64,000 nucleotides of DNA, taken from positions 186,001 to 250,000 of the forward strand of contig NZ_JAINZP010000003.1 of assembly GCF_020166435.1 (NCBI RefSeq). The letters are read 5' to 3'. This document shows, piece by piece, positions 1 to 64,000 of this stretch. The DNA comes from Pectobacterium versatile. GTDB taxonomy: Bacteria; Pseudomonadota; Gammaproteobacteria; Enterobacterales; Enterobacteriaceae. The notes under the pieces were generated by a model. The model was not told the origin of the DNA. It did not search any database and was given only the letters and a program-made list of their open reading frames with translations. How positions within the stretch are numbered: the stretch's first letter is position 1; each line of letters starts with the position of its first letter. Made by a program: the position numbers and the translations under genes.

Positions 1-2492
1 CCCGCGCTGGGGCCTTGTTGGGAGAGAAGCTCAAAGGCGCTGGAGATGCTTGGGAGTCGGAGGTGATTCCCGAGCAGCATCCTTGGTTGGCGGACCATAA
101 AGTGTTGGATGAAATCATGTTTCCCGCGGCAGGATATCTGGAAATGATTCTGGCTGCGGCTCGTGAAGTGTTTACGGTAGGAGAAATTCAGGTTCGGTCG
201 CTGGAATTGACCTATGCCCTGACGCTAGAACCAAGACAGGCCTGCCGCTTTCAAACCTTCCTAAATAGGGCTACCGGGGACGTGCAGATTCACGCCACGA
301 AAACAGGGGGAGAACCCCTGTATCAGATAGTAGCTCGCGCTAGCTTGTGTAGTATTCCGGCAGGCATACAGGCTGTCATGTCGTATGCAGATCAAAATGC
401 GGTAGGCGTGCGCTATCCCATCCAGTTGCTGAGGGCCTCGCTGTATGACGCTTTCGCCATGATGCGATATAGCTATGGCCCGACTTTCCAAACGTTGCGT
501 GAGGCATATGTTGGGGATCAGGAAGTGGTGTGCCATCTTGATCTACCCGATCCCCCCGAGGGGATGGTGTTCCACCCCGCAGCCCTTGATGGTGTATTTC
601 AATGCGTGCTGGTGTGTGATGCTCCAGGGACAACCGAGCTGCTTCCGGCAAGCCAATTCACAATACCAGTGAGCGTAAGTTGTGTGCACCTTTTTGGCGT
701 ATTGCGTGGACCCGTCACGGTATATGCCACCAAGAAACGGGTAGGGAACGGTGAATGGCAAGGATGGATGTCGGTCTACTCGGCTGGCGGCGACCTGCTC
801 TGTCGTGTTGATGCTTTCCGCGTTCGGCTGGCTGGCTCTTTGCAGCGCGAGATCTCCACCCTTAAGACGTGTCGTCTGGAATGGGTGGCGGTACCTGCCA
901 TCACCCAGTCAGCAGGCATACGCCATTGGGCAATTGTGGGGAATGGCGAGTGGACGAGGGCATTGGCCGCAGAGCTGGATCGCCGGGCTACCCAAGTGTG
1001 CCAGATGAAATTTCCTCAGACCACTGATGGCGTGATGCAGTTGGTAGAGCAAATTCCAGTGGAAACTGAGGCCATCTTACTTGTGCCGCCTCAGCCAATC
1101 TCGCAGGACGTTACTCATCAACTCATCCGGCTGTGCCAGTTGCTGGCGGTGCGTCCTGATGTGCCGCGGCTCTGGGTCATGACACGTAATCTCTACTCGC
1201 CTTCTGGGGGCAACCCGGAGAGCGATCTTAGGGGGGCGGGACTATGGGGGATGTTGCGGGTCATCGGTCAGCAGGAAGCGCCCGGCCTTTGGGGAGGGGC
1301 AGTGGATGTCGATGATGCTAGCACTGTTTCCAGTCTCTGGGATGCGATTTTGTGTGATGACGGAGAGGACCAGATCGTGCTGCGAGATGCAGAGCGTTAT
1401 GTAGCACGCCTTCGTGAGGTTGAGGAGGAAGGCTGTCGATTGCCGCCGTCATTTCGCTGCGATGGTGCCTATGTTATCACCGGTGCTTTGGGGGATATCG
1501 GCTCGGTCGTGACAAGATGGATGGTGGAACGTGGAGCGCGTCATTTGTTGCTCTTGGGGCGAAGGCCGGTGCTGGGAGCCGAGGATGAGGCACGGTTGTC
1601 GACGCTTAGGGCTCTCGGGGCCGAGATGGTGTACCTGAGTGTCGATCTGGCCGATGCCTCTGCTACCGAGGCTGCCCTAAGGCAATATCGTCAGGCTTCG
1701 GGGTTGCCGCTCCTAGGGTTAATGCATTGTGCTGCGTATGTTGAAGACCAGCGCTTACCGGAGCTCGATCCTGCGGTGTTTGACCAAGTGTTTGCTGCTA
1801 AGGCACAGTCGGCATGGACCTTGCACAGTGCCATGCTCAATGATCCGCTTGAACACTTCGTCCTCTTTTCTTCGCTTGGATCTTTGGTTGCGTTGCCTGG
1901 GATGGCGGCCTACGCTGCGGCTAATTCTGCGCTGGATCATCTGGCGCTCTGGCGTCGTCGGCAAGGTTTACCAGCGCTGGCCTTGAACTGGGGGCCTTGG
2001 AACACCGGCATTGCCCAGCGCGATGCCAGAACGTTGCCAGTTCTGGCGGGATACGGCCTTTTGCCCTTGACTGCCCAGGTTGCACTGAATGCCCTTGAGC
2101 ATCATTTTTCTGCCCCGGACGGGCAGAGACTGCTCTTTGGCGCTGACTGGATGAAGATGCAAGCCAGCACCTTGCATGAGCTGCCATTGCTGCGCGGAAT
2201 CTGGCTGCGGCGGGGTATAGCAAGGAGTGAAGATACGTCTATTGCGCCGGTTGGCAATGTCGACGATGTGATCGTGCTGTTGCGCCGACTCTGTGCACGT
2301 GTGCTTGATGTACCCGAGGACAGCATTGCTCCAGATCTCCCTTTGGCCGAGAGTGGAATCGATTCGCTCAACAGCCTGATGATCGTACACGAGATCAACC
2401 AGAGCCTGCACGTCGAGGTGTCGCTAGACGAGGTACTAAGCGTGCAATCCCTATCAGAGCTTGCCGTGAAAGTCTTATATCGGATGGCCTGA
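1..2492 (+). CDS. Type I modular polyketide synthase, 3' end (DH-KR-ACP), partial
   Basis: The reading frame is open from the first base, so this is the C-terminal part of a larger gene whose KS/AT or earlier modules lie outside the window. Visible order: a dehydratase domain (nt ~60-850) with its catalytic His in ADHKVLDEIMFP (His codon at 96) and the second-motif Asp in HPAALDGVFQ; a KR structural subdomain (~870-1400); a ketoreductase (~1440-2050) with the NADPH loop TGALGDIG and the Ser/Tyr pair in FSSLGS and YAAANS (Tyr codon at 1911); and an acyl carrier protein (~2240-2480) with the phosphopantetheine Ser in GIDSLNS (codon at 2364). The Gly of the DH HxxxGxxxxP motif is Asp here. No thioesterase follows the ACP, so the chain is probably handed to another protein. 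The product cannot be named from this fragment. The gene abuts an insertion sequence. Confidence 0.9.
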   Translation, partial: RAGALLGEKLKGAGDAWESEVIPEQHPWLADHKVLDEIMFPAAGYLEMILAAAREVFTVGEIQVRSLELTYALTLEPRQACRFQTFLNRATGDVQIHATKTGGEPLYQIVARASLCSIPAGIQAVMSYADQNAVGVRYPIQLLRASLYDAFAMMRYSYGPTFQTLREAYVGDQEVVCHLDLPDPPEGMVFHPAALDGVFQCVLVCDAPGTTELLPASQFTIPVSVSCVHLFGVLRGPVTVYATKKRVGNGEWQGWMSVYSAGGDLLCRVDAFRVRLAGSLQREISTLKTCRLEWVAVPAITQSAGIRHWAIVGNGEWTRALAAELDRRATQVCQMKFPQTTDGVMQLVEQIPVETEAILLVPPQPISQDVTHQLIRLCQLLAVRPDVPRLWVMTRNLYSPSGGNPESDLRGAGLWGMLRVIGQQEAPGLWGGAVDVDDASTVSSLWDAILCDDGEDQIVLRDAERYVARLREVEEEGCRLPPSFRCDGAYVITGALGDIGSVVTRWMVERGARHLLLLGRRPVLGAEDEARLSTLRALGAEMVYLSVDLADASATEAALRQYRQASGLPLLGLMHCAAYVEDQRLPELDPAVFDQVFAAKAQSAWTLHSAMLNDPLEHFVLFSSLGSLVALPGMAAYAAANSALDHLALWRRRQGLPALALNWGPWNTGIAQRDARTLPVLAGYGLLPLTAQVALNALEHHFSAPDGQRLLFGADWMKMQASTLHELPLLRGIWLRRGIARSEDTSIAPVGNVDDVIVLLRRLCARVLDVPEDSIAPDLPLAESGIDSLNSLMIVHEINQSLHVEVSLDEVLSVQSLSELAVKVLYRMA

Positions 2493-2524
2493 ACTAAATA
2501 GTTGTCCTGAACTGTATAGTACTT
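2489..2524. repeat. Imperfect 18-bp tandem repeat at the PKS stop codon
   Basis: Two adjacent 18-bp units begin CTGAACTAAATAGTTGTC and CTGAACTGTATAGTACTT. The first overlaps the PKS stop codon. They may be a short duplication at a recombination junction or a protein-binding direct repeat; nothing in the sequence decides between these. The 80 bases that follow, up to the IS end at 2608, show no gene or clear terminator. Confidence 0.6.
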
Positions 2525-2669
2525 GGAGAGAAACCAGAGTTGAGCGATCTTAATCGCCGAATATCCTAAATCATCAGCCGGGTCGAGCGAAGCAGAGCAC
2601 TAAACCCTGATCTGTCCTTGATTTAGTGCCCACCTTGTTTTCAAATCAGTCAACGAAAGCGAGGTCACT

Positions 2670-2960
2670 ATGACGAGACAACAATATACCCCAGAGTTCA
2701 AGCGCAGGGCTGTAGCGTTAATGCTCGAAAGCGGGAAGTCTGTTGCCCGTATGGCTCAGGAGCTTGATATCAAAGAAAACACACTCTACAACTGGAAAAA
2801 ACGCTATCAGGATAAGGCGGAGGCGGCTTTCTCCAACACGTCGCAGCTTTCAGAACAGGAACTGGAGATTCGCCGTCTTAAAGCCAAAATCGCTGAACTG
2901 GAAGAGGATAAGCTCATCTTGAAAAAAGCGGCGGCGTTCTTTGCGTGGGAAAGCCGCTAA
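2670..2960 (+). CDS. IS3-family transposase OrfA
   Basis: A 96-residue OrfA of the IS3 family. It has an N-terminal helix-turn-helix (YTPEFKRRAVALMLESG, then a second helix around ENTLYNWKKRY) that recognises the IS ends, and a C-terminal heptad-like stretch (ELEIRRLKAKIAELEEDK) typical of the OrfA leucine zipper. The tract CTTGAAAAAAGCG near 2925 is a plausible A6G slippery site: the orfB remnant lies in the -1 frame relative to orfA, as expected for programmed frameshifting to OrfAB. OrfA alone cannot transpose the element, and the partner orfB here is broken. Confidence 0.9.
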   Translation: MTRQQYTPEFKRRAVALMLESGKSVARMAQELDIKENTLYNWKKRYQDKAEAAFSNTSQLSEQELEIRRLKAKIAELEEDKLILKKAAAFFAWESR

Positions 2961-3510
2961 GATACGCCATGGTCACTCCGTTATCGGCTTTCCATGAAGT
3001 GAAGCGAGTTTGCCTGTTGCTCAATGTCAGCAGGCGGGGTTACCAGTCATGGCGCAACCGCCCTCCCAGCCAACGACAGTTGGCTGACGACATCCTGAGC
3101 CGGAGGCTGATTCAGTTGCATCACGACAGCCGGGGAACTTAAGCAACAGACTGAAAACTCAGGTTGTGATTGACGTACTGGAGATGGCGATAAAACAGCG
3201 AAAGCCGACAAGGCTGGTGATAGCGCATTCGGACAGAGGGAGTCAATATGCGAGCCATCGATATCGGGATGTACTGAAAGAGAACGGTTTACGCTGTTCA
3301 ATGAGCGGAAAGGGGAGCTGTTACGACAATGCGGTAATGGAAAGCTTCTATCACACGCTGAAAACGGAGTTGATGCGGGGAAAAGCGTTTTTCAGCAGAG
3401 AAGGGGCGATGAACGCCATATTTGATTATATCGAAGTGTTTTACAATCGCCGTCGCAAACATTCGACACTGGGTTATCAAACTCCGGTGGATTATGAAAT
3501 GGCAGCATAA
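2945..3510 (+). pseudogene. IS3-family transposase OrfB, internal deletion
   Basis: The N-terminal part (from MGKPLRYAMVTPLSAF to HHDSRGT) ends at a TAA at 3140. It is followed without a gap by the C-terminal part in another frame (SNRLKTQVVIDVLEM through YQTPVDYEMAA). The join falls near 3136-3142. The missing middle, about 110 codons by comparison with normal OrfB, carried the first catalytic Asp of the DDE triad. The second Asp (AHSDRGSQY) and the Glu (NAVMESFYHTLK) remain. The enzyme cannot be functional. The deletion is out of frame, so it is a true loss and not a shorter variant. Confidence 0.9.
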
Positions 3511-3540
3511 TTAGGTGGGAATAATTTCAGGGACAGATCA

Positions 3541-3750
3541 ATCTGCTGTCCGTGAATAAATCGAACAAAATTCTTAACTCTGTTTAAACAGTTTTTTATG
3601 CATAAAGCTGACCGATAAGTCAATTTTACGCCGGTATTGAACAAAGGGAAGAGGTCATACAGCGTGAAGAAGCGATAACCGGAAGGGCGGGCTTGCATCA
3701 GCAAACTACTTCCCCTAATCTGGCAAAAATTAGAGATAAACAATCTACAT
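3541..3750. other. Non-coding junction between the IS and the thi leader
   Basis: I see no gene, tRNA or clear attachment site in these 210 bases. The stretch joins the accessory PKS/IS segment to core thiamine genes and probably holds the promoter of the riboswitch-controlled thi transcript near its right end. Confidence 0.5.
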
Positions 3751-3834
3751 GACTCGGGGTGCCCTTCTTCGTTGAAGGCTGAGAAATACCCGTACCACCT
3801 GATCTGGATAATGCCAGCGTAGGGAAGTCACGGT
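3751..3834 (+). promoter_or_regulatory. TPP riboswitch (thi box)
   Basis: The 84-nt stretch has the conserved parts of the THI element: an opening GACTCGGGGTGCCCTTC stem, the GGCTGAGAAATACCC bulge that contacts the pyrimidine of thiamine pyrophosphate, and the ACCTGATCTGGATAATGCC and AGCGTAGGGAA core that binds the diphosphate. It lies 45 nt before the thiM start. The following CGCCTTCTTCC can pair with the GGGAGA ribosome site of thiM, which would fit translational control as in E. coli thiM. The aptamer looks complete even though the first gene it controls is truncated. Confidence 0.95.
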
Positions 3835-3878
3835 ATGCCCACCGGTAGCCGCCTTCTTCCACGCCGGTTGGGAGATTT

Positions 3879-4241
3879 ATGAACACGCGACCCGCCGACT
3901 TTTCTGCCGCTCAGGCAGCAACATCACTAACCCAATTTCGTTCTGCCTTGTTGCTGGTGCACTGTTTGACCAACGATGTGGTGCAATCTTTTACCGCTAA
4001 TGTGCTGCTGGCGCTGAATGCGTCGCCAGCAATGGTGGTCGATCCCGAAGAAGCCGCGCAGTTCAGCGCGGTGGCTGATGCGCTGCTGATTAATGTCGGG
4101 ACGCTGGAACGTACGCGTGCCGAGGCGATGCGGGCGGCGATAAACAGCGCACATCAGGCGGGTACGCCGTGGGTGCTCGATCCGGTTGCCGTTGGTGGGT
4201 TGACCTTTCGGAGTGAATTTTGTCGGGAATTGCTGGCATGA
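3879..4241 (+). pseudogene. thiM: Hydroxyethylthiazole kinase ThiM, C-terminal half missing
   Basis: ThiM phosphorylates 4-methyl-5-(2-hydroxyethyl)thiazole in thiamine salvage and is normally about 265 residues. This frame gives 120. The first ~118 match the family well ([64 protein letters not shown]) and then stop. The whole C-terminal half is absent, including the GTGC-type phosphate/ATP motif with the catalytic Cys. The terminal Ala codon and stop form an ATGA overlap with thiD, which suggests a clean internal deletion that kept the native 3' end. A GGGAGA site precedes the ATG. The kinase activity is almost surely lost, though translation of thiD may still depend on this frame. Confidence 0.85.
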
Positions 4242-5041
4242 AGCGTATTAATGCGTTGACGATTGCGGGCACCGATCCGAGCGGTGGTGCGGGAATTCAG
4301 GCGGATTTAAAAGCGTTTTCTGCGCTGGGTGCTTACGGCACGTCGGTCATTACCGCGCTGGTGGCGCAAAATACGCGTGGCGTGCAGTCCGTCTACCAGA
4401 TTGAACCAGATTTTGTCGCAGCGCAGCTGGATTCCGTGCTGAGTGATGTGCGTATCGACAGCGCCAAGATTGGCATGCTGGCGCAGACCGATATTGTCGA
4501 AGCCGTTGCCGAGCGCCTGCGCCATTACGCCGTGCCTTTCGTGGTATTGGACACCGTGATGCTGGCGAAAAGTGGCGATCCGCTATTAGCTCCCGAGGCG
4601 GTGGAATCGATCCGTCGTGAGCTGTTGCCGCTGGTTTCCCTGATTACGCCGAACCTGCCGGAGGCCGCCGCGCTGCTGAATACGTCATCGGCCACCAATG
4701 AACGGGAAATGCGTGAGCAAGGGGAAGCGCTGCTGGCGATGGGTTGTCAGGCGGTGCTGATGAAAGGCGGTCACCTCAGTGAAGCGGAAAGCCCAGACTG
4801 GCTGTTCAGCCGGCAGGCCGAACCACAGCGCTTTAGTTCCCCGCGCGTGAATACACGCCATACACACGGCACCGGCTGCACGCTGTCTGCCGCGCTGGCG
4901 GCGCTGCGGCCGCGTCACGATGGTTGGGGAGAGACGGTCAAGGTAGCGAAGGACTATTTACAGCAGGCGTTACAGCAGGCCGACACGCTAGAGGTCGGGC
5001 ACGGAATCGGCCCTGTTCATCATTTCCACCGCTGGTGGTAA
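4238..5041 (+). CDS. thiD: Hydroxymethylpyrimidine kinase / phosphomethylpyrimidine kinase
   Basis: ThiD phosphorylates HMP and then HMP-P to give HMP-PP for thiamine synthesis in the cytoplasm. The 267-residue protein starts [17 protein letters not shown] as in E. coli. It has the HMP-binding [15 protein letters not shown] segment and ends with the ribokinase-family anion hole and catalytic loop [18 protein letters not shown] chose the ATG that overlaps the thiM stop (ATGA), not the in-frame ATG six codons earlier, because the protein then matches family length exactly. It is translationally coupled to the truncated thiM and lies under the TPP riboswitch. Confidence 0.95.
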
Positions 5042-5194
5042 CACCATAAATAAATTGACTTGTACTTTGCGTGACATATTTGCCAGTAATTTCAAATTAA
5101 ATTAAGCGTATTCGGCATAGACAGTACGCGGTTCGTCCGGTTATTTTGCTGTGAAATCTTGGCGTTAATGTGTAATCGGGTGTGGGGATAAAAT

Positions 5195-5602
5195 ATGGCA
5201 GGTTCTGCTCGCAGTGTGATGGCTGCCAAGGCGCTTCAGACGATACTCAATATCGGCCTGCTGGCGCTGGCGACCATTCTAGTGATTTTTTTAGTCAAGG
5301 AAACGTTTCATCTGGCGAAAGTGTTGCTGATCTCCAACGAAAAAGATTCCTCCTATCAGTTGATAGAAGGCATTGTGATCTATTTCCTGTATTTTGAGTT
5401 CATTGCGCTGATCGTGAAGTATTTCCAGTCCGGCTATCACTTCCCGCTACGCTATTTTATCTACATCGGCATCACGGCCATCATTCGCCTGATTATTGTC
5501 GATCACAAAAGCCCGTCGGATACGCTGGTGTATTCCGCGGCGATCCTGCTGCTGGTAGTGACGCTGTACCTGGCAAACAGTAATCGCCTGAAGCGGGAAT
5601 AG
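5195..5602 (+). CDS. psiE: Phosphate-starvation-inducible membrane protein PsiE
   Basis: A 135-residue inner-membrane protein closely matching E. coli PsiE in length and sequence. The signature [18 protein letters not shown] and [18 protein letters not shown] are intact. About four membrane segments are visible (approximate residues 16-38, 55-77, 83-103, 108-128). Its biochemical role is unknown; in E. coli it responds to phosphate starvation and cAMP-CRP. A GGGGA ribosome site lies just before the ATG. It stands alone between thiD and the convergent yegS. I could not find a convincing Pho box in the 150 bp upstream. Confidence 0.93.
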
Positions 5603-5630
5603 TAGAAACAGGAATAGTCGAAACGCGCCG

Positions 5631-6530
5631 CTATTCCAGCAGCGAGCACTGGGGCGGCAGCCGGCAGTGAATCGCAGCGGGAAGCACCTCGATATGGAAA
5701 CGTTTGGCGGTGAGTGGTTCGCCGTCCAGATTAAACGTCATATCATCTGGGGCGGTGATCTCCAGCCAGGGCAGGGTAGCGGAAATCATGTTCTGGTTTT
5801 CGCTGCCGGTAAACCAGGCTTGAAGCATATTCGGCAGCAGCTCTGTTGCTGACAGTACGCTCAGCTCCAGCAGCCCATCGTTAATTAGCGCTTCTGGGCA
5901 AAGCTGCTGCCCGCCGCCAGCCTGACGACCATTACCCACCGCGACAACCAGCGTATCCCCCGACCAGTGAAAATCCGGTCCGCGAATCTCACAGCGCTCG
6001 GCTTGCAGCATATCCATGCGAAAGAGCGCGTGCAGCACGTATGAGGCACTCCCGAGTGCGGCCTTCATCTTGGCCGGTGTCTCGGTGGTGATGCGCGTGG
6101 CAAATCCGCCCGTCGCCATGTTGATGAAGTAATGGCTATCGTTCACCTTGGCGATATCAATCGCGGTGGCGCGGCCTTTTATAGCCAGCGTTAGTGCGTT
6201 GTGCATCTCCATTGGAATCTGACAGCTGGTGGCGAAATCGTTGGCTGTACCCAGCGGCACAATTCCCAGACACGGACGCACCGCTTCCGGCTGTACCGCT
6301 AATGCGGCGGCAACTTCATTGACGGTACCGTCTCCGCCAGCGGCGATCACGTTATCCGCGTTGAGCTGAATCGCCTCTTCCACATAGCGTTTGGCGTCGC
6401 CGTATTCCCAAGTCACGCGGACATGCAGCGTATAGCCGTCCTTGCGTAGCTCACCAATGGCCTCGCGAAGTTCTTCATTACCCGCGCTTTTCCCATTCAG
6501 AATCAGCAGCGTCACCGGATTTTTTTCCAT
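5631..6530 (-). CDS. yegS: Lipid kinase YegS (diacylglycerol-kinase-like family)
   Basis: A 299-residue soluble kinase of the DAGK catalytic-domain family. E. coli YegS phosphorylates phosphatidylglycerol in vitro; the physiological substrate is unsettled. The nucleotide-binding loop [17 protein letters not shown] lies near residues 60-78, after the N-terminal [11 protein letters not shown] strand. A second conserved segment, [12 protein letters not shown], follows at ~90-100. The C-terminal beta-sandwich domain, with NLDGEPL near the end, is complete. The start has an AGGAGA site about ten bases upstream. It converges with psiE (29-bp gap) and is followed upstream by the cyaR sRNA gene. Confidence 0.93.
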
Positions 6531-6640
6531 GGCCTATTTCTCCTAAGCAGGATAGTGGAATTAATAATAGTCACTAAATCGGTAGGTAGAAATCAGAAGA
6601 GTCAGGGAATGTTTGCGGTATGGAAATAGGGGGGCGTGAG

Positions 6641-6735
6641 AAAAAGAAAAGCCAGCTCAAGGGAGATTGAGCTGGCCAAGGAGGTGGTTCCTAGTAGTAT
6701 CACTACGCTTATTTTTCGTTCTATGTTTTCTCAGC
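6641..6735 (-). ncRNA. cyaR: CyaR small regulatory RNA
   Basis: On the minus strand the sequence reads GCTGAGAAAACATAGAAC at its 5' end, then the unpaired GGAACCACCTCCTT that CyaR uses to pair with target ribosome-binding sites, then a GCCAGCTC/GAGCTGGC hairpin with loop AATCTCCCTT and a T-rich tail (TTTTCTTTTT). The anti-SD core and the loop match what I know of E. coli CyaR (RyeE). The position, directly downstream of trhP (yegQ) on the same strand, is the same as in E. coli. CyaR acts with Hfq and represses ompX, nadE and luxS in enteric bacteria. The terminator stem differs in sequence from E. coli but pairs fully. Confidence 0.93.
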
Positions 6736-6741
6736 GATGCA

Positions 6742-6784
6742 ATACTAACCACAAGACCAGCTAATTGATGTGATCTGTTTCTAA
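6742..6784 (-). promoter_or_regulatory. cyaR promoter with class II CRP site
   Basis: Read on the minus strand, TAGTAT (6742-6747) sits 7-12 bases before the inferred RNA start at 6735. A CRP half-site TGTGA (plus-strand 6769-6773), followed by a six-base spacer and a weaker TCTAA half, is centred at -41.5. That is exactly the class II activator position. Control by cAMP-CRP is known for E. coli cyaR. The start site is inferred by homology. Confidence 0.7.
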
Positions 6785-6944
6785 TATTCGTTAAAAAACC
6801 CTGAGCTTTGTAACGATACCTTCGGGCGGCTGACGTACTGATTCGCGGTTGGGGAAGGTTGATAAGGGGGGAGCATACTGCAAGGAAGGATTGCCTTGTG
6901 GGAGGCATTGCCGGATGTACGCGACATCCGGCGGTATTACCGGT

Positions 6945-8306
6945 TTATTCCGCGTTAGGATTACGCGTGGTGGTGCCCGGCAGATTGCGCAGCAGTAGCG
7001 CATAATCCAGCGAGACATCGTCTGGCACGGGCAGATAGACGATATGGCCGTTACCCGGCGCCACATCGGTCGGCTGCCCTTTGGTATTCTGCATAGATTC
7101 GATGGTGAATTGAATATTGCCGTTTGGCGTCATCATCTCCACGCTGTCGCCGCAGGAAAATTTGTTCTTCACATTGACTTCCGCCAGCCCATCGCGGCGT
7201 ACGCCGGTGAATTCACCGACAAACTGCTGACGATCGGAAACGGAGTAGCCGTATTCGTAATTTTGGTAATCTTCATGCACGTGGCGACGCAGGAAGCCTT
7301 CGGTGTAGCCACGGTGCGCCAAGCCTTCCAGCGTTTCCAGCAGCGTTGGATCGAACGGTTTCCCCGCGACGGCATCGTCAATGGCACGACGATAAACCTG
7401 TGCGGTACGGGCACAGTAATAGAATGACTTGGTGCGGCCTTCGATTTTCAGCGAATGAACCTGCATTTGCGTCAGGCGTTCAACGTGTTGGATTGCACGC
7501 AGATCGCGGGAGTTCATGATGTAGGTGCCGTGCTCGTCTTCAAATGCGCTCATGTACTCGCCGGGGCGCAGGTTTTCTTCCAGCATAAAGACTTTGTCGG
7601 TCGGTTCGCCGATGCCCAGTGCAGGCTCAACGTTTTTCACCGCGATAGGTTCGTGCTGATGAACGATATTCCCGATGTCATCCTCTTTGCCTTCCTGAAC
7701 CTTATATTCCCAGCGGCAGGCGTTGGTGCAAGTGCCCTGATTCGGATCGCGCTTGTTGATGTAACCGGAAAGCAGGCAGCGGCCAGAGTAGGCCATGCAC
7801 AGTGCGCCGTGAACGAAGATCTCCAGTTCCATATCTGGGACGTTCTGGCGGATTTCTGCAATCTCTTCCAGCGACAGTTCGCGGGACAGAATCACGCGCG
7901 TCAGCCCCATCTGCTGCCAGAATTTCACCGTCGCCCAATTGACCGCGTTGGCTTGAACGGAAAGGTGAACATCCATCTGCGGGAAGTTTTCCCGCACCAG
8001 CATAATCAGGCCCGGATCGGACATGATCAGCGCATCCGGCCCCATTTCGATCACGGGTTGCAGGTCACGCAGGAAGGTTTTCAGTTTGGCATTGTGCGGC
8101 GCGATGTTAACGACCACATAAAATTTCTTGCCCAGCTCATGCGCTTCGTTAATGGCTTGCGCCAGCGTCTGATGGTTGAATTCGTTATTGCGCACGCGCA
8201 GGCTGTAGCGAGGTTGACCGGCATAAATCGCGTCCGCGCCATAGGCAAAGGCGTAGCGCATATTTTTCAGCGTACCGGCCGGAGAAAGCAGTTCCGGTTT
8301 AAACAT
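6945..8306 (-). CDS. trhP: tRNA 5-hydroxyuridine modification protein TrhP (YegQ, U32 family)
   Basis: A 453-residue member of the former peptidase U32 family. In E. coli TrhP (YegQ) makes 5-hydroxyuridine at tRNA position 34 by an O2-independent, prephenate-dependent route. The N-terminus PELLSPAGTLKNMRYAFAYG and the family signature IFVHGALCMAYSGRCLLS are intact, as are the following GTCTNACRW cysteines that with it supply an iron-sulfur site. The C-terminal domain ends after NGHIVYLPVP. A purine-rich GAGAGAT lies before the ATG. Gene order trhP-cyaR is conserved with E. coli. Repeated FNR-like boxes lie ~120-170 bp upstream. Confidence 0.95.
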   Translation of the reverse strand: MFKPELLSPAGTLKNMRYAFAYGADAIYAGQPRYSLRVRNNEFNHQTLAQAINEAHELGKKFYVVVNIAPHNAKLKTFLRDLQPVIEMGPDALIMSDPGLIMLVRENFPQMDVHLSVQANAVNWATVKFWQQMGLTRVILSRELSLEEIAEIRQNVPDMELEIFVHGALCMAYSGRCLLSGYINKRDPNQGTCTNACRWEYKVQEGKEDDIGNIVHQHEPIAVKNVEPALGIGEPTDKVFMLEENLRPGEYMSAFEDEHGTYIMNSRDLRAIQHVERLTQMQVHSLKIEGRTKSFYYCARTAQVYRRAIDDAVAGKPFDPTLLETLEGLAHRGYTEGFLRRHVHEDYQNYEYGYSVSDRQQFVGEFTGVRRDGLAEVNVKNKFSCGDSVEMMTPNGNIQFTIESMQNTKGQPTDVAPGNGHIVYLPVPDDVSLDYALLLRNLPGTTTRNPNAE

Positions 8307-8427
8307 GGTATCTCTCGATTCTGATCACAAGTCAGGCTGCTCCACGGCGGGAGCAGTAAAGGCGGAGGATTCTAGCGCTAATAGGGGTAAATTGCAGTAG
8401 ACGACACACGAAATGTGGGGCCTTTGT

Positions 8428-8478
8428 TTGACGTAAATCAATCGTTTGACGTAAATCAATTTTTTTGACCTAAATAAA
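8428..8478. promoter_or_regulatory. Tandem FNR-like boxes upstream of trhP
   Basis: TTGACGTAAATCAA occurs twice, at 8428-8441 and 8446-8459, within an 18-bp direct repeat. A decayed third copy, TTGACCTAAATAAA, follows at 8465. Each perfect copy differs from the FNR consensus TTGAT-N4-ATCAA at one base. They lie between yqjG (downstream end) and trhP (start at 8306, reading away). Binding by FNR is inferred. Confidence 0.5.
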
Positions 8479-8482
8479 GAAT

Positions 8483-8506
8483 GGCCTGCCATTAATGGAA
8501 CAGGCC
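8483..8506 (-). terminator. Hairpin after yqjG
   Basis: GGCCTG and CAGGCC form a six-base stem with a CCATTAATGGAA loop region that can pair further (CCAT/ATGG), 14 bases after the yqjG stop. The minus-strand tail ATTCTTTATTT is T-rich but interrupted, so this is a moderate intrinsic-terminator candidate. Confidence 0.55.
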
Positions 8507-8519
8507 AGATAAGGCCGTA

Positions 8520-9479
8520 TTAACGCGTGGTGATACGGGATTTTCCAAGCGTTTCGCGGTTGTGGAGCTGATATAAATCGACCTGTGGGCCAACCGGCAC
8601 AATCTGCGTCGGGTTCAGCCAGGCAATACCGTAATAGCCCGCTTTGATGTGGTCGATATTGACCGTTTCTGCGACGCCCGGCCATTGGTACAGTTCACGC
8701 AGGTAGTTCGACAGGTTCGGGTAGTCGGCAATACGCTTCAGATTACATTTGAACGCGCCGTGGTAGGCCACGTCAAAACGCACCAGCGTCACAAACAGAC
8801 GCCAGTCGGCCTCGGTCAGCGTGTCGCCGATGATATAACGGTGGCTACCCAGATGATTGTCCAGTTCGTCCAGCGTGGCGAAGAGCGTGGTGACAGCATC
8901 GTTATAATGTTCCTGCGTTTTGGCGAACCCGGTCTTATACACGCCGTTGTTGACGTTGTGGTACACGGTTTCGTTCCAGCGGTCGATCTTGCTGCGCAGC
9001 TCTGACGGGTAGAAATCAAGGTGATTGCCGGTCAGGTCGTTAAATTCGCTGTTCAACATACGGATGATATCCGCCGATTCGTTGTTCACGATGCGGCCTT
9101 CTACCCGATCCCACAGCACAGGGACTGATACCTTTCCGGTGTAGTCGGGCACGCTGGCGGTGTACAGCTGGTGCAGGTAGTTTATCTCACCCACATGCTC
9201 GCCGGCATCCTGTGGCGTGGCAAATTCCCAGCCGTTATCGGCGATACGCGGGTTGGCAACGGAGAGGGAAATGATGTTCCCCAGCCCTTTCAGCTTGCGG
9301 AAAATCAGCGTGCGCGATGCCCACGGGCAGAGATAGGAGACAAAAAGCTGGTAACGACCGGCCTCTGGCACCAGCTTGGTTTGCCGAAATTTGGTTTCTT
9401 CGCGGTGGAACGCCCCGTTTTTGATCTCTTCCGCTGCGACATCGCCGTTAACCCATTTGCCATTCACTAAGCCTGACAT
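8520..9479 (-). CDS. yqjG: Glutathionyl-hydroquinone reductase (YqjG family)
   Basis: A 319-residue xi-class glutathione transferase, which reduces glutathionyl-hydroquinones with glutathione in the cytoplasm. The active-site Cys is in the SYLCPWASRT motif near residue 53, inside the thioredoxin-like domain. The conserved PVLWDRVEGRIVNNES segment (~118-133) provides the glutathione-binding Glu-Ser. The C-terminal all-helical domain contains LGSHRYIIGDTLTEADWRLF. Length is close to E. coli YqjG (328). It stands as a single gene with a hairpin after its stop. A GNAT-gene region with dispersed repeats lies upstream. Confidence 0.93.
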   Translation of the reverse strand: MSGLVNGKWVNGDVAAEEIKNGAFHREETKFRQTKLVPEAGRYQLFVSYLCPWASRTLIFRKLKGLGNIISLSVANPRIADNGWEFATPQDAGEHVGEINYLHQLYTASVPDYTGKVSVPVLWDRVEGRIVNNESADIIRMLNSEFNDLTGNHLDFYPSELRSKIDRWNETVYHNVNNGVYKTGFAKTQEHYNDAVTTLFATLDELDNHLGSHRYIIGDTLTEADWRLFVTLVRFDVAYHGAFKCNLKRIADYPNLSNYLRELYQWPGVAETVNIDHIKAGYYGIAWLNPTQIVPVGPQVDLYQLHNRETLGKSRITTR

Positions 9480-9693
9480 ACACTTTTCCCCTTATCCGTA
9501 CTGTTGCAGGTTACCCCTGTCCCGCACTGTGTGCGAGGTGATACCCGTTATTATTGTAGGCTTAAAAGAGTAACAGCCTTGGGAAAAGAGAAAATGACAA
9601 AATTTTCATTAAGTCAGACAGTATTTTTGACCAGCATGGGAAGGGGCCGGGGAGCTAGAGCCTAATACCAGTCACTTAAGCATGGATTTACTC

Positions 9694-9757
9694 GCACAGT
9701 CCCTGTGCTCGCCCTGACGGGCTGCCACAAGCGGCATTTAAAATGCGTTTGCATTTT
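9694..9757. repeat. Four-hairpin repeat module, copy 1
   Basis: Four short hairpins follow one another: GCACAG/CTGTGC, GCCC/GGGC, TGCC/GGCA and AAAATGC/GCATTTT. The same order of stems, with different sequences, recurs at 44333, 57671 and 57804 (other copies of this module). This copy lies downstream of the GNAT gene, directly before a family B hairpin. With that hairpin it accounts for the right half of the otherwise empty 367-bp gap between yqjG and the GNAT gene; in the left half (9480-9660) I see nothing. Confidence 0.7.
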
Positions 9758-9760
9758 ATA

Positions 9761-9814
9761 GGGGAAACACGGTGAGGAGGTTCCCGCAGGGATGCCTCAC
9801 ACCGTGGTCGCCCC
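9761..9814. repeat. Family B long-hairpin repeat, copy 1
   Basis: A long imperfect hairpin: GGGG and CACGGTGAGG pair with CCTCACACCGTG and CCCC around an inner TTCCC-GCA-GGGA. Its relative at 25831 keeps the CGGTGA...TCACCG and TTCC...GGAA pairs while the outer stem changes from GGGG/CCCC to GGCGA/TCGCC. The copy begins three bases after the four-hairpin module. Confidence 0.65.
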
Positions 9815-9846
9815 GGTATCTCGATCCTTAAACGATCAACATTAGG

Positions 9847-10398
9847 CTAACGCTTAGCCGCCAGCAGGCCGTATAGCGCAGAGTCGGACACCTCGCCGTC
9901 TACAATCCACCGCTGCTTTAACAGCCCTTCCTGCGTGAATCCTAGTCGTTCCAGAGAGCGGGCTGAGGCCACGTTGCGGGGATCGATTTCGGCTTCCAGT
10001 CGGCTTAGACCCGCCGTTTCAAAGGCAAAATCCCGCAGCGCAGAGAGCGCCTCCGCCATATAGCCTTTGCCTTGCGCACTCGCCGCCAGACAGTAGCCGA
10101 TTTCGGCGCGTTTAGACTCAATCTCAAGGTTGAACAGCACGCAGGTGCCGATCAGCTCGCCGCTCTCTTTGACTTCCAGACCCAGTTTCATGTGCTGCCC
10201 GGCACACAGCGCGCTCCAGTGTTCGTCAATCGCGTCGTGCGCCTGCTCGATGTGTTGCCAGGGCGGGTGGTTCCAGAAACGCATCACAACCGGGTCGGAC
10301 ATAAAGGCGAACAGCGCAGGTGCATCATCACGATAGAGCGGACGCAGCAGCAGGCGAGGTGTCTCGATTCGGGTGGTTTCGGAAAATAGCGCAGTCAT
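9847..10398 (-). CDS. GNAT-family N-acetyltransferase (RimJ/RimL-like)
   Basis: A 183-residue acetyltransferase. The N-terminus IETPRLLLRPLYRDDAPALF is typical of the RimJ/RimL branch, the acetyl-CoA pyrophosphate loop is ASAQGKGYMAEAL (~108-120), and the late motif NVASARSLERLGFTQEG is the conserved N-x-x-S-x-x-hydrophobic-x-x-x-G-F. Substrate is unknown; relatives acetylate protein N-termini, small amines or antibiotics. It lies 53 bases after the hexapeptide acetyltransferase gene on the same strand and could be the last gene of that transcript. Length is normal for the family. Confidence 0.85.
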   Translation of the reverse strand: MTALFSETTRIETPRLLLRPLYRDDAPALFAFMSDPVVMRFWNHPPWQHIEQAHDAIDEHWSALCAGQHMKLGLEVKESGELIGTCVLFNLEIESKRAEIGYCLAASAQGKGYMAEALSALRDFAFETAGLSRLEAEIDPRNVASARSLERLGFTQEGLLKQRWIVDGEVSDSALYGLLAAKR

Positions 10399-10451
10399 TA
10401 GCGTGAAAGCCTCTTCTTCGTGTGGAATGATTCATGTGGAACGGAAGACGG

Positions 10452-11105
10452 TTACTCTGACAGATGGCCAGCTTGCAGCGCCGCCATATCGCCAGCCGCG
10501 AGGGCTTCCAGATGACGCGTGATTTTTTCTATCGGCCAGTCCCACCAGCACAGCGTTTCCAGTGCATCGATGATGTCCGGCGCAAAACGGGATTTAAGGA
10601 TTTGGGCCGGATTGCCGCCAACGACCGTATAAGCGGGCACATCGGCGGTGACCACGGCGCGTGACGCAATGATGGCGCCATTTCCAATGCGGATGCCGGG
10701 CATGATCAGGGCATCATAGCCAATCCAGACATCATTGCCGATGAGGGTATCACCTTTGTAAGGCAGATCGCCGGGGTTGGGCGTCACTTTTCCCCAGCCG
10801 TTGCCAAAAATCTGAAACGGGTAGGTAGACAAGCCGGAAAGCCGATGATTGGCCCCGTTCATGATAAATTTTGCGCCACGCGCGATAGCGCAAAACTTAC
10901 CGATGATTAATTTATCGCCGAGAAACGGATAGTGGTAGAGCACATTTTGCTCGAAATTTTCCGCACCATCGGGATCGTCATAATAGGTGTAGTTGCCAAT
11001 TTCAATATTCGGGTTGGTGACAACATTCTTGATGAAACACACTTGGGGGAAACTGGCCATGGGGTAGCGGTTATCGGGGTCTGGTCCGTTCAACATGGTC
11101 TCCAT
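10452..11105 (-). CDS. Hexapeptide acetyltransferase, CatB/Vat xenobiotic acetyltransferase family
   Basis: A 217-residue left-handed beta-helix acyltransferase. [31 protein letters not shown] (the His of NGANHR is the catalytic base in Vat enzymes), [18 protein letters not shown] and [14 protein letters not shown] are the hallmark segments of type B chloramphenicol and streptogramin acetyltransferases. These act as cytoplasmic trimers with acetyl-CoA. Chromosomal members often have no proven antibiotic substrate, so resistance is inference. It begins 21 bases after the baeR stop on the same strand, which suggests co-transcription with the efflux and two-component genes. The exact ATG is uncertain (two Met codons three codons apart, neither with a strong ribosome site). 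Confidence 0.88.
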
Positions 11106-11126
11106 AACATCGTAAGGTGGTTGGCG

Positions 11127-11855
11127 TTATACCTCATTACAGGGCGCGGCTTCCCAGCGATAGCCGATGCCGTATACCGTGCGGATAAATGAGGTCTCTT
11201 CGTCCAGCTGTTCTAGCTTGCGACGCAGGTTTTTGATGTGGCTATCGATGGTGCGGTCGGTCACGACGCGATAATCGTCGTAGAGCTTATCCAGCAGCGC
11301 CTCGCGGGAAAACACCTTACCCGGCTCGGTGGAGAGCGTCTTGAGCAGGCGAAACTCTGCTGGTGTGAGATCGAGATTCTGCCCCAGATAGCTGGCCTGA
11401 AAGCCGCTTTTATCAATCAACAGGGCCGTTTCGGTTTTCTCTGCGGCTTTCAGCCCATCATTTTGCCAGCCGCAGCGGCGCAGCAGCGTTCTGACGCGCA
11501 CGACCACTTCGCGCGGACTGAAGGGTTTGCAAATGTAGTCGTCGGCACCAATTTCCAGACCCAGCAGGCGATCGATCTCTTCGCTGCGGGCGGTGACCAT
11601 GATAATCGGCACGTTAGAAAACTGGCGGATAGTGCGACAGAGCGTCAGGCCGTCGCAGCCCGGCAGCATTAAATCCAGCAAAATGAGTGAAGGAGAATGC
11701 TGCCGCACCCACTCGACGACATCGTTGCCGTTGGGCAGCCAGTGCGTGGCATAGTCCGCTGCCTGAAGGTAATCCACCAGCAGTTGCCCCAATTTGGGCT
11801 CATCTTCGACGATTAGAATCGGTGACGCCATAGCGAAATCGGGTGCGGTTGTCAT
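11127..11855 (-). CDS. baeR: Response regulator BaeR
   Basis: A 242-residue OmpR-type regulator that activates efflux genes such as mdtABCD in response to envelope stress. The receiver domain carries the phospho-accepting Asp in [12 protein letters not shown] (~residue 61), the conserved MVTARSEE and the Lys of [11 protein letters not shown]. The winged-helix domain runs from ~140 with [16 protein letters not shown] and [15 protein letters not shown]. It closely matches E. coli BaeR. It is the last gene of the mdtABCD-baeS-baeR string, 33 bases after baeS, with an acetyltransferase gene just behind it. Confidence 0.96.
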
Positions 11856-11888
11856 AGCTCTGCTTATTTTGGGTGTCGTGAGTGGCGC

Positions 11889-13256
11889 TTAATCCGGGAG
11901 GTGCGATGGAAGCTCAATAGTAATCATCACTCCCCCTAACGGCGAATGTTCAGCATACAGCCGTCCGCTATGTGCCTCAACGATATTATTGCAGATAGCC
12001 AGCCCCAGCCCAGCACCGCCGCTGGCGCGGTTGCGCGAACTTTCTGCACGGTAAAAGCGCTCGAAAATCAGCGTGAGCTGCTCGTCGGTCACGCCGGGGG
12101 CGCTGTCCTGCCAGATAATCGCCCAGCGTTTATGGTGCTGAACCACCGTAATGGTCAACTGACCCTGCTCATCCGTGTAGCGTAGGCTGTTTTCCAGCAA
12201 ATTGTTAAATAGCTGGCTGAGCCGGTCCGGGTCACCAAAGACGCCAGCCTGAATCGGTAAAGCGGTGGTGAGCGTAATCTGCTTTTTCTGGAAACGCTCA
12301 TGAAACGCGGCGATAGCAATATGCAGAATTTGCACCACGTCCACGGACGTTTTGCGGTAGGCCAGCGCCCCGCGATCGGACAGGGTGAGTTGATGCAGAT
12401 CGTCCACCAGTTTGGTCAGCGTCGCGACTTCAGACTGGAGCGAATGCAGAGAATTCGAGTCGGGTTTACGTACGCCATCCTGCAAGGCTTCCAGCTCGCC
12501 ACGCAGCACCGCCAGCGGCGTGCGTAATTCGTGGGATACGTCGGCCATAAACGCGCGACGGGACTGCTCATTTTTTTCCAGCGTGATGGCAAGCTGGTTG
12601 AAGTCTTGTGCCAGCCTGCCCAGTTCGTCGTGCGAGCTTGCCGTCACCCGCGTACTGAAATCCCCCGATGCCAAACTGTGCACGCCGTTGACCAGTCGCT
12701 TGACGGGCGCGAGCAGGCCACGTGCGGTGAGCCAGGTGGCGATAATCGCGAGCAGCGTCGAGAGTGCGACAATCAGCCAACTGGTGCGCTGTTGCTGTTG
12801 ATCGAAACTGATATCGGCGTTGCGGGTCAGGCGTTCAACAGGTGAAGCGACAATCCAGCCGACCGTTTGGTTTTGCACCTGAATCGGTTGCCAGGTGCCT
12901 TCGTTCGGGATGGGGGCTGGAGAGCCAAACAGTTTGCGTTTACCAGTATCGAGCACCCAAAGACGGACTCGCCATCCTTGCATGCTGTTGTCGGTATCGT
13001 TGTTCTGATCCATCGAGTGCAGCATCTTGAACACCAGGCGCTCATTGTTACGCAGGAATGACCAGTTGCCGTGCTGCTGATATTGCTCCGCCAGTGCATC
13101 GCGCAGTTGCGTGACCCGCTGTTCGTTGCCGCGCTTAATGTAGTCGATAAAGCCGCGCTCGAAGCTGGCGCGCACGCCCCAGTGCATGGTAATCAGCACC
13201 AGCATACAGGTGGCGAAGATCGCGAGGAACAGCTTGGCGGTGATTCCAAATTTCAT
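11889..13256 (-). CDS. baeS: Sensor histidine kinase BaeS
   Basis: A 455-residue inner-membrane kinase partner of BaeR. Two membrane segments (~7-27 and ~160-182) enclose a periplasmic sensor domain. They are followed by a HAMP linker, the phospho-accepting His in DVSHELRTPLAVLRGE, the N box NNLLENSLRYT and the ATP-lid glycines ASGGAGLGLAICNNIV. It senses envelope stress, including indole and flavonoids in E. coli. The gene starts 7 bases after mdtD and is followed by baeR, the same order as in E. coli. Nothing is missing compared with the 467-residue E. coli protein beyond small linker differences. Confidence 0.96.
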   Translation of the reverse strand: MKFGITAKLFLAIFATCMLVLITMHWGVRASFERGFIDYIKRGNEQRVTQLRDALAEQYQQHGNWSFLRNNERLVFKMLHSMDQNNDTDNSMQGWRVRLWVLDTGKRKLFGSPAPIPNEGTWQPIQVQNQTVGWIVASPVERLTRNADISFDQQQQRTSWLIVALSTLLAIIATWLTARGLLAPVKRLVNGVHSLASGDFSTRVTASSHDELGRLAQDFNQLAITLEKNEQSRRAFMADVSHELRTPLAVLRGELEALQDGVRKPDSNSLHSLQSEVATLTKLVDDLHQLTLSDRGALAYRKTSVDVVQILHIAIAAFHERFQKKQITLTTALPIQAGVFGDPDRLSQLFNNLLENSLRYTDEQGQLTITVVQHHKRWAIIWQDSAPGVTDEQLTLIFERFYRAESSRNRASGGAGLGLAICNNIVEAHSGRLYAEHSPLGGVMITIELPSHLPD

Positions 13257-13263
13257 GACAACC

Positions 13264-14664
13264 TCACGATTTGCGCGGCAGCGTGGACTGCTTGACGCTG
13301 TCCATTGGCACGCGATTAAAAATCAACACGGGCAGGGCGATGATGACGATCATGCTGAGATAGGTGTAAATAAACACCGTATGTGTTTCCGCGCCTCCCG
13401 CCGCCATGTGCGGCTGAGAAAACATCCCCAGCAGAATACCCGCGATACTCACACCGAGGCTGGTGGACAACTGCATGGTCATCGACAGCAGGCTATTGCC
13501 GCCGCTGGCGAGCGTATCCGGCAGATCCTTCAACGTCAGCGTGTTCATGGTGGAGAAGCGAACGGCGTTTACCGTACCGAGGAAGAACAGCACAATCGGG
13601 ATCATCCAGATCCATTTCATTAGCGCAACCAGTGCAAACAGCGCCGTGATCAGCGCCAGCAACAGCGTGGAGATAATCAGCACGTGGCGGTAGCCGAATC
13701 GGTTGACGACCTGCACCACGATCCGCTTCATTCCCATGCTGCCTAGCACCATTGGCACCATCATCAGCCCGGCGTGGAACGGAGAAAACCCCATTCCCAA
13801 CTGTAAAAACAGCGGCGTCATAAACGGCAACATGCCGCTGCCGATGCGGGCCAATAGCCCGCCTGTCAGGCCGATAGAAAAGGTGGATGTGTCGAACAGA
13901 TGCAAGTTAAATAGCGCCCGTTTGTTGTGACGGGCGTGCAGCCAATAGCTCAATAGCGCTATCAGCCCGACGGCGATCAGGGCGAAAATGGCAATTGGCG
14001 GAATGCCCAGACTGCGATTGCCGTCCAGCGCCAATGTCAGCGTTGCCATCCCGACGGCGAGCCAGAGGAAGCCGCTGATATCGAAGCGTTGGGTGCGCAT
14101 GGTGTAATTGGGCATCAGGAACCAGGTTGCCAGCGCGCCGATAATGCCGACTGGCAGGTTGATGAGGAAAATCCAGTGCCAACTGGCATATTCCACCAGA
14201 AAGCCGCCGAGCGCGGGCCCCATTAGTGGGCCAATCTGGCCGGGCAGCGTCACGAATGTCATCGCCGCCATATACTGATCGCGCGGAACAATCTTCATCA
14301 CTGTCAGGCGGCCTACTGGCACCATCATCGCACCGCCGACGCCCTGAATGACGCGTGAAACCAACAGTTCGTTCAGCGTCTCCGAACGGGCGCACAGCAG
14401 CGACCCGAGCGTAAACAGTAGAATTGCGGCGAAAAAGATGTTCTTCACGCCGATACGGTCCGCCAGCCAGCCGCTTGCGGGCAGCATCACCGCGACGGTC
14501 AGCACATAGGAAACAATCACCGAATGCATATGCAGCGGGCTTTCATTCAGACTCGCCGCCATCGAAGGCAACGCGGTATTCACGATGGTGGTGTCCAGCG
14601 TCTGCATAAAGAAGCCAAAGGCAACAATCCAGAGCTGCCAGCGGACGGAGGCTGGTTGGGTCAT
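13264..14664 (-). CDS. mdtD: MFS transporter MdtD (DHA2-type, 14 TM)
   Basis: A 466-residue major facilitator protein with about 14 membrane segments. The N-terminal [20 protein letters not shown] is the DHA2 motif, followed by the motif A region [11 protein letters not shown]. It is the fourth gene of the mdtABCD-baeSR cluster. In E. coli MdtD is not needed for the drug efflux done by MdtABC and has been linked to citrate/iron export, so the drug role is uncertain. Unlike in E. coli, it is separated from mdtC by 262 bases that hold a dispersed repeat. Confidence 0.93.
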
Positions 14665-14760
14665 CTTTCATGACCTTCTTGATTGTTGAATACATTGGGC
14701 ATAGTCGGTGGTGTCCTCACATTTCGCATGGTGCTCTCAAAGCACGAATATTTTTATCTC

Positions 14761-14904
14761 GGAGAGGTTTCGTGCGCTTAACATTTGTTTTTCTCTGCAT
14801 GCTTTCCGTATGCGCACGACACAGGGGCGCTCAGTCGCCGCCGCCCTGTGAACCCAGGCTGTTTGGCGGGAGTTCGTTGCGAGTTAAGCGCACGAAATCT
14901 CCCC
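14761..14904. repeat. Family A structured repeat, short copy with terminal inverted repeats
   Basis: The 144-bp element is bounded by 20-bp inverted repeats (left GGAGAGGTTTCGTGCGCTTA; right arm matches 18 of 20). Inside are the hairpins GCATGC/GTATGC and CACAGGG/CCCTGTG and the conserved GGCGGGAGTT stretch. The copies at 25084 and 34666 share this core but are longer. It fills most of the gap between mdtC and mdtD, inside the operon, so it must be transcribed. The small open frames across it look spurious. Confidence 0.75.
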
Positions 14905-14926
14905 TGAAATAACATATTGATTATTA

Positions 14927-17900
14927 TCATGATAGTGACAAATCCTTCTCCGGTGCTTTGCGCCGAATATTCCTCAGCTTGTCGAAAAACAGATACACCA
15001 CCGGAGTGGTATACAGCGTGAGGATTTGGCTCATCACCAGACCTCCGACAATTGTGATGCCGAGCGGTTGGCGCAGCTCGGCACCATCACCGCTGGTCAA
15101 CACCAGCGGCAGTGCGCCAAACAGCGCGGCTAATGTGGTCATCATAATCGGGCGGAAACGCAGCAGGCAGGCCTGAAAAATGGCGTCCTGTGCGCTCAAC
15201 CCGCCGCTGCGCTGTGCCACCAGCGCAAAATCCACCATCATGATCGCGTTCTTCTTCACGATCCCAATCAGCAGCATGATGCCAATGAGTGCCACCAGAC
15301 TAAACGGTGCGCCGAACCACTCCAGCGCCAGCAGCGCGCCTACGCCCGCCGAGGGCAGGGTAGACAGAATCGTCAGCGGGTGCACATAGCTCTCATACAG
15401 CACGCCCAGCACGATATACACGGTGATAATCGCCGCCAGAATCAGCAACAGTTGGGAAGACTGCGACTGCTGGAACGCCTGCGCTGTACCGGAGAACTGA
15501 CCGCGTACCGCTGACGGCACGCCCAGCGACGTCATGGTTCTTTCTATCGCTGCCGTCGCGCTGGAAAGATCGGTGCCCTCCGGCAGGTTAAAAGAGATCG
15601 TCGAGGCGGCAGACAGCCCCTGATGGTTCACCGAAAGCGGCGCGTTGATCGGCTTCCAACTGGCGAAATAAGAGAGCGGGATGGGCTTACCTTCGTTATT
15701 GATCACGAACATTTTGTTCAGTGAACTGACGTCCTGCGTGTAGGCGTTGTCGACTTCCATCACCACCTTGTATTGGTTTAGCGGCTGGTAAATGGTTGAA
15801 ATCTGGCGCTGTCCGAAGGCGTTATTGAGCAGTGCGTTAGCGGCAGAAACGCTGATGCCGAGCTGCGCCATCGCATCGCGATCGTAGGTGAGCGCCATTT
15901 CTGCGCCTTTATCCTGCTGATCGGAGTTCACGTCGGCCAGCTCAGGGAGTTTGCTGAAAGCAGCACGAATCTTGGGTTCCCAGGTGCGCAGCTCGCTCAA
16001 ATCGTCAGACAGCAGTGTGTATTGGTACCCGGCGCTCGCTTCCCGCCCGCCGATACGAATATCCTGCACCGGCATTAAAAACAGGTTGGCACCGGGTTCT
16101 TTTGCCAGCTTGACGCGCAGGCGACTGATCACCTGCTGTGCCGATACATCACGCTCGGACAGCGGCTTCAGTGAGATAAACATCGAGCCGCTGTTGGTGC
16201 GCGATCCGCCGGTAAACCCGTTCACGTTATCCACCGCCGGATCGCTGCTGACAATGGTCATGAAGTTCTGGAGCTTTACCGTCATGGCCTGAAAAGAAAT
16301 GCTCTGGTCGGCCTGAATGAAGCCCATCAATCGGCCCGTGTCCTGCTCTGGGAAGAAGGTCTTGGGAATGCTGATGTACAGCCAAACGTTGAGCGCGATC
16401 GTGCCCAGCAGGAGCAGCAACACCCAGCGCGCATGGTTGAGCACCCATTTCAGCGAGCGCCCGTAGCCTTGCTGCATGGCGAGCAATACACGATTAAAAC
16501 CACGGGTGCGCGGCTGACTGAGTTTGGGAACGGCACGCAGCAGGCGGGCGCACAGCATCGGCGTCAGCGTCAGCGAGATCAGCAGAGAAATCATGATCGC
16601 TACCGACAGCGTGACGGCAAATTCGCGGAATAACCGCCCTGGCAAGCCATCCATCAGCAGCAGCGGAATGAACACCGCAACCAGCGACAGACTCATCGAT
16701 AAGACGGTAAACCCCACTTCGCGCACGCCCTGAAGCGAGGCCTGTAGCGGCTTCATGCCGGCTTCGATGTGGCGGGAAATATTCTCCAGCACCACGATGG
16801 CGTCATCCACCACGAAACCGGTGGCAATGGTAAGCGCCATCAGCGACAGGTTGTTCAGGCTAAAACCGCACAGATACATGGCCGCGAAAGTGCCGATAAG
16901 CGACACGGGGACGGCCAGCGCTGGAATGGCGGTTGCACGGGCTGAGCGCAGGAACAGGAAGACGACAAGAATAACCAGCGCGACGGCGATAATCAGCGAT
17001 TGCTCGACCTCCGCCAGCGAGGCGCGAATGGTGGGTGAACGATCCTGCGCGACGTCCAACTGTATTTCGGCAGGCAGGCTGGCACGTAGCTCTGGCATCG
17101 CGGCGCGGATATTGTCTACCGTGGTGATAATGTTGGCATCCGGTGCGCGGCGAATCATCACCAGAATCGCAGGCTTCGAGTTCGCCATCCCTGCGTTACG
17201 TGAGTTCTGGACGGAATCTTCTACCGTGGCGACGTCGCTCAGGCGGACGGCGGCCCCGTTGTTGTAGTGGATAATCAGCGGCGCGTAGGCATCGGCGGTT
17301 TTTAGCTCATCGTTGGTTTGTATCTGCCAGCTTTTCTGGCTGTTTTCCACGTTCCCCAGCGGCTGGCGCACGTTCGCCTGCGCGATAGCCTGCCGCACCT
17401 CATCGAGGGAAATTCCCTGATTAAACAGCGCCACTGGATTCAGCGCGACGCGCACGGCGGGCAGCGAGCTCCCGCCGATGGAGACATCGCCAACGCCTTC
17501 CATCTGCGAAATTTTCTGCGACAGCTGGGTAGAGGCAAAGTCGTACAGCTGTCCCTGACTGTAGGTGTCCGAGGTCAGCGTCAGAATCATGACGGGGGCG
17601 TCGGACGGATTGACTTTGCGGTAGGTCGGACGGCTGGACATGCCGGACGGCAACAGATTCTGTGCCGCGTTAATGGCTGCCTGCACATCGCGCGCCGCGC
17701 CGTTGATATCCCTGTCGAGATTAAATACCAGAATGACGCGCGTACTGCCGAGCGAGCTGGTGGAAGTCATTTCGCTGACGCCCGCGATCCTGCCGAGTGC
17801 CCGCTCCAGCGGCGTGGCGACGGCAGAGGCCATGGTTTCCGGCGAGGCACCGGGCAGCGAGGCGCTGACCGAGATTACCGGGAAATCCACCTGCGGCAGC

Positions 17901-18007
17901 GGCGACACCGGCAGCAGGCGGAAACCTAATACGCCACAGAGCGCGATGGCCAGCGTCAGCAGCAGGGTGGCAACGGGGCGGTGGATGAACAGGGCGAAGA
18001 ACTTCAC
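14927..18007 (-). CDS. mdtC: RND multidrug efflux subunit MdtC
   Basis: A 1026-residue inner-membrane RND pump protein. It shows the N-terminal membrane helix ([19 protein letters not shown]), the porter-domain segments, and the TM4 motif with proton-relay residues in [15 protein letters not shown]. The second repeat starts near ~530. The C-terminal [15 protein letters not shown] and [16 protein letters not shown] segments are intact. MdtB and MdtC form a heteromultimeric pump with MdtA and TolC; it exports bile salts, novobiocin and other compounds. It overlaps mdtB by four bases (ATGA), which implies translational coupling. Full family length, no frame breaks. Confidence 0.96.
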
Positions 18008-21000
18008 TCGGTTTCTTCCTCCTGACGTGGCGCACGGCGGAAACGCATCGCCAGACGATCAAACAGCAGGTAGATCACCGGTGTGGTAAACAGCGTCAGG
18101 ATTTGGCTCATGATCAGGCCACCGACCATACAGATCCCCAGCGGCTGGCGCAGCTCTGCGCCGACGCCGGTACTCAGCATCAGCGGCAGCGCACTCAGCA
18201 GCGCCGCCATAGTGGTCATCAAAATCGGCCGGAAACGCAGCAGACAGGCCTGATAAATCGCGTCATACGGTTTCATGCCCTGTTCTCGCTCCGCCGCCAG
18301 CGCGAAGTCGATCATCATGATGGCGTTCTTCTTCACGATCCCGATGAGCAAAATGATCCCGATAATGGCGATCACATCCAGCTCATTCCCCGCCATCATG
18401 AGCGCCAGCAGTGCGCCGACGCCCGCCGTTGGCAGCGTAGACAAGATGGTGATCGGGTGAATAAAGCTCTCGTATAGCACGCCAAGCACAATGTACATCG
18501 CGACAATCGCCGCCACGATGAGCCATACGGTGCTGCTCAGCGCTGACTGGAACGCCAGCGTACTGCCCTGAAAGCGAGTGGTGATATCCGCAGGCAGGTT
18601 CATCTGCTGCTCGGCCTGCGTGATGGCATCAACCGCTTCGCCCAGCGCATAGCCTTTAGCGACGTTGAAGGAGATTGTCGTCGACGGGAACTGGTCGATA
18701 TGGTTGATTGCCAACGGCCCCTGACGCTCTTCAATGGTGGCAATGCTGCTGAGCGGAATGGTCCCGCCGTCGCTGCTGATGAGGCGTACGTCGTTCAGCG
18801 CGTCCAGACCGGTGTTGTTGGTCGTATCGTGCTCCAGCACCACGCGATACTGGCTGGCCTGCGTATAGATGGTGGAAACCAGTCGCTGACCAAAGGCATT
18901 GTACAGCGCGCTATCGACCTGTGACATTGTAATACCCAGACGGCTGGCGCTGTCGCGGTTCACGTTGACGTAGGCGACCGCTGCGCCGTCTTGCCAGTCG
19001 CTGCTGACATCCTCTAGCTGCGGCAGTTTTTTCAACTCGGTCATCAGCTTTGGCACCCACTCGCTCAGCTCGTCCAGCGACATCGCCTGCAAGGTAAACT
19101 GGTATTGCGTGCGGCTAATCTGGGTGTCGATGGTGAGATCCTGCACCGGTTGCAGATACAGCTGAATGCCGGGGATCTGGGCAGTTTGCTGTTGCAGGCG
19201 ACTGATGATCTCTGGAATACGTTCGCTGCGTTCACTGAGCGGTTTCAGGTTGATTTGCAGTCGGCCGCTGTTCAGCGCGGCGTTTGTGCCGTCAACGCCG
19301 ATGAACGAGGACACGCTTTCCACCGTCGGATCTTTCATGATGATGGATGCGACGCGCTGCTGGCGGTCGGCCATATTGCTGAACGAGACCGTCTGCGGTG
19401 CCTGCACGGTGCCCTGAATGATGCCGTTATCCTGTATCGGGAAGAAGCCTTTCGGGATCCAGATATAGAGCAAAACTGTCAGCAGCAGCGTACCGAGCGC
19501 GACGCTGAGTGTCAGCCACGGATGATTCAACACCTTGCGCAGCCAGACGCCGTAGGCATCAATCAGGCGAGTGAAGAAACGTTCGCTGGCGCGGGTAAAG
19601 CGGTTCTGTTTACGCAGCGACTGATGGCTCAGCATTCGTGCGCACATCATGGGCGTCAGCGTGAGTGACACGACGGCGGAAATCAGGATAGACACCGCTA
19701 GCGTGACGGCGAATTCGCGGAACAAGCGTCCGACGATATCGCCCATAAACAGCAGCGGGATCAGCACGGCGATGAGCGAGAAAGTCAGAGAGATAATGGT
19801 GAAGCCGATTTCCCCTGCACCTTTCAGCGCCGCGTTAAGCGGTTTTTCCCCTTTTTCGATATAGCGGGCGATGTTTTCAATCACCACGATGGCATCGTCC
19901 ACCACGAAACCGGTGGCGATGGTGAGCGCCATGAGCGTCAGGTTATTGATGGAGAAACCGAGAAAATACATGGCGGCAAAGGTGCCAATCAGCGACAGCG
20001 GCACGGCAATGCTGGGGATCAGCGTGGCGACGGCGTTACGCAAGAACAGGTAAATCACCATCACGACCAGCGCGATAGCCAGCAGCAGCTCAAACTGGAC
20101 GTCTTTCACCGAGGCGCGAATGCTGGTGGTGCGGTCAGTCAGCGTGGTGACTTCGACAGAGTTCGGCAGGCTGGCTTTTAACGCGGGCAGCATCTTACTA
20201 ATGCTGTCCGTGGTCGTGATGACGTTGGCACCCGGCTGGCGCTGAACGTTGATAATGATCGCCTGCTGCCGATTCGCCCAGGCACCGAGATGAATGTTCT
20301 CGGCGGCCTGCTCAATCGTTGCGACATCCTGAAGCCGCACCGGCGCGCCATTCTTCCATGCAACAATCAGCTTGCGGTAATCATCAACGGACTTCATCTG
20401 ATCGTTGGCGGAGAGCGTCACCGAGCGCGTCGGACCATCCAGGCTCCCCTTGGCGGAATTCACGTTGGCGGCAGTAATGGCGGTGCGGATCGTTTCGCTG
20501 GTCAAACCGTACGCCGCTAGCGCTGGCGCGTTCAGCCTGACCCGTACTGCCGGACGTTGCCCACCGGCTAACGATACTAGCCCGACGCCCGCCACCTGCG
20601 AGATTTTCTGCGCGATGCGGTTGTCCACCATGTCCTGCACCTGCGTCATCGACATGGCGCTGGAGGTGACGGCCAGCGTCATAATCGGCGGATCCGCCGG
20701 ATTCACTTTGCTGTAGGTCGGTGGGTAGGGCAGATCGTTAGGCAGCAGGTTGCTGGCCGCATTGATGGCGGCCTGAACGTCCTGTTCGGCGACGTCCAGC
20801 GATAGCTCAAGCTGGAATTGAAGCGTAATGACGGATGCGCCGCCTGCGCTCTGCGTCGACATCTGTTTTAGCCCGGACATCTGTCCGAACTGCCGCTCCA
20901 GCGGCGCGGTAATCGCCGAGGTCACCACGTCGGGGCTGGCACCGGGATACAGGGTAATAACCTGAATCGTCGGATAATCGACTTCGGGCAACGCGGACAC

Positions 21001-21126
21001 CGGCAGCGCCCGATAGCCGATAATACCGGCGAGCAGAATGGCGATCATCAGCAGCGTCGTGGCGACCGGACGCAGAATAAACAGGCGTGACGGCCCACCG
21101 CCGCTGGCTGGAACGGTATCCTGCAT
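18004..21126 (-). CDS. mdtB: RND multidrug efflux subunit MdtB
   Basis: A 1040-residue RND protein, the partner of MdtC. The N-terminus [21 protein letters not shown] is the usual first helix. [20 protein letters not shown] holds the TM4 acidic pair needed for proton translocation, and [18 protein letters not shown] the second-half repeat. Two large periplasmic loops follow TM1 and TM7, as in all HAE-1 pumps. The start overlaps the mdtA stop by one base, and the stop overlaps mdtC by four, so the three genes are tightly coupled. Length equals the E. coli protein. Confidence 0.96.
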
Positions 21127-22361
21127 CAGGATTTCTCCCCAGCGATTGCGGGCGTTTTCTCCGTCAACGCTGAGGGAATGACTTCCACTTTCGCGCCTTC
21201 GGTCAGGCGGTCGATACCGTCAGTCACGACCTGAACATTCGCGTCCAGCCCGGCGGTCACGACAACCAACTGGCCGTACTGAATACTGGTGGTAACCTGA
21301 CGCTTACTCACTTCATTTTTATCATTCAGAATCCAGACGAAGCGGCCTTCATTGCCCATTTGTACGGCGGCGGACGGCGCGACGACGGCATTTTTCAGCG
21401 TGTCGACCTTCATGCGGATATTCACGAACTGGTTCGGGAACAGGGCATCGTCCAGATTGTCAAAACGCGCTTTGAGCTTGATCGTGCCCGTGGTGGCGTC
21501 GATCTGGTTGTCCATGCTCAGCAGGATGCCCTGCGAGAGTTTCTTTTGATTAGCACGATCCCAGGCTTCTACCACGGGCGGCTGACCTGATTTCTGCGCA
21601 CTCAGAATCGTGGAGATTTCCGCTTCCGGTACGGTAAAGACCACATCAATAGGGTAGGTCTGCGTAATCACGACAATGCCATTGGTGTCGCCGCTGGTGA
21701 TGTAATTCCCCACATCGACCTGTTTTAAACCGATCCGACCGCTGATAGGGGCGGTGATTTTGCTGTAATCCAGCTGAAGCTGTGCGCTGGCGACGGCACC
21801 TTCATCGGCTTTTAGCGTGCCTTCCGCCTGACGAACGGCGGCGGTCTGCGCATCCAGTTCTTGACGGGAGATCAGGTTGGTTTTCACCAACTGCTGATAG
21901 CGCGCTAAATCCTGTCGGGCGTTAGCCAGTGAGGCCTGATCTTTTGCCAACTGTCCCTGAGCCTGCGTCAGCTCAACCTGAAAAGGACGAGGGTCGATTT
22001 CCGCCAGCAGCTCGCCAGCCTTAACCTGTTGCCCTTCCTGAAAGTGCAACGCCATCAACTGACCGTTCACCCGGCTGCGCAGCGTCACAGTATTGGCTGC
22101 CGTCACAGTGCCTAAACCTGACAGATAATAGGGCACGGAAGCGGATTGCGTCATCGCAGCCTGCACAGGGGCCAGCGTGCGCATAGCAGCGCGGCGTCCA
22201 CCGCCATTGCTATTGCTTCCCGAATGTGACGTACGGGCGGCATGCTGTTCACTCGTGCCAGGGGCGGCAGGCGGTACCTGGGTAAAATGGCGCCAGATCA
22301 GTACGGCAATAGCGATAACGGCGGCAATTACCAGCAGGCCTCGGATACGTTTGGCATTCAT
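21126..22361 (-). CDS. mdtA: Membrane fusion (periplasmic adaptor) protein MdtA
   Basis: A 411-residue periplasmic adaptor that links MdtBC to an outer-membrane channel. It begins with an N-terminal membrane anchor ([19 protein letters not shown]). The lipoyl/barrel-sandwich halves are recognisable ([26 protein letters not shown] and, after the alpha-helical hairpin at ~125-185, [19 protein letters not shown]). The beta-barrel and membrane-proximal domains run to the end. It is the first gene of the operon, so the promoter should lie in 22362-22606. I could not identify a clear BaeR box there; an ERIC remnant is present. Confidence 0.95.
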
Positions 22362-22408
22362 AGTGATGGATTACTCTCTCCAGGTTGCGCGGGAGGCACG
22401 GCGTAGCC

Positions 22409-22436
22409 GCATACTTCACGCTGCATGTGCGTTGGC
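22409..22436. repeat. ERIC remnant upstream of mdtA
   Basis: GCATACTTCACGCTGCATGT followed by GCGTTGGC differs from the left arm of the ERIC at 57629 at only two or three positions, then similarity stops. It is a short leftover of an ERIC element in the mdtA promoter region. Confidence 0.6.
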
Positions 22437-22550
22437 TGTCATACCCAGCACGTTATTAGACCAATGGCCTTATTTTACTAGTTTAAACAAGGGATGCCGG
22501 ACAAAAATGAAGGAATTATGGAAGATATGTCAGGGTTTGTAGGAAAAAGA

Positions 22551-22575
22551 ATCCGGCAGCACAAGGCTGCCGGAT
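22551..22575 (-). terminator. nupC terminator
   Basis: ATCCGGCAGC and GCTGCCGGAT form a perfect ten-base stem with an ACAAG loop, 31 bases after the nupC stop. On the minus strand it is followed by TCTTTTTCC. A good intrinsic terminator. Confidence 0.85.
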
Positions 22576-22606
22576 AGAGATAAAAATTTTATAACGTGAT
22601 GAAGGA

Positions 22607-23803
22607 TTACAGCACCAGACCGGCAATAGCGGCGGAAAGGATGCTCACCAGCGTAGAACCGTAAACCAGCTTCAGGCCGAAACGGGAAACCACGTTGCCC
22701 TGTTGTTCGTTCAGGCCTTTAATCGCACCGGCAATAATACCGATGGACGAGAAGTTGGCGAAGGACACCAGGAACACAGACAGGATGCCCACGCTGCGTG
22801 GAGACAGTTCGCCTGCTACTTTTTGCAGCTCCAGCATCGCCACAAATTCGTTAGAAACCAGTTTGGTTGCCATGATGCTACCAACCTGAAGGGCTTCGTG
22901 AGACGGGATACCCATGATCCAGGCGAACGGATAGAACACGTAGCCGAGGACTTCCTGGAAGCTGATGCCAAAAATGGCGCTGAAAATCGCGTTGACTGCG
23001 GCAATCAGTGCAATGAAGCCGATCAGCATCGCTGCAACGATAACGGCCACTTTGAAGCCTGCCAGAATGTATTCGCCCAGCATTTCAAAGAAGCTCTGAT
23101 TTTCATGCAGATTACCCAACTGCAATTCCTGCTCTTCACCGACTTTGTAGGGGTTAATCAGCGACAGCACGATGAAGGTACTGAACATGTTCAGAATCAG
23201 CGCGGCAACGACGAATTTGGCATCCAGCATAGACATGTACGCACCGACGATAGACATCGAAACGGTCGACATGGCGGTCGCGGACATGGTGTACATGCGT
23301 TTTTCGGACATCTTGCCCAGAATGTCTTTGTAGGCAATGAAGTTTTCGGACTGGCCGAGAATCAGTGAACTGACTGCGTTAAAGGATTCCAATTTACCCA
23401 TGCCGTTCACTTTGGACAGAACCGTACCAATCGCGCGGATGATGATGGGCAGCACTCTAATGTGTTGCAGGATACCGATCAGCGCGGAAATGAAGACGAT
23501 AGGGCAGAGCACTTTAAAGAAGAAGGAAATCAGGTTCTTCTCACTGTTAACCATGTCACCGAATACGAAGTCCGTCCCTTGACCTGCAAATCCGAGTAGT
23601 TTGTCGAATAGCGCTGCGACCCCTTTGACTGCGCCTAATCCGATGTCGGAGTACAGGAAGAAATAAGCGAGCAAAATTTCGATGACGAGTAACTGAATAA
23701 TAAAACGAATACGAATACTTTTACGATCGCGGCAGACGAGTAGTGCCAGCGCCGCAACAACAACCAGCGCCAGAATAAATTGCGCGATATGGGACAGGGA
23801 CAT
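22607..23803 (-). CDS. nupC: Nucleoside:H+ symporter NupC
   Basis: A 398-residue concentrative nucleoside transporter of the inner membrane. It takes up pyrimidine nucleosides and adenosine with protons. Very close to E. coli NupC throughout, including [40 protein letters not shown] (with the substrate-contacting GQSE) and the C-terminal [18 protein letters not shown]. About ten membrane segments. A loop near residue 270 is a few residues shorter than in E. coli. A GGAG site lies six bases before the ATG. It is monocistronic with its own terminator. CytR/CRP control is known in E. coli; I did not resolve operator sites in 23804-24060. Confidence 0.95.
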
Positions 23804-24060
23804 GTGTGCTCCAAATATGAGGCAGGCCTAATTTTCCACGTCATTTTATGTAACGCGTGCATTAAAAATGAGAGGAAGAACGCAAAAAAACAATTATACC
23901 TTGGGATTTTATCTAAACTAAATGCTACGTCTCGTTATTCGCACTTTTCTGGTCATTCATTATTCTTATTCCACACAGAAAGTGACGTCGGCCTACTTGA
24001 GGTTGCAGGCTGGCGGGGCTTTTCATGATGTTTTCTGCATGATTCAAAAGGAGAGTGATT

Positions 24061-25026
24061 ATGTCAGTATCAGATACCACACGTGAGCTTGGACGTTCTG
24101 GGATCGTGGTTCCACCTTTTTCTTTCGGCGGTAATGTCTTTGGCTGGACGGTTGACGAATCGACGTCGTTCAGCCTGTTGGATGCGCTGCTGGCGCACGG
24201 GCTGAATTTCATTGATACTGCTGATGTTTACTCGCGCTGGGCTACCGGTAATCAGGGCGGTGAATCTGAAACGATCATCGGTAACTGGCTGAAAAAAAGC
24301 GGCCAGCGTGACAAGGTCATTCTTGCCACCAAAGTGGGTATGGATTTAGGCGATGGCAAGAAAGGGCTGTCTCCCCGCTATATTCGACAGGCGGTCGAGG
24401 CCTCATTACAGCGTTTGCAAACTGACTACATCGATCTCTATCAGGCACATACTGACGACAAAGATACACCGCTGGAAGAAACGCTGGCCGCGTTTGATGC
24501 GCTGATTAAAGAGGGCAAAGTGCGCGCGATTGGGGCGTCTAACTACAGTGCGACGCGTCTGGCGGAGGCGCTGAAAGTCAGTAAAGCCAACCATCTGGCG
24601 CGTTATGAAACGCTGCAACCGGAATACAATTTGTACGATCGGCAGGGTTATGAGGCCGCGCTAGAGCCGCTGGTGCGTGAGCAGGGGATTGGCGTCATTA
24701 GCTACTATTCGCTGGCTAGCGGGTTTCTGTCAGGCAAGTATCGTCAGCCGAAGGATGCGTCGAAAAGCGCACGCGGGCAGGGCGTAGTAGAAAAATACCT
24801 GAACGAGCGCGGTCGCACCATTTTGGAAGCGTTGGATAGCGTGGCGAATGCGCATCAGACGACGCCATCGCAGGTCGCGCTGGCCTGGCTGATTGCACGT
24901 CCGAGCATCACGGCCCCAATCGCCAGTGCGACGTCGCTGGAACAGGTCGCAGAACTGGCGGGCGCGACGCGGCTGGTGCTGCCAGCAGAAGATATTGAAC
25001 TGTTGAATCGTGCGAGTCGCTATTAG
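24061..25026 (+). CDS. Aldo/keto reductase
   Basis: A 321-residue NADPH-dependent oxidoreductase with the AKR TIM-barrel. The catalytic tetrad is visible: Asp and Tyr in FIDTADVYSRW, Lys in VILATKVG, His in YQAHTDD. The C-terminal cofactor loop is ITAPIASATSLEQVAEL. Substrate unknown; members of this subgroup reduce a range of aldehydes and ketones. The start at 24061 is preferred over an ATG two codons upstream because AGGAG lies seven bases before it. It stands alone, divergent from nupC, and is followed by a family A repeat. Confidence 0.9.
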   Translation: MSVSDTTRELGRSGIVVPPFSFGGNVFGWTVDESTSFSLLDALLAHGLNFIDTADVYSRWATGNQGGESETIIGNWLKKSGQRDKVILATKVGMDLGDGKKGLSPRYIRQAVEASLQRLQTDYIDLYQAHTDDKDTPLEETLAAFDALIKEGKVRAIGASNYSATRLAEALKVSKANHLARYETLQPEYNLYDRQGYEAALEPLVREQGIGVISYYSLASGFLSGKYRQPKDASKSARGQGVVEKYLNERGRTILEALDSVANAHQTTPSQVALAWLIARPSITAPIASATSLEQVAELAGATRLVLPAEDIELLNRASRY

Positions 25027-25083
25027 GAAATTGCCTTCTTCGCAGGTGTTTCTTCATTACACTTTATATGCGGGTGTGGAAAT

Positions 25084-25378
25084 GGTTTCGTGCGCCATCA
25101 TACCGCCATTTTCATGCTACCTCGTAGCACGCGCCCGACATAGGGGGCTACGCCAGCCCCCTATGAACCCCGGCTTTTGGCGGGAATTATGCCGCTTACG
25201 CGGTGCCATCGGTGTTCATGACCGCTAATCGAGCCACCAGTGACGCGTTCCCGACGCGGCACTGGTTTTCGCGACGTCCTGTCGCTCACTCGGCGGTCAA
25301 GCCCACCGCTGCATAATTTTTACGCCAGATAACGGCAAGATACTCATACATTTACAACATTTATCGCGCACGAAACCG
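25084..25378. repeat. Family A structured repeat, full-length copy with terminal inverted repeats
   Basis: The 295-bp element begins GGTTTCGTGCGC and ends with its exact reverse complement GCGCACGAAACC. Internal stems are GCTAC/GTAGC (25116-25128), an 11-bp stem CATAGGGGGCT/AGCCCCCTATG (25139-25165), CCAGTG/CACTGG (25237-25265) and GCGAC/GTCGC (25271-25285). The copy at 34666 has the same stems at the same places with altered sequence. It fills the 395-bp gap between the aldo/keto reductase and the EIIB gene. A 72-codon frame crossing it has no ribosome site and is taken as spurious. Confidence 0.8.
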
Positions 25379-25421
25379 CCTCAACAGTGGCATAAAAATG
25401 TGACTAAGAGACAGCGAACAT

Positions 25422-25763
25422 TTAGCGCGCTTCTGCTCCATCATCCTCAAACCAGGCGGCTAACTCGCGGCGCAGGTTATCCGACTGGGTGCCGAAGATG
25501 GCCTGTACCTGATGGCCGACGATGATCACGCCGATAGCGCCCAGTTTTTGCAGACTGTCGCTGTTAACCAGCCGTAGGCTGTGAACCTCGACCCGCAGGC
25601 GGGTGATGCAGGCATCCAGACTGACGATATTTTCTTTGCCGCCAAAGGCGGTTACCAACTGCTGCAAGTTTTCTTTGTCTAGCGGTGAAGCGATTTCAAT
25701 CTCGGTAATTTGCTTACCCAACATTGATGCGAACAATTTCCGAAAATTGTGAATCTTGCCCAT
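25422..25763 (-). CDS. Orphan PTS EIIB domain protein (glucose-type)
   Basis: A 113-residue single-domain EIIB of the glucose/maltose PTS type. The phosphocysteine is in SLDACITRLRVEVHSL, and GAIGVIIVGHQVQAIFGTQ is the conserved second half. No membrane EIIC or other PTS gene is nearby, so its partner is elsewhere or it acts in regulation. The ATG at 25763 is chosen over the GTG three codons upstream because AGAGG lies eight bases before it. It lies on the same strand about 150 bases after ganB, with a family B hairpin between, so it may be read through from the gan operon. Confidence 0.85.
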   Translation of the reverse strand: MGKIHNFRKLFASMLGKQITEIEIASPLDKENLQQLVTAFGGKENIVSLDACITRLRVEVHSLRLVNSDSLQKLGAIGVIIVGHQVQAIFGTQSDNLRRELAAWFEDDGAEAR

Positions 25764-25830
25764 CGTAGTCACCTCTTCGTTTGTTTATCAGCGTGCGTAT
25801 GATAATGCCGTTCACGTAACATTACTGTTA

Positions 25831-25880
25831 GGCGACACACGGTGATGAGGTTCCGTAGGAACGTCTTCACCGCGCTCGCC
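25831..25880. repeat. Family B long-hairpin repeat, copy 2
   Basis: GGCGA pairs with TCGCC around an inner CGGTGATG-AGG-TTCC-GTA-GGAA-CGT-CTTCACCG hairpin. It matches the copy at 9761 in the inner stem. It lies 34 bases after the ganB stop and could end or stabilise the gan mRNA, although no T-run follows. Confidence 0.65.
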
Positions 25881-25914
25881 CAGTATCGTAATGCTTAGCC
25901 AACAAGCATGAGCC

Positions 25915-27975
25915 TTACTGTAGCGCGCGGCGTAGAATCCGGCAGCCATAGCCTGACAGGTCAATAAACCCCGAAAGCGTGCTGCCCGTCGTCATTTCCT
26001 CGTAGGTGGCTGGCAGCGCGATCTGTTGCGGCGTTGCGGTGTAGTTCTGTACGAAGATGAACTCGCTTTCTCCGTCATCGCGGCGATGAGCGACAATGCC
26101 GTAGGGCAGGTCGGTCGGCAGCGCACGCGGTAGATCCAGCGTCTGTATCAGCGTGGTGAAGAAATCACGCTGGAAGGCGAGATCGTTGCGCGACGCGATA
26201 TAATAGGCCTGCCCTTTGCCGTGATCATTGACTGTAACAGCCGGACGACCCGCGTAGAAATCGCTGTCATAGGTTGCCAGCGCCCGCGCGCCTTCCAGAT
26301 GAATCAACTCGCACAGGTGGGTGACCTGATACGGGCCGACCAGACGTTGCTCGTTGCCGTCCAGACCGCTGATGCTGTTGCTTTCATGATCGTACAGCCC
26401 ATCGATTTCTTCTGCCCAGATCCCCATGATCGGACGCAGCGGGCCAGGGAAACCGTTTTGGTGACACAGATCGGTTTCGTTGACGACGCCAGACCAGTAG
26501 GTGGTGACGAAGCGACCGCCTTGTTTGACGAAGGCATCGACACGTTCGGCAAAGCCATCGCGTACCATGTAGAGCATCGGTGCGATCACGAGCTGATAAC
26601 CGCTGAGATCGACATCGGCGTTGATGATATCCACCGCCACGCCCTGTTCCCAGAACGTACGATAATGCTCGGTGACAGTTTTTTCGTAGAACAGCCCCGC
26701 GTTGCGCGGCCCTTGGGCGTTATCCATTGCCCAGCGGCTTTCCCAGTCGAAAATGATGGCGACTTTGGCGTCAACCCGACTGCCTGCCACCGGTGCGAGT
26801 TTGTTGAGTATGTCACCCAATTCCTGCACTTCACGCCCTACGCGGGTGTTGATGTGTCCGACATGATCGACCACGGCACCGTGGAATTTTTCAACGGAAC
26901 CGCGGCTCTTACGCCACTGGAAATACTGCACGGAGTCTGACCCGTGCGCGACGGCCTGAAGCGAAGACAGGATATGCATGCCCGGCTTTTTCAGTTTGCT
27001 GATCGGTTGCCAGTTGGTCAGGCTCGGCGTTGACTCCATCAGGTAGAACGGTTTTCCACCTTTCAGCGTACGCATCAGATCGTGATACATCGCGGTGTAG
27101 GCGCCCAGCGTGCAGTCATCTTCCGCGTTATGCCACAGCGGGTAGCTGTCCCAGGAGACGAAGTCGATCACCTTCGCCAACTGCCAGTAGTCGTAATCAT
27201 AGAAATATTCCATGAAGTTCGTCGTCGTTGGCAGAGACGGATTTTCAGCTTTTAGCGGTGCAATTTCGGCGGCACAAAAATCGCTGACCTGTGAGGTGTT
27301 AAAGCGTTTCCAGTCCAGATTCAGGCCGTGGATGGATACTTCACCGATGGACGACGGGGGTTCTAACTGTGACCAGTCGGTGTAGGTGTGGCTCCAGAAG
27401 GTGCTCCACCACGCTTTATTCAGTGCGTCTATTGTGCCGTAGCGCGCTTTCAGCCAGCTCTGGAAAGTGCTGCGGCAGGTATCGCAATGGCATTCGCCGC
27501 TGTATTCGTTGGAAATATGCCAGCCGATCACCGCAGGATGGTGCGAGTAACGCTTTGCCAACTGGGTGTTGATTTGTTTTACTTTCTCGCGATAGTTCGG
27601 CGAGCTCAGGCAGTGGTTGTGGCGACCGCCGTGCAGCGCTTGCACGCGGTTGCTGCCCACGCGCAGCACGTCTGGGTATTTCTGCGATAGCCAAGCCGGG
27701 CGTGCGCCGCTCGGTGTTGCCAGGAAAACGAAGATACCGTTGGCATACAGCGTGTCGAGGATGCCATCCAGCCAGCCAAATTCGTAGCGACCTTCTTCCG
27801 GCTCAATCCCAGACCAGCTGAAAATACCCACGGACATGACGTTGCACTGGGTCTGCTTCATCATCTCAATGTCTTTTTCCAGAACCTCTGGGTCATCCAG
27901 CCATTGGTCAGGGTTATAGTCTGCGCCGTGCAGCAGAACAGGCACCTTGCTGCTTAGCGGGGGGAATTTGAACAT
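25915..27975 (-). CDS. ganB: Beta-galactosidase, GH42 (GanB)
   Basis: A 686-residue cytoplasmic GH42 beta-galactosidase that releases galactose from imported galacto-oligosaccharides. The N-terminal barrel has the metal-binding cysteines (NHCLSS, ECHCDTC), the acid/base Glu in GWHISNEYSGE and the nucleophile Glu in FYLMESTPSLTNW. A Rossmann-like middle domain (VIAPMLYMVRDGFAERV) and a small beta C-terminal domain follow. There is no signal peptide, which fits the Dickeya GanB described as cytoplasmic. AGGAGA lies before the ATG. It is the last clear gene of ganEFGAB. Confidence 0.95.
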   Translation of the reverse strand: MFKFPPLSSKVPVLLHGADYNPDQWLDDPEVLEKDIEMMKQTQCNVMSVGIFSWSGIEPEEGRYEFGWLDGILDTLYANGIFVFLATPSGARPAWLSQKYPDVLRVGSNRVQALHGGRHNHCLSSPNYREKVKQINTQLAKRYSHHPAVIGWHISNEYSGECHCDTCRSTFQSWLKARYGTIDALNKAWWSTFWSHTYTDWSQLEPPSSIGEVSIHGLNLDWKRFNTSQVSDFCAAEIAPLKAENPSLPTTTNFMEYFYDYDYWQLAKVIDFVSWDSYPLWHNAEDDCTLGAYTAMYHDLMRTLKGGKPFYLMESTPSLTNWQPISKLKKPGMHILSSLQAVAHGSDSVQYFQWRKSRGSVEKFHGAVVDHVGHINTRVGREVQELGDILNKLAPVAGSRVDAKVAIIFDWESRWAMDNAQGPRNAGLFYEKTVTEHYRTFWEQGVAVDIINADVDLSGYQLVIAPMLYMVRDGFAERVDAFVKQGGRFVTTYWSGVVNETDLCHQNGFPGPLRPIMGIWAEEIDGLYDHESNSISGLDGNEQRLVGPYQVTHLCELIHLEGARALATYDSDFYAGRPAVTVNDHGKGQAYYIASRNDLAFQRDFFTTLIQTLDLPRALPTDLPYGIVAHRRDDGESEFIFVQNYTATPQQIALPATYEEMTTGSTLSGFIDLSGYGCRILRRALQ

Positions 27976-27985
27976 CGTTCTCTCC

Positions 27986-28196
27986 TAAACGGGTTGTCAC
28001 GCTCTGAATACGGTTTGCGTGTTCGAGATAGCTGGCAATGTGCTGATGCGGCGATGATGGGTAGATCGTAAAGACGCTGTGAATACATCCCTGTACGCTC
28101 GGGTTGCGCCATCCCTGGCGCAAACGCTTTACTCTTCTATCCCATTATCGCCGCTCTTGTTCAGTTAAACGGGTTGTCACGCTCTGAATACGGTTT
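27986..28196. repeat. 31-bp perfect direct repeat flanking a 149-bp segment between ganA and ganB
   Basis: The same 31 bases, beginning TAAACGGGTTGTCACGC and ending TGAATACGGTTT, occur at 27986-28016 and 28166-28196. They enclose 149 bp with no gene but with a GCGCC/GGCGC hairpin. The outer copies touch the ganB ribosome site and nearly touch the ganA stop. It looks like a short sequence duplication or the trace of a lost or inserted element. Confidence 0.85.
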
Positions 28197-28201
28197 ACGA
28201 C

Positions 28202-29416
28202 TTACTTAAACGCTTTGATGGAAGGCAGTACGTTGCCTTTGCAGTCGAACAGCGCTTGGTTTTCCCGCGCGTTGCCTTCTTTCCATTCGTCGTTGTTGTA
28301 TTTCATACCCGCTTTCGTGGCCCAGGTTGCGCCGGGGGTAGGCAGCCAGATTGGCTCCCAATAGAAGACGCCTTTGCCGCGCTGGTTGGGTACGTTGATG
28401 ACGCTTTGCATCAAATCGTGCAGGTAATTGGCCTGACCCTGAACGGAAGCGGGGTAACCGCCAGCATCCAACTCTTTTTGCTGGAAGCTGTTTTCCGCGT
28501 TATCGCAGTTTTCCAACGTGTAAGCATAGGCGGCTTCAACCACGATGATGTCTTTATTGTAGCGTTTGGTGACGTCGTTCATGTTGTACTGCAACGCGCT
28601 GATGGGGCCGTTCCAGTAGGTGTAGAACGAGGCACCGATGACATCAAACGGGACATTACGTTTGACGATTTCATCGAACCACCAGATAAAGGTGTCGTTT
28701 TTGGTGCCTTCCGCCAGATGCAGCATGATCTTGACGTTATTCGCGCCCTGTACGTCCTTCACGCCCTGAATACCGGCTTTCAGCATCGCCGCGAGGCGAT
28801 CGAATTCGCCGCCACCCTGACCCCAACTTTTTCCTTCCGGCCACAGCATTCCGCCGTTCAATTCGTTACCGATCTGCACCATATCCGGCATGACGCCCGC
28901 TTTCTGGAATTCGCTAATGGTGGCTTTGGTGTAGTCATGTACGGCAGTTGTGAGCTGCGCTGCGTTTAGGCCAGACCAGGCTTTAGGCTTGTTTTGGTGA
29001 GCCGGATCGGTCCAGAAATCGCTGTAGTGGAAATCCAGCAGCACTTTCATGCCGTTCGCTTTGGCGCGTTTAGCCAGTGCCAGCGTGGTAGCCAGATCGT
29101 TGTTACCGCCGCCGTAACCGTTGCCCGCTGCATCTTTCGGATCGTTCCAGATGCGCAGACGGATATAGTTAATGCCGTTCTCTTTCAGGATCAGCATGGC
29201 ATCTTTCTGTTTGCCATGTTCGTCATAAAATTTGCCGCCGTGCTTTTCCACCTCATTCAGCATGGAAATATCCGCGCCTTTAATGAAATCGGCAGGGACG
29301 TTCGTCAACTTATTGATCGTCACATTCTCTGCGGCATACAGGGTTTGCGGCAGGGAGAAGGTCAACAGGCCAGTTGCCAGCATGGCGGCCATCAGTACGC
29401 GTTTTTTCATTTTCAT
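28202..29416 (-). CDS. ganA: Arabinogalactan endo-beta-1,4-galactanase, GH53 (GanA)
   Basis: A 404-residue exported GH53 enzyme that cuts the beta-1,4-galactan side chains of pectin. The signal peptide (KKRVLMAAMLATGLLTFSL, cleavage likely after LYA) directs it to the periplasm. The mature domain starts with FIKGADISMLNEVEKHGG. Catalytic residues are the acid/base Glu in VQIGNELNGGMLWPEG and the nucleophile Glu in IIVVEAAYAYT. The conserved RLRIWNDPKDAAGNGYGGGN strand is intact. It is fourth in the ganEFGAB operon. An AGGA site precedes the ATG. Confidence 0.95.
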   Translation of the reverse strand: MKMKKRVLMAAMLATGLLTFSLPQTLYAAENVTINKLTNVPADFIKGADISMLNEVEKHGGKFYDEHGKQKDAMLILKENGINYIRLRIWNDPKDAAGNGYGGGNNDLATTLALAKRAKANGMKVLLDFHYSDFWTDPAHQNKPKAWSGLNAAQLTTAVHDYTKATISEFQKAGVMPDMVQIGNELNGGMLWPEGKSWGQGGGEFDRLAAMLKAGIQGVKDVQGANNVKIMLHLAEGTKNDTFIWWFDEIVKRNVPFDVIGASFYTYWNGPISALQYNMNDVTKRYNKDIIVVEAAYAYTLENCDNAENSFQQKELDAGGYPASVQGQANYLHDLMQSVINVPNQRGKGVFYWEPIWLPTPGATWATKAGMKYNNDEWKEGNARENQALFDCKGNVLPSIKAFK

Positions 29417-29451
29417 TTTACGTTCCTGGAATAGGTACAGATGTTGAGTTA

Positions 29452-30300
29452 TTACCCTTTGGTTCCGCCTGAGGTCAGGCCGGAGACAAAGTACTTTTGC
29501 AATGAAAGATAAAGAATGGCGACCGGTACCGCGATCAGTACGGCTCCAGCGGCGTAGGTGGTGTAGCTGGCTCCCATCTTCTGTGAGACCAGGTTGTACA
29601 GCCCGATGGGCAGCGTGTACTGATCCGGCGTGCGCAGGATGGTGCTGGAGAGAATGAAGTCGCCCAGCGGGCCGGTAAACGAGAACAGGGCTATCACCGC
29701 GATGATCGGTTTGGACAGCGGCATAATGATCTCGATAAAGATGCGGAAGTTGCCTGCACCGTCCATACGCGCGGACTCATCCAGATCTTTCGGAATGGCA
29801 TCCAGATAGCCTTTCATCAGATAGGTATTCATCGGGATCATGCCGCCGACGTAAACCAGCACCAGCGCAATATGGCTGTTCACCAGCCCCAGCATCTGCG
29901 CCAGTACGAAGATGGCGATCAGCGCGGAGAACTGCGGGATCATCTGCAAGAGTAGAAACAACATCAGCCCATTCTGGCGGCCGCGAAAGCGGAAGCGAGA
30001 GAAGGAATATGCGGTGAAACTGACGCTGACGAGCGTCAGAATCATGGTCAGGAAGCTGATTTTCATCGAGTTCCAGTACCATGCCGCGTAGTCAATCTGG
30101 CCGTTAAACAGCTCCTCATAGTGAATAAAGGAGAAGTTATCCGGGATGATCGAGGTGTTGAGCAGGCTGTTGCCGGGGTTCAGCGACGCGCCAACCGTCC
30201 AGATCAGTGGATAAATAATGATGACTGCCACGATCGTCAACAGCAGGTAGGTCAGGCCGAGTTTGATAAAATTCTGGCGTTTAACGCTGTGTTTTTTCAT
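29452..30300 (-). CDS. ganG: Galacto-oligosaccharide ABC permease GanG (MalG-like)
   Basis: A 282-residue inner-membrane permease of the CUT1 sugar ABC family with six membrane segments. The EAA loop, which docks the ATPase, is seen in LDESARMDGAGNFRIFIEII. The C-terminus ends FVSGLTSGGTKG, the usual MalG end. Homologues in Dickeya form GanEFGK. It starts 12 bases after ganF and precedes ganA by 36, within one operon. Confidence 0.93.
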   Translation of the reverse strand: MKKHSVKRQNFIKLGLTYLLLTIVAVIIIYPLIWTVGASLNPGNSLLNTSIIPDNFSFIHYEELFNGQIDYAAWYWNSMKISFLTMILTLVSVSFTAYSFSRFRFRGRQNGLMLFLLLQMIPQFSALIAIFVLAQMLGLVNSHIALVLVYVGGMIPMNTYLMKGYLDAIPKDLDESARMDGAGNFRIFIEIIMPLSKPIIAVIALFSFTGPLGDFILSSTILRTPDQYTLPIGLYNLVSQKMGASYTTYAAGAVLIAVPVAILYLSLQKYFVSGLTSGGTKG

Positions 30301-30312
30301 CTGCGCGCTTTC

Positions 30313-31629
30313 CTATGCCATGTTGTCTTGTTTGAAGGAATTGGTGGCGCGGAACTGCCACAGCGCGACGCCCACAACAAAAATCGACAGCAGAATGGTG
30401 ATGCTGGCTGCGATCGCATATTGGGAAGAAGACATGGTCAGCTTATAAATCCAGGACACCAGAATATCCGTCCCGCCCGCATTGGAACCGATCACCGCCG
30501 GTCCGCCGTTGTTGAACAGATAGATGATGTTGAAATTATTAAAGTTGAACGTGTACTGCGTGATGATGATCGGTGCAATGGAGTAGAGCACCAGCGGCAG
30601 CGTGATGGTGGTCAGCTTGTACCAGCTGCTGGCGCCGTCAATGGTTGCGGCTTCGTACAAATCGTCAGGAATCGCCTGCAATACGCCGGTGGTCATGGCG
30701 AACACAAAGGGGAAACCTAACCAGGTTTGCATCAAGATCAGTGCGGTTTTGGTCCAGAATGGATCGGTCATCCACGCCTTGGGTTCAATCCCCAATGCGG
30801 CCAGAATGCCGTTATTAATCACGCCAAACGTTTCGTTAAACATCCCCGCGAAAACCAGAATAGTGACGAAACCCGGCACTGCCCATGGCAGGATCAGAAT
30901 GGTGCGGATCAGCGGTTTGAAACGCAGCCCTTTCTGATTTACTAAAATCGCCAACAGGATGCCTACGGCGCACTGGAGTGTGGTCGCAATCAGCGTCCAA
31001 ATCACCGTCCATTGCAGCACGTCAAAGAATGTCGAACGCCAGAGATCGAGCCGGAAGATGTTGATAAAGTTCGTCATCCCTACCCAGTCGACCAGCTTGG
31101 CGGGCGGCGTGTGATAGAGATTGTAATTGGTAAAGGCGATGGAAAAACCGAAAATAATCGGGAAAACCACGACAAAGACCAGCAAGATGAAGCTGGGGGT
31201 GATCATCAGATAAGGGAAGCCTTCGCTCAGCAGCATCTGATATTGCTTCTTCACGCTGTTCAACGGCAGACCTTTATCGCGTCTGGCACCGCACGCGTAG
31301 GCATCGCGCAGGCTCAAATAGTAAACGCCGACGCCAAAGGCGGCGACGATCACGCTGATAATGCCTTTTGCCAGCAGAAAGATAGAGTGATCGCGCGGCA
31401 GCTCAGTGCCCAACGTGATGAGCCCCCAGGCACCGTTTCGCAGGAAATCATGGAATATACCGATGAAGCAGGCCATGACGATAAAGAAAAGCGCGCCTTT
31501 GACGAACTGGCGATTATAAATCTGTCCGAGTCCGGGGACGAGCGCCAGCAATACAGCCGTTCTGGCGTGGCGACATCCTCTCTCTTGTGGCGTAAGGCCG
31601 CTGGCGTTGACGGTCACATCTACCTCCAT
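30313..31629 (-). CDS. ganF: Galacto-oligosaccharide ABC permease GanF (MalF-like)
   Basis: A 438-residue CUT1 permease, partner of GanG. It has an extended N-terminal membrane region (LVPGLGQIYNRQFVKGALFF) before the core permease, a periplasmic loop, and the EAA loop DLYEAATIDGASSWYKLTTI. About eight membrane segments. The ATG at 31629 (MEVDVTVNAS) is chosen; a GTG nine codons upstream is also possible, and neither has a strong ribosome site. It lies between the binding-protein gene ganE (89-base gap) and ganG. Confidence 0.9.
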   Translation of the reverse strand: MEVDVTVNASGLTPQERGCRHARTAVLLALVPGLGQIYNRQFVKGALFFIVMACFIGIFHDFLRNGAWGLITLGTELPRDHSIFLLAKGIISVIVAAFGVGVYYLSLRDAYACGARRDKGLPLNSVKKQYQMLLSEGFPYLMITPSFILLVFVVVFPIIFGFSIAFTNYNLYHTPPAKLVDWVGMTNFINIFRLDLWRSTFFDVLQWTVIWTLIATTLQCAVGILLAILVNQKGLRFKPLIRTILILPWAVPGFVTILVFAGMFNETFGVINNGILAALGIEPKAWMTDPFWTKTALILMQTWLGFPFVFAMTTGVLQAIPDDLYEAATIDGASSWYKLTTITLPLVLYSIAPIIITQYTFNFNNFNIIYLFNNGGPAVIGSNAGGTDILVSWIYKLTMSSSQYAIAASITILLSIFVVGVALWQFRATNSFKQDNMA

Positions 31630-31717
31630 TTTCTTAAAAACATGGGTATCCCTCACATCCCGAAACCGATTGGGGAGAAATAAGGGATCCCATGTTGACC
31701 CACGGTGGTGCGGGGGA

Positions 31718-32953
31718 TTACTGGTTACTGTGGTTAGCTTCGATCTGCATTTTGATAATCTTCACGGCAGATTCCAGCGCCGCTTTGGTGTCCTGCTTGC
31801 CGGTCACGCTCAGTTGCAGCGCGCTGTTCGCTGGCGTCCAGACTTCCTGCATTTCCGGTACGCTCGGCATAGGAACGGCATAGCCAGACTGGATCGCGAC
31901 AGCACGGGATTTTTCGTCATCCTTAATCAGCGGATCGTCAACCAGCGCCGCGATCGGTGGGATTTCGCCGGTTAACTGGAAGCGAATTTTGGCGTACTCA
32001 GGCTGATTGATGAACTCAATGAATTTCTGCGCTAGCTCTTTGTTTTTAGAGTAGGTGGAGATGCTGTAGCCTTTCACGCCCAGCAGCGAACGCGGATGCT
32101 CGCCGTTTGGCAGCAGTGGCAGTGGGGCGACGCCATAGTTTACGCCTGCGTTTTTGTACGGCTGGAATGCCCACGGGCCGGTAATCACGGCAGCGGCTTT
32201 TTTCTCGGTAAACAGGGAGTCGATGGCGTTAGCGCCGGTTTCACCGACGATGCCCGGCGGGAACAGGCCATCGGCGTAGAATTTCTTGATGTAGTTGACG
32301 GCATCGATGGTGGCTTGTTTATCCAGACCGATGTCTTTTACGTTCGGTGAACCGTTGCTGTTCTGCCCGAAAATGTAGCCACCCATCCCAGCGATGACGC
32401 CATAGGCGTAATAAATTTCGTCAAATTTCGCCAGCAGACCATAGCGGCCTTCGGCACGTTGCTGTTTGGAGAAGGTGAACAAGTCGTCGAATTTTTCCGG
32501 CGGCTGTGGCATCAGGTCTTTGTTGTACACCAGCACGGTGGTTTCAACGGCTTTCGGCACGCCATACAGCTTACCGTTATAGGTTTGTGCTTCCAGAGCA
32601 GGTTTGGTGAAACTCGACAGGAATGTCTGATCCAGCTTCAGTTCGCTAATCAATCCCTGAACGACGGCGGTACCCACCTGATCGTGTGGCATCACGATCA
32701 CATCCGGGCCGATTCCTGCTGGGCCATCCAGACGGAGTTTCTCAATCTGCTGCGCGTAGGGCGTTTCCAGCACTTTGATTTTGACATTATTCTGTTTTTC
32801 AAAGGCTTTGATCGCGTCGGCGATGCCATCAGATTTCTTGATATCTTCCCATACCAGAAGTTCTTTGTCGGCTGCCAGCGCTGATTTGCTGAGTACGCCG
32901 GTGATACCCAGTGAAATCATAATGACGGTGGTCAGTGTTTTCATTTTCATCAT
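31718..32953 (-). CDS. ganE: Galacto-oligosaccharide-binding protein GanE (MalE-like)
   Basis: A 411-residue periplasmic solute-binding protein of the maltose-binding type. The signal peptide ends with SALA-AD near residue 27, and the mature part starts ELLVWEDIKKSDGIADAIK. The family patterns GVPKAVETTVLVYNKDLM and AAAVITGPWAFQPYKNAGV are present. It is the first gene of ganEFGAB, facing ganK across a 491-bp control region with GalR-type operators and a CRP-like site. Several Met codons lie at the start; GAGGA is close to the first. Confidence 0.93.
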   Translation of the reverse strand: MMKMKTLTTVIMISLGITGVLSKSALAADKELLVWEDIKKSDGIADAIKAFEKQNNVKIKVLETPYAQQIEKLRLDGPAGIGPDVIVMPHDQVGTAVVQGLISELKLDQTFLSSFTKPALEAQTYNGKLYGVPKAVETTVLVYNKDLMPQPPEKFDDLFTFSKQQRAEGRYGLLAKFDEIYYAYGVIAGMGGYIFGQNSNGSPNVKDIGLDKQATIDAVNYIKKFYADGLFPPGIVGETGANAIDSLFTEKKAAAVITGPWAFQPYKNAGVNYGVAPLPLLPNGEHPRSLLGVKGYSISTYSKNKELAQKFIEFINQPEYAKIRFQLTGEIPPIAALVDDPLIKDDEKSRAVAIQSGYAVPMPSVPEMQEVWTPANSALQLSVTGKQDTKAALESAVKIIKMQIEANHSNQ

Positions 32954-33162
32954 TAGTCCTCAAAGCCCTGGTGGGCCAATCATGGTCGGAAATTGTCGCG
33001 TACTTTCCCGTTTTCACCGTTTTTGCTGTCCCTGTGCGATGTTGGTGTAACGTTACATCACACGGCAGTACACCGAAGGGAATGAGTCATCTAACAGTAC
33101 ACGTTGTTTGGCGATCGTCGCTGTGTGGCGCTTGACGCTTTGTTGCGCGTTTTCCACAAACT

Positions 33163-33178
33163 AGGATAACGGTTACAC
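33163..33178. promoter_or_regulatory. GalR/GanR-like operator half-conserved (ganE side)
   Basis: AGGATAACGGTTACAC has the right half CGNTTNCAC of the GalR-family consensus GTGNAANCGNTTNCAC intact and a weak left half. It is 210 bp before ganE. A further palindrome, TGTAACGTTACA, lies at 33046-33057 with a spacing two bases shorter than the consensus. Confidence 0.5.
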
Positions 33179-33235
33179 CAATGGCGATTACATTAAGCAG
33201 AGTGCGCCACGTCTGCCAGCGAAACATGTAAAGGC

Positions 33236-33251
33236 TGTGATCTTATGCACA
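33236..33251. promoter_or_regulatory. CRP-like site in the ganE-ganK control region
   Basis: TGTGATCTTATGCACA matches the TGTGA-N6-TCACA consensus at nine of ten fixed bases. It sits between the two operator candidates and is placed to serve both divergent promoters. Carbon-catabolite control is expected for this system. Confidence 0.7.
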
Positions 33252-33268
33252 AAAGTAACCCCCTGTTT

Positions 33269-33284
33269 GTGCAAGCGGTTACAC
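33269..33284. promoter_or_regulatory. GalR/GanR operator, perfect match (ganK side)
   Basis: GTGCAAGCGGTTACAC fits all twelve fixed bases of the GalR-family operator GTGNAANCGNTTNCAC. It lies 160 bp before ganK. GanR, encoded nearby, has a GalR-like DNA-recognition helix, so it is the likely binder. Confidence 0.75.
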
Positions 33285-33444
33285 CATGCTGTTATATTGC
33301 AATTATGACCAGCGTGCAGGTAAAACCTGGCCGGATGCTAATGCGTCTGGAAGGGCTACCGAGCCATTTTGAGTCGACGACCACTGGGCCGTTGTGACTC
33401 AGCGCTTATATCCTAAAAAGCAAAATTATCAAGAGGTTACCGTT

Positions 33445-34527
33445 ATGGCGTCGATCCAGTTGGATAGAGTGAGTAAGCATTTTGGCAAAACGATTACGCT
33501 TCACGATGTGAATCTGACGATTGCGGATGGAGAGTTCGCCGTTTTTGTTGGGCCGTCTGGCTGTGGTAAGTCGACGTTGCTGAGAATGATTGCCGGGCTG
33601 GAAGATGTCACGGGCGGTGAAATCATGATTGATGAGGCAGTGGTGAATGATGTTGCCCCCGCTCACCGTGGCGTGGCGATGGTGTTCCAGTCTTATGCGC
33701 TGTACCCGCACATGACCGTCGCTGAGAATATGGGCTACGGCCTGCGTGTGAATGGCGTTCCGAAAGACCAGATTAAGCACCAAATCGAGATGGTGGCGAA
33801 GACGCTGCAACTGTCTCACCTGCTGGAACGTAAGCCGAAGGAGCTATCCGGTGGGCAGCGCCAGCGTGTGGCGATAGGGCGCGCCATCGTACGTAACCCG
33901 AAAGTGTTCCTGTTTGATGAACCGCTGTCGAATCTGGATGCAGAGCTGCGCGTGGATATGCGATTGCACATTGCCAAACTGCATCAGGAATTGAAAACGA
34001 CGATGATCTACGTGACGCACGATCAGGTCGAAGCCATGACGCTGGCCGATAAAATTGTGGTCATGAATTACGGCAAAGTCGAGCAGGTCGGATCGCCGAT
34101 GGAGCTTTATTATCATCCAGTTAATCAGTTTGTCGCGGGCTTTATCGGCTCGCCAAAAATGAATTTCCTGCCTGCGCAGGTTATCGATTGGACGCCGGAT
34201 AGCCTGACGGTGAATGTTGCTGAGCAGTTGCAGCTTGAGCTGCCGATTTGCACTGGCGAACTGACTGTTGGCAGCACGATAACGCTGGGGCTGCGGCCGG
34301 AACACGTGTCACCGGAAGGTGAGGGGATACCTCTGTCATTCGGTTGTGAAGTCGTCGAACGTTTAGGTAACAGTACCTACCTGTTCGGACAATGCTGTGG
34401 CATCGATAACTTCAAACTTCTGCTGGCGGGCGACAGTGCCTTCAAGCCTTATGAACATATTGAGGTCTTCTTCTCCCCGAATAACTGTCTGGTGTTCAAC
34501 GCTGATGGCCTGCGTATCAGTGAGTAG
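33445..34527 (+). CDS. ganK: ABC transporter ATPase GanK (MalK/MsmX-like)
   Basis: A 360-residue sugar ABC ATPase that drives GanFG. Walker [11 protein letters not shown]-loop FQSYALYPH, signature [16 protein letters not shown], Walker [13 protein letters not shown] and the switch His in VTHDQVEAM are all canonical. A C-terminal TOBE-type domain (~240-360; [11 protein letters not shown]) follows. The start at 33445 ([14 protein letters not shown]) is preferred over an ATG 17 codons upstream because AGAGG lies eight bases before it and family alignment begins there. It is transcribed away from ganEFGAB, as described for Dickeya gan genes. Confidence 0.94.
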
Positions 34528-34579
34528 TTAAGTTTTTGAATCGCTTGATCTGAATAGCAAAACCCCTACTAAACATAAA

Positions 34580-34600
34580 CAGCGCCCTTAGCGGGCGCTG
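34580..34600 (+). terminator. Hairpin after ganK
   Basis: CAGCGCCC and GGGCGCTG form an eight-base stem with a TTAGC loop about 50 bases after the ganK stop. No strong T-run follows, so termination may be partial. Confidence 0.55.
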
Positions 34601-34665
34601 GCTTTGCTGCCGCTGTCTACGGCCTATTATAAAAACTGTTTTTCTTTATGCTGATGCGGTGTAAG

Positions 34666-34910
34666 TGTTTCGTGCGTGTTAGGCATCTTATTTCTCTGTA
34701 ACATCGTTACACGCCCGACAAGGCGCGCTCAATCGCCGCAGCGCCTTGACCACTGGCTTTTCGGCGTGATTCGCGCCGCTGCGCGGTTCCTTCGGTATGC
34801 ATGCCTGCTGATCGGATCACCTGCGACGCGTTCCAGACGCGGCGCAGGCTTTCGCGGCGTCCATGCCGCTCATCCGGCAGTCATTCACACCTCAGCGCGA
34901 TTTTTTACGC
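34666..34910. repeat. Family A structured repeat, copy lacking a clear right end
   Basis: It begins GTGTTTCGTGCG like the other copies and keeps their hairpins with changed stems: GTAAC/GTTAC (34698-34710), CAAGGCGC/GCGCCTTG (34719-34748), CCTGCG/CGCAGG (34820-34848) and GCGGC/GCCGC (34854-34869). The loop of the third stem, ACGCGTTCCAGACGCGG, is nearly identical to that of the 25084 copy. The right inverted repeat is not recognisable. It occupies the ganK-ganL gap between two terminators. Confidence 0.75.
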
Positions 34911-34958
34911 CGGTATAAGAAACAGTGAAAATTTTATAGCGGATACCATCCGCAACAG

Positions 34959-34985
34959 AAAAAGGCTTTCCGTAGAAAGCCTTTT
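34959..34985 (-). terminator. ganL terminator
   Basis: AAAAGGCTTTC and GAAAGCCTTTT form a strong stem with a CGTA loop, about 50 bases after the ganL stop. The minus-strand tail is T-rich (CCTTTTTCTG). A typical intrinsic terminator. Confidence 0.85.
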
Positions 34986-35038
34986 GGGAAACGCCCGACG
35001 GGAATGATGGGCCCGTCGAGCTGAGGGTTAGTGCGGTA

Positions 35039-36346
35039 TTACCACCAGGCTTCTGCCTGAATACCGAAGTTCACTGCATTGCTGCGATCGTCGTTGAAGG
35101 TGTTGCGGTTTTCATTTCCACGGTTTTGGTAAGAAACGAAGAAGCGCAGTTCCGGGCGTGTCATCATGGGAATATCGGCGGTGAAGGCGTGTGCCAGCGT
35201 GTATTTCTCACCACTGTATTTGGTTTCTGTACCCGCTTTCCAGCTATCTTTTTTCTGATATGCGCCGGCTTCCAGATAGGTTTTTTGGTTCTTGGTCCAG
35301 ACATATTGGCCGCGACCTACCGCAGACAATAATTCTGTGCTGTCGCGCCAGCGGCTGATTTCATCCGCTTTACCGTAGGTCAGAACATGGCTAAGAGAAA
35401 TATTATCAGTGATTGGTAGGTCACCGGTCTGAATGACGCGGTAGCCTTTGGCGCTGTCGTTGATGCTCCAGACGTCATACCAGCCGCCGCCCTGATCGAC
35501 CATGTTGTGCGCCAGCCCTTTGTCGGCATATTGCAGCACCAGTTTCTGGTTGGATTTGAGGCCAGAGAAGTAGTGGCTGAGCTCACCCGTGATCATCATC
35601 GAGTTTTTAGGATCGAATTTTTGTCCTTCCGCGAGGAACGCATTTTTCTGCGTGTCTGCTTCATTTGGCATCGCGTAGGAAATACCGAACTCCGTCCACG
35701 CGCCGTCCCACGGCTTCCAGCCTGCATAGCGAGCGTCCAGATAGTTGATATTCAGGTCGTTATAGGTGTCTGTCCTGTCTTTACATGCTTGAGTGCTGGT
35801 GTCGCAGCCTAAATCAATGTTCATGTTTTCAGCATCGGCACGGATCCAGGCAAAAGAGAACGCGCCTTCGCCTGCTTTGACGTTTTCGATCCCGGCACCC
35901 GCACCGGAGATATTCCAGTATTTGGTATCGATGATGTGCAAGTCATGACGCTGATAGTAGCGTTTCCCCGCCCAGACCGTGGCATCCGGCAGTCCAGGTA
36001 CAAAGCCTTTTGCCTGAAGGTTTAACTGGCGCAAACCAAACTCGGCATCGTCATTTTTTGTCGTTTCATTATCGTTCGAGCCATTGGAGAACATGGAAAT
36101 CATGCTATCGAAGTAAAACGTTTTCCCATTTTCGTTATACAGCTGCTGCCCTAATTGGATTTCGCCGTAGGTGTCATCTTCGTTACCTAATCTTCCCACA
36201 TAACTTTTATCGGCTGCCTGTTGTTTTCCGTGGTTTGATGCACCCACGCCAGAACGGAAGTATCCTGAAAAATCAACAGAATAAGAAGGGGTTGCCAGCA
36301 TTGCCAAACTCAGCGCAATGGATGTTGTCAGCAGTTTTCTTTTCAT
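35039..36346 (-). CDS. ganL: Oligogalactoside-specific outer-membrane porin GanL (LamB family)
   Basis: A 435-residue maltoporin-family protein. The signal peptide ([22 protein letters not shown]) precedes [17 protein letters not shown], the first LamB strand. The barrel continues with [36 protein letters not shown] and [16 protein letters not shown], all typical LamB segments, and ends with the aromatic AEAWW. In Dickeya the gan-cluster porin serves galacto-oligosaccharides. The ATG at 36346 has AAAGGT upstream; an upstream in-frame extension of 26 codons shows no signal-peptide logic and is rejected. It has its own operator region and terminator. Confidence 0.92.
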
Positions 36347-36408
36347 AATATACCTTTCGCTTATTCGGGTAAGAATGTGGATGTTCCAAATAACATGACG
36401 TGAACGGA

Positions 36409-36424
36409 GGTAAAACGTTTCCAC
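36409..36424. promoter_or_regulatory. GalR/GanR-like operator near ganL start
   Basis: GGTAAAACGTTTCCAC matches ten of twelve fixed bases of GTGNAANCGNTTNCAC, 63 bp upstream of ganL, where repressor binding would block a promoter. Confidence 0.55.
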
Positions 36425-36463
36425 TCATGGCGAAGGATTATGGGGGAATAAAATGGCGCGTGA

Positions 36464-36479
36464 CATGATTGTTCTCACA
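36464..36479. promoter_or_regulatory. CRP-like site upstream of ganL
   Basis: CATGATTGTTCTCACA has a perfect right half (TCACA) and three of five bases in the left half of the CRP consensus. It lies about 120 bp before ganL. Moderate candidate only. Confidence 0.4.
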
Positions 36480-36513
36480 AAACACAAAAGAGTTACACCA
36501 ATATTTACACTGA

Positions 36514-36528
36514 TGTAACGATGTTACA
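36514..36528. promoter_or_regulatory. TGTAAC palindrome upstream of ganL
   Basis: TGTAACGATGTTACA is a near-perfect inverted repeat (TGTAAC/GTTACA). It resembles the half-sites of the neighbouring GalR-type operators, with a shifted spacing. It may be an auxiliary operator for loop formation. Confidence 0.45.
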
Positions 36529-36584
36529 GGTGGTATTTTGATTGTTTATCAGTACTGGAGCGGTGTTATTTGCTGCGTAATGAT

Positions 36585-36600
36585 GTGTAACTGGTTACAC
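36585..36600. promoter_or_regulatory. GalR/GanR operator between ganL and ganR
   Basis: GTGTAACTGGTTACAC matches eleven of twelve fixed bases of the GalR-family operator. It is ~240 bp before ganL and ~230 bp beyond the ganR stop, fitting a distal ganL operator. Confidence 0.65.
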
Positions 36601-36830
36601 ATTTTTCTGGCGCGTCTAAAATGCAGCATAAAATTTTTTTATGTCAGAATCGGTGGCGTTACATAAAAGGAGTGATGCGATGCCGAGTAGGAAACATTTT
36701 TGGAATAGAGGGAAAGGAGGTTAGTTAAAAGGAAAGCGCAAACAAGGGGGGAGGTCAGAAGGCAATGATGTCGCTACCTGCCTGATGCAAATGAGTATTG
36801 CGTCAGGCAAGCGACGTTGGTGAAAGGCGA

Positions 36831-37841
36831 CTACTTCTTACGGGCCGGGGGACTCACCGAATGGCGGCGTACCAGCGTCGGGCTAAACATATTCGTGGTT
36901 TCACTGAGCTGTTTACCGTGAGATAGCGCGATGGCTAATTCTGCGGCCTGAATTGCCATGGCGGAAACCGGATAGTGCACGGTGGTCAGGCGAGGGCGAA
37001 GGTAGCGAGCGATCAATACGTCATCAAACCCAATCACCGACATATCCTGCGGTACGCTGATGCTGTTATCACTCAGGACGGAAAGCGCGCCTGCGGCCAT
37101 GGAATCGTTGTAACACACGACTGCTGTCATGTTGCCGCCCCGACTCAGCAGCTCCATCATGGCAGATTCGCCGCCCACTTCGTCCGGCGAGGCGCGGGCA
37201 ATGAGGCGTTCATCCCGTGCGATGCCGTGCTCTTGCAGCGCATCCACATAGCCTTGCAGACGGTCGGCGGAGTCGGAAATTTGGTGGTTAGAACAGAGAA
37301 AACCGATCCTCTGGTGCCCTTCCTGAATTAAATGACGCGTTGCCAGCCAGGAGCCATAGCGATCGTCGAGCGCAACGCAGCGGTTTTCATAACCGGGTAA
37401 CGTGCGGTTGATGAGCACCATGTCAGGAATGTGGCTCATCAGCGCTGCCAGTTCTTCATCTGAAAGCATCTTTGCGTGCACGACTAGCCCGGAACAGCGG
37501 TGGCGAATTAACTGTTCAATGGCTTTCTTTTCCTGCTCGGCGTTGTGATAGCCGTTACCAATCAGCAGAAAGTTGCCGGTTGCCTGGGCAATTTGTTCGA
37601 CAGATTTAACCATCGTCCCGAAAAAGGGATCGGATACATCCGCGACAACCAGCCCCATAGTCTCTGCACTTTGATGCGCGAGCGCTCTGGCATTGGCGTT
37701 CGGATGATATTGCAGCTCCGCCATGGCCTTGTGTACGGCTTCCCTTGACGCAGTACTGGCTTTGGGCGAGTTATTAATCACGCGCGAAACCGTAGCGACT
37801 GATACACCTGATAGACGAGCAACATCCTTTATTGTGGCCAT
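36831..37841 (-). CDS. ganR: LacI-family repressor GanR (GalR/GalS-like)
   Basis: A 336-residue LacI/GalR regulator. The N-terminal helix-turn-helix and hinge (MATIKDVARLSGVSVATVSR, then PNANARALAHQSAE) are almost the same as E. coli GalR, and the effector domain carries VALDDRYGSWLATRHLI, VIGFDDVLIARYLRPRLTTV and FSPTLVRRHSVS. By sequence alone it could be called GalR or GalS; its place between ganL and galT supports the name GanR used in Dickeya. The start at 37841 is chosen because AGGA lies at proper distance from it and too close to the ATG two codons earlier. It likely senses galactose or an oligogalactoside. Confidence 0.88.
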   Translation of the reverse strand: MATIKDVARLSGVSVATVSRVINNSPKASTASREAVHKAMAELQYHPNANARALAHQSAETMGLVVADVSDPFFGTMVKSVEQIAQATGNFLLIGNGYHNAEQEKKAIEQLIRHRCSGLVVHAKMLSDEELAALMSHIPDMVLINRTLPGYENRCVALDDRYGSWLATRHLIQEGHQRIGFLCSNHQISDSADRLQGYVDALQEHGIARDERLIARASPDEVGGESAMMELLSRGGNMTAVVCYNDSMAAGALSVLSDNSISVPQDMSVIGFDDVLIARYLRPRLTTVHYPVSAMAIQAAELAIALSHGKQLSETTNMFSPTLVRRHSVSPPARKK

Positions 37842-37996
37842 TGGCATTCCTGAGCGGTCAAATGCGTGGTGAGGCGGACCGCAGCCTAACGCACACGTTA
37901 AAAGAAAAAATCGATTACTTATATTTATAAATGTACAGGTTTTTGGGGGATGTTACCTATCCGACCACCTTTCCTTTTTGATCCAGACCGTACTTA

Positions 37997-38012
37997 TGTG
38001 ATCGCTATCAAC
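37997..38012. promoter_or_regulatory. CRP-like site upstream of galT
   Basis: TGTGATCGCTATCAAC has a perfect left half and three of five bases in the right half, in the 464-bp ganR-galT control region. A second isolated TGTGA occurs at 38083. Confidence 0.45.
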
Positions 38013-38063
38013 AATCATCGGTCATTTCTCTCTTCCAAAATACCATTTCGGGGTTTAAATTTA

Positions 38064-38079
38064 GGGTAACCGATTACAC
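38064..38079. promoter_or_regulatory. GalR/GanR operator upstream of galT (distal)
   Basis: GGGTAACCGATTACAC matches eleven of twelve fixed bases of the GalR-family consensus, 227 bp before galT. With the next site it forms a pair like the external/internal operators of E. coli gal. Confidence 0.65.
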
Positions 38080-38151
38080 TTATGTGATGACTAAACGATA
38101 GCTGACTATCTTTCTTTAGCATTATTACAGCTATTTTATCCATGCCATATA

Positions 38152-38167
38152 GTGAAACTGATTACAT
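38152..38167. promoter_or_regulatory. GalR/GanR operator upstream of galT (proximal)
   Basis: GTGAAACTGATTACAT matches ten of twelve fixed bases, 88 bp from the distal operator centre to centre, a distance compatible with repressor looping. Confidence 0.55.
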
Positions 38168-38305
38168 TAAGGGATTTTTCTGGCTGAGTTTACGGACTGA
38201 CCTGATGCCTCTTCCAGATCTCTGACGGACTGTTAGCGCCATACAATGGGTTGCGGATGGTGCCGCGGTTGTACCGAATTTGTGTTTTGTATTGAGGAAT
38301 AGCTT

Positions 38306-39346
38306 ATGCAGTTTGAGCCGACTGAACATCCGCATCGCCGTTTTAACCCGCTGAAAGGCGAATGGATTCTGGTTTCTCCGCATCGCGCCAAGCGCCCCTG
38401 GCAAGGGCAGCAGGATGAACCGGATCGCGCCACGCCGCCGCCTTACGATCCGACCTGCTATCTGTGTGCGGGTAATAAACGTATTACTGGCGATATCAAC
38501 CCGCACTATCAGGGCACCTTTGTTTTCACGAATGACTTTTCGGCTTTGATGGAGGACACGCCGGAGGCACCGTCGGGCGACGATGAGCTTTTCCGCGTGC
38601 AGCAAGCTCGTGGCGTCAGCCGTGTCATCTGTTTTTCTCCCGATCACAGTAAAAGTCTGCCGCAGCTTTCATTACCGGCGCTGAAAGCAGTGATCGATAC
38701 GTGGAGCGATCAGACTGAAGAACTGGGCAAGCGGTATCCGTGGGTTCAGGTCTTTGAGAATAAAGGGACGATGATGGGGTGCTCCAATCCCCATCCGCAC
38801 GGGCAGGTTTGGGCTAATGATTTTCTACCGAACGAAGTACAGCGTGAGGATGAGCAGCAGCGAGATTATTTCTCCCGTCACGGTTCGCCGTTACTGCTGG
38901 ACTACGTTCGCCGCGAGCAGGCTGACGGTTCGCGCATCGTGGTGGAAACGGAACACTGGTTGGCGGTTGTCCCGTACTGGGCGTCGTGGCCGTTTGAAAC
39001 GCTGGTGCTGCCCAAGTTCGCTGTACAGCGGTTGCCACAGCTACATGACGTTCAGCGTGACGATCTGGCGCTGCTCCTGAAAAAGCTGACCAGCCGTTAC
39101 GACAACTTGTTCCAATGTTCATTCCCTTATTCGATGGGATGGCATGGCGCGCCGTTCAAGGGTGATGACATCGCACACTGGCAGCTGCATGCCCATTTTT
39201 ATCCCCCGTTATTACGTTCTGCCAGCGTGCGCAAATTTATGGTTGGCTATGAAATGCTGGCTGAGGCACAGCGTGATCTGACGGCAGAGCAGGCCGCTGA
39301 ACGTTTACGCAGCGTGAGTGATATCCATTTTCGTGAGCAAATTTGA
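38306..39346 (+). CDS. galT: Galactose-1-phosphate uridylyltransferase
   Basis: GalT swaps UMP between UDP-glucose and galactose-1-phosphate in the Leloir pathway. The 346-residue protein matches E. coli GalT (348). It starts [20 protein letters not shown], has the zinc-binding CYLCAGN and the catalytic His-Pro-His in [14 protein letters not shown], and closes with [22 protein letters not shown] lies eight bases before the ATG. It is followed after nine bases by galK. galE is not in the window, unlike the E. coli galETKM operon. Confidence 0.96.
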
Positions 39347-39355
39347 GGTCATTTT

Positions 39356-40519
39356 ATGAGCCGTATTGATTCTCTACGTCAGTTAACCGAGTCTGTTTTT
39401 GTCCGATTATTTGGCTATGCGCCGCACGCGGCTATTCAGGCTCCCGGCCGGGTCAACCTGATTGGTGAGCACACCGACTATAACGATGGTTTTGTCTTGC
39501 CTTGTGCTATCGATTACCAGACGGTGGTCAGCGCGGCGGTACGTCAGGATGGCATCGTGCGGGTGGTGGCGGTGGACTTTGACAACCAGCAGGATGAATT
39601 CGATCTCGCCAAAGAGATCGTGCCTCACCCGGACTATACCTGGGCGAACTATATCCGTGGAACGGTGAAATTTTTGCTGGCGCGTGGCCTGCCGCTCACT
39701 GGCATGGATATGGTTGTCTCCGGTAACGTGCCTTCTGGCGCAGGGCTAAGTTCATCGGCCTCGCTGGAAGTGGCTATCGGGCAGACGTTCAAGGAGCTGA
39801 ATGATCTGGACATCAGCCAGCTGGATGTGGCCTTGAACGGTCAGCAGGCAGAAAACCATTTTGTTGGCTGTAGCTGCGGCATTATGGATCAGTTTATTTC
39901 TGCTCAAGGGCGTGTTGGTCAGGCGCTGTTGATCGACTGCCGCTCTCTGGAAGGGCGCTCTGTACGTATGCTCGACGGTGTTGACGTCCTGATCGTGAAT
40001 TCTAACGTGCGCCGTGGGCTGGTGGACAGCGAATACAACACGCGACGCCAGCAGTGTGAAGCCGCGGCGCGTCACTTTAACGTCAAGGCGCTGCGTGATG
40101 TTTCCCTCGCACAGTTTGAAGCGGGAATCGAGGGGCTGGATCCAGTAGCGGTACGCCGTGCGCGACACGTTATTACCGAGAACCGCCGTACGCTGGAAGC
40201 GGCCGATGCGCTGGCGCGTCAGGATGCGCACCGTTTGTTTACGCTGATGGCGGAATCACATGTTTCCATGCGCGACGACTTTGAAATTACCGTGCCACCG
40301 ATCGATGCGCTGGTGGATCTGATTCAAGAGTATGTCGGTGAGCGGGGCGGTGTACGTATGACTGGAGGCGGTTTCGGTGGCTGCATTGTCGCCCTTATCC
40401 CTTCGGCGCTGACGGATGAAGTCAAACAGGTGATTGAACGGGAATATCCGGCGCGTACCGGTCTTCAGCCGTCCATCTACCTGTGTCAGGCATCCGGTGG
40501 TGCGGGTCGCGTGAGTTAA
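39356..40519 (+). CDS. galK: Galactokinase
   Basis: GalK phosphorylates galactose with ATP, the entry step of the Leloir pathway. A 387-residue GHMP kinase. The galactokinase signature [19 protein letters not shown], the ATP loop [17 protein letters not shown] and the late [15 protein letters not shown] are all intact. The catalytic Asp is in [17 protein letters not shown] precedes the ATG. It is the second and last gene of galTK, ended by a bidirectional hairpin. The gan cluster next door supplies its substrate. Confidence 0.96.
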
Positions 40520-40528
40520 GCCCAGGCT

Positions 40529-40558
40529 GGAAAAGGTGAGGGAAACCTCACCTTTTCC
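40529..40558. terminator. Bidirectional terminator between galK and hicB
   Basis: GGAAAAGGTGAGG and CCTCACCTTTTCC form a 13-base perfect stem with a GAAA loop, between the convergent galK and hicB stops. A/T-rich arms give a T-run in both directions. Confidence 0.9.
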
Positions 40559-40560
40559 AT

Positions 40561-40998
40561 TTATTGCCGAGCCTGTGGGGAAATAGAAATATTAACGTCG
40601 CGGTTAAGCTGGCGCAGAGCTAACTCTATCGTTTCAACTTTTGATGAATGTTCAACATCCAAAAGGCGATCAATTTGCGGACCTTTTTGGCCTAAGCGTC
40701 TGGCAAGTTCAGCTTTACGCGTTCCTGTTTCAATCATTGCATTATGTAATGCAGCCTTCATCGTCACTAATACTGGGATCGTGACAACGTGCTCTCCTGC
40801 TATTGGTGCGCTAGCGTAAGGAACTGGACGGCGTTCTTCAATTTCGATGGCTATGGCGGTAACAATTCCGTCAACAGATTCCAGAAGGGCTGAGTCAACG
40901 GAGTCACCAACCGAATTCATTAATGGCAAATCGCGGCAAGAAACCACGTATTGTCCGGTTGCTTCGTCGAGTTCCAGTTTTACGGGATAGTTGAACAT
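40561..40998 (-). CDS. hicB: Antitoxin HicB
   Basis: A 145-residue HicB antitoxin. The N-terminal partial RNase H-like fold (YPVKLELDEATGQYVVSCRD) is followed by a C-terminal helix-turn-helix (ETGTRKAELARRLGQKGPQI then IDRLLD) that would bind the operon promoter and neutralise HicA. It lies downstream of hicA, as in E. coli hicAB, but with an unusual 164-base gap, which may hold a separate hicB promoter. AGAGGT precedes the ATG. Confidence 0.92.
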   Translation of the reverse strand: MFNYPVKLELDEATGQYVVSCRDLPLMNSVGDSVDSALLESVDGIVTAIAIEIEERRPVPYASAPIAGEHVVTIPVLVTMKAALHNAMIETGTRKAELARRLGQKGPQIDRLLDVEHSSKVETIELALRQLNRDVNISISPQARQ

Positions 40999-41162
40999 AC
41001 TTTTACCTCTAAATGGGGTTTCCCCCGATGTAACGAGAATCGCACTTACATAGATTATAGTGGTATCGACTTAATCATATTAGTGGTTCTTCTAACCAAT
41101 TCGCTGAATTTACAGAAATTTTGGTATATGAGATAGCCAAATTGGCTGGTAAGCCTTAAGTA

Positions 41163-41345
41163 TCATAGCCCCAAATCTTTCATGATTTTCTTACGAAGAG
41201 GCTCAGGTATTTCTTTTGCGCCATGAAAAGGCAAAACGGATGCTTTTCCGTTTAATTTAACTTTAAGGTGGCTTCCACCTCCCGATGCTTTAGTCAATTC
41301 TGCTCCTTGTTGCAGAAGCCAGCGTCTGAATTCAGAATATTTCAT
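41163..41345 (-). CDS. hicA: mRNA interferase toxin HicA
   Basis: A 60-residue toxin with a double-stranded-RNA-binding-like fold. It cleaves mRNA when free of HicB. The catalytic His is in SGGGSHLKVKLNG, and the motif continues VLPFHGAKEIPEPLRKKIM, the canonical HicA C-terminal half. The ATG at 41345 (MKYSEFRRWLLQQG) is preferred over a GTG five codons upstream because it gives the family start and has GCGGA seven bases before it. It pairs with hicB downstream. Confidence 0.93.
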   Translation of the reverse strand: MKYSEFRRWLLQQGAELTKASGGGSHLKVKLNGKASVLPFHGAKEIPEPLRKKIMKDLGL

Positions 41346-41420
41346 TTGGCATTCCGCCACTTTGCTCAGTTTTCACCCTATAACCACACTAACTTATTTG
41401 TATAAAATGACAACTTATAT

Positions 41421-41447
41421 GTTAACTAATGAATCATTAATGTTAAC
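41421..41447. promoter_or_regulatory. Nested palindrome upstream of hicA
   Basis: TAATGAATCATTA (41427-41439) is a perfect 13-bp palindrome around a central A, flanked on both sides by GTTAAC. It lies 76-102 bp before hicA, in the only gap where the hicAB promoter can be. A HicB operator is the most natural reading. Confidence 0.5.
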
Positions 41448-41460
41448 TCTAGCCCTTTTA

Positions 41461-42939
41461 TCAAGGCAGCAGGAACAGCGTTGCCAGTCCTAGGAAGATA
41501 AAGAAGCCGCCAGTATCCGTGATCGCCGTAATCATTACGCTGGAGCCGATGGCCGGGTCGCGGCCGAGTTTCATCATGACCAACGGAATAGCGACGCCCA
41601 TCAGCGCGGCGAGCAGCAGGTTCAACAGAATCGCCAGCATCATCACGCCACCCATCGCGGCATTACCATAGAGCAGGAAGGTCACCACGCCCATAATCGT
41701 GCCCCAGATCACCCCGTTTACCAGCGCAACGCCTAATTCTTTTAGCAACAGGTACGATTTCTTGCCGTGTTCAAGCTGATGCAACGCCAGTGCACGCACA
41801 ATCATGGTGATCGTCTGGTTGCCGGTATTCCCACCGATGCCGGCGACAATTGGCATGAGCGTCGCCAACGCCACCAAATGGGATAACGTGTGCTCAAACA
41901 GGCCGATGACCCGCGAGGCGATGAGCGCCGTACAAAGATTGATGGCCAGCCACGCCCAGCGATTGCGAAATGATTTATACACGGGCGCGTAGACGTCTTC
42001 AGAAGGCGTTAAGCCCCCCGAACGCCGCAGATTGCTGTCGCTTTCTCGATTCACGACGTCGAGGATATCCTCAATCGTCAGGCGTCCCATGAGTTTCCCT
42101 TTGCTATCGACCACGGCGCTGGAAATTAAATCGTAACGTTCAAAAGCCCCTGCGGCCTCTTCGACTTTATCTTCAGGCTGGAACCGCAACGGCTGATCGT
42201 CCATGACGTCAGTAACCAGAGCATTAGGAGAATGGAGCAGAATGTTGGCCAGCGATAGCTCGCCGATCAGCGTGTTCTTGCGATCGGTAACAAACAGCTT
42301 ATCGGTGGAATTGGGGATCTTTTTGCGATAGCGCAGATAGCGCTGTACGGCCGCGAGCGTGACATCAGCGCGCACGGTGATGAGTTTGAAATCCATCATG
42401 TGGCCGAGGCAGTCTTCATCATAATTGATGGCTGCACGTAGCTGTGCGCGCTGCTTCGGCTCAAGCGAAGTCAGTATTCTGCCCAGTAGATGACGGGGGA
42501 CGAGGCGAGACAGCTGAGCCTGCTCATCAACATCCAGTATCCGAACCGCCCTTAGGATTTCCTTGTCCTGCATATCGCCGATCAGATCGTCAGAAATGCT
42601 ATCAGAGGCCTCAATCAACACGCGGCCGCGCTTCTCTACAGGAATAAGCCGCCAGAGCGCCAGCCGTTCATCCTGTGGTAAGGATTCCAGCAGATCGGCA
42701 AGGTCAGCGGCATGCAGCCCGATAATAAGCTCGCTGATTTCTGCGGTTTGATCGAGCAGGATGCTTTTTTCGCGCAGCCTAATGTTGTTATTTAATGCAG
42801 CATTGTCGCCCAACGTTGCGTCATCGCCTGCTGTAACGCGCGGTTGCCGGTTGATAATGTCTTCAACCAGTTCTTTATTTTCCAATAGCAGAAGGGAGAT
42901 ACGGCGCCGGAGGTCGGTAAGTTTTTTTACACTCGACAT
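41461..42939 (-). CDS. mgtE: Magnesium transporter MgtE
   Basis: A 492-residue Mg2+ channel/transporter. Order: an N-terminal superhelical domain (~55-170; LADLLESLPQDERLALWRL), a CBS pair (~175-310; LFVTDRKNTLIGELSLANIL and AVVDSKGKLMGRLTIEDILD), a connecting helix, and five membrane helices. The pore signature GIGGNTGNQ and the final-helix Asp in ITAITDTGGFFIFLGL, a magnesium ligand in Thermus MgtE, are present. Acts in the inner membrane and closes when cytoplasmic Mg2+ is high. No leader riboswitch (M-box) is visible upstream. The start has only a weak ribosome site. Confidence 0.94.
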   Translation of the reverse strand: MSSVKKLTDLRRRISLLLLENKELVEDIINRQPRVTAGDDATLGDNAALNNNIRLREKSILLDQTAEISELIIGLHAADLADLLESLPQDERLALWRLIPVEKRGRVLIEASDSISDDLIGDMQDKEILRAVRILDVDEQAQLSRLVPRHLLGRILTSLEPKQRAQLRAAINYDEDCLGHMMDFKLITVRADVTLAAVQRYLRYRKKIPNSTDKLFVTDRKNTLIGELSLANILLHSPNALVTDVMDDQPLRFQPEDKVEEAAGAFERYDLISSAVVDSKGKLMGRLTIEDILDVVNRESDSNLRRSGGLTPSEDVYAPVYKSFRNRWAWLAINLCTALIASRVIGLFEHTLSHLVALATLMPIVAGIGGNTGNQTITMIVRALALHQLEHGKKSYLLLKELGVALVNGVIWGTIMGVVTFLLYGNAAMGGVMMLAILLNLLLAALMGVAIPLVMMKLGRDPAIGSSVMITAITDTGGFFIFLGLATLFLLP

Positions 42940-43159
42940 AATGTTTTATGCTCGATCTGTTTTTTATCCGTGTTTTATTAAACGTAGCGCAAAATCAGTA
43001 GATTAAGAATAGGATTACTGGCGAATCGCCGTCTGAAAGGTGTGCGATAGTGTACCCAGACGTATTTTTTATGAAAAAAATTATCTAACGGATTATTAAA
43101 TCGCTTGCTACTTAGTTTTTGGCGATATATAGTCAGTTCCAGAAACGTAACCGATACCG

Positions 43160-43609
43160 ATGGCAGAGACGATGAACGACAACGCTTACAAACTGGATGG
43201 ACAACTGTGCTTCGCACTGTATTCAGCCAATCTGGCGATGAATAAACTGTATCGTCGTTTGCTGTCTGAACTGAATCTGACCTATCCCCAATATCTGGTG
43301 ATGCTGGTGCTGTGGGAGCGTGATGGTTTGACGGTGTCTGAGTTGGGCGAGCGTCTGTATCTCGATTCTGCCACGCTAACGCCGTTGCTCAAGCGGTTAC
43401 AAAGCGCAGGCTTAGTGGTGCGTAATCGGGGAACTGAAGATGAGCGTCAGGTGCTGGTCGGGTTAACTGAAGCAGGGCGAGCACTTCAGCAGCAGGCACG
43501 AGCGATTCCTGAAAGCGTGTTTTGCGCGACGGGATGCCATCTTGACCAGCTACAGACGATCAAAAAAGATTTAGAGACGCTGCGCAAGAATCTGATTGGG
43601 CATCTTTGA
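43160..43609 (+). CDS. ohrR: Organic-peroxide-sensing regulator OhrR (MarR family)
   Basis: A 149-residue MarR-type repressor. The peroxide-sensing N-terminal Cys is in [17 protein letters not shown], the OhrR hallmark, and the winged helix includes [20 protein letters not shown] and [15 protein letters not shown]. Two further Cys (FCATGC) near residue 125 could form the disulfide partner of 2-Cys OhrR. It is followed by ohr, its expected target, 188 bases downstream. The start is uncertain between two Met codons four apart. Confidence 0.94.
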
Positions 43610-43797
43610 AAATACTGGCGGTTGCCTTGTGCATCCGTAGCGCTGTCAGACAGCGCTATATTTGTTAAGTAGTATGCTTTTATGCGATTTTCTTTACGCA
43701 AATAAGTAGTTCGCGATTTAATTTTTCGCTATGTAATTAAGGCCTGAGCAGCCTCTATACTGCCTTAGGCTATTCTCTAACTATCTGGAGTCACATT

Positions 43798-44223
43798 ATG
43801 TCTATTGAAAAAGTATTATACGTTGCTCATGCTCAAGCTACTGGTGGTCGTGATGGTCGTGCGGTGTCTTCCGATAAAGCGGTTGATATTAAATTGACGA
43901 CCCCACGTGAGCTGGGCGGTGCAGGCGCTGAAGGGACGAACCCAGAGCAGCTGTTCGCTGCGGGCTATTCTGCCTGTTTCCTTGGCGCGATGAAGTTTGT
44001 CGGCGCGCGTGACAAAATCGCTGTCCCTGCTGATACCACGGTAAACGGTAGCGTAGGCATCGGTGCCATCCCGACAGGATTTGGTATCGAAGTCGAACTG
44101 AAAATTTCCCTGCCGGGCCTGGATCGCGCCGTGGCTGAAGATTTAGTGCAGAAAGCCCATATCGTTTGCCCATACTCCAATGCAACGCGTGGCAACATCG
44201 ACGTGACCCTGACTATCGTCTAA
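43798..44223 (+). CDS. ohr: Organic hydroperoxide reductase Ohr
   Basis: A 141-residue thiol peroxidase that detoxifies organic hydroperoxides, useful against plant oxidative defence. The two catalytic cysteines lie in [13 protein letters not shown] and [16 protein letters not shown], and the first ~20 residues ([20 protein letters not shown]) are typical. GGAG precedes the ATG. It is divergent from nothing; ohrR lies upstream on the same strand, so ohr likely has its own OhrR-controlled promoter in 43610-43797. Confidence 0.96.
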
Positions 44224-44290
44224 GTCCGGCTTGAAGCAAGTTCATGATTGATTGGTGAACACGATTGATTAATGAACAAAATTGATTAAT

Positions 44291-44330
44291 AAAAACGGTG
44301 GCTGCGAAGATTCGCACTGCCGTTTTTTTT
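44291..44330 (+). terminator. ohr terminator
   Basis: AAAACGG and CCGTTTT bound an interrupted stem with an inner GCGAA/TTCGC, followed by eight T. A good intrinsic terminator, 70 bases after ohr. A four-hairpin repeat module follows immediately. Confidence 0.85.
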
Positions 44331-44332
44331 AT

Positions 44333-44401
44333 GACGGACATCCTCGTCCGTCACCCTTCGGGCCGTTGCTACGCAACGTTGAAAAACGCTCCCGACGTTT
44401 T
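44333..44401. repeat. Four-hairpin repeat module, copy 2
   Basis: Stems in order: GACGGAC/GTCCGTC, CCC/GGG, CGTTGC/GCAACG and AAAACG/CGTTTT. The last three are closely like those of the copy at 57804, and the first has a new sequence but the same place. It starts two bases after the ohr terminator T-run. The rest of the gap up to yfgG (44402-44518) holds nothing I can identify. Confidence 0.7.
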
Positions 44402-44518
44402 TTTATTGGTGCGGCATCATTTCAATAGGCAACGGGCGTGAATGACGGGCACGGGAATACGAAGGCAACAAAGCCTGATGAAGAAAAAAGAGAATATAAG
44501 GAACGGGTTGGCTAAGCG

Positions 44519-44734
44519 CTACTCTTTCTGATTGACGAGTGCGTTGGCAGGAAGCAGTAATTGTTCAGCACGCTGCTGCTGTTTGTCTTGATGATGACCA
44601 AACGCGGTGACAGTGGAGTAAGCAAAACGGCCTAAAAGAATAATGAAGCTGATGAGTAAAACGGCACGGGCGATCCGAGAGCCACTTCGTCGTGGGCGTA
44701 TCGATAATCGTCGTTTGTGGGTAAGCGTGGACAT
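44519..44734 (-). CDS. yfgG: YfgG-family small membrane protein
   Basis: A 71-residue basic protein with a single membrane segment (ARAVLLISFIILLGRFAYSTV, ~22-42), a positively charged N-terminus and a charged C-terminal tail. The RFAYS segment after the helix and the HHQDKQQQ tail resemble E. coli YfgG, whose gene also lies beside ppk-ppx. Role not firmly established; E. coli YfgG has been linked to nickel/cobalt stress. AGAGGA lies ten bases before the ATG. Confidence 0.75.
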   Translation of the reverse strand: MSTLTHKRRLSIRPRRSGSRIARAVLLISFIILLGRFAYSTVTAFGHHQDKQQQRAEQLLLPANALVNQKE

Positions 44735-44922
44735 TACCAGTTAATCCTCTGTGAAAGCGAACATTCGCTGTTGTTTATTTAGGCACAAGCAGTAGGCGAG
44801 GTCAATCTACCGCAGTGAAAAAGATGCTGGTCGATCCGGTTTTCGCACGTTCAGTGCAAGGAGAGAGGGGTTAGAAGCCCGCGCGAAGAGGAAAGGGCAT
44901 AAAAAGGACAAAGGGAATCAGT

Positions 44923-44953
44923 AAAAACCCGCTCAAAAACGGATAAGCGGGTT
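44923..44953 (-). terminator. Terminator of the YjfB-like gene
   Basis: AACCCGCT and AGCGGGTT pair across a 12-base loop, 16 bases after the stop, followed on the minus strand by TTTTTAC. A good intrinsic terminator. Confidence 0.8.
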
Positions 44954-44969
44954 GTGTGGTACAAGGGGA

Positions 44970-45158
44970 TTACGCCGTGGTATTGACGTTACGCCCAATC
45001 GCCGGATTTGCTGGCAGAGGTGGTAATGCCTGCAAAAGACCAGCAGCAAGAGCTTCTTGGTTATCGAGCGCTTTTTTCATCACAAGTGTACTAGCCTCAC
45101 TGCTGGTACGCAGGTTGCTGAGGTCGGTAGCGAGTGATGCAATCTGTGATACATCCAT
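44970..45158 (-). CDS. YjfB-like putative motility protein
   Basis: A 62-residue soluble protein, MDVSQIASLATDLSNLRTSS then ALDNQEALAAGLLQALPPLP. The layout (short helix starting MD-x-x-x-I/L-A, second amphipathic helix, Pro-rich end) fits the YjfB/putative motility protein family, which has no defined biochemical role. The ATG at 45158 has AAGGAG eight bases before it; an upstream in-frame extension is rejected. A sigma-28 promoter with perfect spacing lies ~110 bases upstream, which ties the gene to the flagellar regulon independently of the family guess. It has its own terminator, so it is monocistronic. Confidence 0.8.
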   Translation of the reverse strand: MDVSQIASLATDLSNLRTSSEASTLVMKKALDNQEALAAGLLQALPPLPANPAIGRNVNTTA

Positions 45159-45265
45159 TTCACTCTCCTTAACACTGAGTGGATCCATATCCGGCGTGAA
45201 AGAAAGCGTACCTTTCCGCCGAGGTTGCATGATGTTGGCGAAAATTCTCGCCAGCCATCATTTGG

Positions 45266-45292
45266 GTATCGGCCCTATCCCTGTAAACTTTA
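45266..45292 (-). promoter_or_regulatory. Sigma-28 (FliA) promoter
   Basis: On the minus strand TAAAGTTT is followed by exactly 11 bases and then GCCGATAC. This matches the flagellar sigma-28 consensus TAAAGTTT-N11-GCCGATAA at 15 of 16 fixed bases. It points at the YjfB-like gene, leaving an untranslated leader of about 100 bases. Confidence 0.85.
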
Positions 45293-45387
45293 CGTTAACC
45301 GAGCTTCACCGGCCAGCTCGATTGCACGATTTTGCGCCACTTTACTGTTCGACGTAGGCTCGATTCTCCACGTAACATTTTCATCAA

Positions 45388-46923
45388 TCAGGCTTTTTCT
45401 TCCTCAATCATCAGCTTCCAGCCAGTGACGTCCAGCCAATATTCCTGTTCCCGTTCCAAATCCAGCTGTACCAGCGTGTTGTTGGTAAAGAAGTCACGTG
45501 GGAACGTCAGCGTCCAGTAGTTGTCATCGGTGTGCAGCCGTAACGATTCCGGCGTTGTCGTTGCCTGACGCTGGTTATTCAACAGCGTGGCAAGGCGCAA
45601 GAGCTGTACCATGGGCAAATACTGTTTCTTTTTGAACAGGTTCAACCGCGGCAACTCTTCCAGCTTGATCGCTTTACGGTGCAACCGCACGATCATGGAC
45701 AGCACAAGTTGCTGTTCCTGATTGAAGCCGGGCAAATTGGTATTTTGCAGAATGTAAGCGGAATGACGGTGCATGCCGCTATGGTTAATGCCCAACCCAA
45801 CTTCATGCAGCATAGAAGCCCAGTTTAAAATAGCCTCAAGCTGTGGATGCACTAGATTAGGATTTTGCTCTGCCCACTGCGCATAAAGTTGCTGCGTGGT
45901 TTCCCGCACGCGTCGCGCCTGCTCACGGTCGATATTGTAGTGGGTCGCCAGGCTCTGTGCGGTGCGGATACGAATATCCTGGTGGCGGAATCGACCTTCC
46001 ATTTCGTACAGTACGCCTTCGCGCAATGCGCCATCGGACAGGCGTAGTTCTTTGATCGCCAGCGCATCGAAAATACCGCACAGAATAGCCAGACCGGGCA
46101 CCAGCACTGACTGACGGTCTTCGGACAGACCCGGCAGACTCAGTGCTTTAACGTGCTTAAACTGCAAGATCTGCGTGCGTAGCATTTCCAGTCGCTCGGG
46201 CGTAATCAGGCCATCTTTCTCTCCCATCTCCACCAGAATTTCATGCGTGGCTTTGATCGTTCCAGACGCACCGAGGGCGAATTTCCAGCCGTATATGCGG
46301 TATTCCCAGGACAGCGTCTCCAGCTTTTGCGCTGCGGCCAGCCGGGCGCGCTTGAAGTTGGCTTCGCTAATTTCACCATTCGGGAAAAATTGCTGTGCGA
46401 AGCTGACGCACCCCATACGACGGCTTTCCACCAGCATCGGCTCGAAATCTTCACCGATAACCAGTTCTGTAGAACCGCCGCCGATGTCGATGACCAGCTT
46501 GCGGCCTTTTTCCGGTTGCGTATGCTCCACGCCCATAAAAATCAGGCGGGCTTCTTCGTGGCCGGAAATGATCTCTATCGGATAGGGAATGATATCCGCC
46601 GCGCGGCGCAGAAATTCCTGCGCGTTAGCCGCTTGACGCAGCGCGTGCGTTCCGACGATGGACACGTTCATTGCTGGGAAGCCTTGCAGGCGTTCAGCAA
46701 ACAGCGCCAGACAGCTCAGACCGCGTTGAATCGCTTCTTCGCTGAGCATGTTTTTGCTGTCCAGCCCGTCGGCTAGATGCACCCGCTGTTTTAAACGTCC
46801 CAATACCTGAAGCGCACCGTTTACCACGCGTGCGATCACCATGTGAAAACTATTGGAGCCCAGGTCGATAGCCGCGAACTCTTGCGGCTTTATCTCGGTT
46901 TTTTCATTGTTCGTTAACGGCAT
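45388..46923 (-). CDS. ppx: Exopolyphosphatase
   Basis: A 511-residue Ppx/GppA phosphatase that removes terminal phosphates from polyphosphate. The actin-like ATPase phosphate loops are [18 protein letters not shown] (residues ~17-34) and [16 protein letters not shown] (~142-157). The C-terminal HD-like helical region contains [20 protein letters not shown]. Length matches E. coli Ppx (513). The start overlaps the ppk stop (TAATG), so translation is coupled to ppk as in E. coli. Confidence 0.96.
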
Positions 46924-48995
46924 TATTCAGGCTTATCTCCAGGTTGCTCCAACGCCTTGATGTAGTCGTAAATGGCATTTTGCGCGCGTACTTTACGCTT
47001 GTTGCCGCGTGAGACATAGCGGTTGCTCGACTCTTTATCAATGACACGGGCTTTCACCGTATCGCTGAACAGAATATCCAGCGTTTCCAGCACGCGGTTT
47101 TTCAAAATGGGATCCAGAATTTCCACTGCGACTTCAATGCGATAATCAATATTGCGTGTCATCCAGTCTGCGGAAGAGAGGTAGACTTTCTTGTCTCCGC
47201 CGTTGTTGAAGACATACACCCGATCGTGTTCCAGATAGCGGTCAAGAATACTGATGACCTGAATATTTTCGCTGATCCCCGGTAAATTAGGGATCAGTGA
47301 ACACATGCCACGTACCAGCAGATTGATTTTTACGCCCGCAGACGAAGCCTTATACAGCTTTTCTGCCAGCCCCTTATCCACCAGATTATTTACCTTAAGC
47401 GTAATGCCTGCATCACGATTCGCCAGCACGTTTTCGATCTCGGTATCGATCAGTTGGTAAAGCTTGTCGCGGGAATTTTGTGGTGACACCAGCAGGTGCT
47501 CGAAGCTGACCGGACGGTAGGGGTTTTCAATGAAGTTGAAGACGCGGCGGACTTCGTTGGTAATGCGTTCGTCGGCGGTCAACAGCGAGTAGTCGGTATA
47601 CAGGCGAGCGGTTTTCTCGTTGAAGTTACCGGTACCGATGTGCGCGTAACGCACGATGTTTTCCCCTTCGCGGCGGGAAATCAGGAACAGTTTGGCGTGA
47701 ATCTTCAGCCCAGGCACCGAGAAAATGACGTGCACGCCAGCTTCCGTCAGGCGCTTAGCCCAATGGATGTTTGCTTCCTCGTCAAAGCGTGCTTGTAGCT
47801 CTACCACGACCGTCACTTTCTTACCGTTGTGCGCCGCATGGATCATTGAGGTAATGATGCGTGAGTCTTTGGCGACGCGGTAAATATTGATTTTGATGGA
47901 CAGCACGTTAGGGTCGAAAGAGGCTTGTCGCAGCAGTTCCAATACGTGTTCGAAGGTGTGGTACGGGTAATAGAGCAGAACGTCGCGCTCACGGATCGCA
48001 TCAAACCCATTGCGAAAATGATTGAACCCACTGTGCCGCAGGCGGGGCAAGGGTTTGTTGACCAGATTGGCGCGTCCGACGTTCGGGAAAGAAATAAAAT
48101 CTTTGAAATTATGATAACGCCCGCCGGGGATGACGGAGTCAACGGAAGAAATCCCTAGTTTCTCTTGTAGCATTCCGACCATCGCGTCCGGCATGTCGCG
48201 CTGATACACAAATCTTACCGGCTCGGCGGTTAAGCGCTGCTTCAGGCTGGAAGACATCAATTCCAACAGGCTGGATTCCATTTCCGTCACCAGATCGTAT
48301 TCTGCATCGCGTGTCATCTTCATGGAGTACGCGTTCAGCGCATCGTAATCAAAGAAGCCCTTGAAGATATCATCCAGACAGTAACGCAGAATGTTATCGA
48401 TGAGGATCATGGTCTTACGGCGGCGCGGCGCTTCCGCTGGCAGGTTGACGAAGCGCGGTATTTTATCCGAAGGAATTTCCAGCAAGGCATAACTGATTTC
48501 ATCGCCACGAATAATTTCGACGGCAAGATAGGTATAGTTATCCTTCAGGAACTCCACCAGATTGGTTTCGTTAAAGATGAGTATTGGCGTGATGTGTGGG
48601 CGCAGATATTGCCGGAAGTAGTCCCTCAGCCACTCTTGTTGATTAGGGGAAACCTGACGCTCATTAACCAGAAAAATCTGGTTACGCGCCATTTCCAGCA
48701 ACAGCTCGTTGTACAAACTATCGAAGATTTGATCGGTTTTTAGTACGCGCGCCTGAATTTTACCTAAAAGGTGTCGCAGATTGCCGTCCAGACCTTGTTC
48801 TTCGTTAATCAGAATGCGTCTTTTCAAATCGGCAAAACGGACTTTATAAAATTCATCAAGGTTGCTGGAGTAAATGCCAAGAAAGCGCATGCGTTCGATT
48901 AACGGATTGCTTTTATCTGCTGCTTCCTGAAGTACTCGTTCATTAAAGGATAACCAACTTAATTCTTTCTCTATGTAGAGTTTGTCCTGACCCAT
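46923..48995 (-). CDS. ppk: Polyphosphate kinase 1
   Basis: A 690-residue membrane-associated kinase that makes polyphosphate from ATP, nearly identical in layout to E. coli Ppk (688). N-terminal [18 protein letters not shown]; the autophosphorylated His is in [13 protein letters not shown], the second essential His in [15 protein letters not shown], and ATP-site residues are in the [13 protein letters not shown] region. The ATG at 48995 has GGAG seven bases upstream; an upstream in-frame Met 13 codons earlier is rejected. First gene of ppk-ppx. An ERIC element lies in the upstream gap shared with the divergent pstC. Confidence 0.97.
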
Positions 48996-49093
48996 TGTCA
49001 CTCCGCTCAACTCATGTACTGAAGGTTCATCCAATATTCATACCCTTCCTCTGTGGGTATAGGGTACAACAACATTATGGCGTGTTGATGACG

Positions 49094-49218
49094 ATACCCG
49101 TCATATTTCGAGCCGTCTGTACGTTGGCTACCCTCACTCACCCCAGTCACTTACTAAAGTAAGCTCCTGAGGACTCCCTCGGTTGCCGCCTTCATACGAC
49201 ACGAACTATTTAGGGTAT
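49094..49218. repeat. ERIC element (simple form)
   Basis: About 125 bp with the enterobacterial repetitive intergenic consensus core: CTCACCCCAGTCACTTACT followed by AGTAAGCTCCTGAGGA. Outer arms are ATACCCGTCAT at the left and TATTTAGGGTAT at the right. It lies between the divergent ppk and pstC, which have 340 bp between them, and probably overlaps their promoter region. The remaining ~115 bp before pstC hold no site I can name with confidence. Confidence 0.9.
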
Positions 49219-49335
49219 AAAATCTAATTCATAGACAGACTTACCATTGTCATATTATGGGCGTAAAGGCAACATATGCTACCCGCAATACGTTAGCAAC
49301 ACGACTCTGGCGGCTTCACTCTAACGGCGAGAATA

Positions 49336-51516
49336 ATGGTAAACACAGGCAACACATCACAGTATCGGGATCGTCGGCGAGCGTGGATCGATCGTTTGGT
49401 TCACCGCATTGTTGCGGGCAGTGGGCTGCTGGTGCTGGCTATGCTGTTGTTAATCTTCTTCTATCTACTGTATGTGGTGACGCCACTGTTCCTTTCCCCC
49501 ACTGTTAACGGCCAAAAAACGGTGCAACGCCACAGTGCGGAGCCGTCGCTAGCGCTGGGGCTTAGCGACAACGGGCAAATCGGGTTTCGCATCGACAGTC
49601 AGGGCTATGGCGAGTTTATTCCGTTTGCGGAAAACCAGCCTATGTCGCGTATTCAGTTGGTTCCCGCGCTGAGTTTGCTGGCGCAGAGTCAGGGCGAGCG
49701 ACAGGTTTATGCCCTGAGTCAGCCTGATGGCCGTCTGATTTTCGTTCAGCCTATATTGTCACGTATGTTATCGCGTACGGAAAACCGTTCTCCTGTCTGG
49801 GATTATCCGCTGGGTGAGCAGGCGTATTCGCTTGGGTTATCCGCGCAGCCGCTGCGTCATCTGGCAGTAGCTGCGGTGGGTGAAAAGCATGCCGTTGTTG
49901 CGGCGATCGGGCAGGAAAATGCCTTGATTATTGCCGATGTTGATAAAAATGGCGTGCGGCAACGGGCGCAGATTACGCTTCCGGCGGGTACGATTAGCCA
50001 ACTGCTGCTGACGCCAGACGGGCAGCAAGTGTATTTGCTCAGCGGTAAGACATTAACGCTGTGGCAGGTGGGGGCGAACGCGCTGACGCTGCGGGAAGAG
50101 CGACAGTTACAACTGGCGGAACCGCTGCATCTGGCGCTGTTGTCTGGTGGACGATCGCTGCTGGTGCAGGCTGCTGACGGGCGGATTAGCCAATGGTTTG
50201 AGGTTCCTAGCGAAAAGGGCGCGACGCTGACGGAGATTCGCGAGTTTCCGCACGTTGTGGGCGAATCGGTGTTGCTGGCAACGGAGGCGCAGCGGCGGGT
50301 CTTTGCCACATTGAACGCGCAGGGGCAACTGTCGCTGTTTGCCAGTAAACAGTCTCATGCGCTGCTGACGCAGACGCTACCGACCCATGCACAAACGCTG
50401 GCATTTTCGCCTCGCGGTTCTGCCATCTTGGTTGAAACGGCGCAGGGCTGGCATCGCTATCAGGTTGATAACCCGTATCCCGATATTGGCTGGCGCGGGC
50501 TGTGGCAAAAGCTGTGGTACGAGAACTACCCAGAGCCTGCCTATATCTGGCAATCCACGTCTGCGGATGACAGTTATCAGGCTAAATTCAGCATGATGCC
50601 CCTGATGCTGGGCACGATGAAAGCGGCGATTTACGCCATGCTATTTGCGACTCCGCTGGCGCTGTCTGCCGCGATTTATACCGCCTGCTTTATGTCGCCG
50701 ACGCTGCGGCGCTGGATTAAACCCACGCTGGAAATCATGGGTGCGCTGCCGACGGTGGTTGTCGGCCTGATTGCGGCCATCTGGCTGGCCCCGCATTTTG
50801 CGACGTATTTGTCAGCCATTCTGGTCATGCCGATTTTATGGATGCTGGCCGTGCTCGGCTGCGGTTGGCTGATTGAGTGCCTGCCGACGCGCTGGCGCAC
50901 CCGTTTCCCTGCTGGCTGGGACGCACTCTTCCTTATCCCTGCCATTTTGCTGACATTTGTGGCCGGCTGCTGGCTTGCGCCACATATCGAAATCGCAGTA
51001 TTGGGGCAGCCGCTATATCAGTGGTTAGGCGATGATTTTGTCCAACGTAATACGCTGGTAGCGGGCGTTGCCCTCGGCTTCGCGCTGATCCCGCTGATTT
51101 TTTCGCTAGCGGAAGATGCGCTGTTCAGCGTACCAGCTCGCTTAAGTCAGGGATCGTTAGCGCTGGGGGCGACGGCGTGGCAAACCCTGTGGCGTGTCGT
51201 GCTGCCGTCCGCCAGCGCTGGGATTTTCGCCGCGTTGATGCTGAGTTTTGGTCGCGCCGTGGGGGAAACCATGATTGTGCTCATGGCGACGGGCAATACG
51301 CCGATTATGGATGAAGGTCTGCTTCAGGGGCTGCGTTCGCTGGCGGCGAATATTGCCATTGAAATGCCGGAAGCGGTGACGAACAGCGGTCACTATCGGG
51401 TGCTGTTCTTAACGGCATTAACGCTGTTTGTTTTCACGTTCATCGTGAACACGCTGGCTGAAACTATCCGACAGCGCTTACGCCAACGCTATCGTGATGA
51501 AGGAGAAAACGCGTGA
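49336..51516 (+). CDS. pstC: Phosphate ABC transporter permease PstC, enlarged form
   Basis: A 726-residue permease, more than twice the ~320 residues of E. coli PstC. One membrane helix (~27-48) is followed by a ~370-residue periplasmic insert with repeated beta-strand blocks (PDGQQVYLLSGKTLTLWQV, LNAQGQLSLFASKQS and similar) that look like a beta-propeller. The six-helix permease core starts near ~420. Its EAA loop is LGATAWQTLWRVVLPSASAG, and GRAVGETMIVLMATGNTP is the PstC signature. Such large PstC proteins occur in other gammaproteobacteria. It overlaps pstA by four bases. Substrate phosphate is inferred; no PstS or PhoU gene is present here. Confidence 0.88.
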   Translation: MVNTGNTSQYRDRRRAWIDRLVHRIVAGSGLLVLAMLLLIFFYLLYVVTPLFLSPTVNGQKTVQRHSAEPSLALGLSDNGQIGFRIDSQGYGEFIPFAENQPMSRIQLVPALSLLAQSQGERQVYALSQPDGRLIFVQPILSRMLSRTENRSPVWDYPLGEQAYSLGLSAQPLRHLAVAAVGEKHAVVAAIGQENALIIADVDKNGVRQRAQITLPAGTISQLLLTPDGQQVYLLSGKTLTLWQVGANALTLREERQLQLAEPLHLALLSGGRSLLVQAADGRISQWFEVPSEKGATLTEIREFPHVVGESVLLATEAQRRVFATLNAQGQLSLFASKQSHALLTQTLPTHAQTLAFSPRGSAILVETAQGWHRYQVDNPYPDIGWRGLWQKLWYENYPEPAYIWQSTSADDSYQAKFSMMPLMLGTMKAAIYAMLFATPLALSAAIYTACFMSPTLRRWIKPTLEIMGALPTVVVGLIAAIWLAPHFATYLSAILVMPILWMLAVLGCGWLIECLPTRWRTRFPAGWDALFLIPAILLTFVAGCWLAPHIEIAVLGQPLYQWLGDDFVQRNTLVAGVALGFALIPLIFSLAEDALFSVPARLSQGSLALGATAWQTLWRVVLPSASAGIFAALMLSFGRAVGETMIVLMATGNTPIMDEGLLQGLRSLAANIAIEMPEAVTNSGHYRVLFLTALTLFVFTFIVNTLAETIRQRLRQRYRDEGENA

Positions 51517-53159
51517 AGCGCTGGTTCCGTTCGGGAAGGCCCTGGGTGTGGCTGACCGCGTCGTCAATTTCTATTAGCCTGCTGGCGATGCTGGCAATTA
51601 TCGTGCTGCTGGCTGGGCAAGGTATGCGCTATCTGTGGCCGCAGCCCGTTTGGTTGCTGACGTTGCAGCCTGAACACGGTGCGCAGCGTGCGCTGATAGG
51701 GGAAATTTATGCGGAGCAGACGCTTTCGTCTCAGCAGTTAGAACAGGCCGGTTTGTCCTCTTCGCCCGGGGACGCTGAAACCCGCTATTTGATCAAAATT
51801 GGTCAGCGTGAAATCTATGGGCAGAGTTTCCGCTCGCTGCTGTCGCGCGATATTGTCCGCTTTGATAAACCTGCCGATATTCTGGTGTTGAAGCGGACGA
51901 ATAATGGCACGGCCTATGGCTATTTGGCTGGCATGCTGGAGGGCGAGCAGCCGCTGGTGGCGACGGATCTCCCTGCAACGTTGCAGCATCGCGTCGAGCA
52001 GGTGCAGGGGTTGCTGGCGAAGACGCAGGCCATCCGCATGGGAGAGATGGCGAAGATCAACCAGCAGTTTGAGACGCTGCGGCTGGAAGAAAAAAAACGG
52101 CAGCAGGCCAAGACGCTGGATAATCAGGCGTTAGCCCGCCTTCAGGCTGAACGTATTGAACTGCAACGCCGCTTCGATGAGCTGTCGCGCCAGCTAACCT
52201 CACTCAATCTGGACATTAATCGTGATACTGTGCAGCTACGCGACGCGAACGGCAGCGTCCATCTTATTCCGCTCAGAGACATTGAACAGGCCTGGTTCCC
52301 TAATGCGATGAACCTGTGGGAAAAAGTCAGCCACTGGGGCGAGCAGGCGAAATTCATGCTGGTGCACTATTCGCCGGACAGCAACAGCGCTGGCCACCTT
52401 TTCCCCGCCATTTTTGGCACGGTGCTGATGGTGGTGCTGATGTCTATTGTCGTGATGCCGTTGGGAGTGATCGCCGCGGTTTATCTGCATGAGTACGCGG
52501 GGAAAAACAGCTTAACGCGCTGGGTGCGGATTGCCGTGGTCAATCTGGCGGGGGTGCCTTCTATTGTTTATGGCGTATTCGGGTTAGGCTTTTTTGTTTA
52601 TCTCATCGGCGGTACGCTGGACCAACTGTTCTATTCTGAAGCGCTGCCTAATCCGACGTTTGGGACGCCGGGGCTGCTGTGGGCGTCACTGACGCTGGCA
52701 CTGCTGACGCTGCCAGTGGTGATTGTGGCGACGGAGGAAGGGCTGTCGCGCATCCCAATGTCCGTGCGCCACGGTTCATTAGCGCTGGGAGCGACCAAAG
52801 CCGAAACGCTATGGCATGTTGTGCTGCCGATGGCGGTTCCCGCGATGATGACGGGCTTGATCCTCGCCGTGGCGCGTGCCGCAGGAGAAACCGCACCGCT
52901 GATGTTGGTTGGTGTGGTGAAGTCAGTTCCCGTGTTACCGGTTGATGATATTTTCCCTTATCTGCATCTTGAGCGAAAATTTATGCATCTGGGATTCCAA
53001 ATCTACGATCTGGCGTTCCAAAGCCCGGATGTGGAAGCGGCAAGGCCGCTGGTGTACATCACCGCACTGCTACTGGTGTTGATTGTGGTTGGCTTGAACC
53101 TTGCGGCGATTGGGATTCGCCATGTTCTGCGTGAGAAATACCGTTCGTTATCACTCTGA
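51513..53159 (+). CDS. pstA: Phosphate ABC transporter permease PstA, enlarged form
   Basis: A 548-residue permease, much longer than E. coli PstA (296). An N-terminal helix (~14-36) is followed by a periplasmic insert with a clear charged coiled-coil region (~170-240; EMAKINQQFETLRLEEKKRQ then LQAERIELQRRFDELSRQL). The permease core starts near ~295, with the PstA segments ILAVARAAGETAPLMLVGV and EAA loop LGATKAETLWHVVLPMAVPA. The start is GTG, overlapping the pstC stop (GTGA), with AAGGAG upstream. The paired size increase of PstC and PstA suggests that the two inserts form one periplasmic structure. Confidence 0.88.
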   Translation: MKRWFRSGRPWVWLTASSISISLLAMLAIIVLLAGQGMRYLWPQPVWLLTLQPEHGAQRALIGEIYAEQTLSSQQLEQAGLSSSPGDAETRYLIKIGQREIYGQSFRSLLSRDIVRFDKPADILVLKRTNNGTAYGYLAGMLEGEQPLVATDLPATLQHRVEQVQGLLAKTQAIRMGEMAKINQQFETLRLEEKKRQQAKTLDNQALARLQAERIELQRRFDELSRQLTSLNLDINRDTVQLRDANGSVHLIPLRDIEQAWFPNAMNLWEKVSHWGEQAKFMLVHYSPDSNSAGHLFPAIFGTVLMVVLMSIVVMPLGVIAAVYLHEYAGKNSLTRWVRIAVVNLAGVPSIVYGVFGLGFFVYLIGGTLDQLFYSEALPNPTFGTPGLLWASLTLALLTLPVVIVATEEGLSRIPMSVRHGSLALGATKAETLWHVVLPMAVPAMMTGLILAVARAAGETAPLMLVGVVKSVPVLPVDDIFPYLHLERKFMHLGFQIYDLAFQSPDVEAARPLVYITALLLVLIVVGLNLAAIGIRHVLREKYRSLSL

Positions 53160-53174
53160 AAGTAGGATGAAGTT

Positions 53175-53990
53175 ATGGGATTTATGACACAAAAGGAGAT
53201 GGCACCGCTGCCTGATGTTCATCAACTGAGTGATGAGCAGACGACGTTAACCGTGGAACATCTGAATCTTTACTATGGCGACAAGCAGGCACTGAACGAT
53301 ATTTCGATTCGTATTCCGAAGAATCAGGTGACGGCGCTGATTGGCCCGTCAGGCTGTGGCAAATCCACGCTGTTACGCTGCTTTAATCGTATGAACGATC
53401 TGGTGGACGACTGCCGTACCGAAGGTGATATCAGGCTGAATGGGATGCTTATCAACGACCCGCAGCTGGATGTTGCTACGTTGCGCCGTCGGGTGGGTAT
53501 GGTTTTTCAACGACCGAATCCGTTTCCCAAGTCGATCTATGAAAACGTGATTTATGGCCTGAGATTACAGGGATTACGCGATCGCCGTTTTCTGGATGAT
53601 GCCGTTGAGCGTGCGTTACGTGCGGCGGCGCTTTGGCATGAGGTAAAGGATCGTCTGAGCGACAACGCACTGACGCTATCCAGCGGGCAGCAGCAGCGTT
53701 TGGTGATCGCCCGGGCGATCGCCATTGAGCCGGAAGTATTGTTGCTGGATGAGCCGACCTCCGCACTCGATCCCATTTCTACGCTGATTGTTGAAGAGCT
53801 AATGGGAACGCTAAAGCAGCATTTCACTCTGGTGCTGGTGACGCACAACATGCAGCAGGCGGCTCGCGTGTCGGATTACACCGCGTTTATCAATCAGGGC
53901 AAACTGATCGAATACAATCGTACGGACGATCTATTTACCTCTCCGACTCAGCGCCGCACAGAGGATTATATTACTGGGCGTTTTGGTTAG
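53175..53990 (+). CDS. pstB: Phosphate ABC transporter ATPase PstB
   Basis: A 271-residue ATPase that powers the Pst permease. Walker [10 protein letters not shown], the PstB-specific [17 protein letters not shown]-loop [16 protein letters not shown], Walker [13 protein letters not shown] and switch His in [11 protein letters not shown] are intact. The signature motif reads LSSGQQQR, where most PstB proteins have LSGGQQQR; Ser for the first Gly is unusual but may be tolerated. It begins 15 bases after pstA. The operon ends here, since an AT-rich stretch without T-run hairpin follows. Confidence 0.93.
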
Positions 53991-54207
53991 AACCGTACTT
54001 AAATAATAGAATGCAATATCATTTCTATGCGTATCATTTTATTATGAATGGTAATGATATTGCGAATATTTTTAAACTTTTCATAAAAATAAATAACCGA
54101 TTAATTATTATTTTTTAATTTAAAAGTTTTTTGTTTTTTGTGATTTAATTACTGAAAAAAATAAAATTTTGATTCATAGTTTATATGCAGCGATTGGCTG
54201 TATTTAA
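53991..54207. other. AT-rich gap at the edge of an accessory patch
   Basis: The base composition falls sharply after pstB, with long runs of A and T. No gene is seen. The promoter of the following secreted-protein gene should lie here. Such composition, differing from both flanks, is typical of acquired DNA silenced by H-NS. Confidence 0.5.
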
Positions 54208-54786
54208 ATGGAATTACTCAGGATGAGAAAGAAAATATATATTGGCGTTGCATTCAGTATGTTGGTTAGTGTGATGTTTCCGGCTTATTCTCAGGCTCAG
54301 GAAGAGCCAGTGGCGGAGGTAATTACAGCATTCGACTCTCCCCTTCTGGAGAACCCAACATCTGCAAATGAATCCTCTTCTCAGGACTATAAGCCTCTTC
54401 GTGCGCCAGCGCCTGCATTGAGTTCTGTCTATGTCTATGCTGTGGCATCAACACAGAATGGTGGAGCCTGGGAATATATTGGCCCAAATAAACTTGCGAC
54501 AACTCAGGATCATGGTGGAGCGCAACTGCGAATTGCAGTGCTGGAAGTGGGCTATGGTAATAACCGCTTTGGCTGGGTGAATGGTACGCAAAAGAGTCCC
54601 TATCAGGTTAATGGCGTCTGTGTCGTCGGTGGTTATTATACCGAGTCATGCCCTGTAGGTTCGACTTATGTGGGATGGATGGCTTATTTCAATGGCGATG
54701 GCATGCAGTCAGGTCCTTTCCGCTATCAATCTACTTCAATTAATGCACCTTTTAGAACGCTTGGCACTTCACTGAATATTCGATAA
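54208..54786 (+). CDS. Secreted YolA-like (DUF4879) protein
   Basis: A 192-residue protein with an N-terminal signal peptide (KKIYIGVAFSMLVSVMFPAYS, cleavage likely after SQA). After a low-complexity linker, a globular domain runs from APALSSVYVYAVASTQNGG to YQSTSINAPFRTLGTSLNIR. The VxDHGG-like TTQDHGGAQL, the GYGNN turn and the C-terminal SLNIR resemble the YolA family known from Bacillus phage SPbeta, whose function is unknown. Two Cys (VCVV, ESCP) could form a disulfide. The start may be MELLRMRK or the Met five codons later; neither has a good ribosome site. Low-GC surroundings suggest transfer. Confidence 0.65.
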   Translation: MELLRMRKKIYIGVAFSMLVSVMFPAYSQAQEEPVAEVITAFDSPLLENPTSANESSSQDYKPLRAPAPALSSVYVYAVASTQNGGAWEYIGPNKLATTQDHGGAQLRIAVLEVGYGNNRFGWVNGTQKSPYQVNGVCVVGGYYTESCPVGSTYVGWMAYFNGDGMQSGPFRYQSTSINAPFRTLGTSLNIR

Positions 54787-54798
54787 CACCGCATTCTC

Positions 54799-54825
54799 AG
54801 CAGGTTCTCTTAAAAGAGAACCTGC
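54799..54825. terminator. Bidirectional terminator
   Basis: AGCAGGTTCTCT and AGAGAACCTGCT form a perfect 12-base stem with a TAA-type loop, followed by TTTTC. It separates two convergent genes, the YolA-like gene and the Ser/Asn-rich gene. Confidence 0.88.
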
Positions 54826-54831
54826 TTTTCA

Positions 54832-55299
54832 TTATGCCTTCACGCTAATCGGCGTGTAACTAAGTTGTGCTAGTTTATCTAATACTGATTTTTTCTGTTC
54901 TGCATGTAAGTGCTCGCCGCGTGATAGCGAACCGCTTATTCCATTTTTTAGCATTTGTATAAAATTGATTTTCCGATTGGGGTCGGTGGAGGAGACATCG
55001 TCAACAGGAGGATGCAAAATGAGCAGTGCCGCCATACCGATTTCCAGACTTTCTTCAAATGACATATCGCCGGAGGCGGTGAGCTCTTTTGTCGCATCAA
55101 TCGCTTCCTGTGGCGTCATATTGGAAAAATCATAACGCTTGCTTGACTGAATCGTTGAAGGGGGATTAGTCGTAGTGGAAACTGAATGGAAGTTTGGCTT
55201 TGATGTGTTGCCACTGAGTGAAAACGCATTTTCCACAGATTCCTTACGGTTCACCGAGGGAACTGAGTAGTTGATACTATTAAGGTTCGTGATACTCAT
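54832..55299 (-). CDS. Unrecognised 155-residue protein with Ser/Asn-rich N-terminus
   Basis: I do not recognise this family with confidence. Residues 1-55 are rich in Ser, Asn and Thr and look disordered (11 Ser in the first 50; no acidic residue in the first 12; Ile at position 3). From RYDFSNMTPQEAIDATKEL the protein becomes compact and helical (SFEESLEIGMAALLI, NFIQMLKNGISG, EQKKSVLDKLAQL). No signal peptide or membrane segment. AAGGAAC precedes the ATG. The N-terminal pattern fits rules proposed for type III secreted effectors, but no hrp box is visible, so secretion is only a hypothesis. It is convergent with the YolA-like gene. Confidence 0.7.
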   Translation of the reverse strand: MSITNLNSINYSVPSVNRKESVENAFSLSGNTSKPNFHSVSTTTNPPSTIQSSKRYDFSNMTPQEAIDATKELTASGDMSFEESLEIGMAALLILHPPVDDVSSTDPNRKINFIQMLKNGISGSLSRGEHLHAEQKKSVLDKLAQLSYTPISVKA

Positions 55300-55680
55300 T
55301 ACGGAAGTTCCTTTCCTATGGGATTGAGGTTCAATAGTAGAGAATCAGCGTACGGTGCAATCGTACGAATATGGAATAAAGTTTACCTTAATTTATGTGT
55401 TTTTATTTATTATTCGCAATCTAAAATTCATATTGTTATTTTAATCATATAAATCAAATGATTAATTTTTTTAGTGATTTGTTAATATTTTTAATTATTC
55501 AATTAAGTAATGTTTTGAACTAAAAGTAATCAGTACTGATAGTGAGATACAGTGGTCTCCTTGTCAGTGTGTATCGACCATAAAAAAATTATGGATACCG
55601 TTCATCAATTGTCCGTGCCATTTGGAAAATTGATGATAAAATGCGCACAAATTTTTTGACTCTGGCAAGTGGCGGGTAAG
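55300..55680. other. AT-rich intergenic region with inverted repeats
   Basis: No gene seen. Two inverted repeats lie near the right end, CCATAAAAAAATTATGG (55577) and a longer ATCAATT...AATTGAT pair (55605-55635). Both are placed where the following Xre-type gene could regulate itself. Confidence 0.45.
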
Positions 55681-56118
55681 ATGAAATTCAGTACCATGAA
55701 CGAAGGCGAAATTATTACCGAGCTGTGCCGGAGAATAAAAGACTCCAGAATTCAGCAACGTCTATCGCAGGTCGATCTCGCCGAGCGGGCAGGGTTGGGG
55801 ATTGCGACGATCAAGCGTGCGGAAATGGGCGAATCCATTACGCTCAGTAGCCTGCTCTCTATTCTGCGTGGGTTGAATCGTCTGCATCAGATTGAAGGCG
55901 TGCTTTTCGATGCCGAAGTGGAATCCTTCCATGCACAGATTAGCGGTGAGAAAAAACAGACGCCGCTGCGTATCAGAAAGAAAGCCGCCACGTTTCCTGC
56001 CAAAGCGCTCACCAAGCATGAAAATATCAAAAAGCCTGCTAACAGCACTGTGGACTGGTACATCGCGGCGGCTGAAAACAATATTGTCTGGTCGCTGCCT
56101 GAAAGCGATAAAAAATAA
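55681..56118 (+). CDS. Xre-family transcriptional regulator
   Basis: A 145-residue protein with an N-terminal Cro/C1-type helix-turn-helix (IKDSRIQQRLSQVDLAERAG then LGIATIKRAEMGESITLSSL, ~14-60). A basic, probably flexible middle follows, and a C-terminal VDWYIAAAENNIVWSLPES of unknown role. The layout (HTH plus short variable tail) is like lone chromosomal Xre regulators, and no toxin partner lies beside it. The ATG at 55681 is chosen over a GTG four codons before; the ribosome site is weak. Target genes are unknown. Confidence 0.8.
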   Translation: MKFSTMNEGEIITELCRRIKDSRIQQRLSQVDLAERAGLGIATIKRAEMGESITLSSLLSILRGLNRLHQIEGVLFDAEVESFHAQISGEKKQTPLRIRKKAATFPAKALTKHENIKKPANSTVDWYIAAAENNIVWSLPESDKK

Positions 56119-56145
56119 AGGGCTAATGCAAATGCATTAACCCTT
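56118..56145 (+). terminator. Hairpin after the Xre gene
   Basis: AAGGGCTAATGCA and TGCATTAACCCTT form a nearly perfect stem directly at the stop codon. T-run is weak. Confidence 0.55.
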
Positions 56146-56162
56146 ACGCATGACCCTCTGAT

Positions 56163-56196
56163 TGTCGCGTTAATTTGCCAGGCATTTAACGCGACA
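56163..56196 (-). terminator. Hairpin after sdaB
   Basis: TGTCGCGTTAA and TTAACGCGACA pair perfectly over 11 bases across a 12-base loop, 38 bases after the sdaB stop. Only a weak T tract follows on the minus strand, so it may terminate or protect the 3' end. Confidence 0.55.
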
Positions 56197-56233
56197 AGGC
56201 CAGTTTATCTCCCACCATGATCCCCTGAGGATA

Positions 56234-57601
56234 TCATTCGCACAGCACGACTTTAATTGCTAAACCGCCGCGAGACGTTTCACGGTACTTGGCGTTCATG
56301 TCTTTACCTGTTTCATACATGGTTTCAACGACCTTATCCAGCGATACGCGTGGCTCGCTGGTACGGCGCATTGCCATTCTTGCGGCGTTGATCGCCTTTA
56401 CGGAGGCAATGGCGTTGCGTTCAATGCACGGCACCTGAACCTGACCCGCTACCGGATCGCATGTCAGCCCCAGATTATGCTCCATCCCGATTTCTGCCGC
56501 GATGCAGACCTGTTCAGGGCTAGCGCCGAGTAGCTCAGCCAGACCGGCTGCCGCCATCGAACAAGCAACGCCGACTTCTCCCTGACAGCCCACTTCCGCA
56601 CCGGAAATAGAGGCGTTCATTTTGTAGAGCATACCGATAGCGCCGGATGCCAGGAAGTAGCGTAGGTAAGATTCTGGGGTGACGGGTTGAACATAGCGAT
56701 CGTAATAGGCCAGCACGGCGGGAATAATGCCGCACGCGCCGTTCGTCGGTGCTGTGACGACGCGCCCGCCAGCCGCATTTTCTTCCGATACGGCCATCGC
56801 GAACATGTTAACCCAGTCCATCGCATCCATCGGGTCGTTAGAAAAACGATCGTTGATGAACAGCAGGCGATGCAGCGCCGATGCACGGCGCGGAACGCGC
56901 AATGGGCCAGGCAACACGCCTTCTGTATTCATGCCGCGATGCATGCAGTCCTGCATGGTTTTCCATACGTCAGCAAAATAGTGCTCAAGCGCTTCCCGAC
57001 CATGCATCGCAATCTCGTTTTTCAGGACGATGGCGGATAAAGACAGGCAGTGATCGTGACAGTGTTGCAGTAACTTCTGGGCAGAAAAGAACGGATAGGG
57101 CGCGCTTTCCTCTGCCAGATTGGGTTTGCCGAAGTTTTCCTGATCGACGACGAATCCGCCTCCGATGGAGTAATACGTTTTGCTATAGACCAACTCTTGC
57201 TGGTTATAGGCGCGAATGGTCATGCCGTTTTCATGCAGCGGCAGGTTTTCCGGCTGGAAACGCAGGGAGGATTCCAGCGGGAAGCTGACCTCATACTGAC
57301 CGTTGAGCATCGGCAGGCGCTGAGTGTCTTTCACCTGTTGAATAAACGCCGGAATACTATCGATATTTACGCTATCCGGCAGATTACCCGCGAGCCCCAT
57401 AATGATAGCGATATCGGTGTGGTGCCCTTTCCCCGTCAGGGAGAGCGAGCCGTAAATATCAACGACAATACGTGTCACCGATGAGATAAGCGCGCGGTTC
57501 ACCAGATCGTCGGTGAACATTTTACCCGCTTTCATCGGACCGACGGTATGAGAACTGGACGGGCCGATGCCGATTTTGAAGATATCAAATACGCTGACCA
57601 T
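56234..57601 (-). CDS. sdaB: L-serine dehydratase (iron-sulfur)
   Basis: A 455-residue single-chain L-serine ammonia-lyase that converts serine to pyruvate and ammonia. The N-terminal half has IGPSSSHTVGPMKAGKMF and the catalytic half TNGACGIIPAVLAYYD, GCQGEVGVACSMAAAGLAEL and CDPVAGQVQVPCIERNAIAS, whose cysteines hold the 4Fe-4S cluster. It matches SdaA and SdaB almost equally; I use sdaB because sdaC lies upstream on the same strand, as in E. coli sdaCB. The ATG at 57601 has AAGGAA upstream. A 263-bp ERIC with inserts separates it from sdaC. Confidence 0.94.
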   Translation of the reverse strand: MVSVFDIFKIGIGPSSSHTVGPMKAGKMFTDDLVNRALISSVTRIVVDIYGSLSLTGKGHHTDIAIIMGLAGNLPDSVNIDSIPAFIQQVKDTQRLPMLNGQYEVSFPLESSLRFQPENLPLHENGMTIRAYNQQELVYSKTYYSIGGGFVVDQENFGKPNLAEESAPYPFFSAQKLLQHCHDHCLSLSAIVLKNEIAMHGREALEHYFADVWKTMQDCMHRGMNTEGVLPGPLRVPRRASALHRLLFINDRFSNDPMDAMDWVNMFAMAVSEENAAGGRVVTAPTNGACGIIPAVLAYYDRYVQPVTPESYLRYFLASGAIGMLYKMNASISGAEVGCQGEVGVACSMAAAGLAELLGASPEQVCIAAEIGMEHNLGLTCDPVAGQVQVPCIERNAIASVKAINAARMAMRRTSEPRVSLDKVVETMYETGKDMNAKYRETSRGGLAIKVVLCE

Positions 57602-57670
57602 AGCGATTTCCTTGAAAAAAAACGCCGGATACCCGTCATACTTCAAGCCGCATGTGCGTTGGCAATACTC

Positions 57671-57736
57671 GGCTCATCTCTGAGCCTTGCCCTGAAGGGC
57701 CGCCGCAAGCGGCGTTCAAATCAGCTAAGCCGATTT
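57671..57736. repeat. Four-hairpin repeat module, copy 3 (in ERIC left arm)
   Basis: Stems in order: GGCTC/GAGCC, GCCCT/AGGGC, CGCCGC/GCGGCG, AAATC/GATTT, with TTC before the last stem and GTCCT after it. Stem 2 and 3 are closest to the copy at 9694. Confidence 0.7.
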
Positions 57737-57803
57737 GTCCTCACTCACCCCAGTCACTTACTTGAGTAAGCTCCTGGGGATTCGTTCGGTTACCGCGTTA
57801 TTC

Positions 57804-57864
57804 GGCCTTATGGCCTCACCCCTTCGGGGCCAACGCTTTGCGTTGTTCAAAACGCTAACGTTTT
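57804..57864. repeat. Four-hairpin repeat module, copy 4 (in ERIC right arm)
   Basis: Stems in order: GGCC/GGCC, CCCC/GGGG, CAACGC/GCGTTG, AAAACG/CGTTTT. The same TTC linker and following GTCCT as copy 3. Closest to the copy at 44333. Confidence 0.7.
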
Positions 57865-57933
57865 GTCCTGCACTCGAATTATTTAGGGTATGACTAGAAA
57901 ACAACGCGCCGGCGTTAAATTAGGGTGGGGGGA

Positions 57934-59223
57934 TTACAGCAGATCGCGCAGGCTGTAAACGATGGCAGAAATAGCGATCAGTCCCATCAGGGTGACAAAG
58001 ACGTTGCTGATGTGGCCGCTGTATTTCTTCATCGCTGGGACTTTCTGGATGGCATACATCGGCATCAGGAACAGCAGGCACGCGATAATTGGGCCGCCCA
58101 ATGTTTCGATCATGCCCAGAATGCTTGGGTTCAGCGTCGCGACAATCCAGGTGGTGATCAGCATGAACAGCGCAGTGATGCGGTTCAATTTGGTGTTGGA
58201 AATGGTTTTGCCTCTACTGCGCAGGGATTTCACGATCATGCCGTTAAAGCCCTCGCCCGCACCCAGATAGTGACCCAGGAACGATTTAGAGATCGCGATG
58301 GTGGCAATAACTGGTGCCAGATAGCCGATTACTGGGTTGTTAAAGTGGTTCGCCAGATAGGACAGAATAGAAATGTTCTGTGTTTTTGCTTCCATCAGCT
58401 CAACTGGAGAAAGGCTCAGTACGCAGCTGAAAACGAAGAACATCACGGTCAACACCATCATGATGTGGCTGTAAGACAGAATACGTGAGCATTTTTGCTC
58501 TGCGTCATCGCCATATTCTTTACGTTTGGCAACGGCGAAAGAGGAGATGATTGGCGAGTGGTTGAAGGAGAAAACCATCACCGGAATAGCCAGCCATAGT
58601 GTTGCCAACAGACCGTTGCCGGTGACGCTGGAACTCAAAGAAATGTTTTCAAAAACAGAGGTGTTCCAGTTCGGAATTAAATAAAGCGCCAGCAACATCA
58701 GCACGGCAACAAACGGGTAAACCAGAATACTCATGGCCTTAACGATCATCGCTTCACCGAAACGTACAATAAACATTAATCCGAGGATCAATATTAATGA
58801 CAGCAGGGCACGTGGCGGAGAAGGCAAGTGCAATTGGTGAGTAATAAAGCTATCTACCGTATTGGTGATGGCAACGCTATAAACTAATAGGATCGGATAA
58901 ATAGCGAAAAAATAAAGCAAAGTGATTAATTTACCTGCACCAACGCCGAAATGTTCTTCAACGACTTCGGTAATATCTTCGCCACCTTTCTTGCCGGATA
59001 ATACAAAGCGGCATAATGCACGGTGAGAATAATATGTCATCGGGAAAGCAATCAGTGCCATGATAATTAACGGAATTAACCCACCAATACCGGCATTGAT
59101 AGGTAAGAACAATACGCCAGCGCCGATAGCCGTGCCGTAGAGGCCCAGCATCCAGACGGTGTCGCTTTTACGCCATCCTGAAGCCTGTTCTAACACCTGG
59201 CTGCTATCTTGAATGGTGCTCAT
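57934..59223 (-). CDS. sdaC: Serine:H+ symporter SdaC
   Basis: A 429-residue amino-acid transporter of the HAAAP family with about 11 membrane helices. The first helix is [20 protein letters not shown], as in E. coli SdaC, with [20 protein letters not shown] and [16 protein letters not shown] later. It imports L-serine, which sdaB then deaminates. First gene of sdaCB; the promoter lies in the long AT-rich region upstream. Length equals E. coli SdaC (429). Confidence 0.95.
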
Positions 59224-59778
59224 ATACTGATTTCTCCTCGGTGAACATATTACCCGTTACAAGGGTATTGCCACATGATGTGGATTATAAAAATTACAGT
59301 ATCGGCAAGTTGCCGTTACGGAGTTTAAGAAACGAACGAGACATGTTGCTAATTATGTCAGTAGGTCAATACTGTTTTGTGGCGGCATTCTATATCGTGG
59401 TGGTCAGCGAATAATATTGAGGCGATCACAGAAATGAATTGACGGGGGGTATTTTAATAAATTTTCGAGAAAATTAAAATATCAATCTTGATACTTTAAT
59501 TTAATTTTTTTTAACGAATCTCTATTGATACTTTATTTGGTTTTCGAAAATTAAGGTGTGAGTGGAAAATAAAACAAAACGATTATTTAAATGGTAAACT
59601 CAATTTTGTTGATGTCACGTTTATACTCTAAATTATTTTAGCCATAAGGAATGGCTTGGTTTTTTTGAACAATAATTAGCCTTTAAAAAGGAGTGTTAAG
59701 CGTGTTACCTCATTTGTTTGTATAGCATCTCGGCGTCATCCAGCAGGCAGTGACCTGCCAGATGACGGCTGTGATCCA
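59224..59778. other. AT-rich sdaC leader and purK downstream region
   Basis: No gene is seen in these 555 bases. The sdaC-proximal part is very AT-rich (runs such as TTTAATTTAATTTTTTTTAA near 59500) and should contain the sdaC promoter; Lrp or CRP sites are expected from E. coli but I could not single them out. Near 59735-59766 a GTCATC...GATGAC stem with inner GGCAG/CTGCC lies just after purK and may end the purEK transcript, although no T-run follows. Confidence 0.45.
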
Positions 59779-60849
59779 TCAGGCGATAAGTTTTTTTTCT
59801 GCCCACGCCAGACCGCTGTGGTATTCCTCTGGTAAGAGAGGTGCCAGCAATTGCAGCGTGTGTTGCAACTGCACGGTGTCCGACGACGGTAGATTGAGGT
59901 GCCCAACTTTGCGGCCAGGACGAACCTCTTTTTCATACCAGTGTAAATGCACCAGCGGCAGCGCCAGCCAGTTGTTATTCACGTCCGTCCCGATCAAGTT
60001 GACCATCACCGACTGCGTTTCGACAACCGGCACTGGCAGCGGCAGGTCCAGAATGGCACGTAGGTGGAGTTCAAACTGGCTAATCGACGCACCATTTTGC
60101 GTCCAGTGTCCGCTATTGTGTACGCGTGGAGCCAGCTCGTTAATAAGCAGGTGGTCGCCGACAATAAAGCATTCCATCGCCATCACACCCACATAACCCA
60201 GCGCATTCATTATTGCAGACAGCATCTGTTCGGCCTGCTGCTGCAACTGCGGATCGGGCTGAGGGAAAGCCACGCTGGTGCGCAGAATGCCATCCTGATG
60301 CAGGTTATGAGTGAGCGGGTAGAACACACATTTGCCGTGCGTATTGCGGGCACCCACCAGCGAGACTTCGCCAGAAAAGTTAATGCCCTGCTCAACGATG
60401 CATTCGCCATAGCAGTCAGCGGGCAGCGTTTGCTGTTCGCCATCGCGCAAGCGCCACTGCCCACGGCCGTCGTAACCACCGACGCGACGTTTAACGATCG
60501 CGAGTTCACCTAATGAGGCAAAGACGTGTGGCCATTCATCGGCACTAGCCAGCAACTGCCAAGGCGCGGTTGCCAGATTCAGCGAGTCCAGCAGCTGCTT
60601 TTGCGTCAGGCGATCGGCCAGACGCGGGAAAATATCGCGGTTCGCAAACGCCGTGTGCTCGGCCAGCTCACGGGTGAGCGCCGTTTCCGGCCAACGTTCG
60701 ATCTCGGCGGTAATGACACTGTTATGAAACGGAACCGACTCCGGCTCTGCATCCAGCCCCACTGGGTAAACCGCAATGCCTAGCGGTTCACCAGCCTGAC
60801 GCAGCATTCTGCCCAACTGACCATTGCCTAATACGCAGACCGGTTTCAT
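59779..60849 (-). CDS. purK: 5-(carboxyamino)imidazole ribonucleotide synthase PurK
   Basis: PurK carboxylates AIR with ATP and bicarbonate in de novo purine synthesis. The 356-residue ATP-grasp protein begins [20 protein letters not shown]. Its ATP-binding segments include [19 protein letters not shown] and [20 protein letters not shown] followed by [15 protein letters not shown]. Length matches E. coli PurK (355). It overlaps purE by four bases (ATGA), giving translational coupling. Confidence 0.96.
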
Positions 60850-61355
60850 GCCTCCTCCCGCGGATCGGGATGAGAGAGCACATCATCGGTTTGCGCCTGA
60901 CGCCAGTCTGCCAGTCGGGTGGCGATGTCATTGTCATGCAGGGCAAGAATTTGTGCGGCCAGCAGAGCCGCATTCGCTGCGCCCGCTTTGCCAATCGCCA
61001 ATGTGCCGACTGGGATGCCGCGAGGCATTTGGACGATGGAATACAGGCTGTCTACCCCGCTCAGCGTTGAGCTTTGTACCGGCACGCCAAGCACGGGAAC
61101 CAGCGTTTTTGCTGCCAGCATACCCGGCAGGTGTGCTGCGCCGCCTGCGCCCGCAATAATCACATCAAAACCGTTCTGTGCCGCTTGCTCAGCAAAGCTG
61201 AACAGCTTATCTGGCGTCCGGTGTGCGGAAACGACTTCGGTATGAAAAGGAATGTTCAGCGTGGTGAGGATTTCCGCAGCAAACTGCATGGTGGCCCAGT
61301 CACTCTTTGAACCCATGAGGATGGCAATTTTAGCCGGGGCAACGTTGGATGACAT
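60846..61355 (-). CDS. purE: N5-carboxyaminoimidazole ribonucleotide mutase PurE
   Basis: PurE moves the carboxyl group of N5-CAIR to give CAIR. A 169-residue class I Pur[16 protein letters not shown] binds the phosphate, the catalytic His is in [12 protein letters not shown], and [16 protein letters not shown] closes the site. The ATG at 61355 gives the normal family length; an upstream in-frame extension is rejected. First gene of purEK, with a PurR-type operator about 105 bp upstream. Confidence 0.96.
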
Positions 61356-61459
61356 GCCTGTAACGCTCCTGTGATTGTACGTGTTCGTGACGCGTTCGCG
61401 TCGGCCAGACAGTGAGGGTCTGGCGTTGAGGGCGTAGAGCATATCACGCCATTATGGCG

Positions 61460-61475
61460 AGGAAAACGGTTGCGT
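61460..61475 (-). promoter_or_regulatory. PurR operator (PUR box)
   Basis: On the minus strand ACGCAACCGTTTTCCT matches the PurR box ACGCAAACGTTTTCCT at 15 of 16 bases. It stands upstream of purE, the same target as in E. coli. Confidence 0.9.
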
Positions 61476-61533
61476 ATGCGGAAATGCAGGAGGAATAAGG
61501 CGAGAGACCGTTAAGTCAATGTCAAGAAACGCA

Positions 61534-62256
61534 TTAAAATGGGAAAGAAATCAGTTCGATATTTTGTGGCGTGACCTTAATCATCGACCCTTCTTCATGC
61601 CAGGCTCCGAGAACGGCGCGACGACCAGACGATTCACCGAGATCGACCTGATGAATGGCCGGGCGGTGCGTGTGGCCGTGGATCATCGTTTCCACCTGAT
61701 AATGCCGTAAGCGTTCAAGTACGGTGTCGTGACTGACATCCATAATCTGCTGCGATTTTTTTTGGTTTTCGTGCAGGCTAGTTGACCGCATTTTCGCCGC
61801 AATTTTCATACGTAGCGACAGCGGTAATAGCAGGAAGAGTCGCTGAATGAACGGGTTGTGTACCCGACGGCGGAATTGCTGATAATGCTGATCGTCAGTG
61901 CACAGGGTATCGCCATGCAGAATGAGAATCTTTTGGCCGTAGAGATCGAGCACTGTTTCTGTCGGCAGCAGTGTCATTCCGCTTTGCTTGGCGAAACGCT
62001 TACCGATCAGGAAATCACGGTTACCGTGCACGAAATAGCAGGGAATGCCGCGCTGATGTAAGGCATACAGTTCCGTGGCGACAGTCGCATGCAGCGGCTG
62101 AGGATCGTCGTCACCTATCCAGGCGTCGAACAGGTCGCCAAGTATGTACAGCGCATCGGCATGGATCGCGTCATGGCGTAAAAAACGCAGAAAACCGGCG
62201 GTAATCGCCGGTTCATGAACACTTAAATGCAGATCGGCAATGAACAGCGTTGCCAT
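61534..62256 (-). CDS. lpxH: UDP-2,3-diacylglucosamine diphosphatase LpxH
   Basis: LpxH hydrolyses UDP-2,3-diacylglucosamine to lipid X in lipid A synthesis, at the inner face of the membrane. A 240-residue calcineurin-type phosphoesterase with metal ligands in [30 protein letters not shown] and [12 protein letters not shown]. Length equals E. coli LpxH (240). It lies ten bases after ppiB, in a ppiB-lpxH operon, as in E. coli. Confidence 0.96.
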
Positions 62257-62266
62257 GCAGGTCGGA

Positions 62267-62761
62267 TTATTCGCTGATCGTTACGTGGGTAATCACCACG
62301 TCTTCTTTCGGTACGTCCTGATGCATGCCGCTGCGGCCGGTAGCAACGCCTTTGATTTTATCAACAACGTCCATGCCTTCGGTGACTTCAGCGAATACGC
62401 AGTAGCCCCAACCATCGGCACGCTCTGAACGGAAGTTCAGGAAATCGTTATCAACGAGGTTGATAAAGAACTGGGCAGTCGCAGAGTGCGGATCGTTGGT
62501 ACGTGCCATCGCCAGCGTGCCACGGGTATTTTTCAGGCCGTTGTTGGCTTCATTTTTGATTGTCGCATTGGTTTCTTTCTGATCCATGCCGGGAGCGAAG
62601 CCGCCGCCCTGAATCATAAAACCATTAATCACGCGGTGAAAAATCGTGTTGTCATAAAAACCGCTGCGACAGTAGTTCAGGAAATTTTCTACGGTAACCG
62701 GCGCTTTGTCTGCAAACGTGTTAATAACGATATCGCCGTGGTTGGTATGAAGCGTAATCAT
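62267..62761 (-). CDS. ppiB: Peptidyl-prolyl cis-trans isomerase B (cyclophilin)
   Basis: A 164-residue cytoplasmic cyclophilin that speeds proline isomerisation in folding. The catalytic Arg and active-site strand are in [15 protein letters not shown], followed by [20 protein letters not shown]. Same length as E. coli PpiB. No signal peptide, in contrast to PpiA. It is divergent from the doxX-family gene, with a 422-bp gap, and starts the ppiB-lpxH pair. Confidence 0.96.
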
Positions 62762-63183
62762 AATAATGAACCCTAGATAGCCTTAGTGATTAAGAGGGCA
62801 GTTCACAAAAGACGGTGAACAAGCAAGAGCGCTGTTATAGCATAACTGGTCGATTGAGTCAGTACTTCGCGTTTACCACACCGCTGTTGGCGGTTGGATA
62901 GATGAGAAAATCGTATAAAAAGGTTTACTACTCTGATTTTGGTAGACGTCACATAATATGTGCGCTTAAGAATAGTGCGCAATAAGGTGTTAATCAGGCA
63001 ATAGAGACTTTTAAAAACAAATAAATTGATCAAAATTTCAAATAAAAGTTAATTAATTTGAATGAGATTTTTGTTGCCCCAGATCAATGTTTTGCGTAAT
63101 CAACGTGTTCTTTTTTTGTGGCTCAGATTAATCTGAGAGTAATTCTTATTCTTCATAAATAACTCTAAAGAGATAGGTGAACT
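62762..63183. other. Control region between ppiB and the doxX-family gene
   Basis: No gene is seen in these 422 bases. They hold the divergent promoters of ppiB and the doxX-family gene. The middle is AT-rich. The one clear site is the palindrome at 63122-63137. Confidence 0.5.
63122..63137. promoter_or_regulatory. 16-bp perfect palindrome upstream of the doxX-family gene
   Basis: CTCAGATTAATCTGAG is a perfect inverted repeat 46 bp before the start codon, where an operator overlapping a promoter would lie. The binding protein is unknown; symmetry and length would suit a TetR-, MarR- or LysR-type dimer. Confidence 0.55.
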
Positions 63184-63615
63184 ATGCTGGGTATTCTGGA
63201 TAGTGTTAATCGTTTATTAGACAAACCGGATTTTGGCAAACTGTTTTTGCGCGTATCTTTCAGTGTTTTGATGCTGTTTCATGGCTGGCATAAGGTACAC
63301 GGTGGAATCGGTGCCATTGAAGGCATGCTGACTTCGGCAGGGCTCCCTGCTTTTGTTGGTTACGGTGTCTATGTCGGAGAAGTCATCACTCCGATCCTGA
63401 TGATTCTCGGCATTTTTACACGTCCTTCTGCGCTGGTTTTCTCCTTCACGATGGTGGTGGCGACGTTACTGGTTAACGCTGGTGGTTTCGTTACGCTGGC
63501 CAAAACCGGTGCCTGGGGTGTTGAAGGTACGGCGGTGTTCTTCTTCGCGGGTATCGCGATTGCCCTGCTTGGCAGCGGAAAATATTCTGTGATGTCGAAT
63601 CCGCGTTGGCGCTAA
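63184..63615 (+). CDS. DoxX-family membrane protein
   Basis: A 143-residue inner-membrane protein with four helices. The first helix FLRVSFSVLMLFHGWHKVHGG, then YGVYVGEVITPILMILGIFT, is the DoxX pattern (similar to E. coli YqjF/YphA). The molecular role of the family is unsettled; some members are linked to thiosulfate/quinone chemistry or redox stress. AGGTG lies close to the ATG. It is monocistronic with its own terminator, inserted between the divergent ppiB and cysS, which are direct neighbours in E. coli. Confidence 0.88.
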   Translation: MLGILDSVNRLLDKPDFGKLFLRVSFSVLMLFHGWHKVHGGIGAIEGMLTSAGLPAFVGYGVYVGEVITPILMILGIFTRPSALVFSFTMVVATLLVNAGGFVTLAKTGAWGVEGTAVFFFAGIAIALLGSGKYSVMSNPRWR

Positions 63616-63663
63616 TTGTTTTTTGTTAGCTGAACGTTTTTTCGTCAGCAACGTCGATTGTAT

Positions 63664-63691
63664 GAAATGGCCCGGAAATCTGGGCCATTTC
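63664..63691 (+). terminator. Terminator after the doxX-family gene
   Basis: GAAATGGCCC and GGGCCATTTC form a perfect ten-base stem with an eight-base loop, followed by ATTTTTATCC. A good intrinsic terminator. Confidence 0.9.
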
Positions 63692-63899
63692 ATTTTTATC
63701 CTTTCTCGCTTATTCCCTCTTCTTAACCTTGCAATACAATAGGGTTCAGGTTTCAATACGCCGTTGGGGTGTAAACCCTGAATGCATTGATGTTACTGAC
63801 GCTACCTGCGGCGGTGATTGACCTATCGTGTGAACGCTATGCTTTGTGAAGCCCATTTTTTTGTGAAAACCATTTTTATAAAAACACTGGAACGCCCTG

Positions 63900-64000
63900 A
63901 TGCTAAAGATTTTTAATACGCTGAGTCGCCAAAAAGAGGAATTTAAACCCATCCACGCCGGTCGGGTGGGAATGTATGTGTGTGGCATCACCGTTTATGA
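63900..64000 (+). CDS. cysS: Cysteinyl-tRNA synthetase, 5' end (partial)
   Basis: The first 33 codons of CysS, running off the window. [20 protein letters not shown] and [13 protein letters not shown] match E. coli CysS; the Cys of [10 protein letters not shown] is one of the zinc ligands that select cysteine. The enzyme charges tRNA-Cys in the cytoplasm. It is divergent from ppiB-lpxH-purEK as in E. coli. The ribosome site upstream of the ATG is weak (TGGAACG). Confidence 0.95.

Follow-up and report, generated by a model that had tools for sequence, protein, structure and literature searches.

A dispersed repeat of Pectobacterium carries a covarying, strand-specific fold with two GGA-loop hairpins, related to TwoAYGGAY and possibly bound by CsrA/RsmA

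What is repeated between the genes of Pectobacterium versatile: a miniature transposon, a structured RNA, or both? The question arises from a 64,000-nucleotide stretch of its genome (the window), where an earlier note, made from the sequence alone, had described three dispersed copies of an element that looked both MITE-like and like a selected structured RNA, and for which no description was known. All three copies are present, with GTTTCGTGCG on the plus strand at 14767, 25085 and 34667, and every hairpin pair listed in that note could be located in the sequence. Of the inverted ends proposed for the first two copies, the one of copy 2 is exact (25367-25376) and the one of copy 1 has one mismatch (14889-14898); no inverted second GTTTCGTGCG was found at copy 3 when up to one mismatch was allowed. 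Copy 1 had been called internally deleted, and it indeed keeps a remnant of the structured part, which scores ~33 bits in our model (Table 1). With one mismatch allowed, the 10-base end occurs no more often than chance predicts (8 times against 7.5 expected, four of the eight exact). The claim of a repeat rests on long similarity, which extends genome-wide: searching the genome with copy 2 gave 37 places at E ≤ 1 and 30 at E ≤ 0.01, copy 2 included. Rfam at its cut-offs gave no name to any of the three window copies; its other matches over cut-off in the window were a TPP riboswitch (3745-3842, plus strand), CyaR (6645-6729, minus) and Ysr224 (28025-28130, plus).

Table 1. Parts of the three window copies, and loci elsewhere that carry an insert in hairpin 2
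Feature	Position	Strand	Remarks
Copy 1, remnant left by a deletion, flanked by a pair of inverted GTTTCGTGCG-type ends	14767..14898	-	both GGA hairpins lost
Copy 1, RNA remnant	14816-14894	-	R1 match, 33.1 bits
Copy 2, structured RNA	25085..25328	-	5' end 25328, 3' end (CGCACGAAAC) 25085
Copy 2, model core	25135-25328	-	R1 match, 202.6 bits; in the alignments
Copy 2, hairpin 1	25271..25285	-	GCGAC-AGGAC-GTCGC on RNA strand
Copy 2, hairpin 2	25236..25266	-	loop CGGGA on RNA strand
Copy 2, inverted second GTTTCGTGCG	25367..25376	-	beyond 5' end of RNA
Copy 2, outer end CTGTCTCTTAGTCACATTT	25396..25414	-	19/19 to consensus read off the copies
Copy 3, structured RNA	34667..34913	-	no second GTTTCGTGCG found
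Copy 3, model core	34715-34913	-	R1 match, 197.5 bits
Copy 3, hairpin 1	34854..34869	-	GCGGC-ATGGAC-GCCGC on RNA strand; hexaloop A-N-GGA-Y
Copy 3, hairpin 2	34820..34848	-	loop CTGGA on RNA strand
TACTCGCCCCAT insert loci, part 1			L058, L060, L061, L150, L155, L157, L167, L168
TACTCGCCCCAT insert loci, part 2			L176, L192, L202, L206, L218, L255, L357, L367

From 20 near-complete copies of this genome, hereafter own copies, we derived the covariance model R1, which spans 199 positions and has 58 pairs. R1 matched the own genome at 29 places; three of these lie in the window, all three on the minus strand. When copies were collected across the genus, as the earlier note had proposed, each of 25 genomes (own included) contained 16-44 matches, 738 in total with partial ones counted, and a locus of Pectobacterium sp. 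PL152 scored 204 bits. At the family level, 30 of 99 genomes matched, own included, and an order-wide search with strict filters found matches in 11 of 197 genomes, 7 of those in the own family. Copy 2 had no match in either a plasmid or a phage collection. We also searched with a hairpin pattern and, among the matches listed, R1 matched 44 of 51 pattern loci, which were taken from 80 fetched; the matched genera among them were Pectobacterium, Dickeya, Brenneria, Serratia, Yersinia, Acerihabitans and Pantoea and, among the pseudomonads, many Pseudomonas together with Stutzerimonas, Atopomonas and Azotobacter. The seven pattern loci with no R1 match among those listed were four from Syntrophomonas and one each from Myxococcales, Nisaea and Pseudomonas. 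The pseudomonad scores listed are modest, at about 28-70 bits, with 22 bits for one locus cut at its end (L246), and the searched-for hairpin itself contributes part of these scores; some of the matches are partial. No published account of the repeat was found among open-licence papers, and neither its dispersal, nor its spread towards pseudomonads, nor its turnover was found in print there.

In other genera, many copies are arranged as inverted pairs in which the 5' ends of the two RNAs face each other. The genus of genome G020 (L127-L146) carries the RNAs inside elements about 0.4-1.7 kb in size; many of the RNAs are arranged as inverted pairs, and the elements also contain minisatellite spacers and short tandem repeats of the GTCAACGTCTTAAG type. 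In genome G086 (L101, 2438-4102), a unit of about 550 bp that consists of an inverted RNA pair occurs three times in tandem; the genes on either side, read from their frames, resemble secretion-system parts. Rfam matches to MIR869 and MIR7533 fell in repetitive spacer and were taken as chance. Separately, what we read as ERIC-like repeats at L035 (1937-2060), L018 (211-334) and L011 (461-586) matched Rfam V_AS5 with scores under its cut-off.

The earlier note had suggested a covariation test, and we ran one. In a MAFFT alignment of the 20 own copies (A3), which is independent of any model fit, 95.8% of cells pair against 84.2% after shuffling, and 34 of the 58 pairs change on both sides against 19.7; the covariation score was reached by no shuffle. 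The number of further pair types was less striking (60 against 54.7, reached by 12 of 500 shuffles). As a control, partners slid out of register gave 30-46% pairing. A second alignment (A4) comprises 81 matches, 71 of them distinct; of the 47 loci that supplied them, 44 belong to other genera and 3 are own. Here every one of the 58 pairs showed changes on both sides and the score was 0.642 against 0.173; this alignment was fitted to R1 and hence leans towards the model. We conclude that the repeat as a selected structured RNA, its stems kept by compensatory change, is strongly supported by covariation and controls.

The folded strand can also be assigned. On the strand opposite GTTTCGTGCG, G-U cells exceeded A-C cells by 23 to 4 on A3 and by 116 to 49, 77 to 28 and 133 to 21 on the model-fitted alignments A4, A5 and A6, the last three counts omitting pairs often G-U (A5 with such a pair gives 138 to 28); the folded strand is therefore the minus strand in the window. 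When 20 copies were folded, the RNA strand was the more stable in all 19 for which both energies were visible. At its own 3' end the RNA carries the complement of GTTTCGTGCG, and this end closes a helix. G-T is milder than A-C in DNA too, so the strand test does not tell RNA and single-stranded DNA apart.

Two adjacent hairpins keep GGA in their loops, and the distance between the two GGA is 25 nt in all 20 own copies. Counted over distinct rows with loops of 4-9 nt, GGA was present in hairpin 1 in 63 of 68 (A4) and 62 of 63 (A5), and in hairpin 2 in 60 of 64 (A4), 52 of 56 (A5) and 58 of 59 (A6); the rows outside this loop range, nested-insert rows among them, numbered 3 and 4 for hairpin 1 and 7, 11 and 3 for hairpin 2. 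The hairpin 1 count of A6 (61 of 62) is discounted, as A6 was gathered by a pattern containing hairpin 1. In A4 and A5 together, A stands two positions before the GGA of hairpin 1 in 105 of 111 cases, C or U follows the GGA in 114 of 121, and the intervening base varies freely. This A-N-GGA-Y corresponds to the RsmE/CsrA site given in PMC7652899, an ANGGAN hexaloop with the A and GGA fixed. Hairpin 2 has a 12-pair stem and, in the genus, mostly an NNGGA pentaloop with C as the usual first base (41 of 52, A5), and in many other genera a hexaloop. Hairpin 1 has ANGGA, and hairpin 2 keeps GGA, with A at that place only in part.

At the loci given in the last rows of Table 1, an insert of ~75 nt made of several small hairpins and beginning with TACTCGCCCCAT is placed precisely within the hairpin 2 apical loop. 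Its carriers have differing stems, as if the insert were loop-targeted or spread by conversion. Core pieces of it were not found in the window.

We asked how this RNA stands to catalogued families. The RNA is a relative of the Rfam family TwoAYGGAY (RF01731) that stays below cut-off in the own genome; as to the earlier statement that no description was known, Rfam has no entry of its own for it. Of 18 own loci scanned at a loose threshold, two matched RF01731, with 31.3 and 33.3 bits (cut-off 43), and the remaining 16 gave no match; at the cut-off it had no match in the whole own genome. It was over cut-off in 8 of 99 family genomes and in none of 14 control genomes. Its matches overlapped R1 matches on the same strand at 6 of 6 places compared (three in G027, one in G020, two in G002), and among the matches listed for 16 named-record loci (6 of them pseudomonad), the Pantoea one alone passed. 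RF01731 shares clan CL00106 with CsrB. Matching R1 against E. coli csrB directly gave no match. E. coli RyfA was considered and dropped as a relative: there was no ryfA among the Rfam matches, and PMC8205139 was no help.

The MITE side of the earlier proposal fared unevenly. Dispersal stood, as did turnover between related species (below), and the second, inverted GTTTCGTGCG occurs in some elements only. We read a 19-base outer end off the copies, and 13 of 29 rows (two of which share one end) agree with its consensus at 15 or more positions; this end resembles the Tn5 mosaic end. No target duplication was seen by eye in the six copies examined, and sites without the element were not clean empty sites; they held replaced sequence instead. 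As for a matching transposase, the family searched was the Tn5-type PF14706, which was found in 0 of 25 genus genomes and was detected in the E. coli control. As a separate observation, the outer end upstream of GTTTCGTGCG itself forms a hairpin (L014, L016, L022, L023), the arms of which seem to covary (TTAGTC/GACTAA, TTAATC/GGTTAA, TTAGCC/GGCTAA).

We searched for the three window sites in the 25 genus genomes. R1 was present at 25 of 25 loci for site 1, at 17 of 24 for site 2 (the 7 unmatched loci lacking the right-hand anchor) and at 22 of 23 for site 3. Orientation varies between species at all three: at site 3, 9 copies share the orientation of the window copy and 13 have the reverse one; the corresponding numbers at site 2 are 14 and 3, and site 1 has single copies in both orientations as well as inverted pairs. 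On a tree of the flanking genes, which may themselves recombine, orientation must change 8 times among the 22 genomes compared at site 3. Sites 1 and 2 require 2 changes apiece, in 17 genomes for each site once inverted pairs are excluded. In the element tree, site 3 copies cluster largely by orientation, so allele exchange across species could account for many of the 8 changes. Site 1 offers an element that is inverted between colinear flanks (L203 against L200) at 95% identity over 256 bp; it adjoins GGTTTCGTGCGC inverted repeats.

We took advantage of two close relatives (G108 and G110) for a finer comparison with 14 of the 29 own copies. Of the 28 resulting comparisons, 20 were matched at the site (11 in the same orientation, 9 opposite) and 8 were unmatched. 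Cores in the same orientation were 96-100% identical in 8 of 11, and L057/G110 is a fragment. In L039/G110 and L040/G110, flanks and orientation are kept and the cores are 71% and 74% identical to the same-site own copy and 92% and 94% identical to another own copy, L056, which looks like gene conversion or replacement. Among the 9 comparisons with opposite orientation, the core is nearer to a different own copy in 5 (L041/G108, L043 against G108 and G110, L049/G110 and, narrowly, L055/G108), and two are diverged (L042/G110, 75% over 105 columns; L045/G110, 80%); we therefore rejected simple recent flipping as a general explanation. L046/G108 (98.5%) is clearly the same element inverted, and L056/G108 (95.4%) perhaps so. 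In G108, the sites of L039, L040 and L057 have no match and carry a different sequence of 37-54 bp instead; by eye, at least two of the three include a G+C-rich hairpin. These comparisons establish element turnover at orthologous sites; it may have come about by inversion, replacement, re-insertion or loss of half an inverted pair.

The neighbourhoods of the 29 own matches were 13 convergent, 16 co-directional and 0 divergent, from crude ORF calls that count one overlapping pair (L062 and L063) twice. In the co-directional regions, the RNA is sense to the genes in 10 and antisense in 6, so sense is not clearly favoured. No shared promoter upstream of the copies was recognised by eye. Small-RNA sequencing in Pectobacterium atrosepticum is reported in PMC4710047, and those data may already include transcripts of the element.

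We considered four explanations for this combination of properties. The one we put forward, and judge about evenly poised between right and wrong, is that a mobile repeat of ~350 bp encodes, opposite GTTTCGTGCG, a branched RNA of ~250 nt that presents two CsrA/RsmA sites from within 3' UTRs. The RNA would be transcribed by read-through, its two GGA hairpins could hold one CsrA/RsmA dimer, and the dozens of copies could together form a distributed sponge that works alongside rsmB/csrB, or could anchor CsrA at 3' ends. Movement of the copies and exchange between them would rely on ectopic recombination or on a transposase. In favour stand the covarying stems, the strand bias, the kept GGA loops at constant spacing, the link through TwoAYGGAY to the CsrB clan, the location of the copies and their turnover. 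The changing orientation, and the long stems and pentaloops of hairpin 2, are our doubts about this mechanism; PMC7652899 notes that very stable stems may hinder CsrA. The RF01731 scores under cut-off, the missing R1 match to csrB, the mixed sense and antisense positions and the failure to recognise a shared promoter also weigh against it. Alternatively, the element could act at 3' ends without CsrA, its fold stabilising or ending transcripts between genes and its GGA loops serving folding or another protein. The preference for convergent over divergent neighbourhoods fits this, as do the G+C-rich hairpins at sites that lack the element and the tail-to-tail bias of other repeats (PMC2718517). 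A pure stem function, however, explains neither an A-N-GGA-Y with a free N that is kept across genera nor the strong strand preference, and we hold this alternative to be rather unlikely.

The structure could also matter as DNA, the strand folding as single-stranded DNA recognised by a transposase or recombinase and any RNA being incidental. Dispersal, inverted pairs, outer ends and orientation differences speak for it, and the strand test is neutral here; the want of a Tn5-type transposase and of a visible target duplication count against it, as do loops that match the site of an RNA-binding protein, and we regard it as improbable. An ordinary IS50/Tn5-type MITE whose hairpins are decay products would account for the outer end, both in its likeness to the mosaic end and in its recurrence among the rows. 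It was already disfavoured because the stems covary, and with no 9-bp duplication seen by eye and PF14706 in none of the 25 genomes, we rejected it as the main reading and consider it very improbable.

Bacterial interspersed repeats are mostly regarded as DNA parasites or terminators. The present one, matched 16-44 times in each genome, retains a fold specific to one strand together with two loops that fit the site of a global regulator, and it links an Rfam family of unknown function to a mobile repeat. More broadly, and only tentatively, our preferred reading may extend to a mobile RNA family of Enterobacterales and pseudomonads that acts as a fast-turning distributed CsrA/RsmA sponge in 3' UTRs, with folds kept while cores and orientations are swapped. 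If true, the binding capacity of a global regulator would evolve through a repeat and not through one sRNA gene. A direct prediction is that CLIP of CsrA/RsmA would give peaks over the copies, and natural compensatory variants are available for testing by the hundred.

Among known systems, MITEs, REPINs/BIMEs and the Pseudomonas fluorescens R families (PMC2718517) are likewise intergenic, dispersed and hairpin-rich, with ends partly inverted and partly inverted pairs; compared by description, our repeat differs from them in its strand-specific covarying fold. It resembles CsrB/RsmB-type sponges in its GGA hairpin loops, in the A-N-GGA-Y hexaloop and through the clan common to CsrB and TwoAYGGAY, whereas those sponges are encoded by one gene and this repeat is dispersed, and a CsrB takes about 18 CsrA subunits (PMC7652899) against two strongly kept GGA sites here. 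The likeness to TwoAYGGAY lies in two adjacent GGA-loop hairpins inside a short closing stem, and CsrA binding has been proposed for that family in PMC4333381. The own-genus copies differ from TwoAYGGAY in that their branched fold is longer, with a third hairpin added and a helix closing the 3' side; they also score under the cut-off and are dispersed in tens of copies. RF01731 itself has multi-copy matches in other genera, for which no describing paper was found among open-licence papers.
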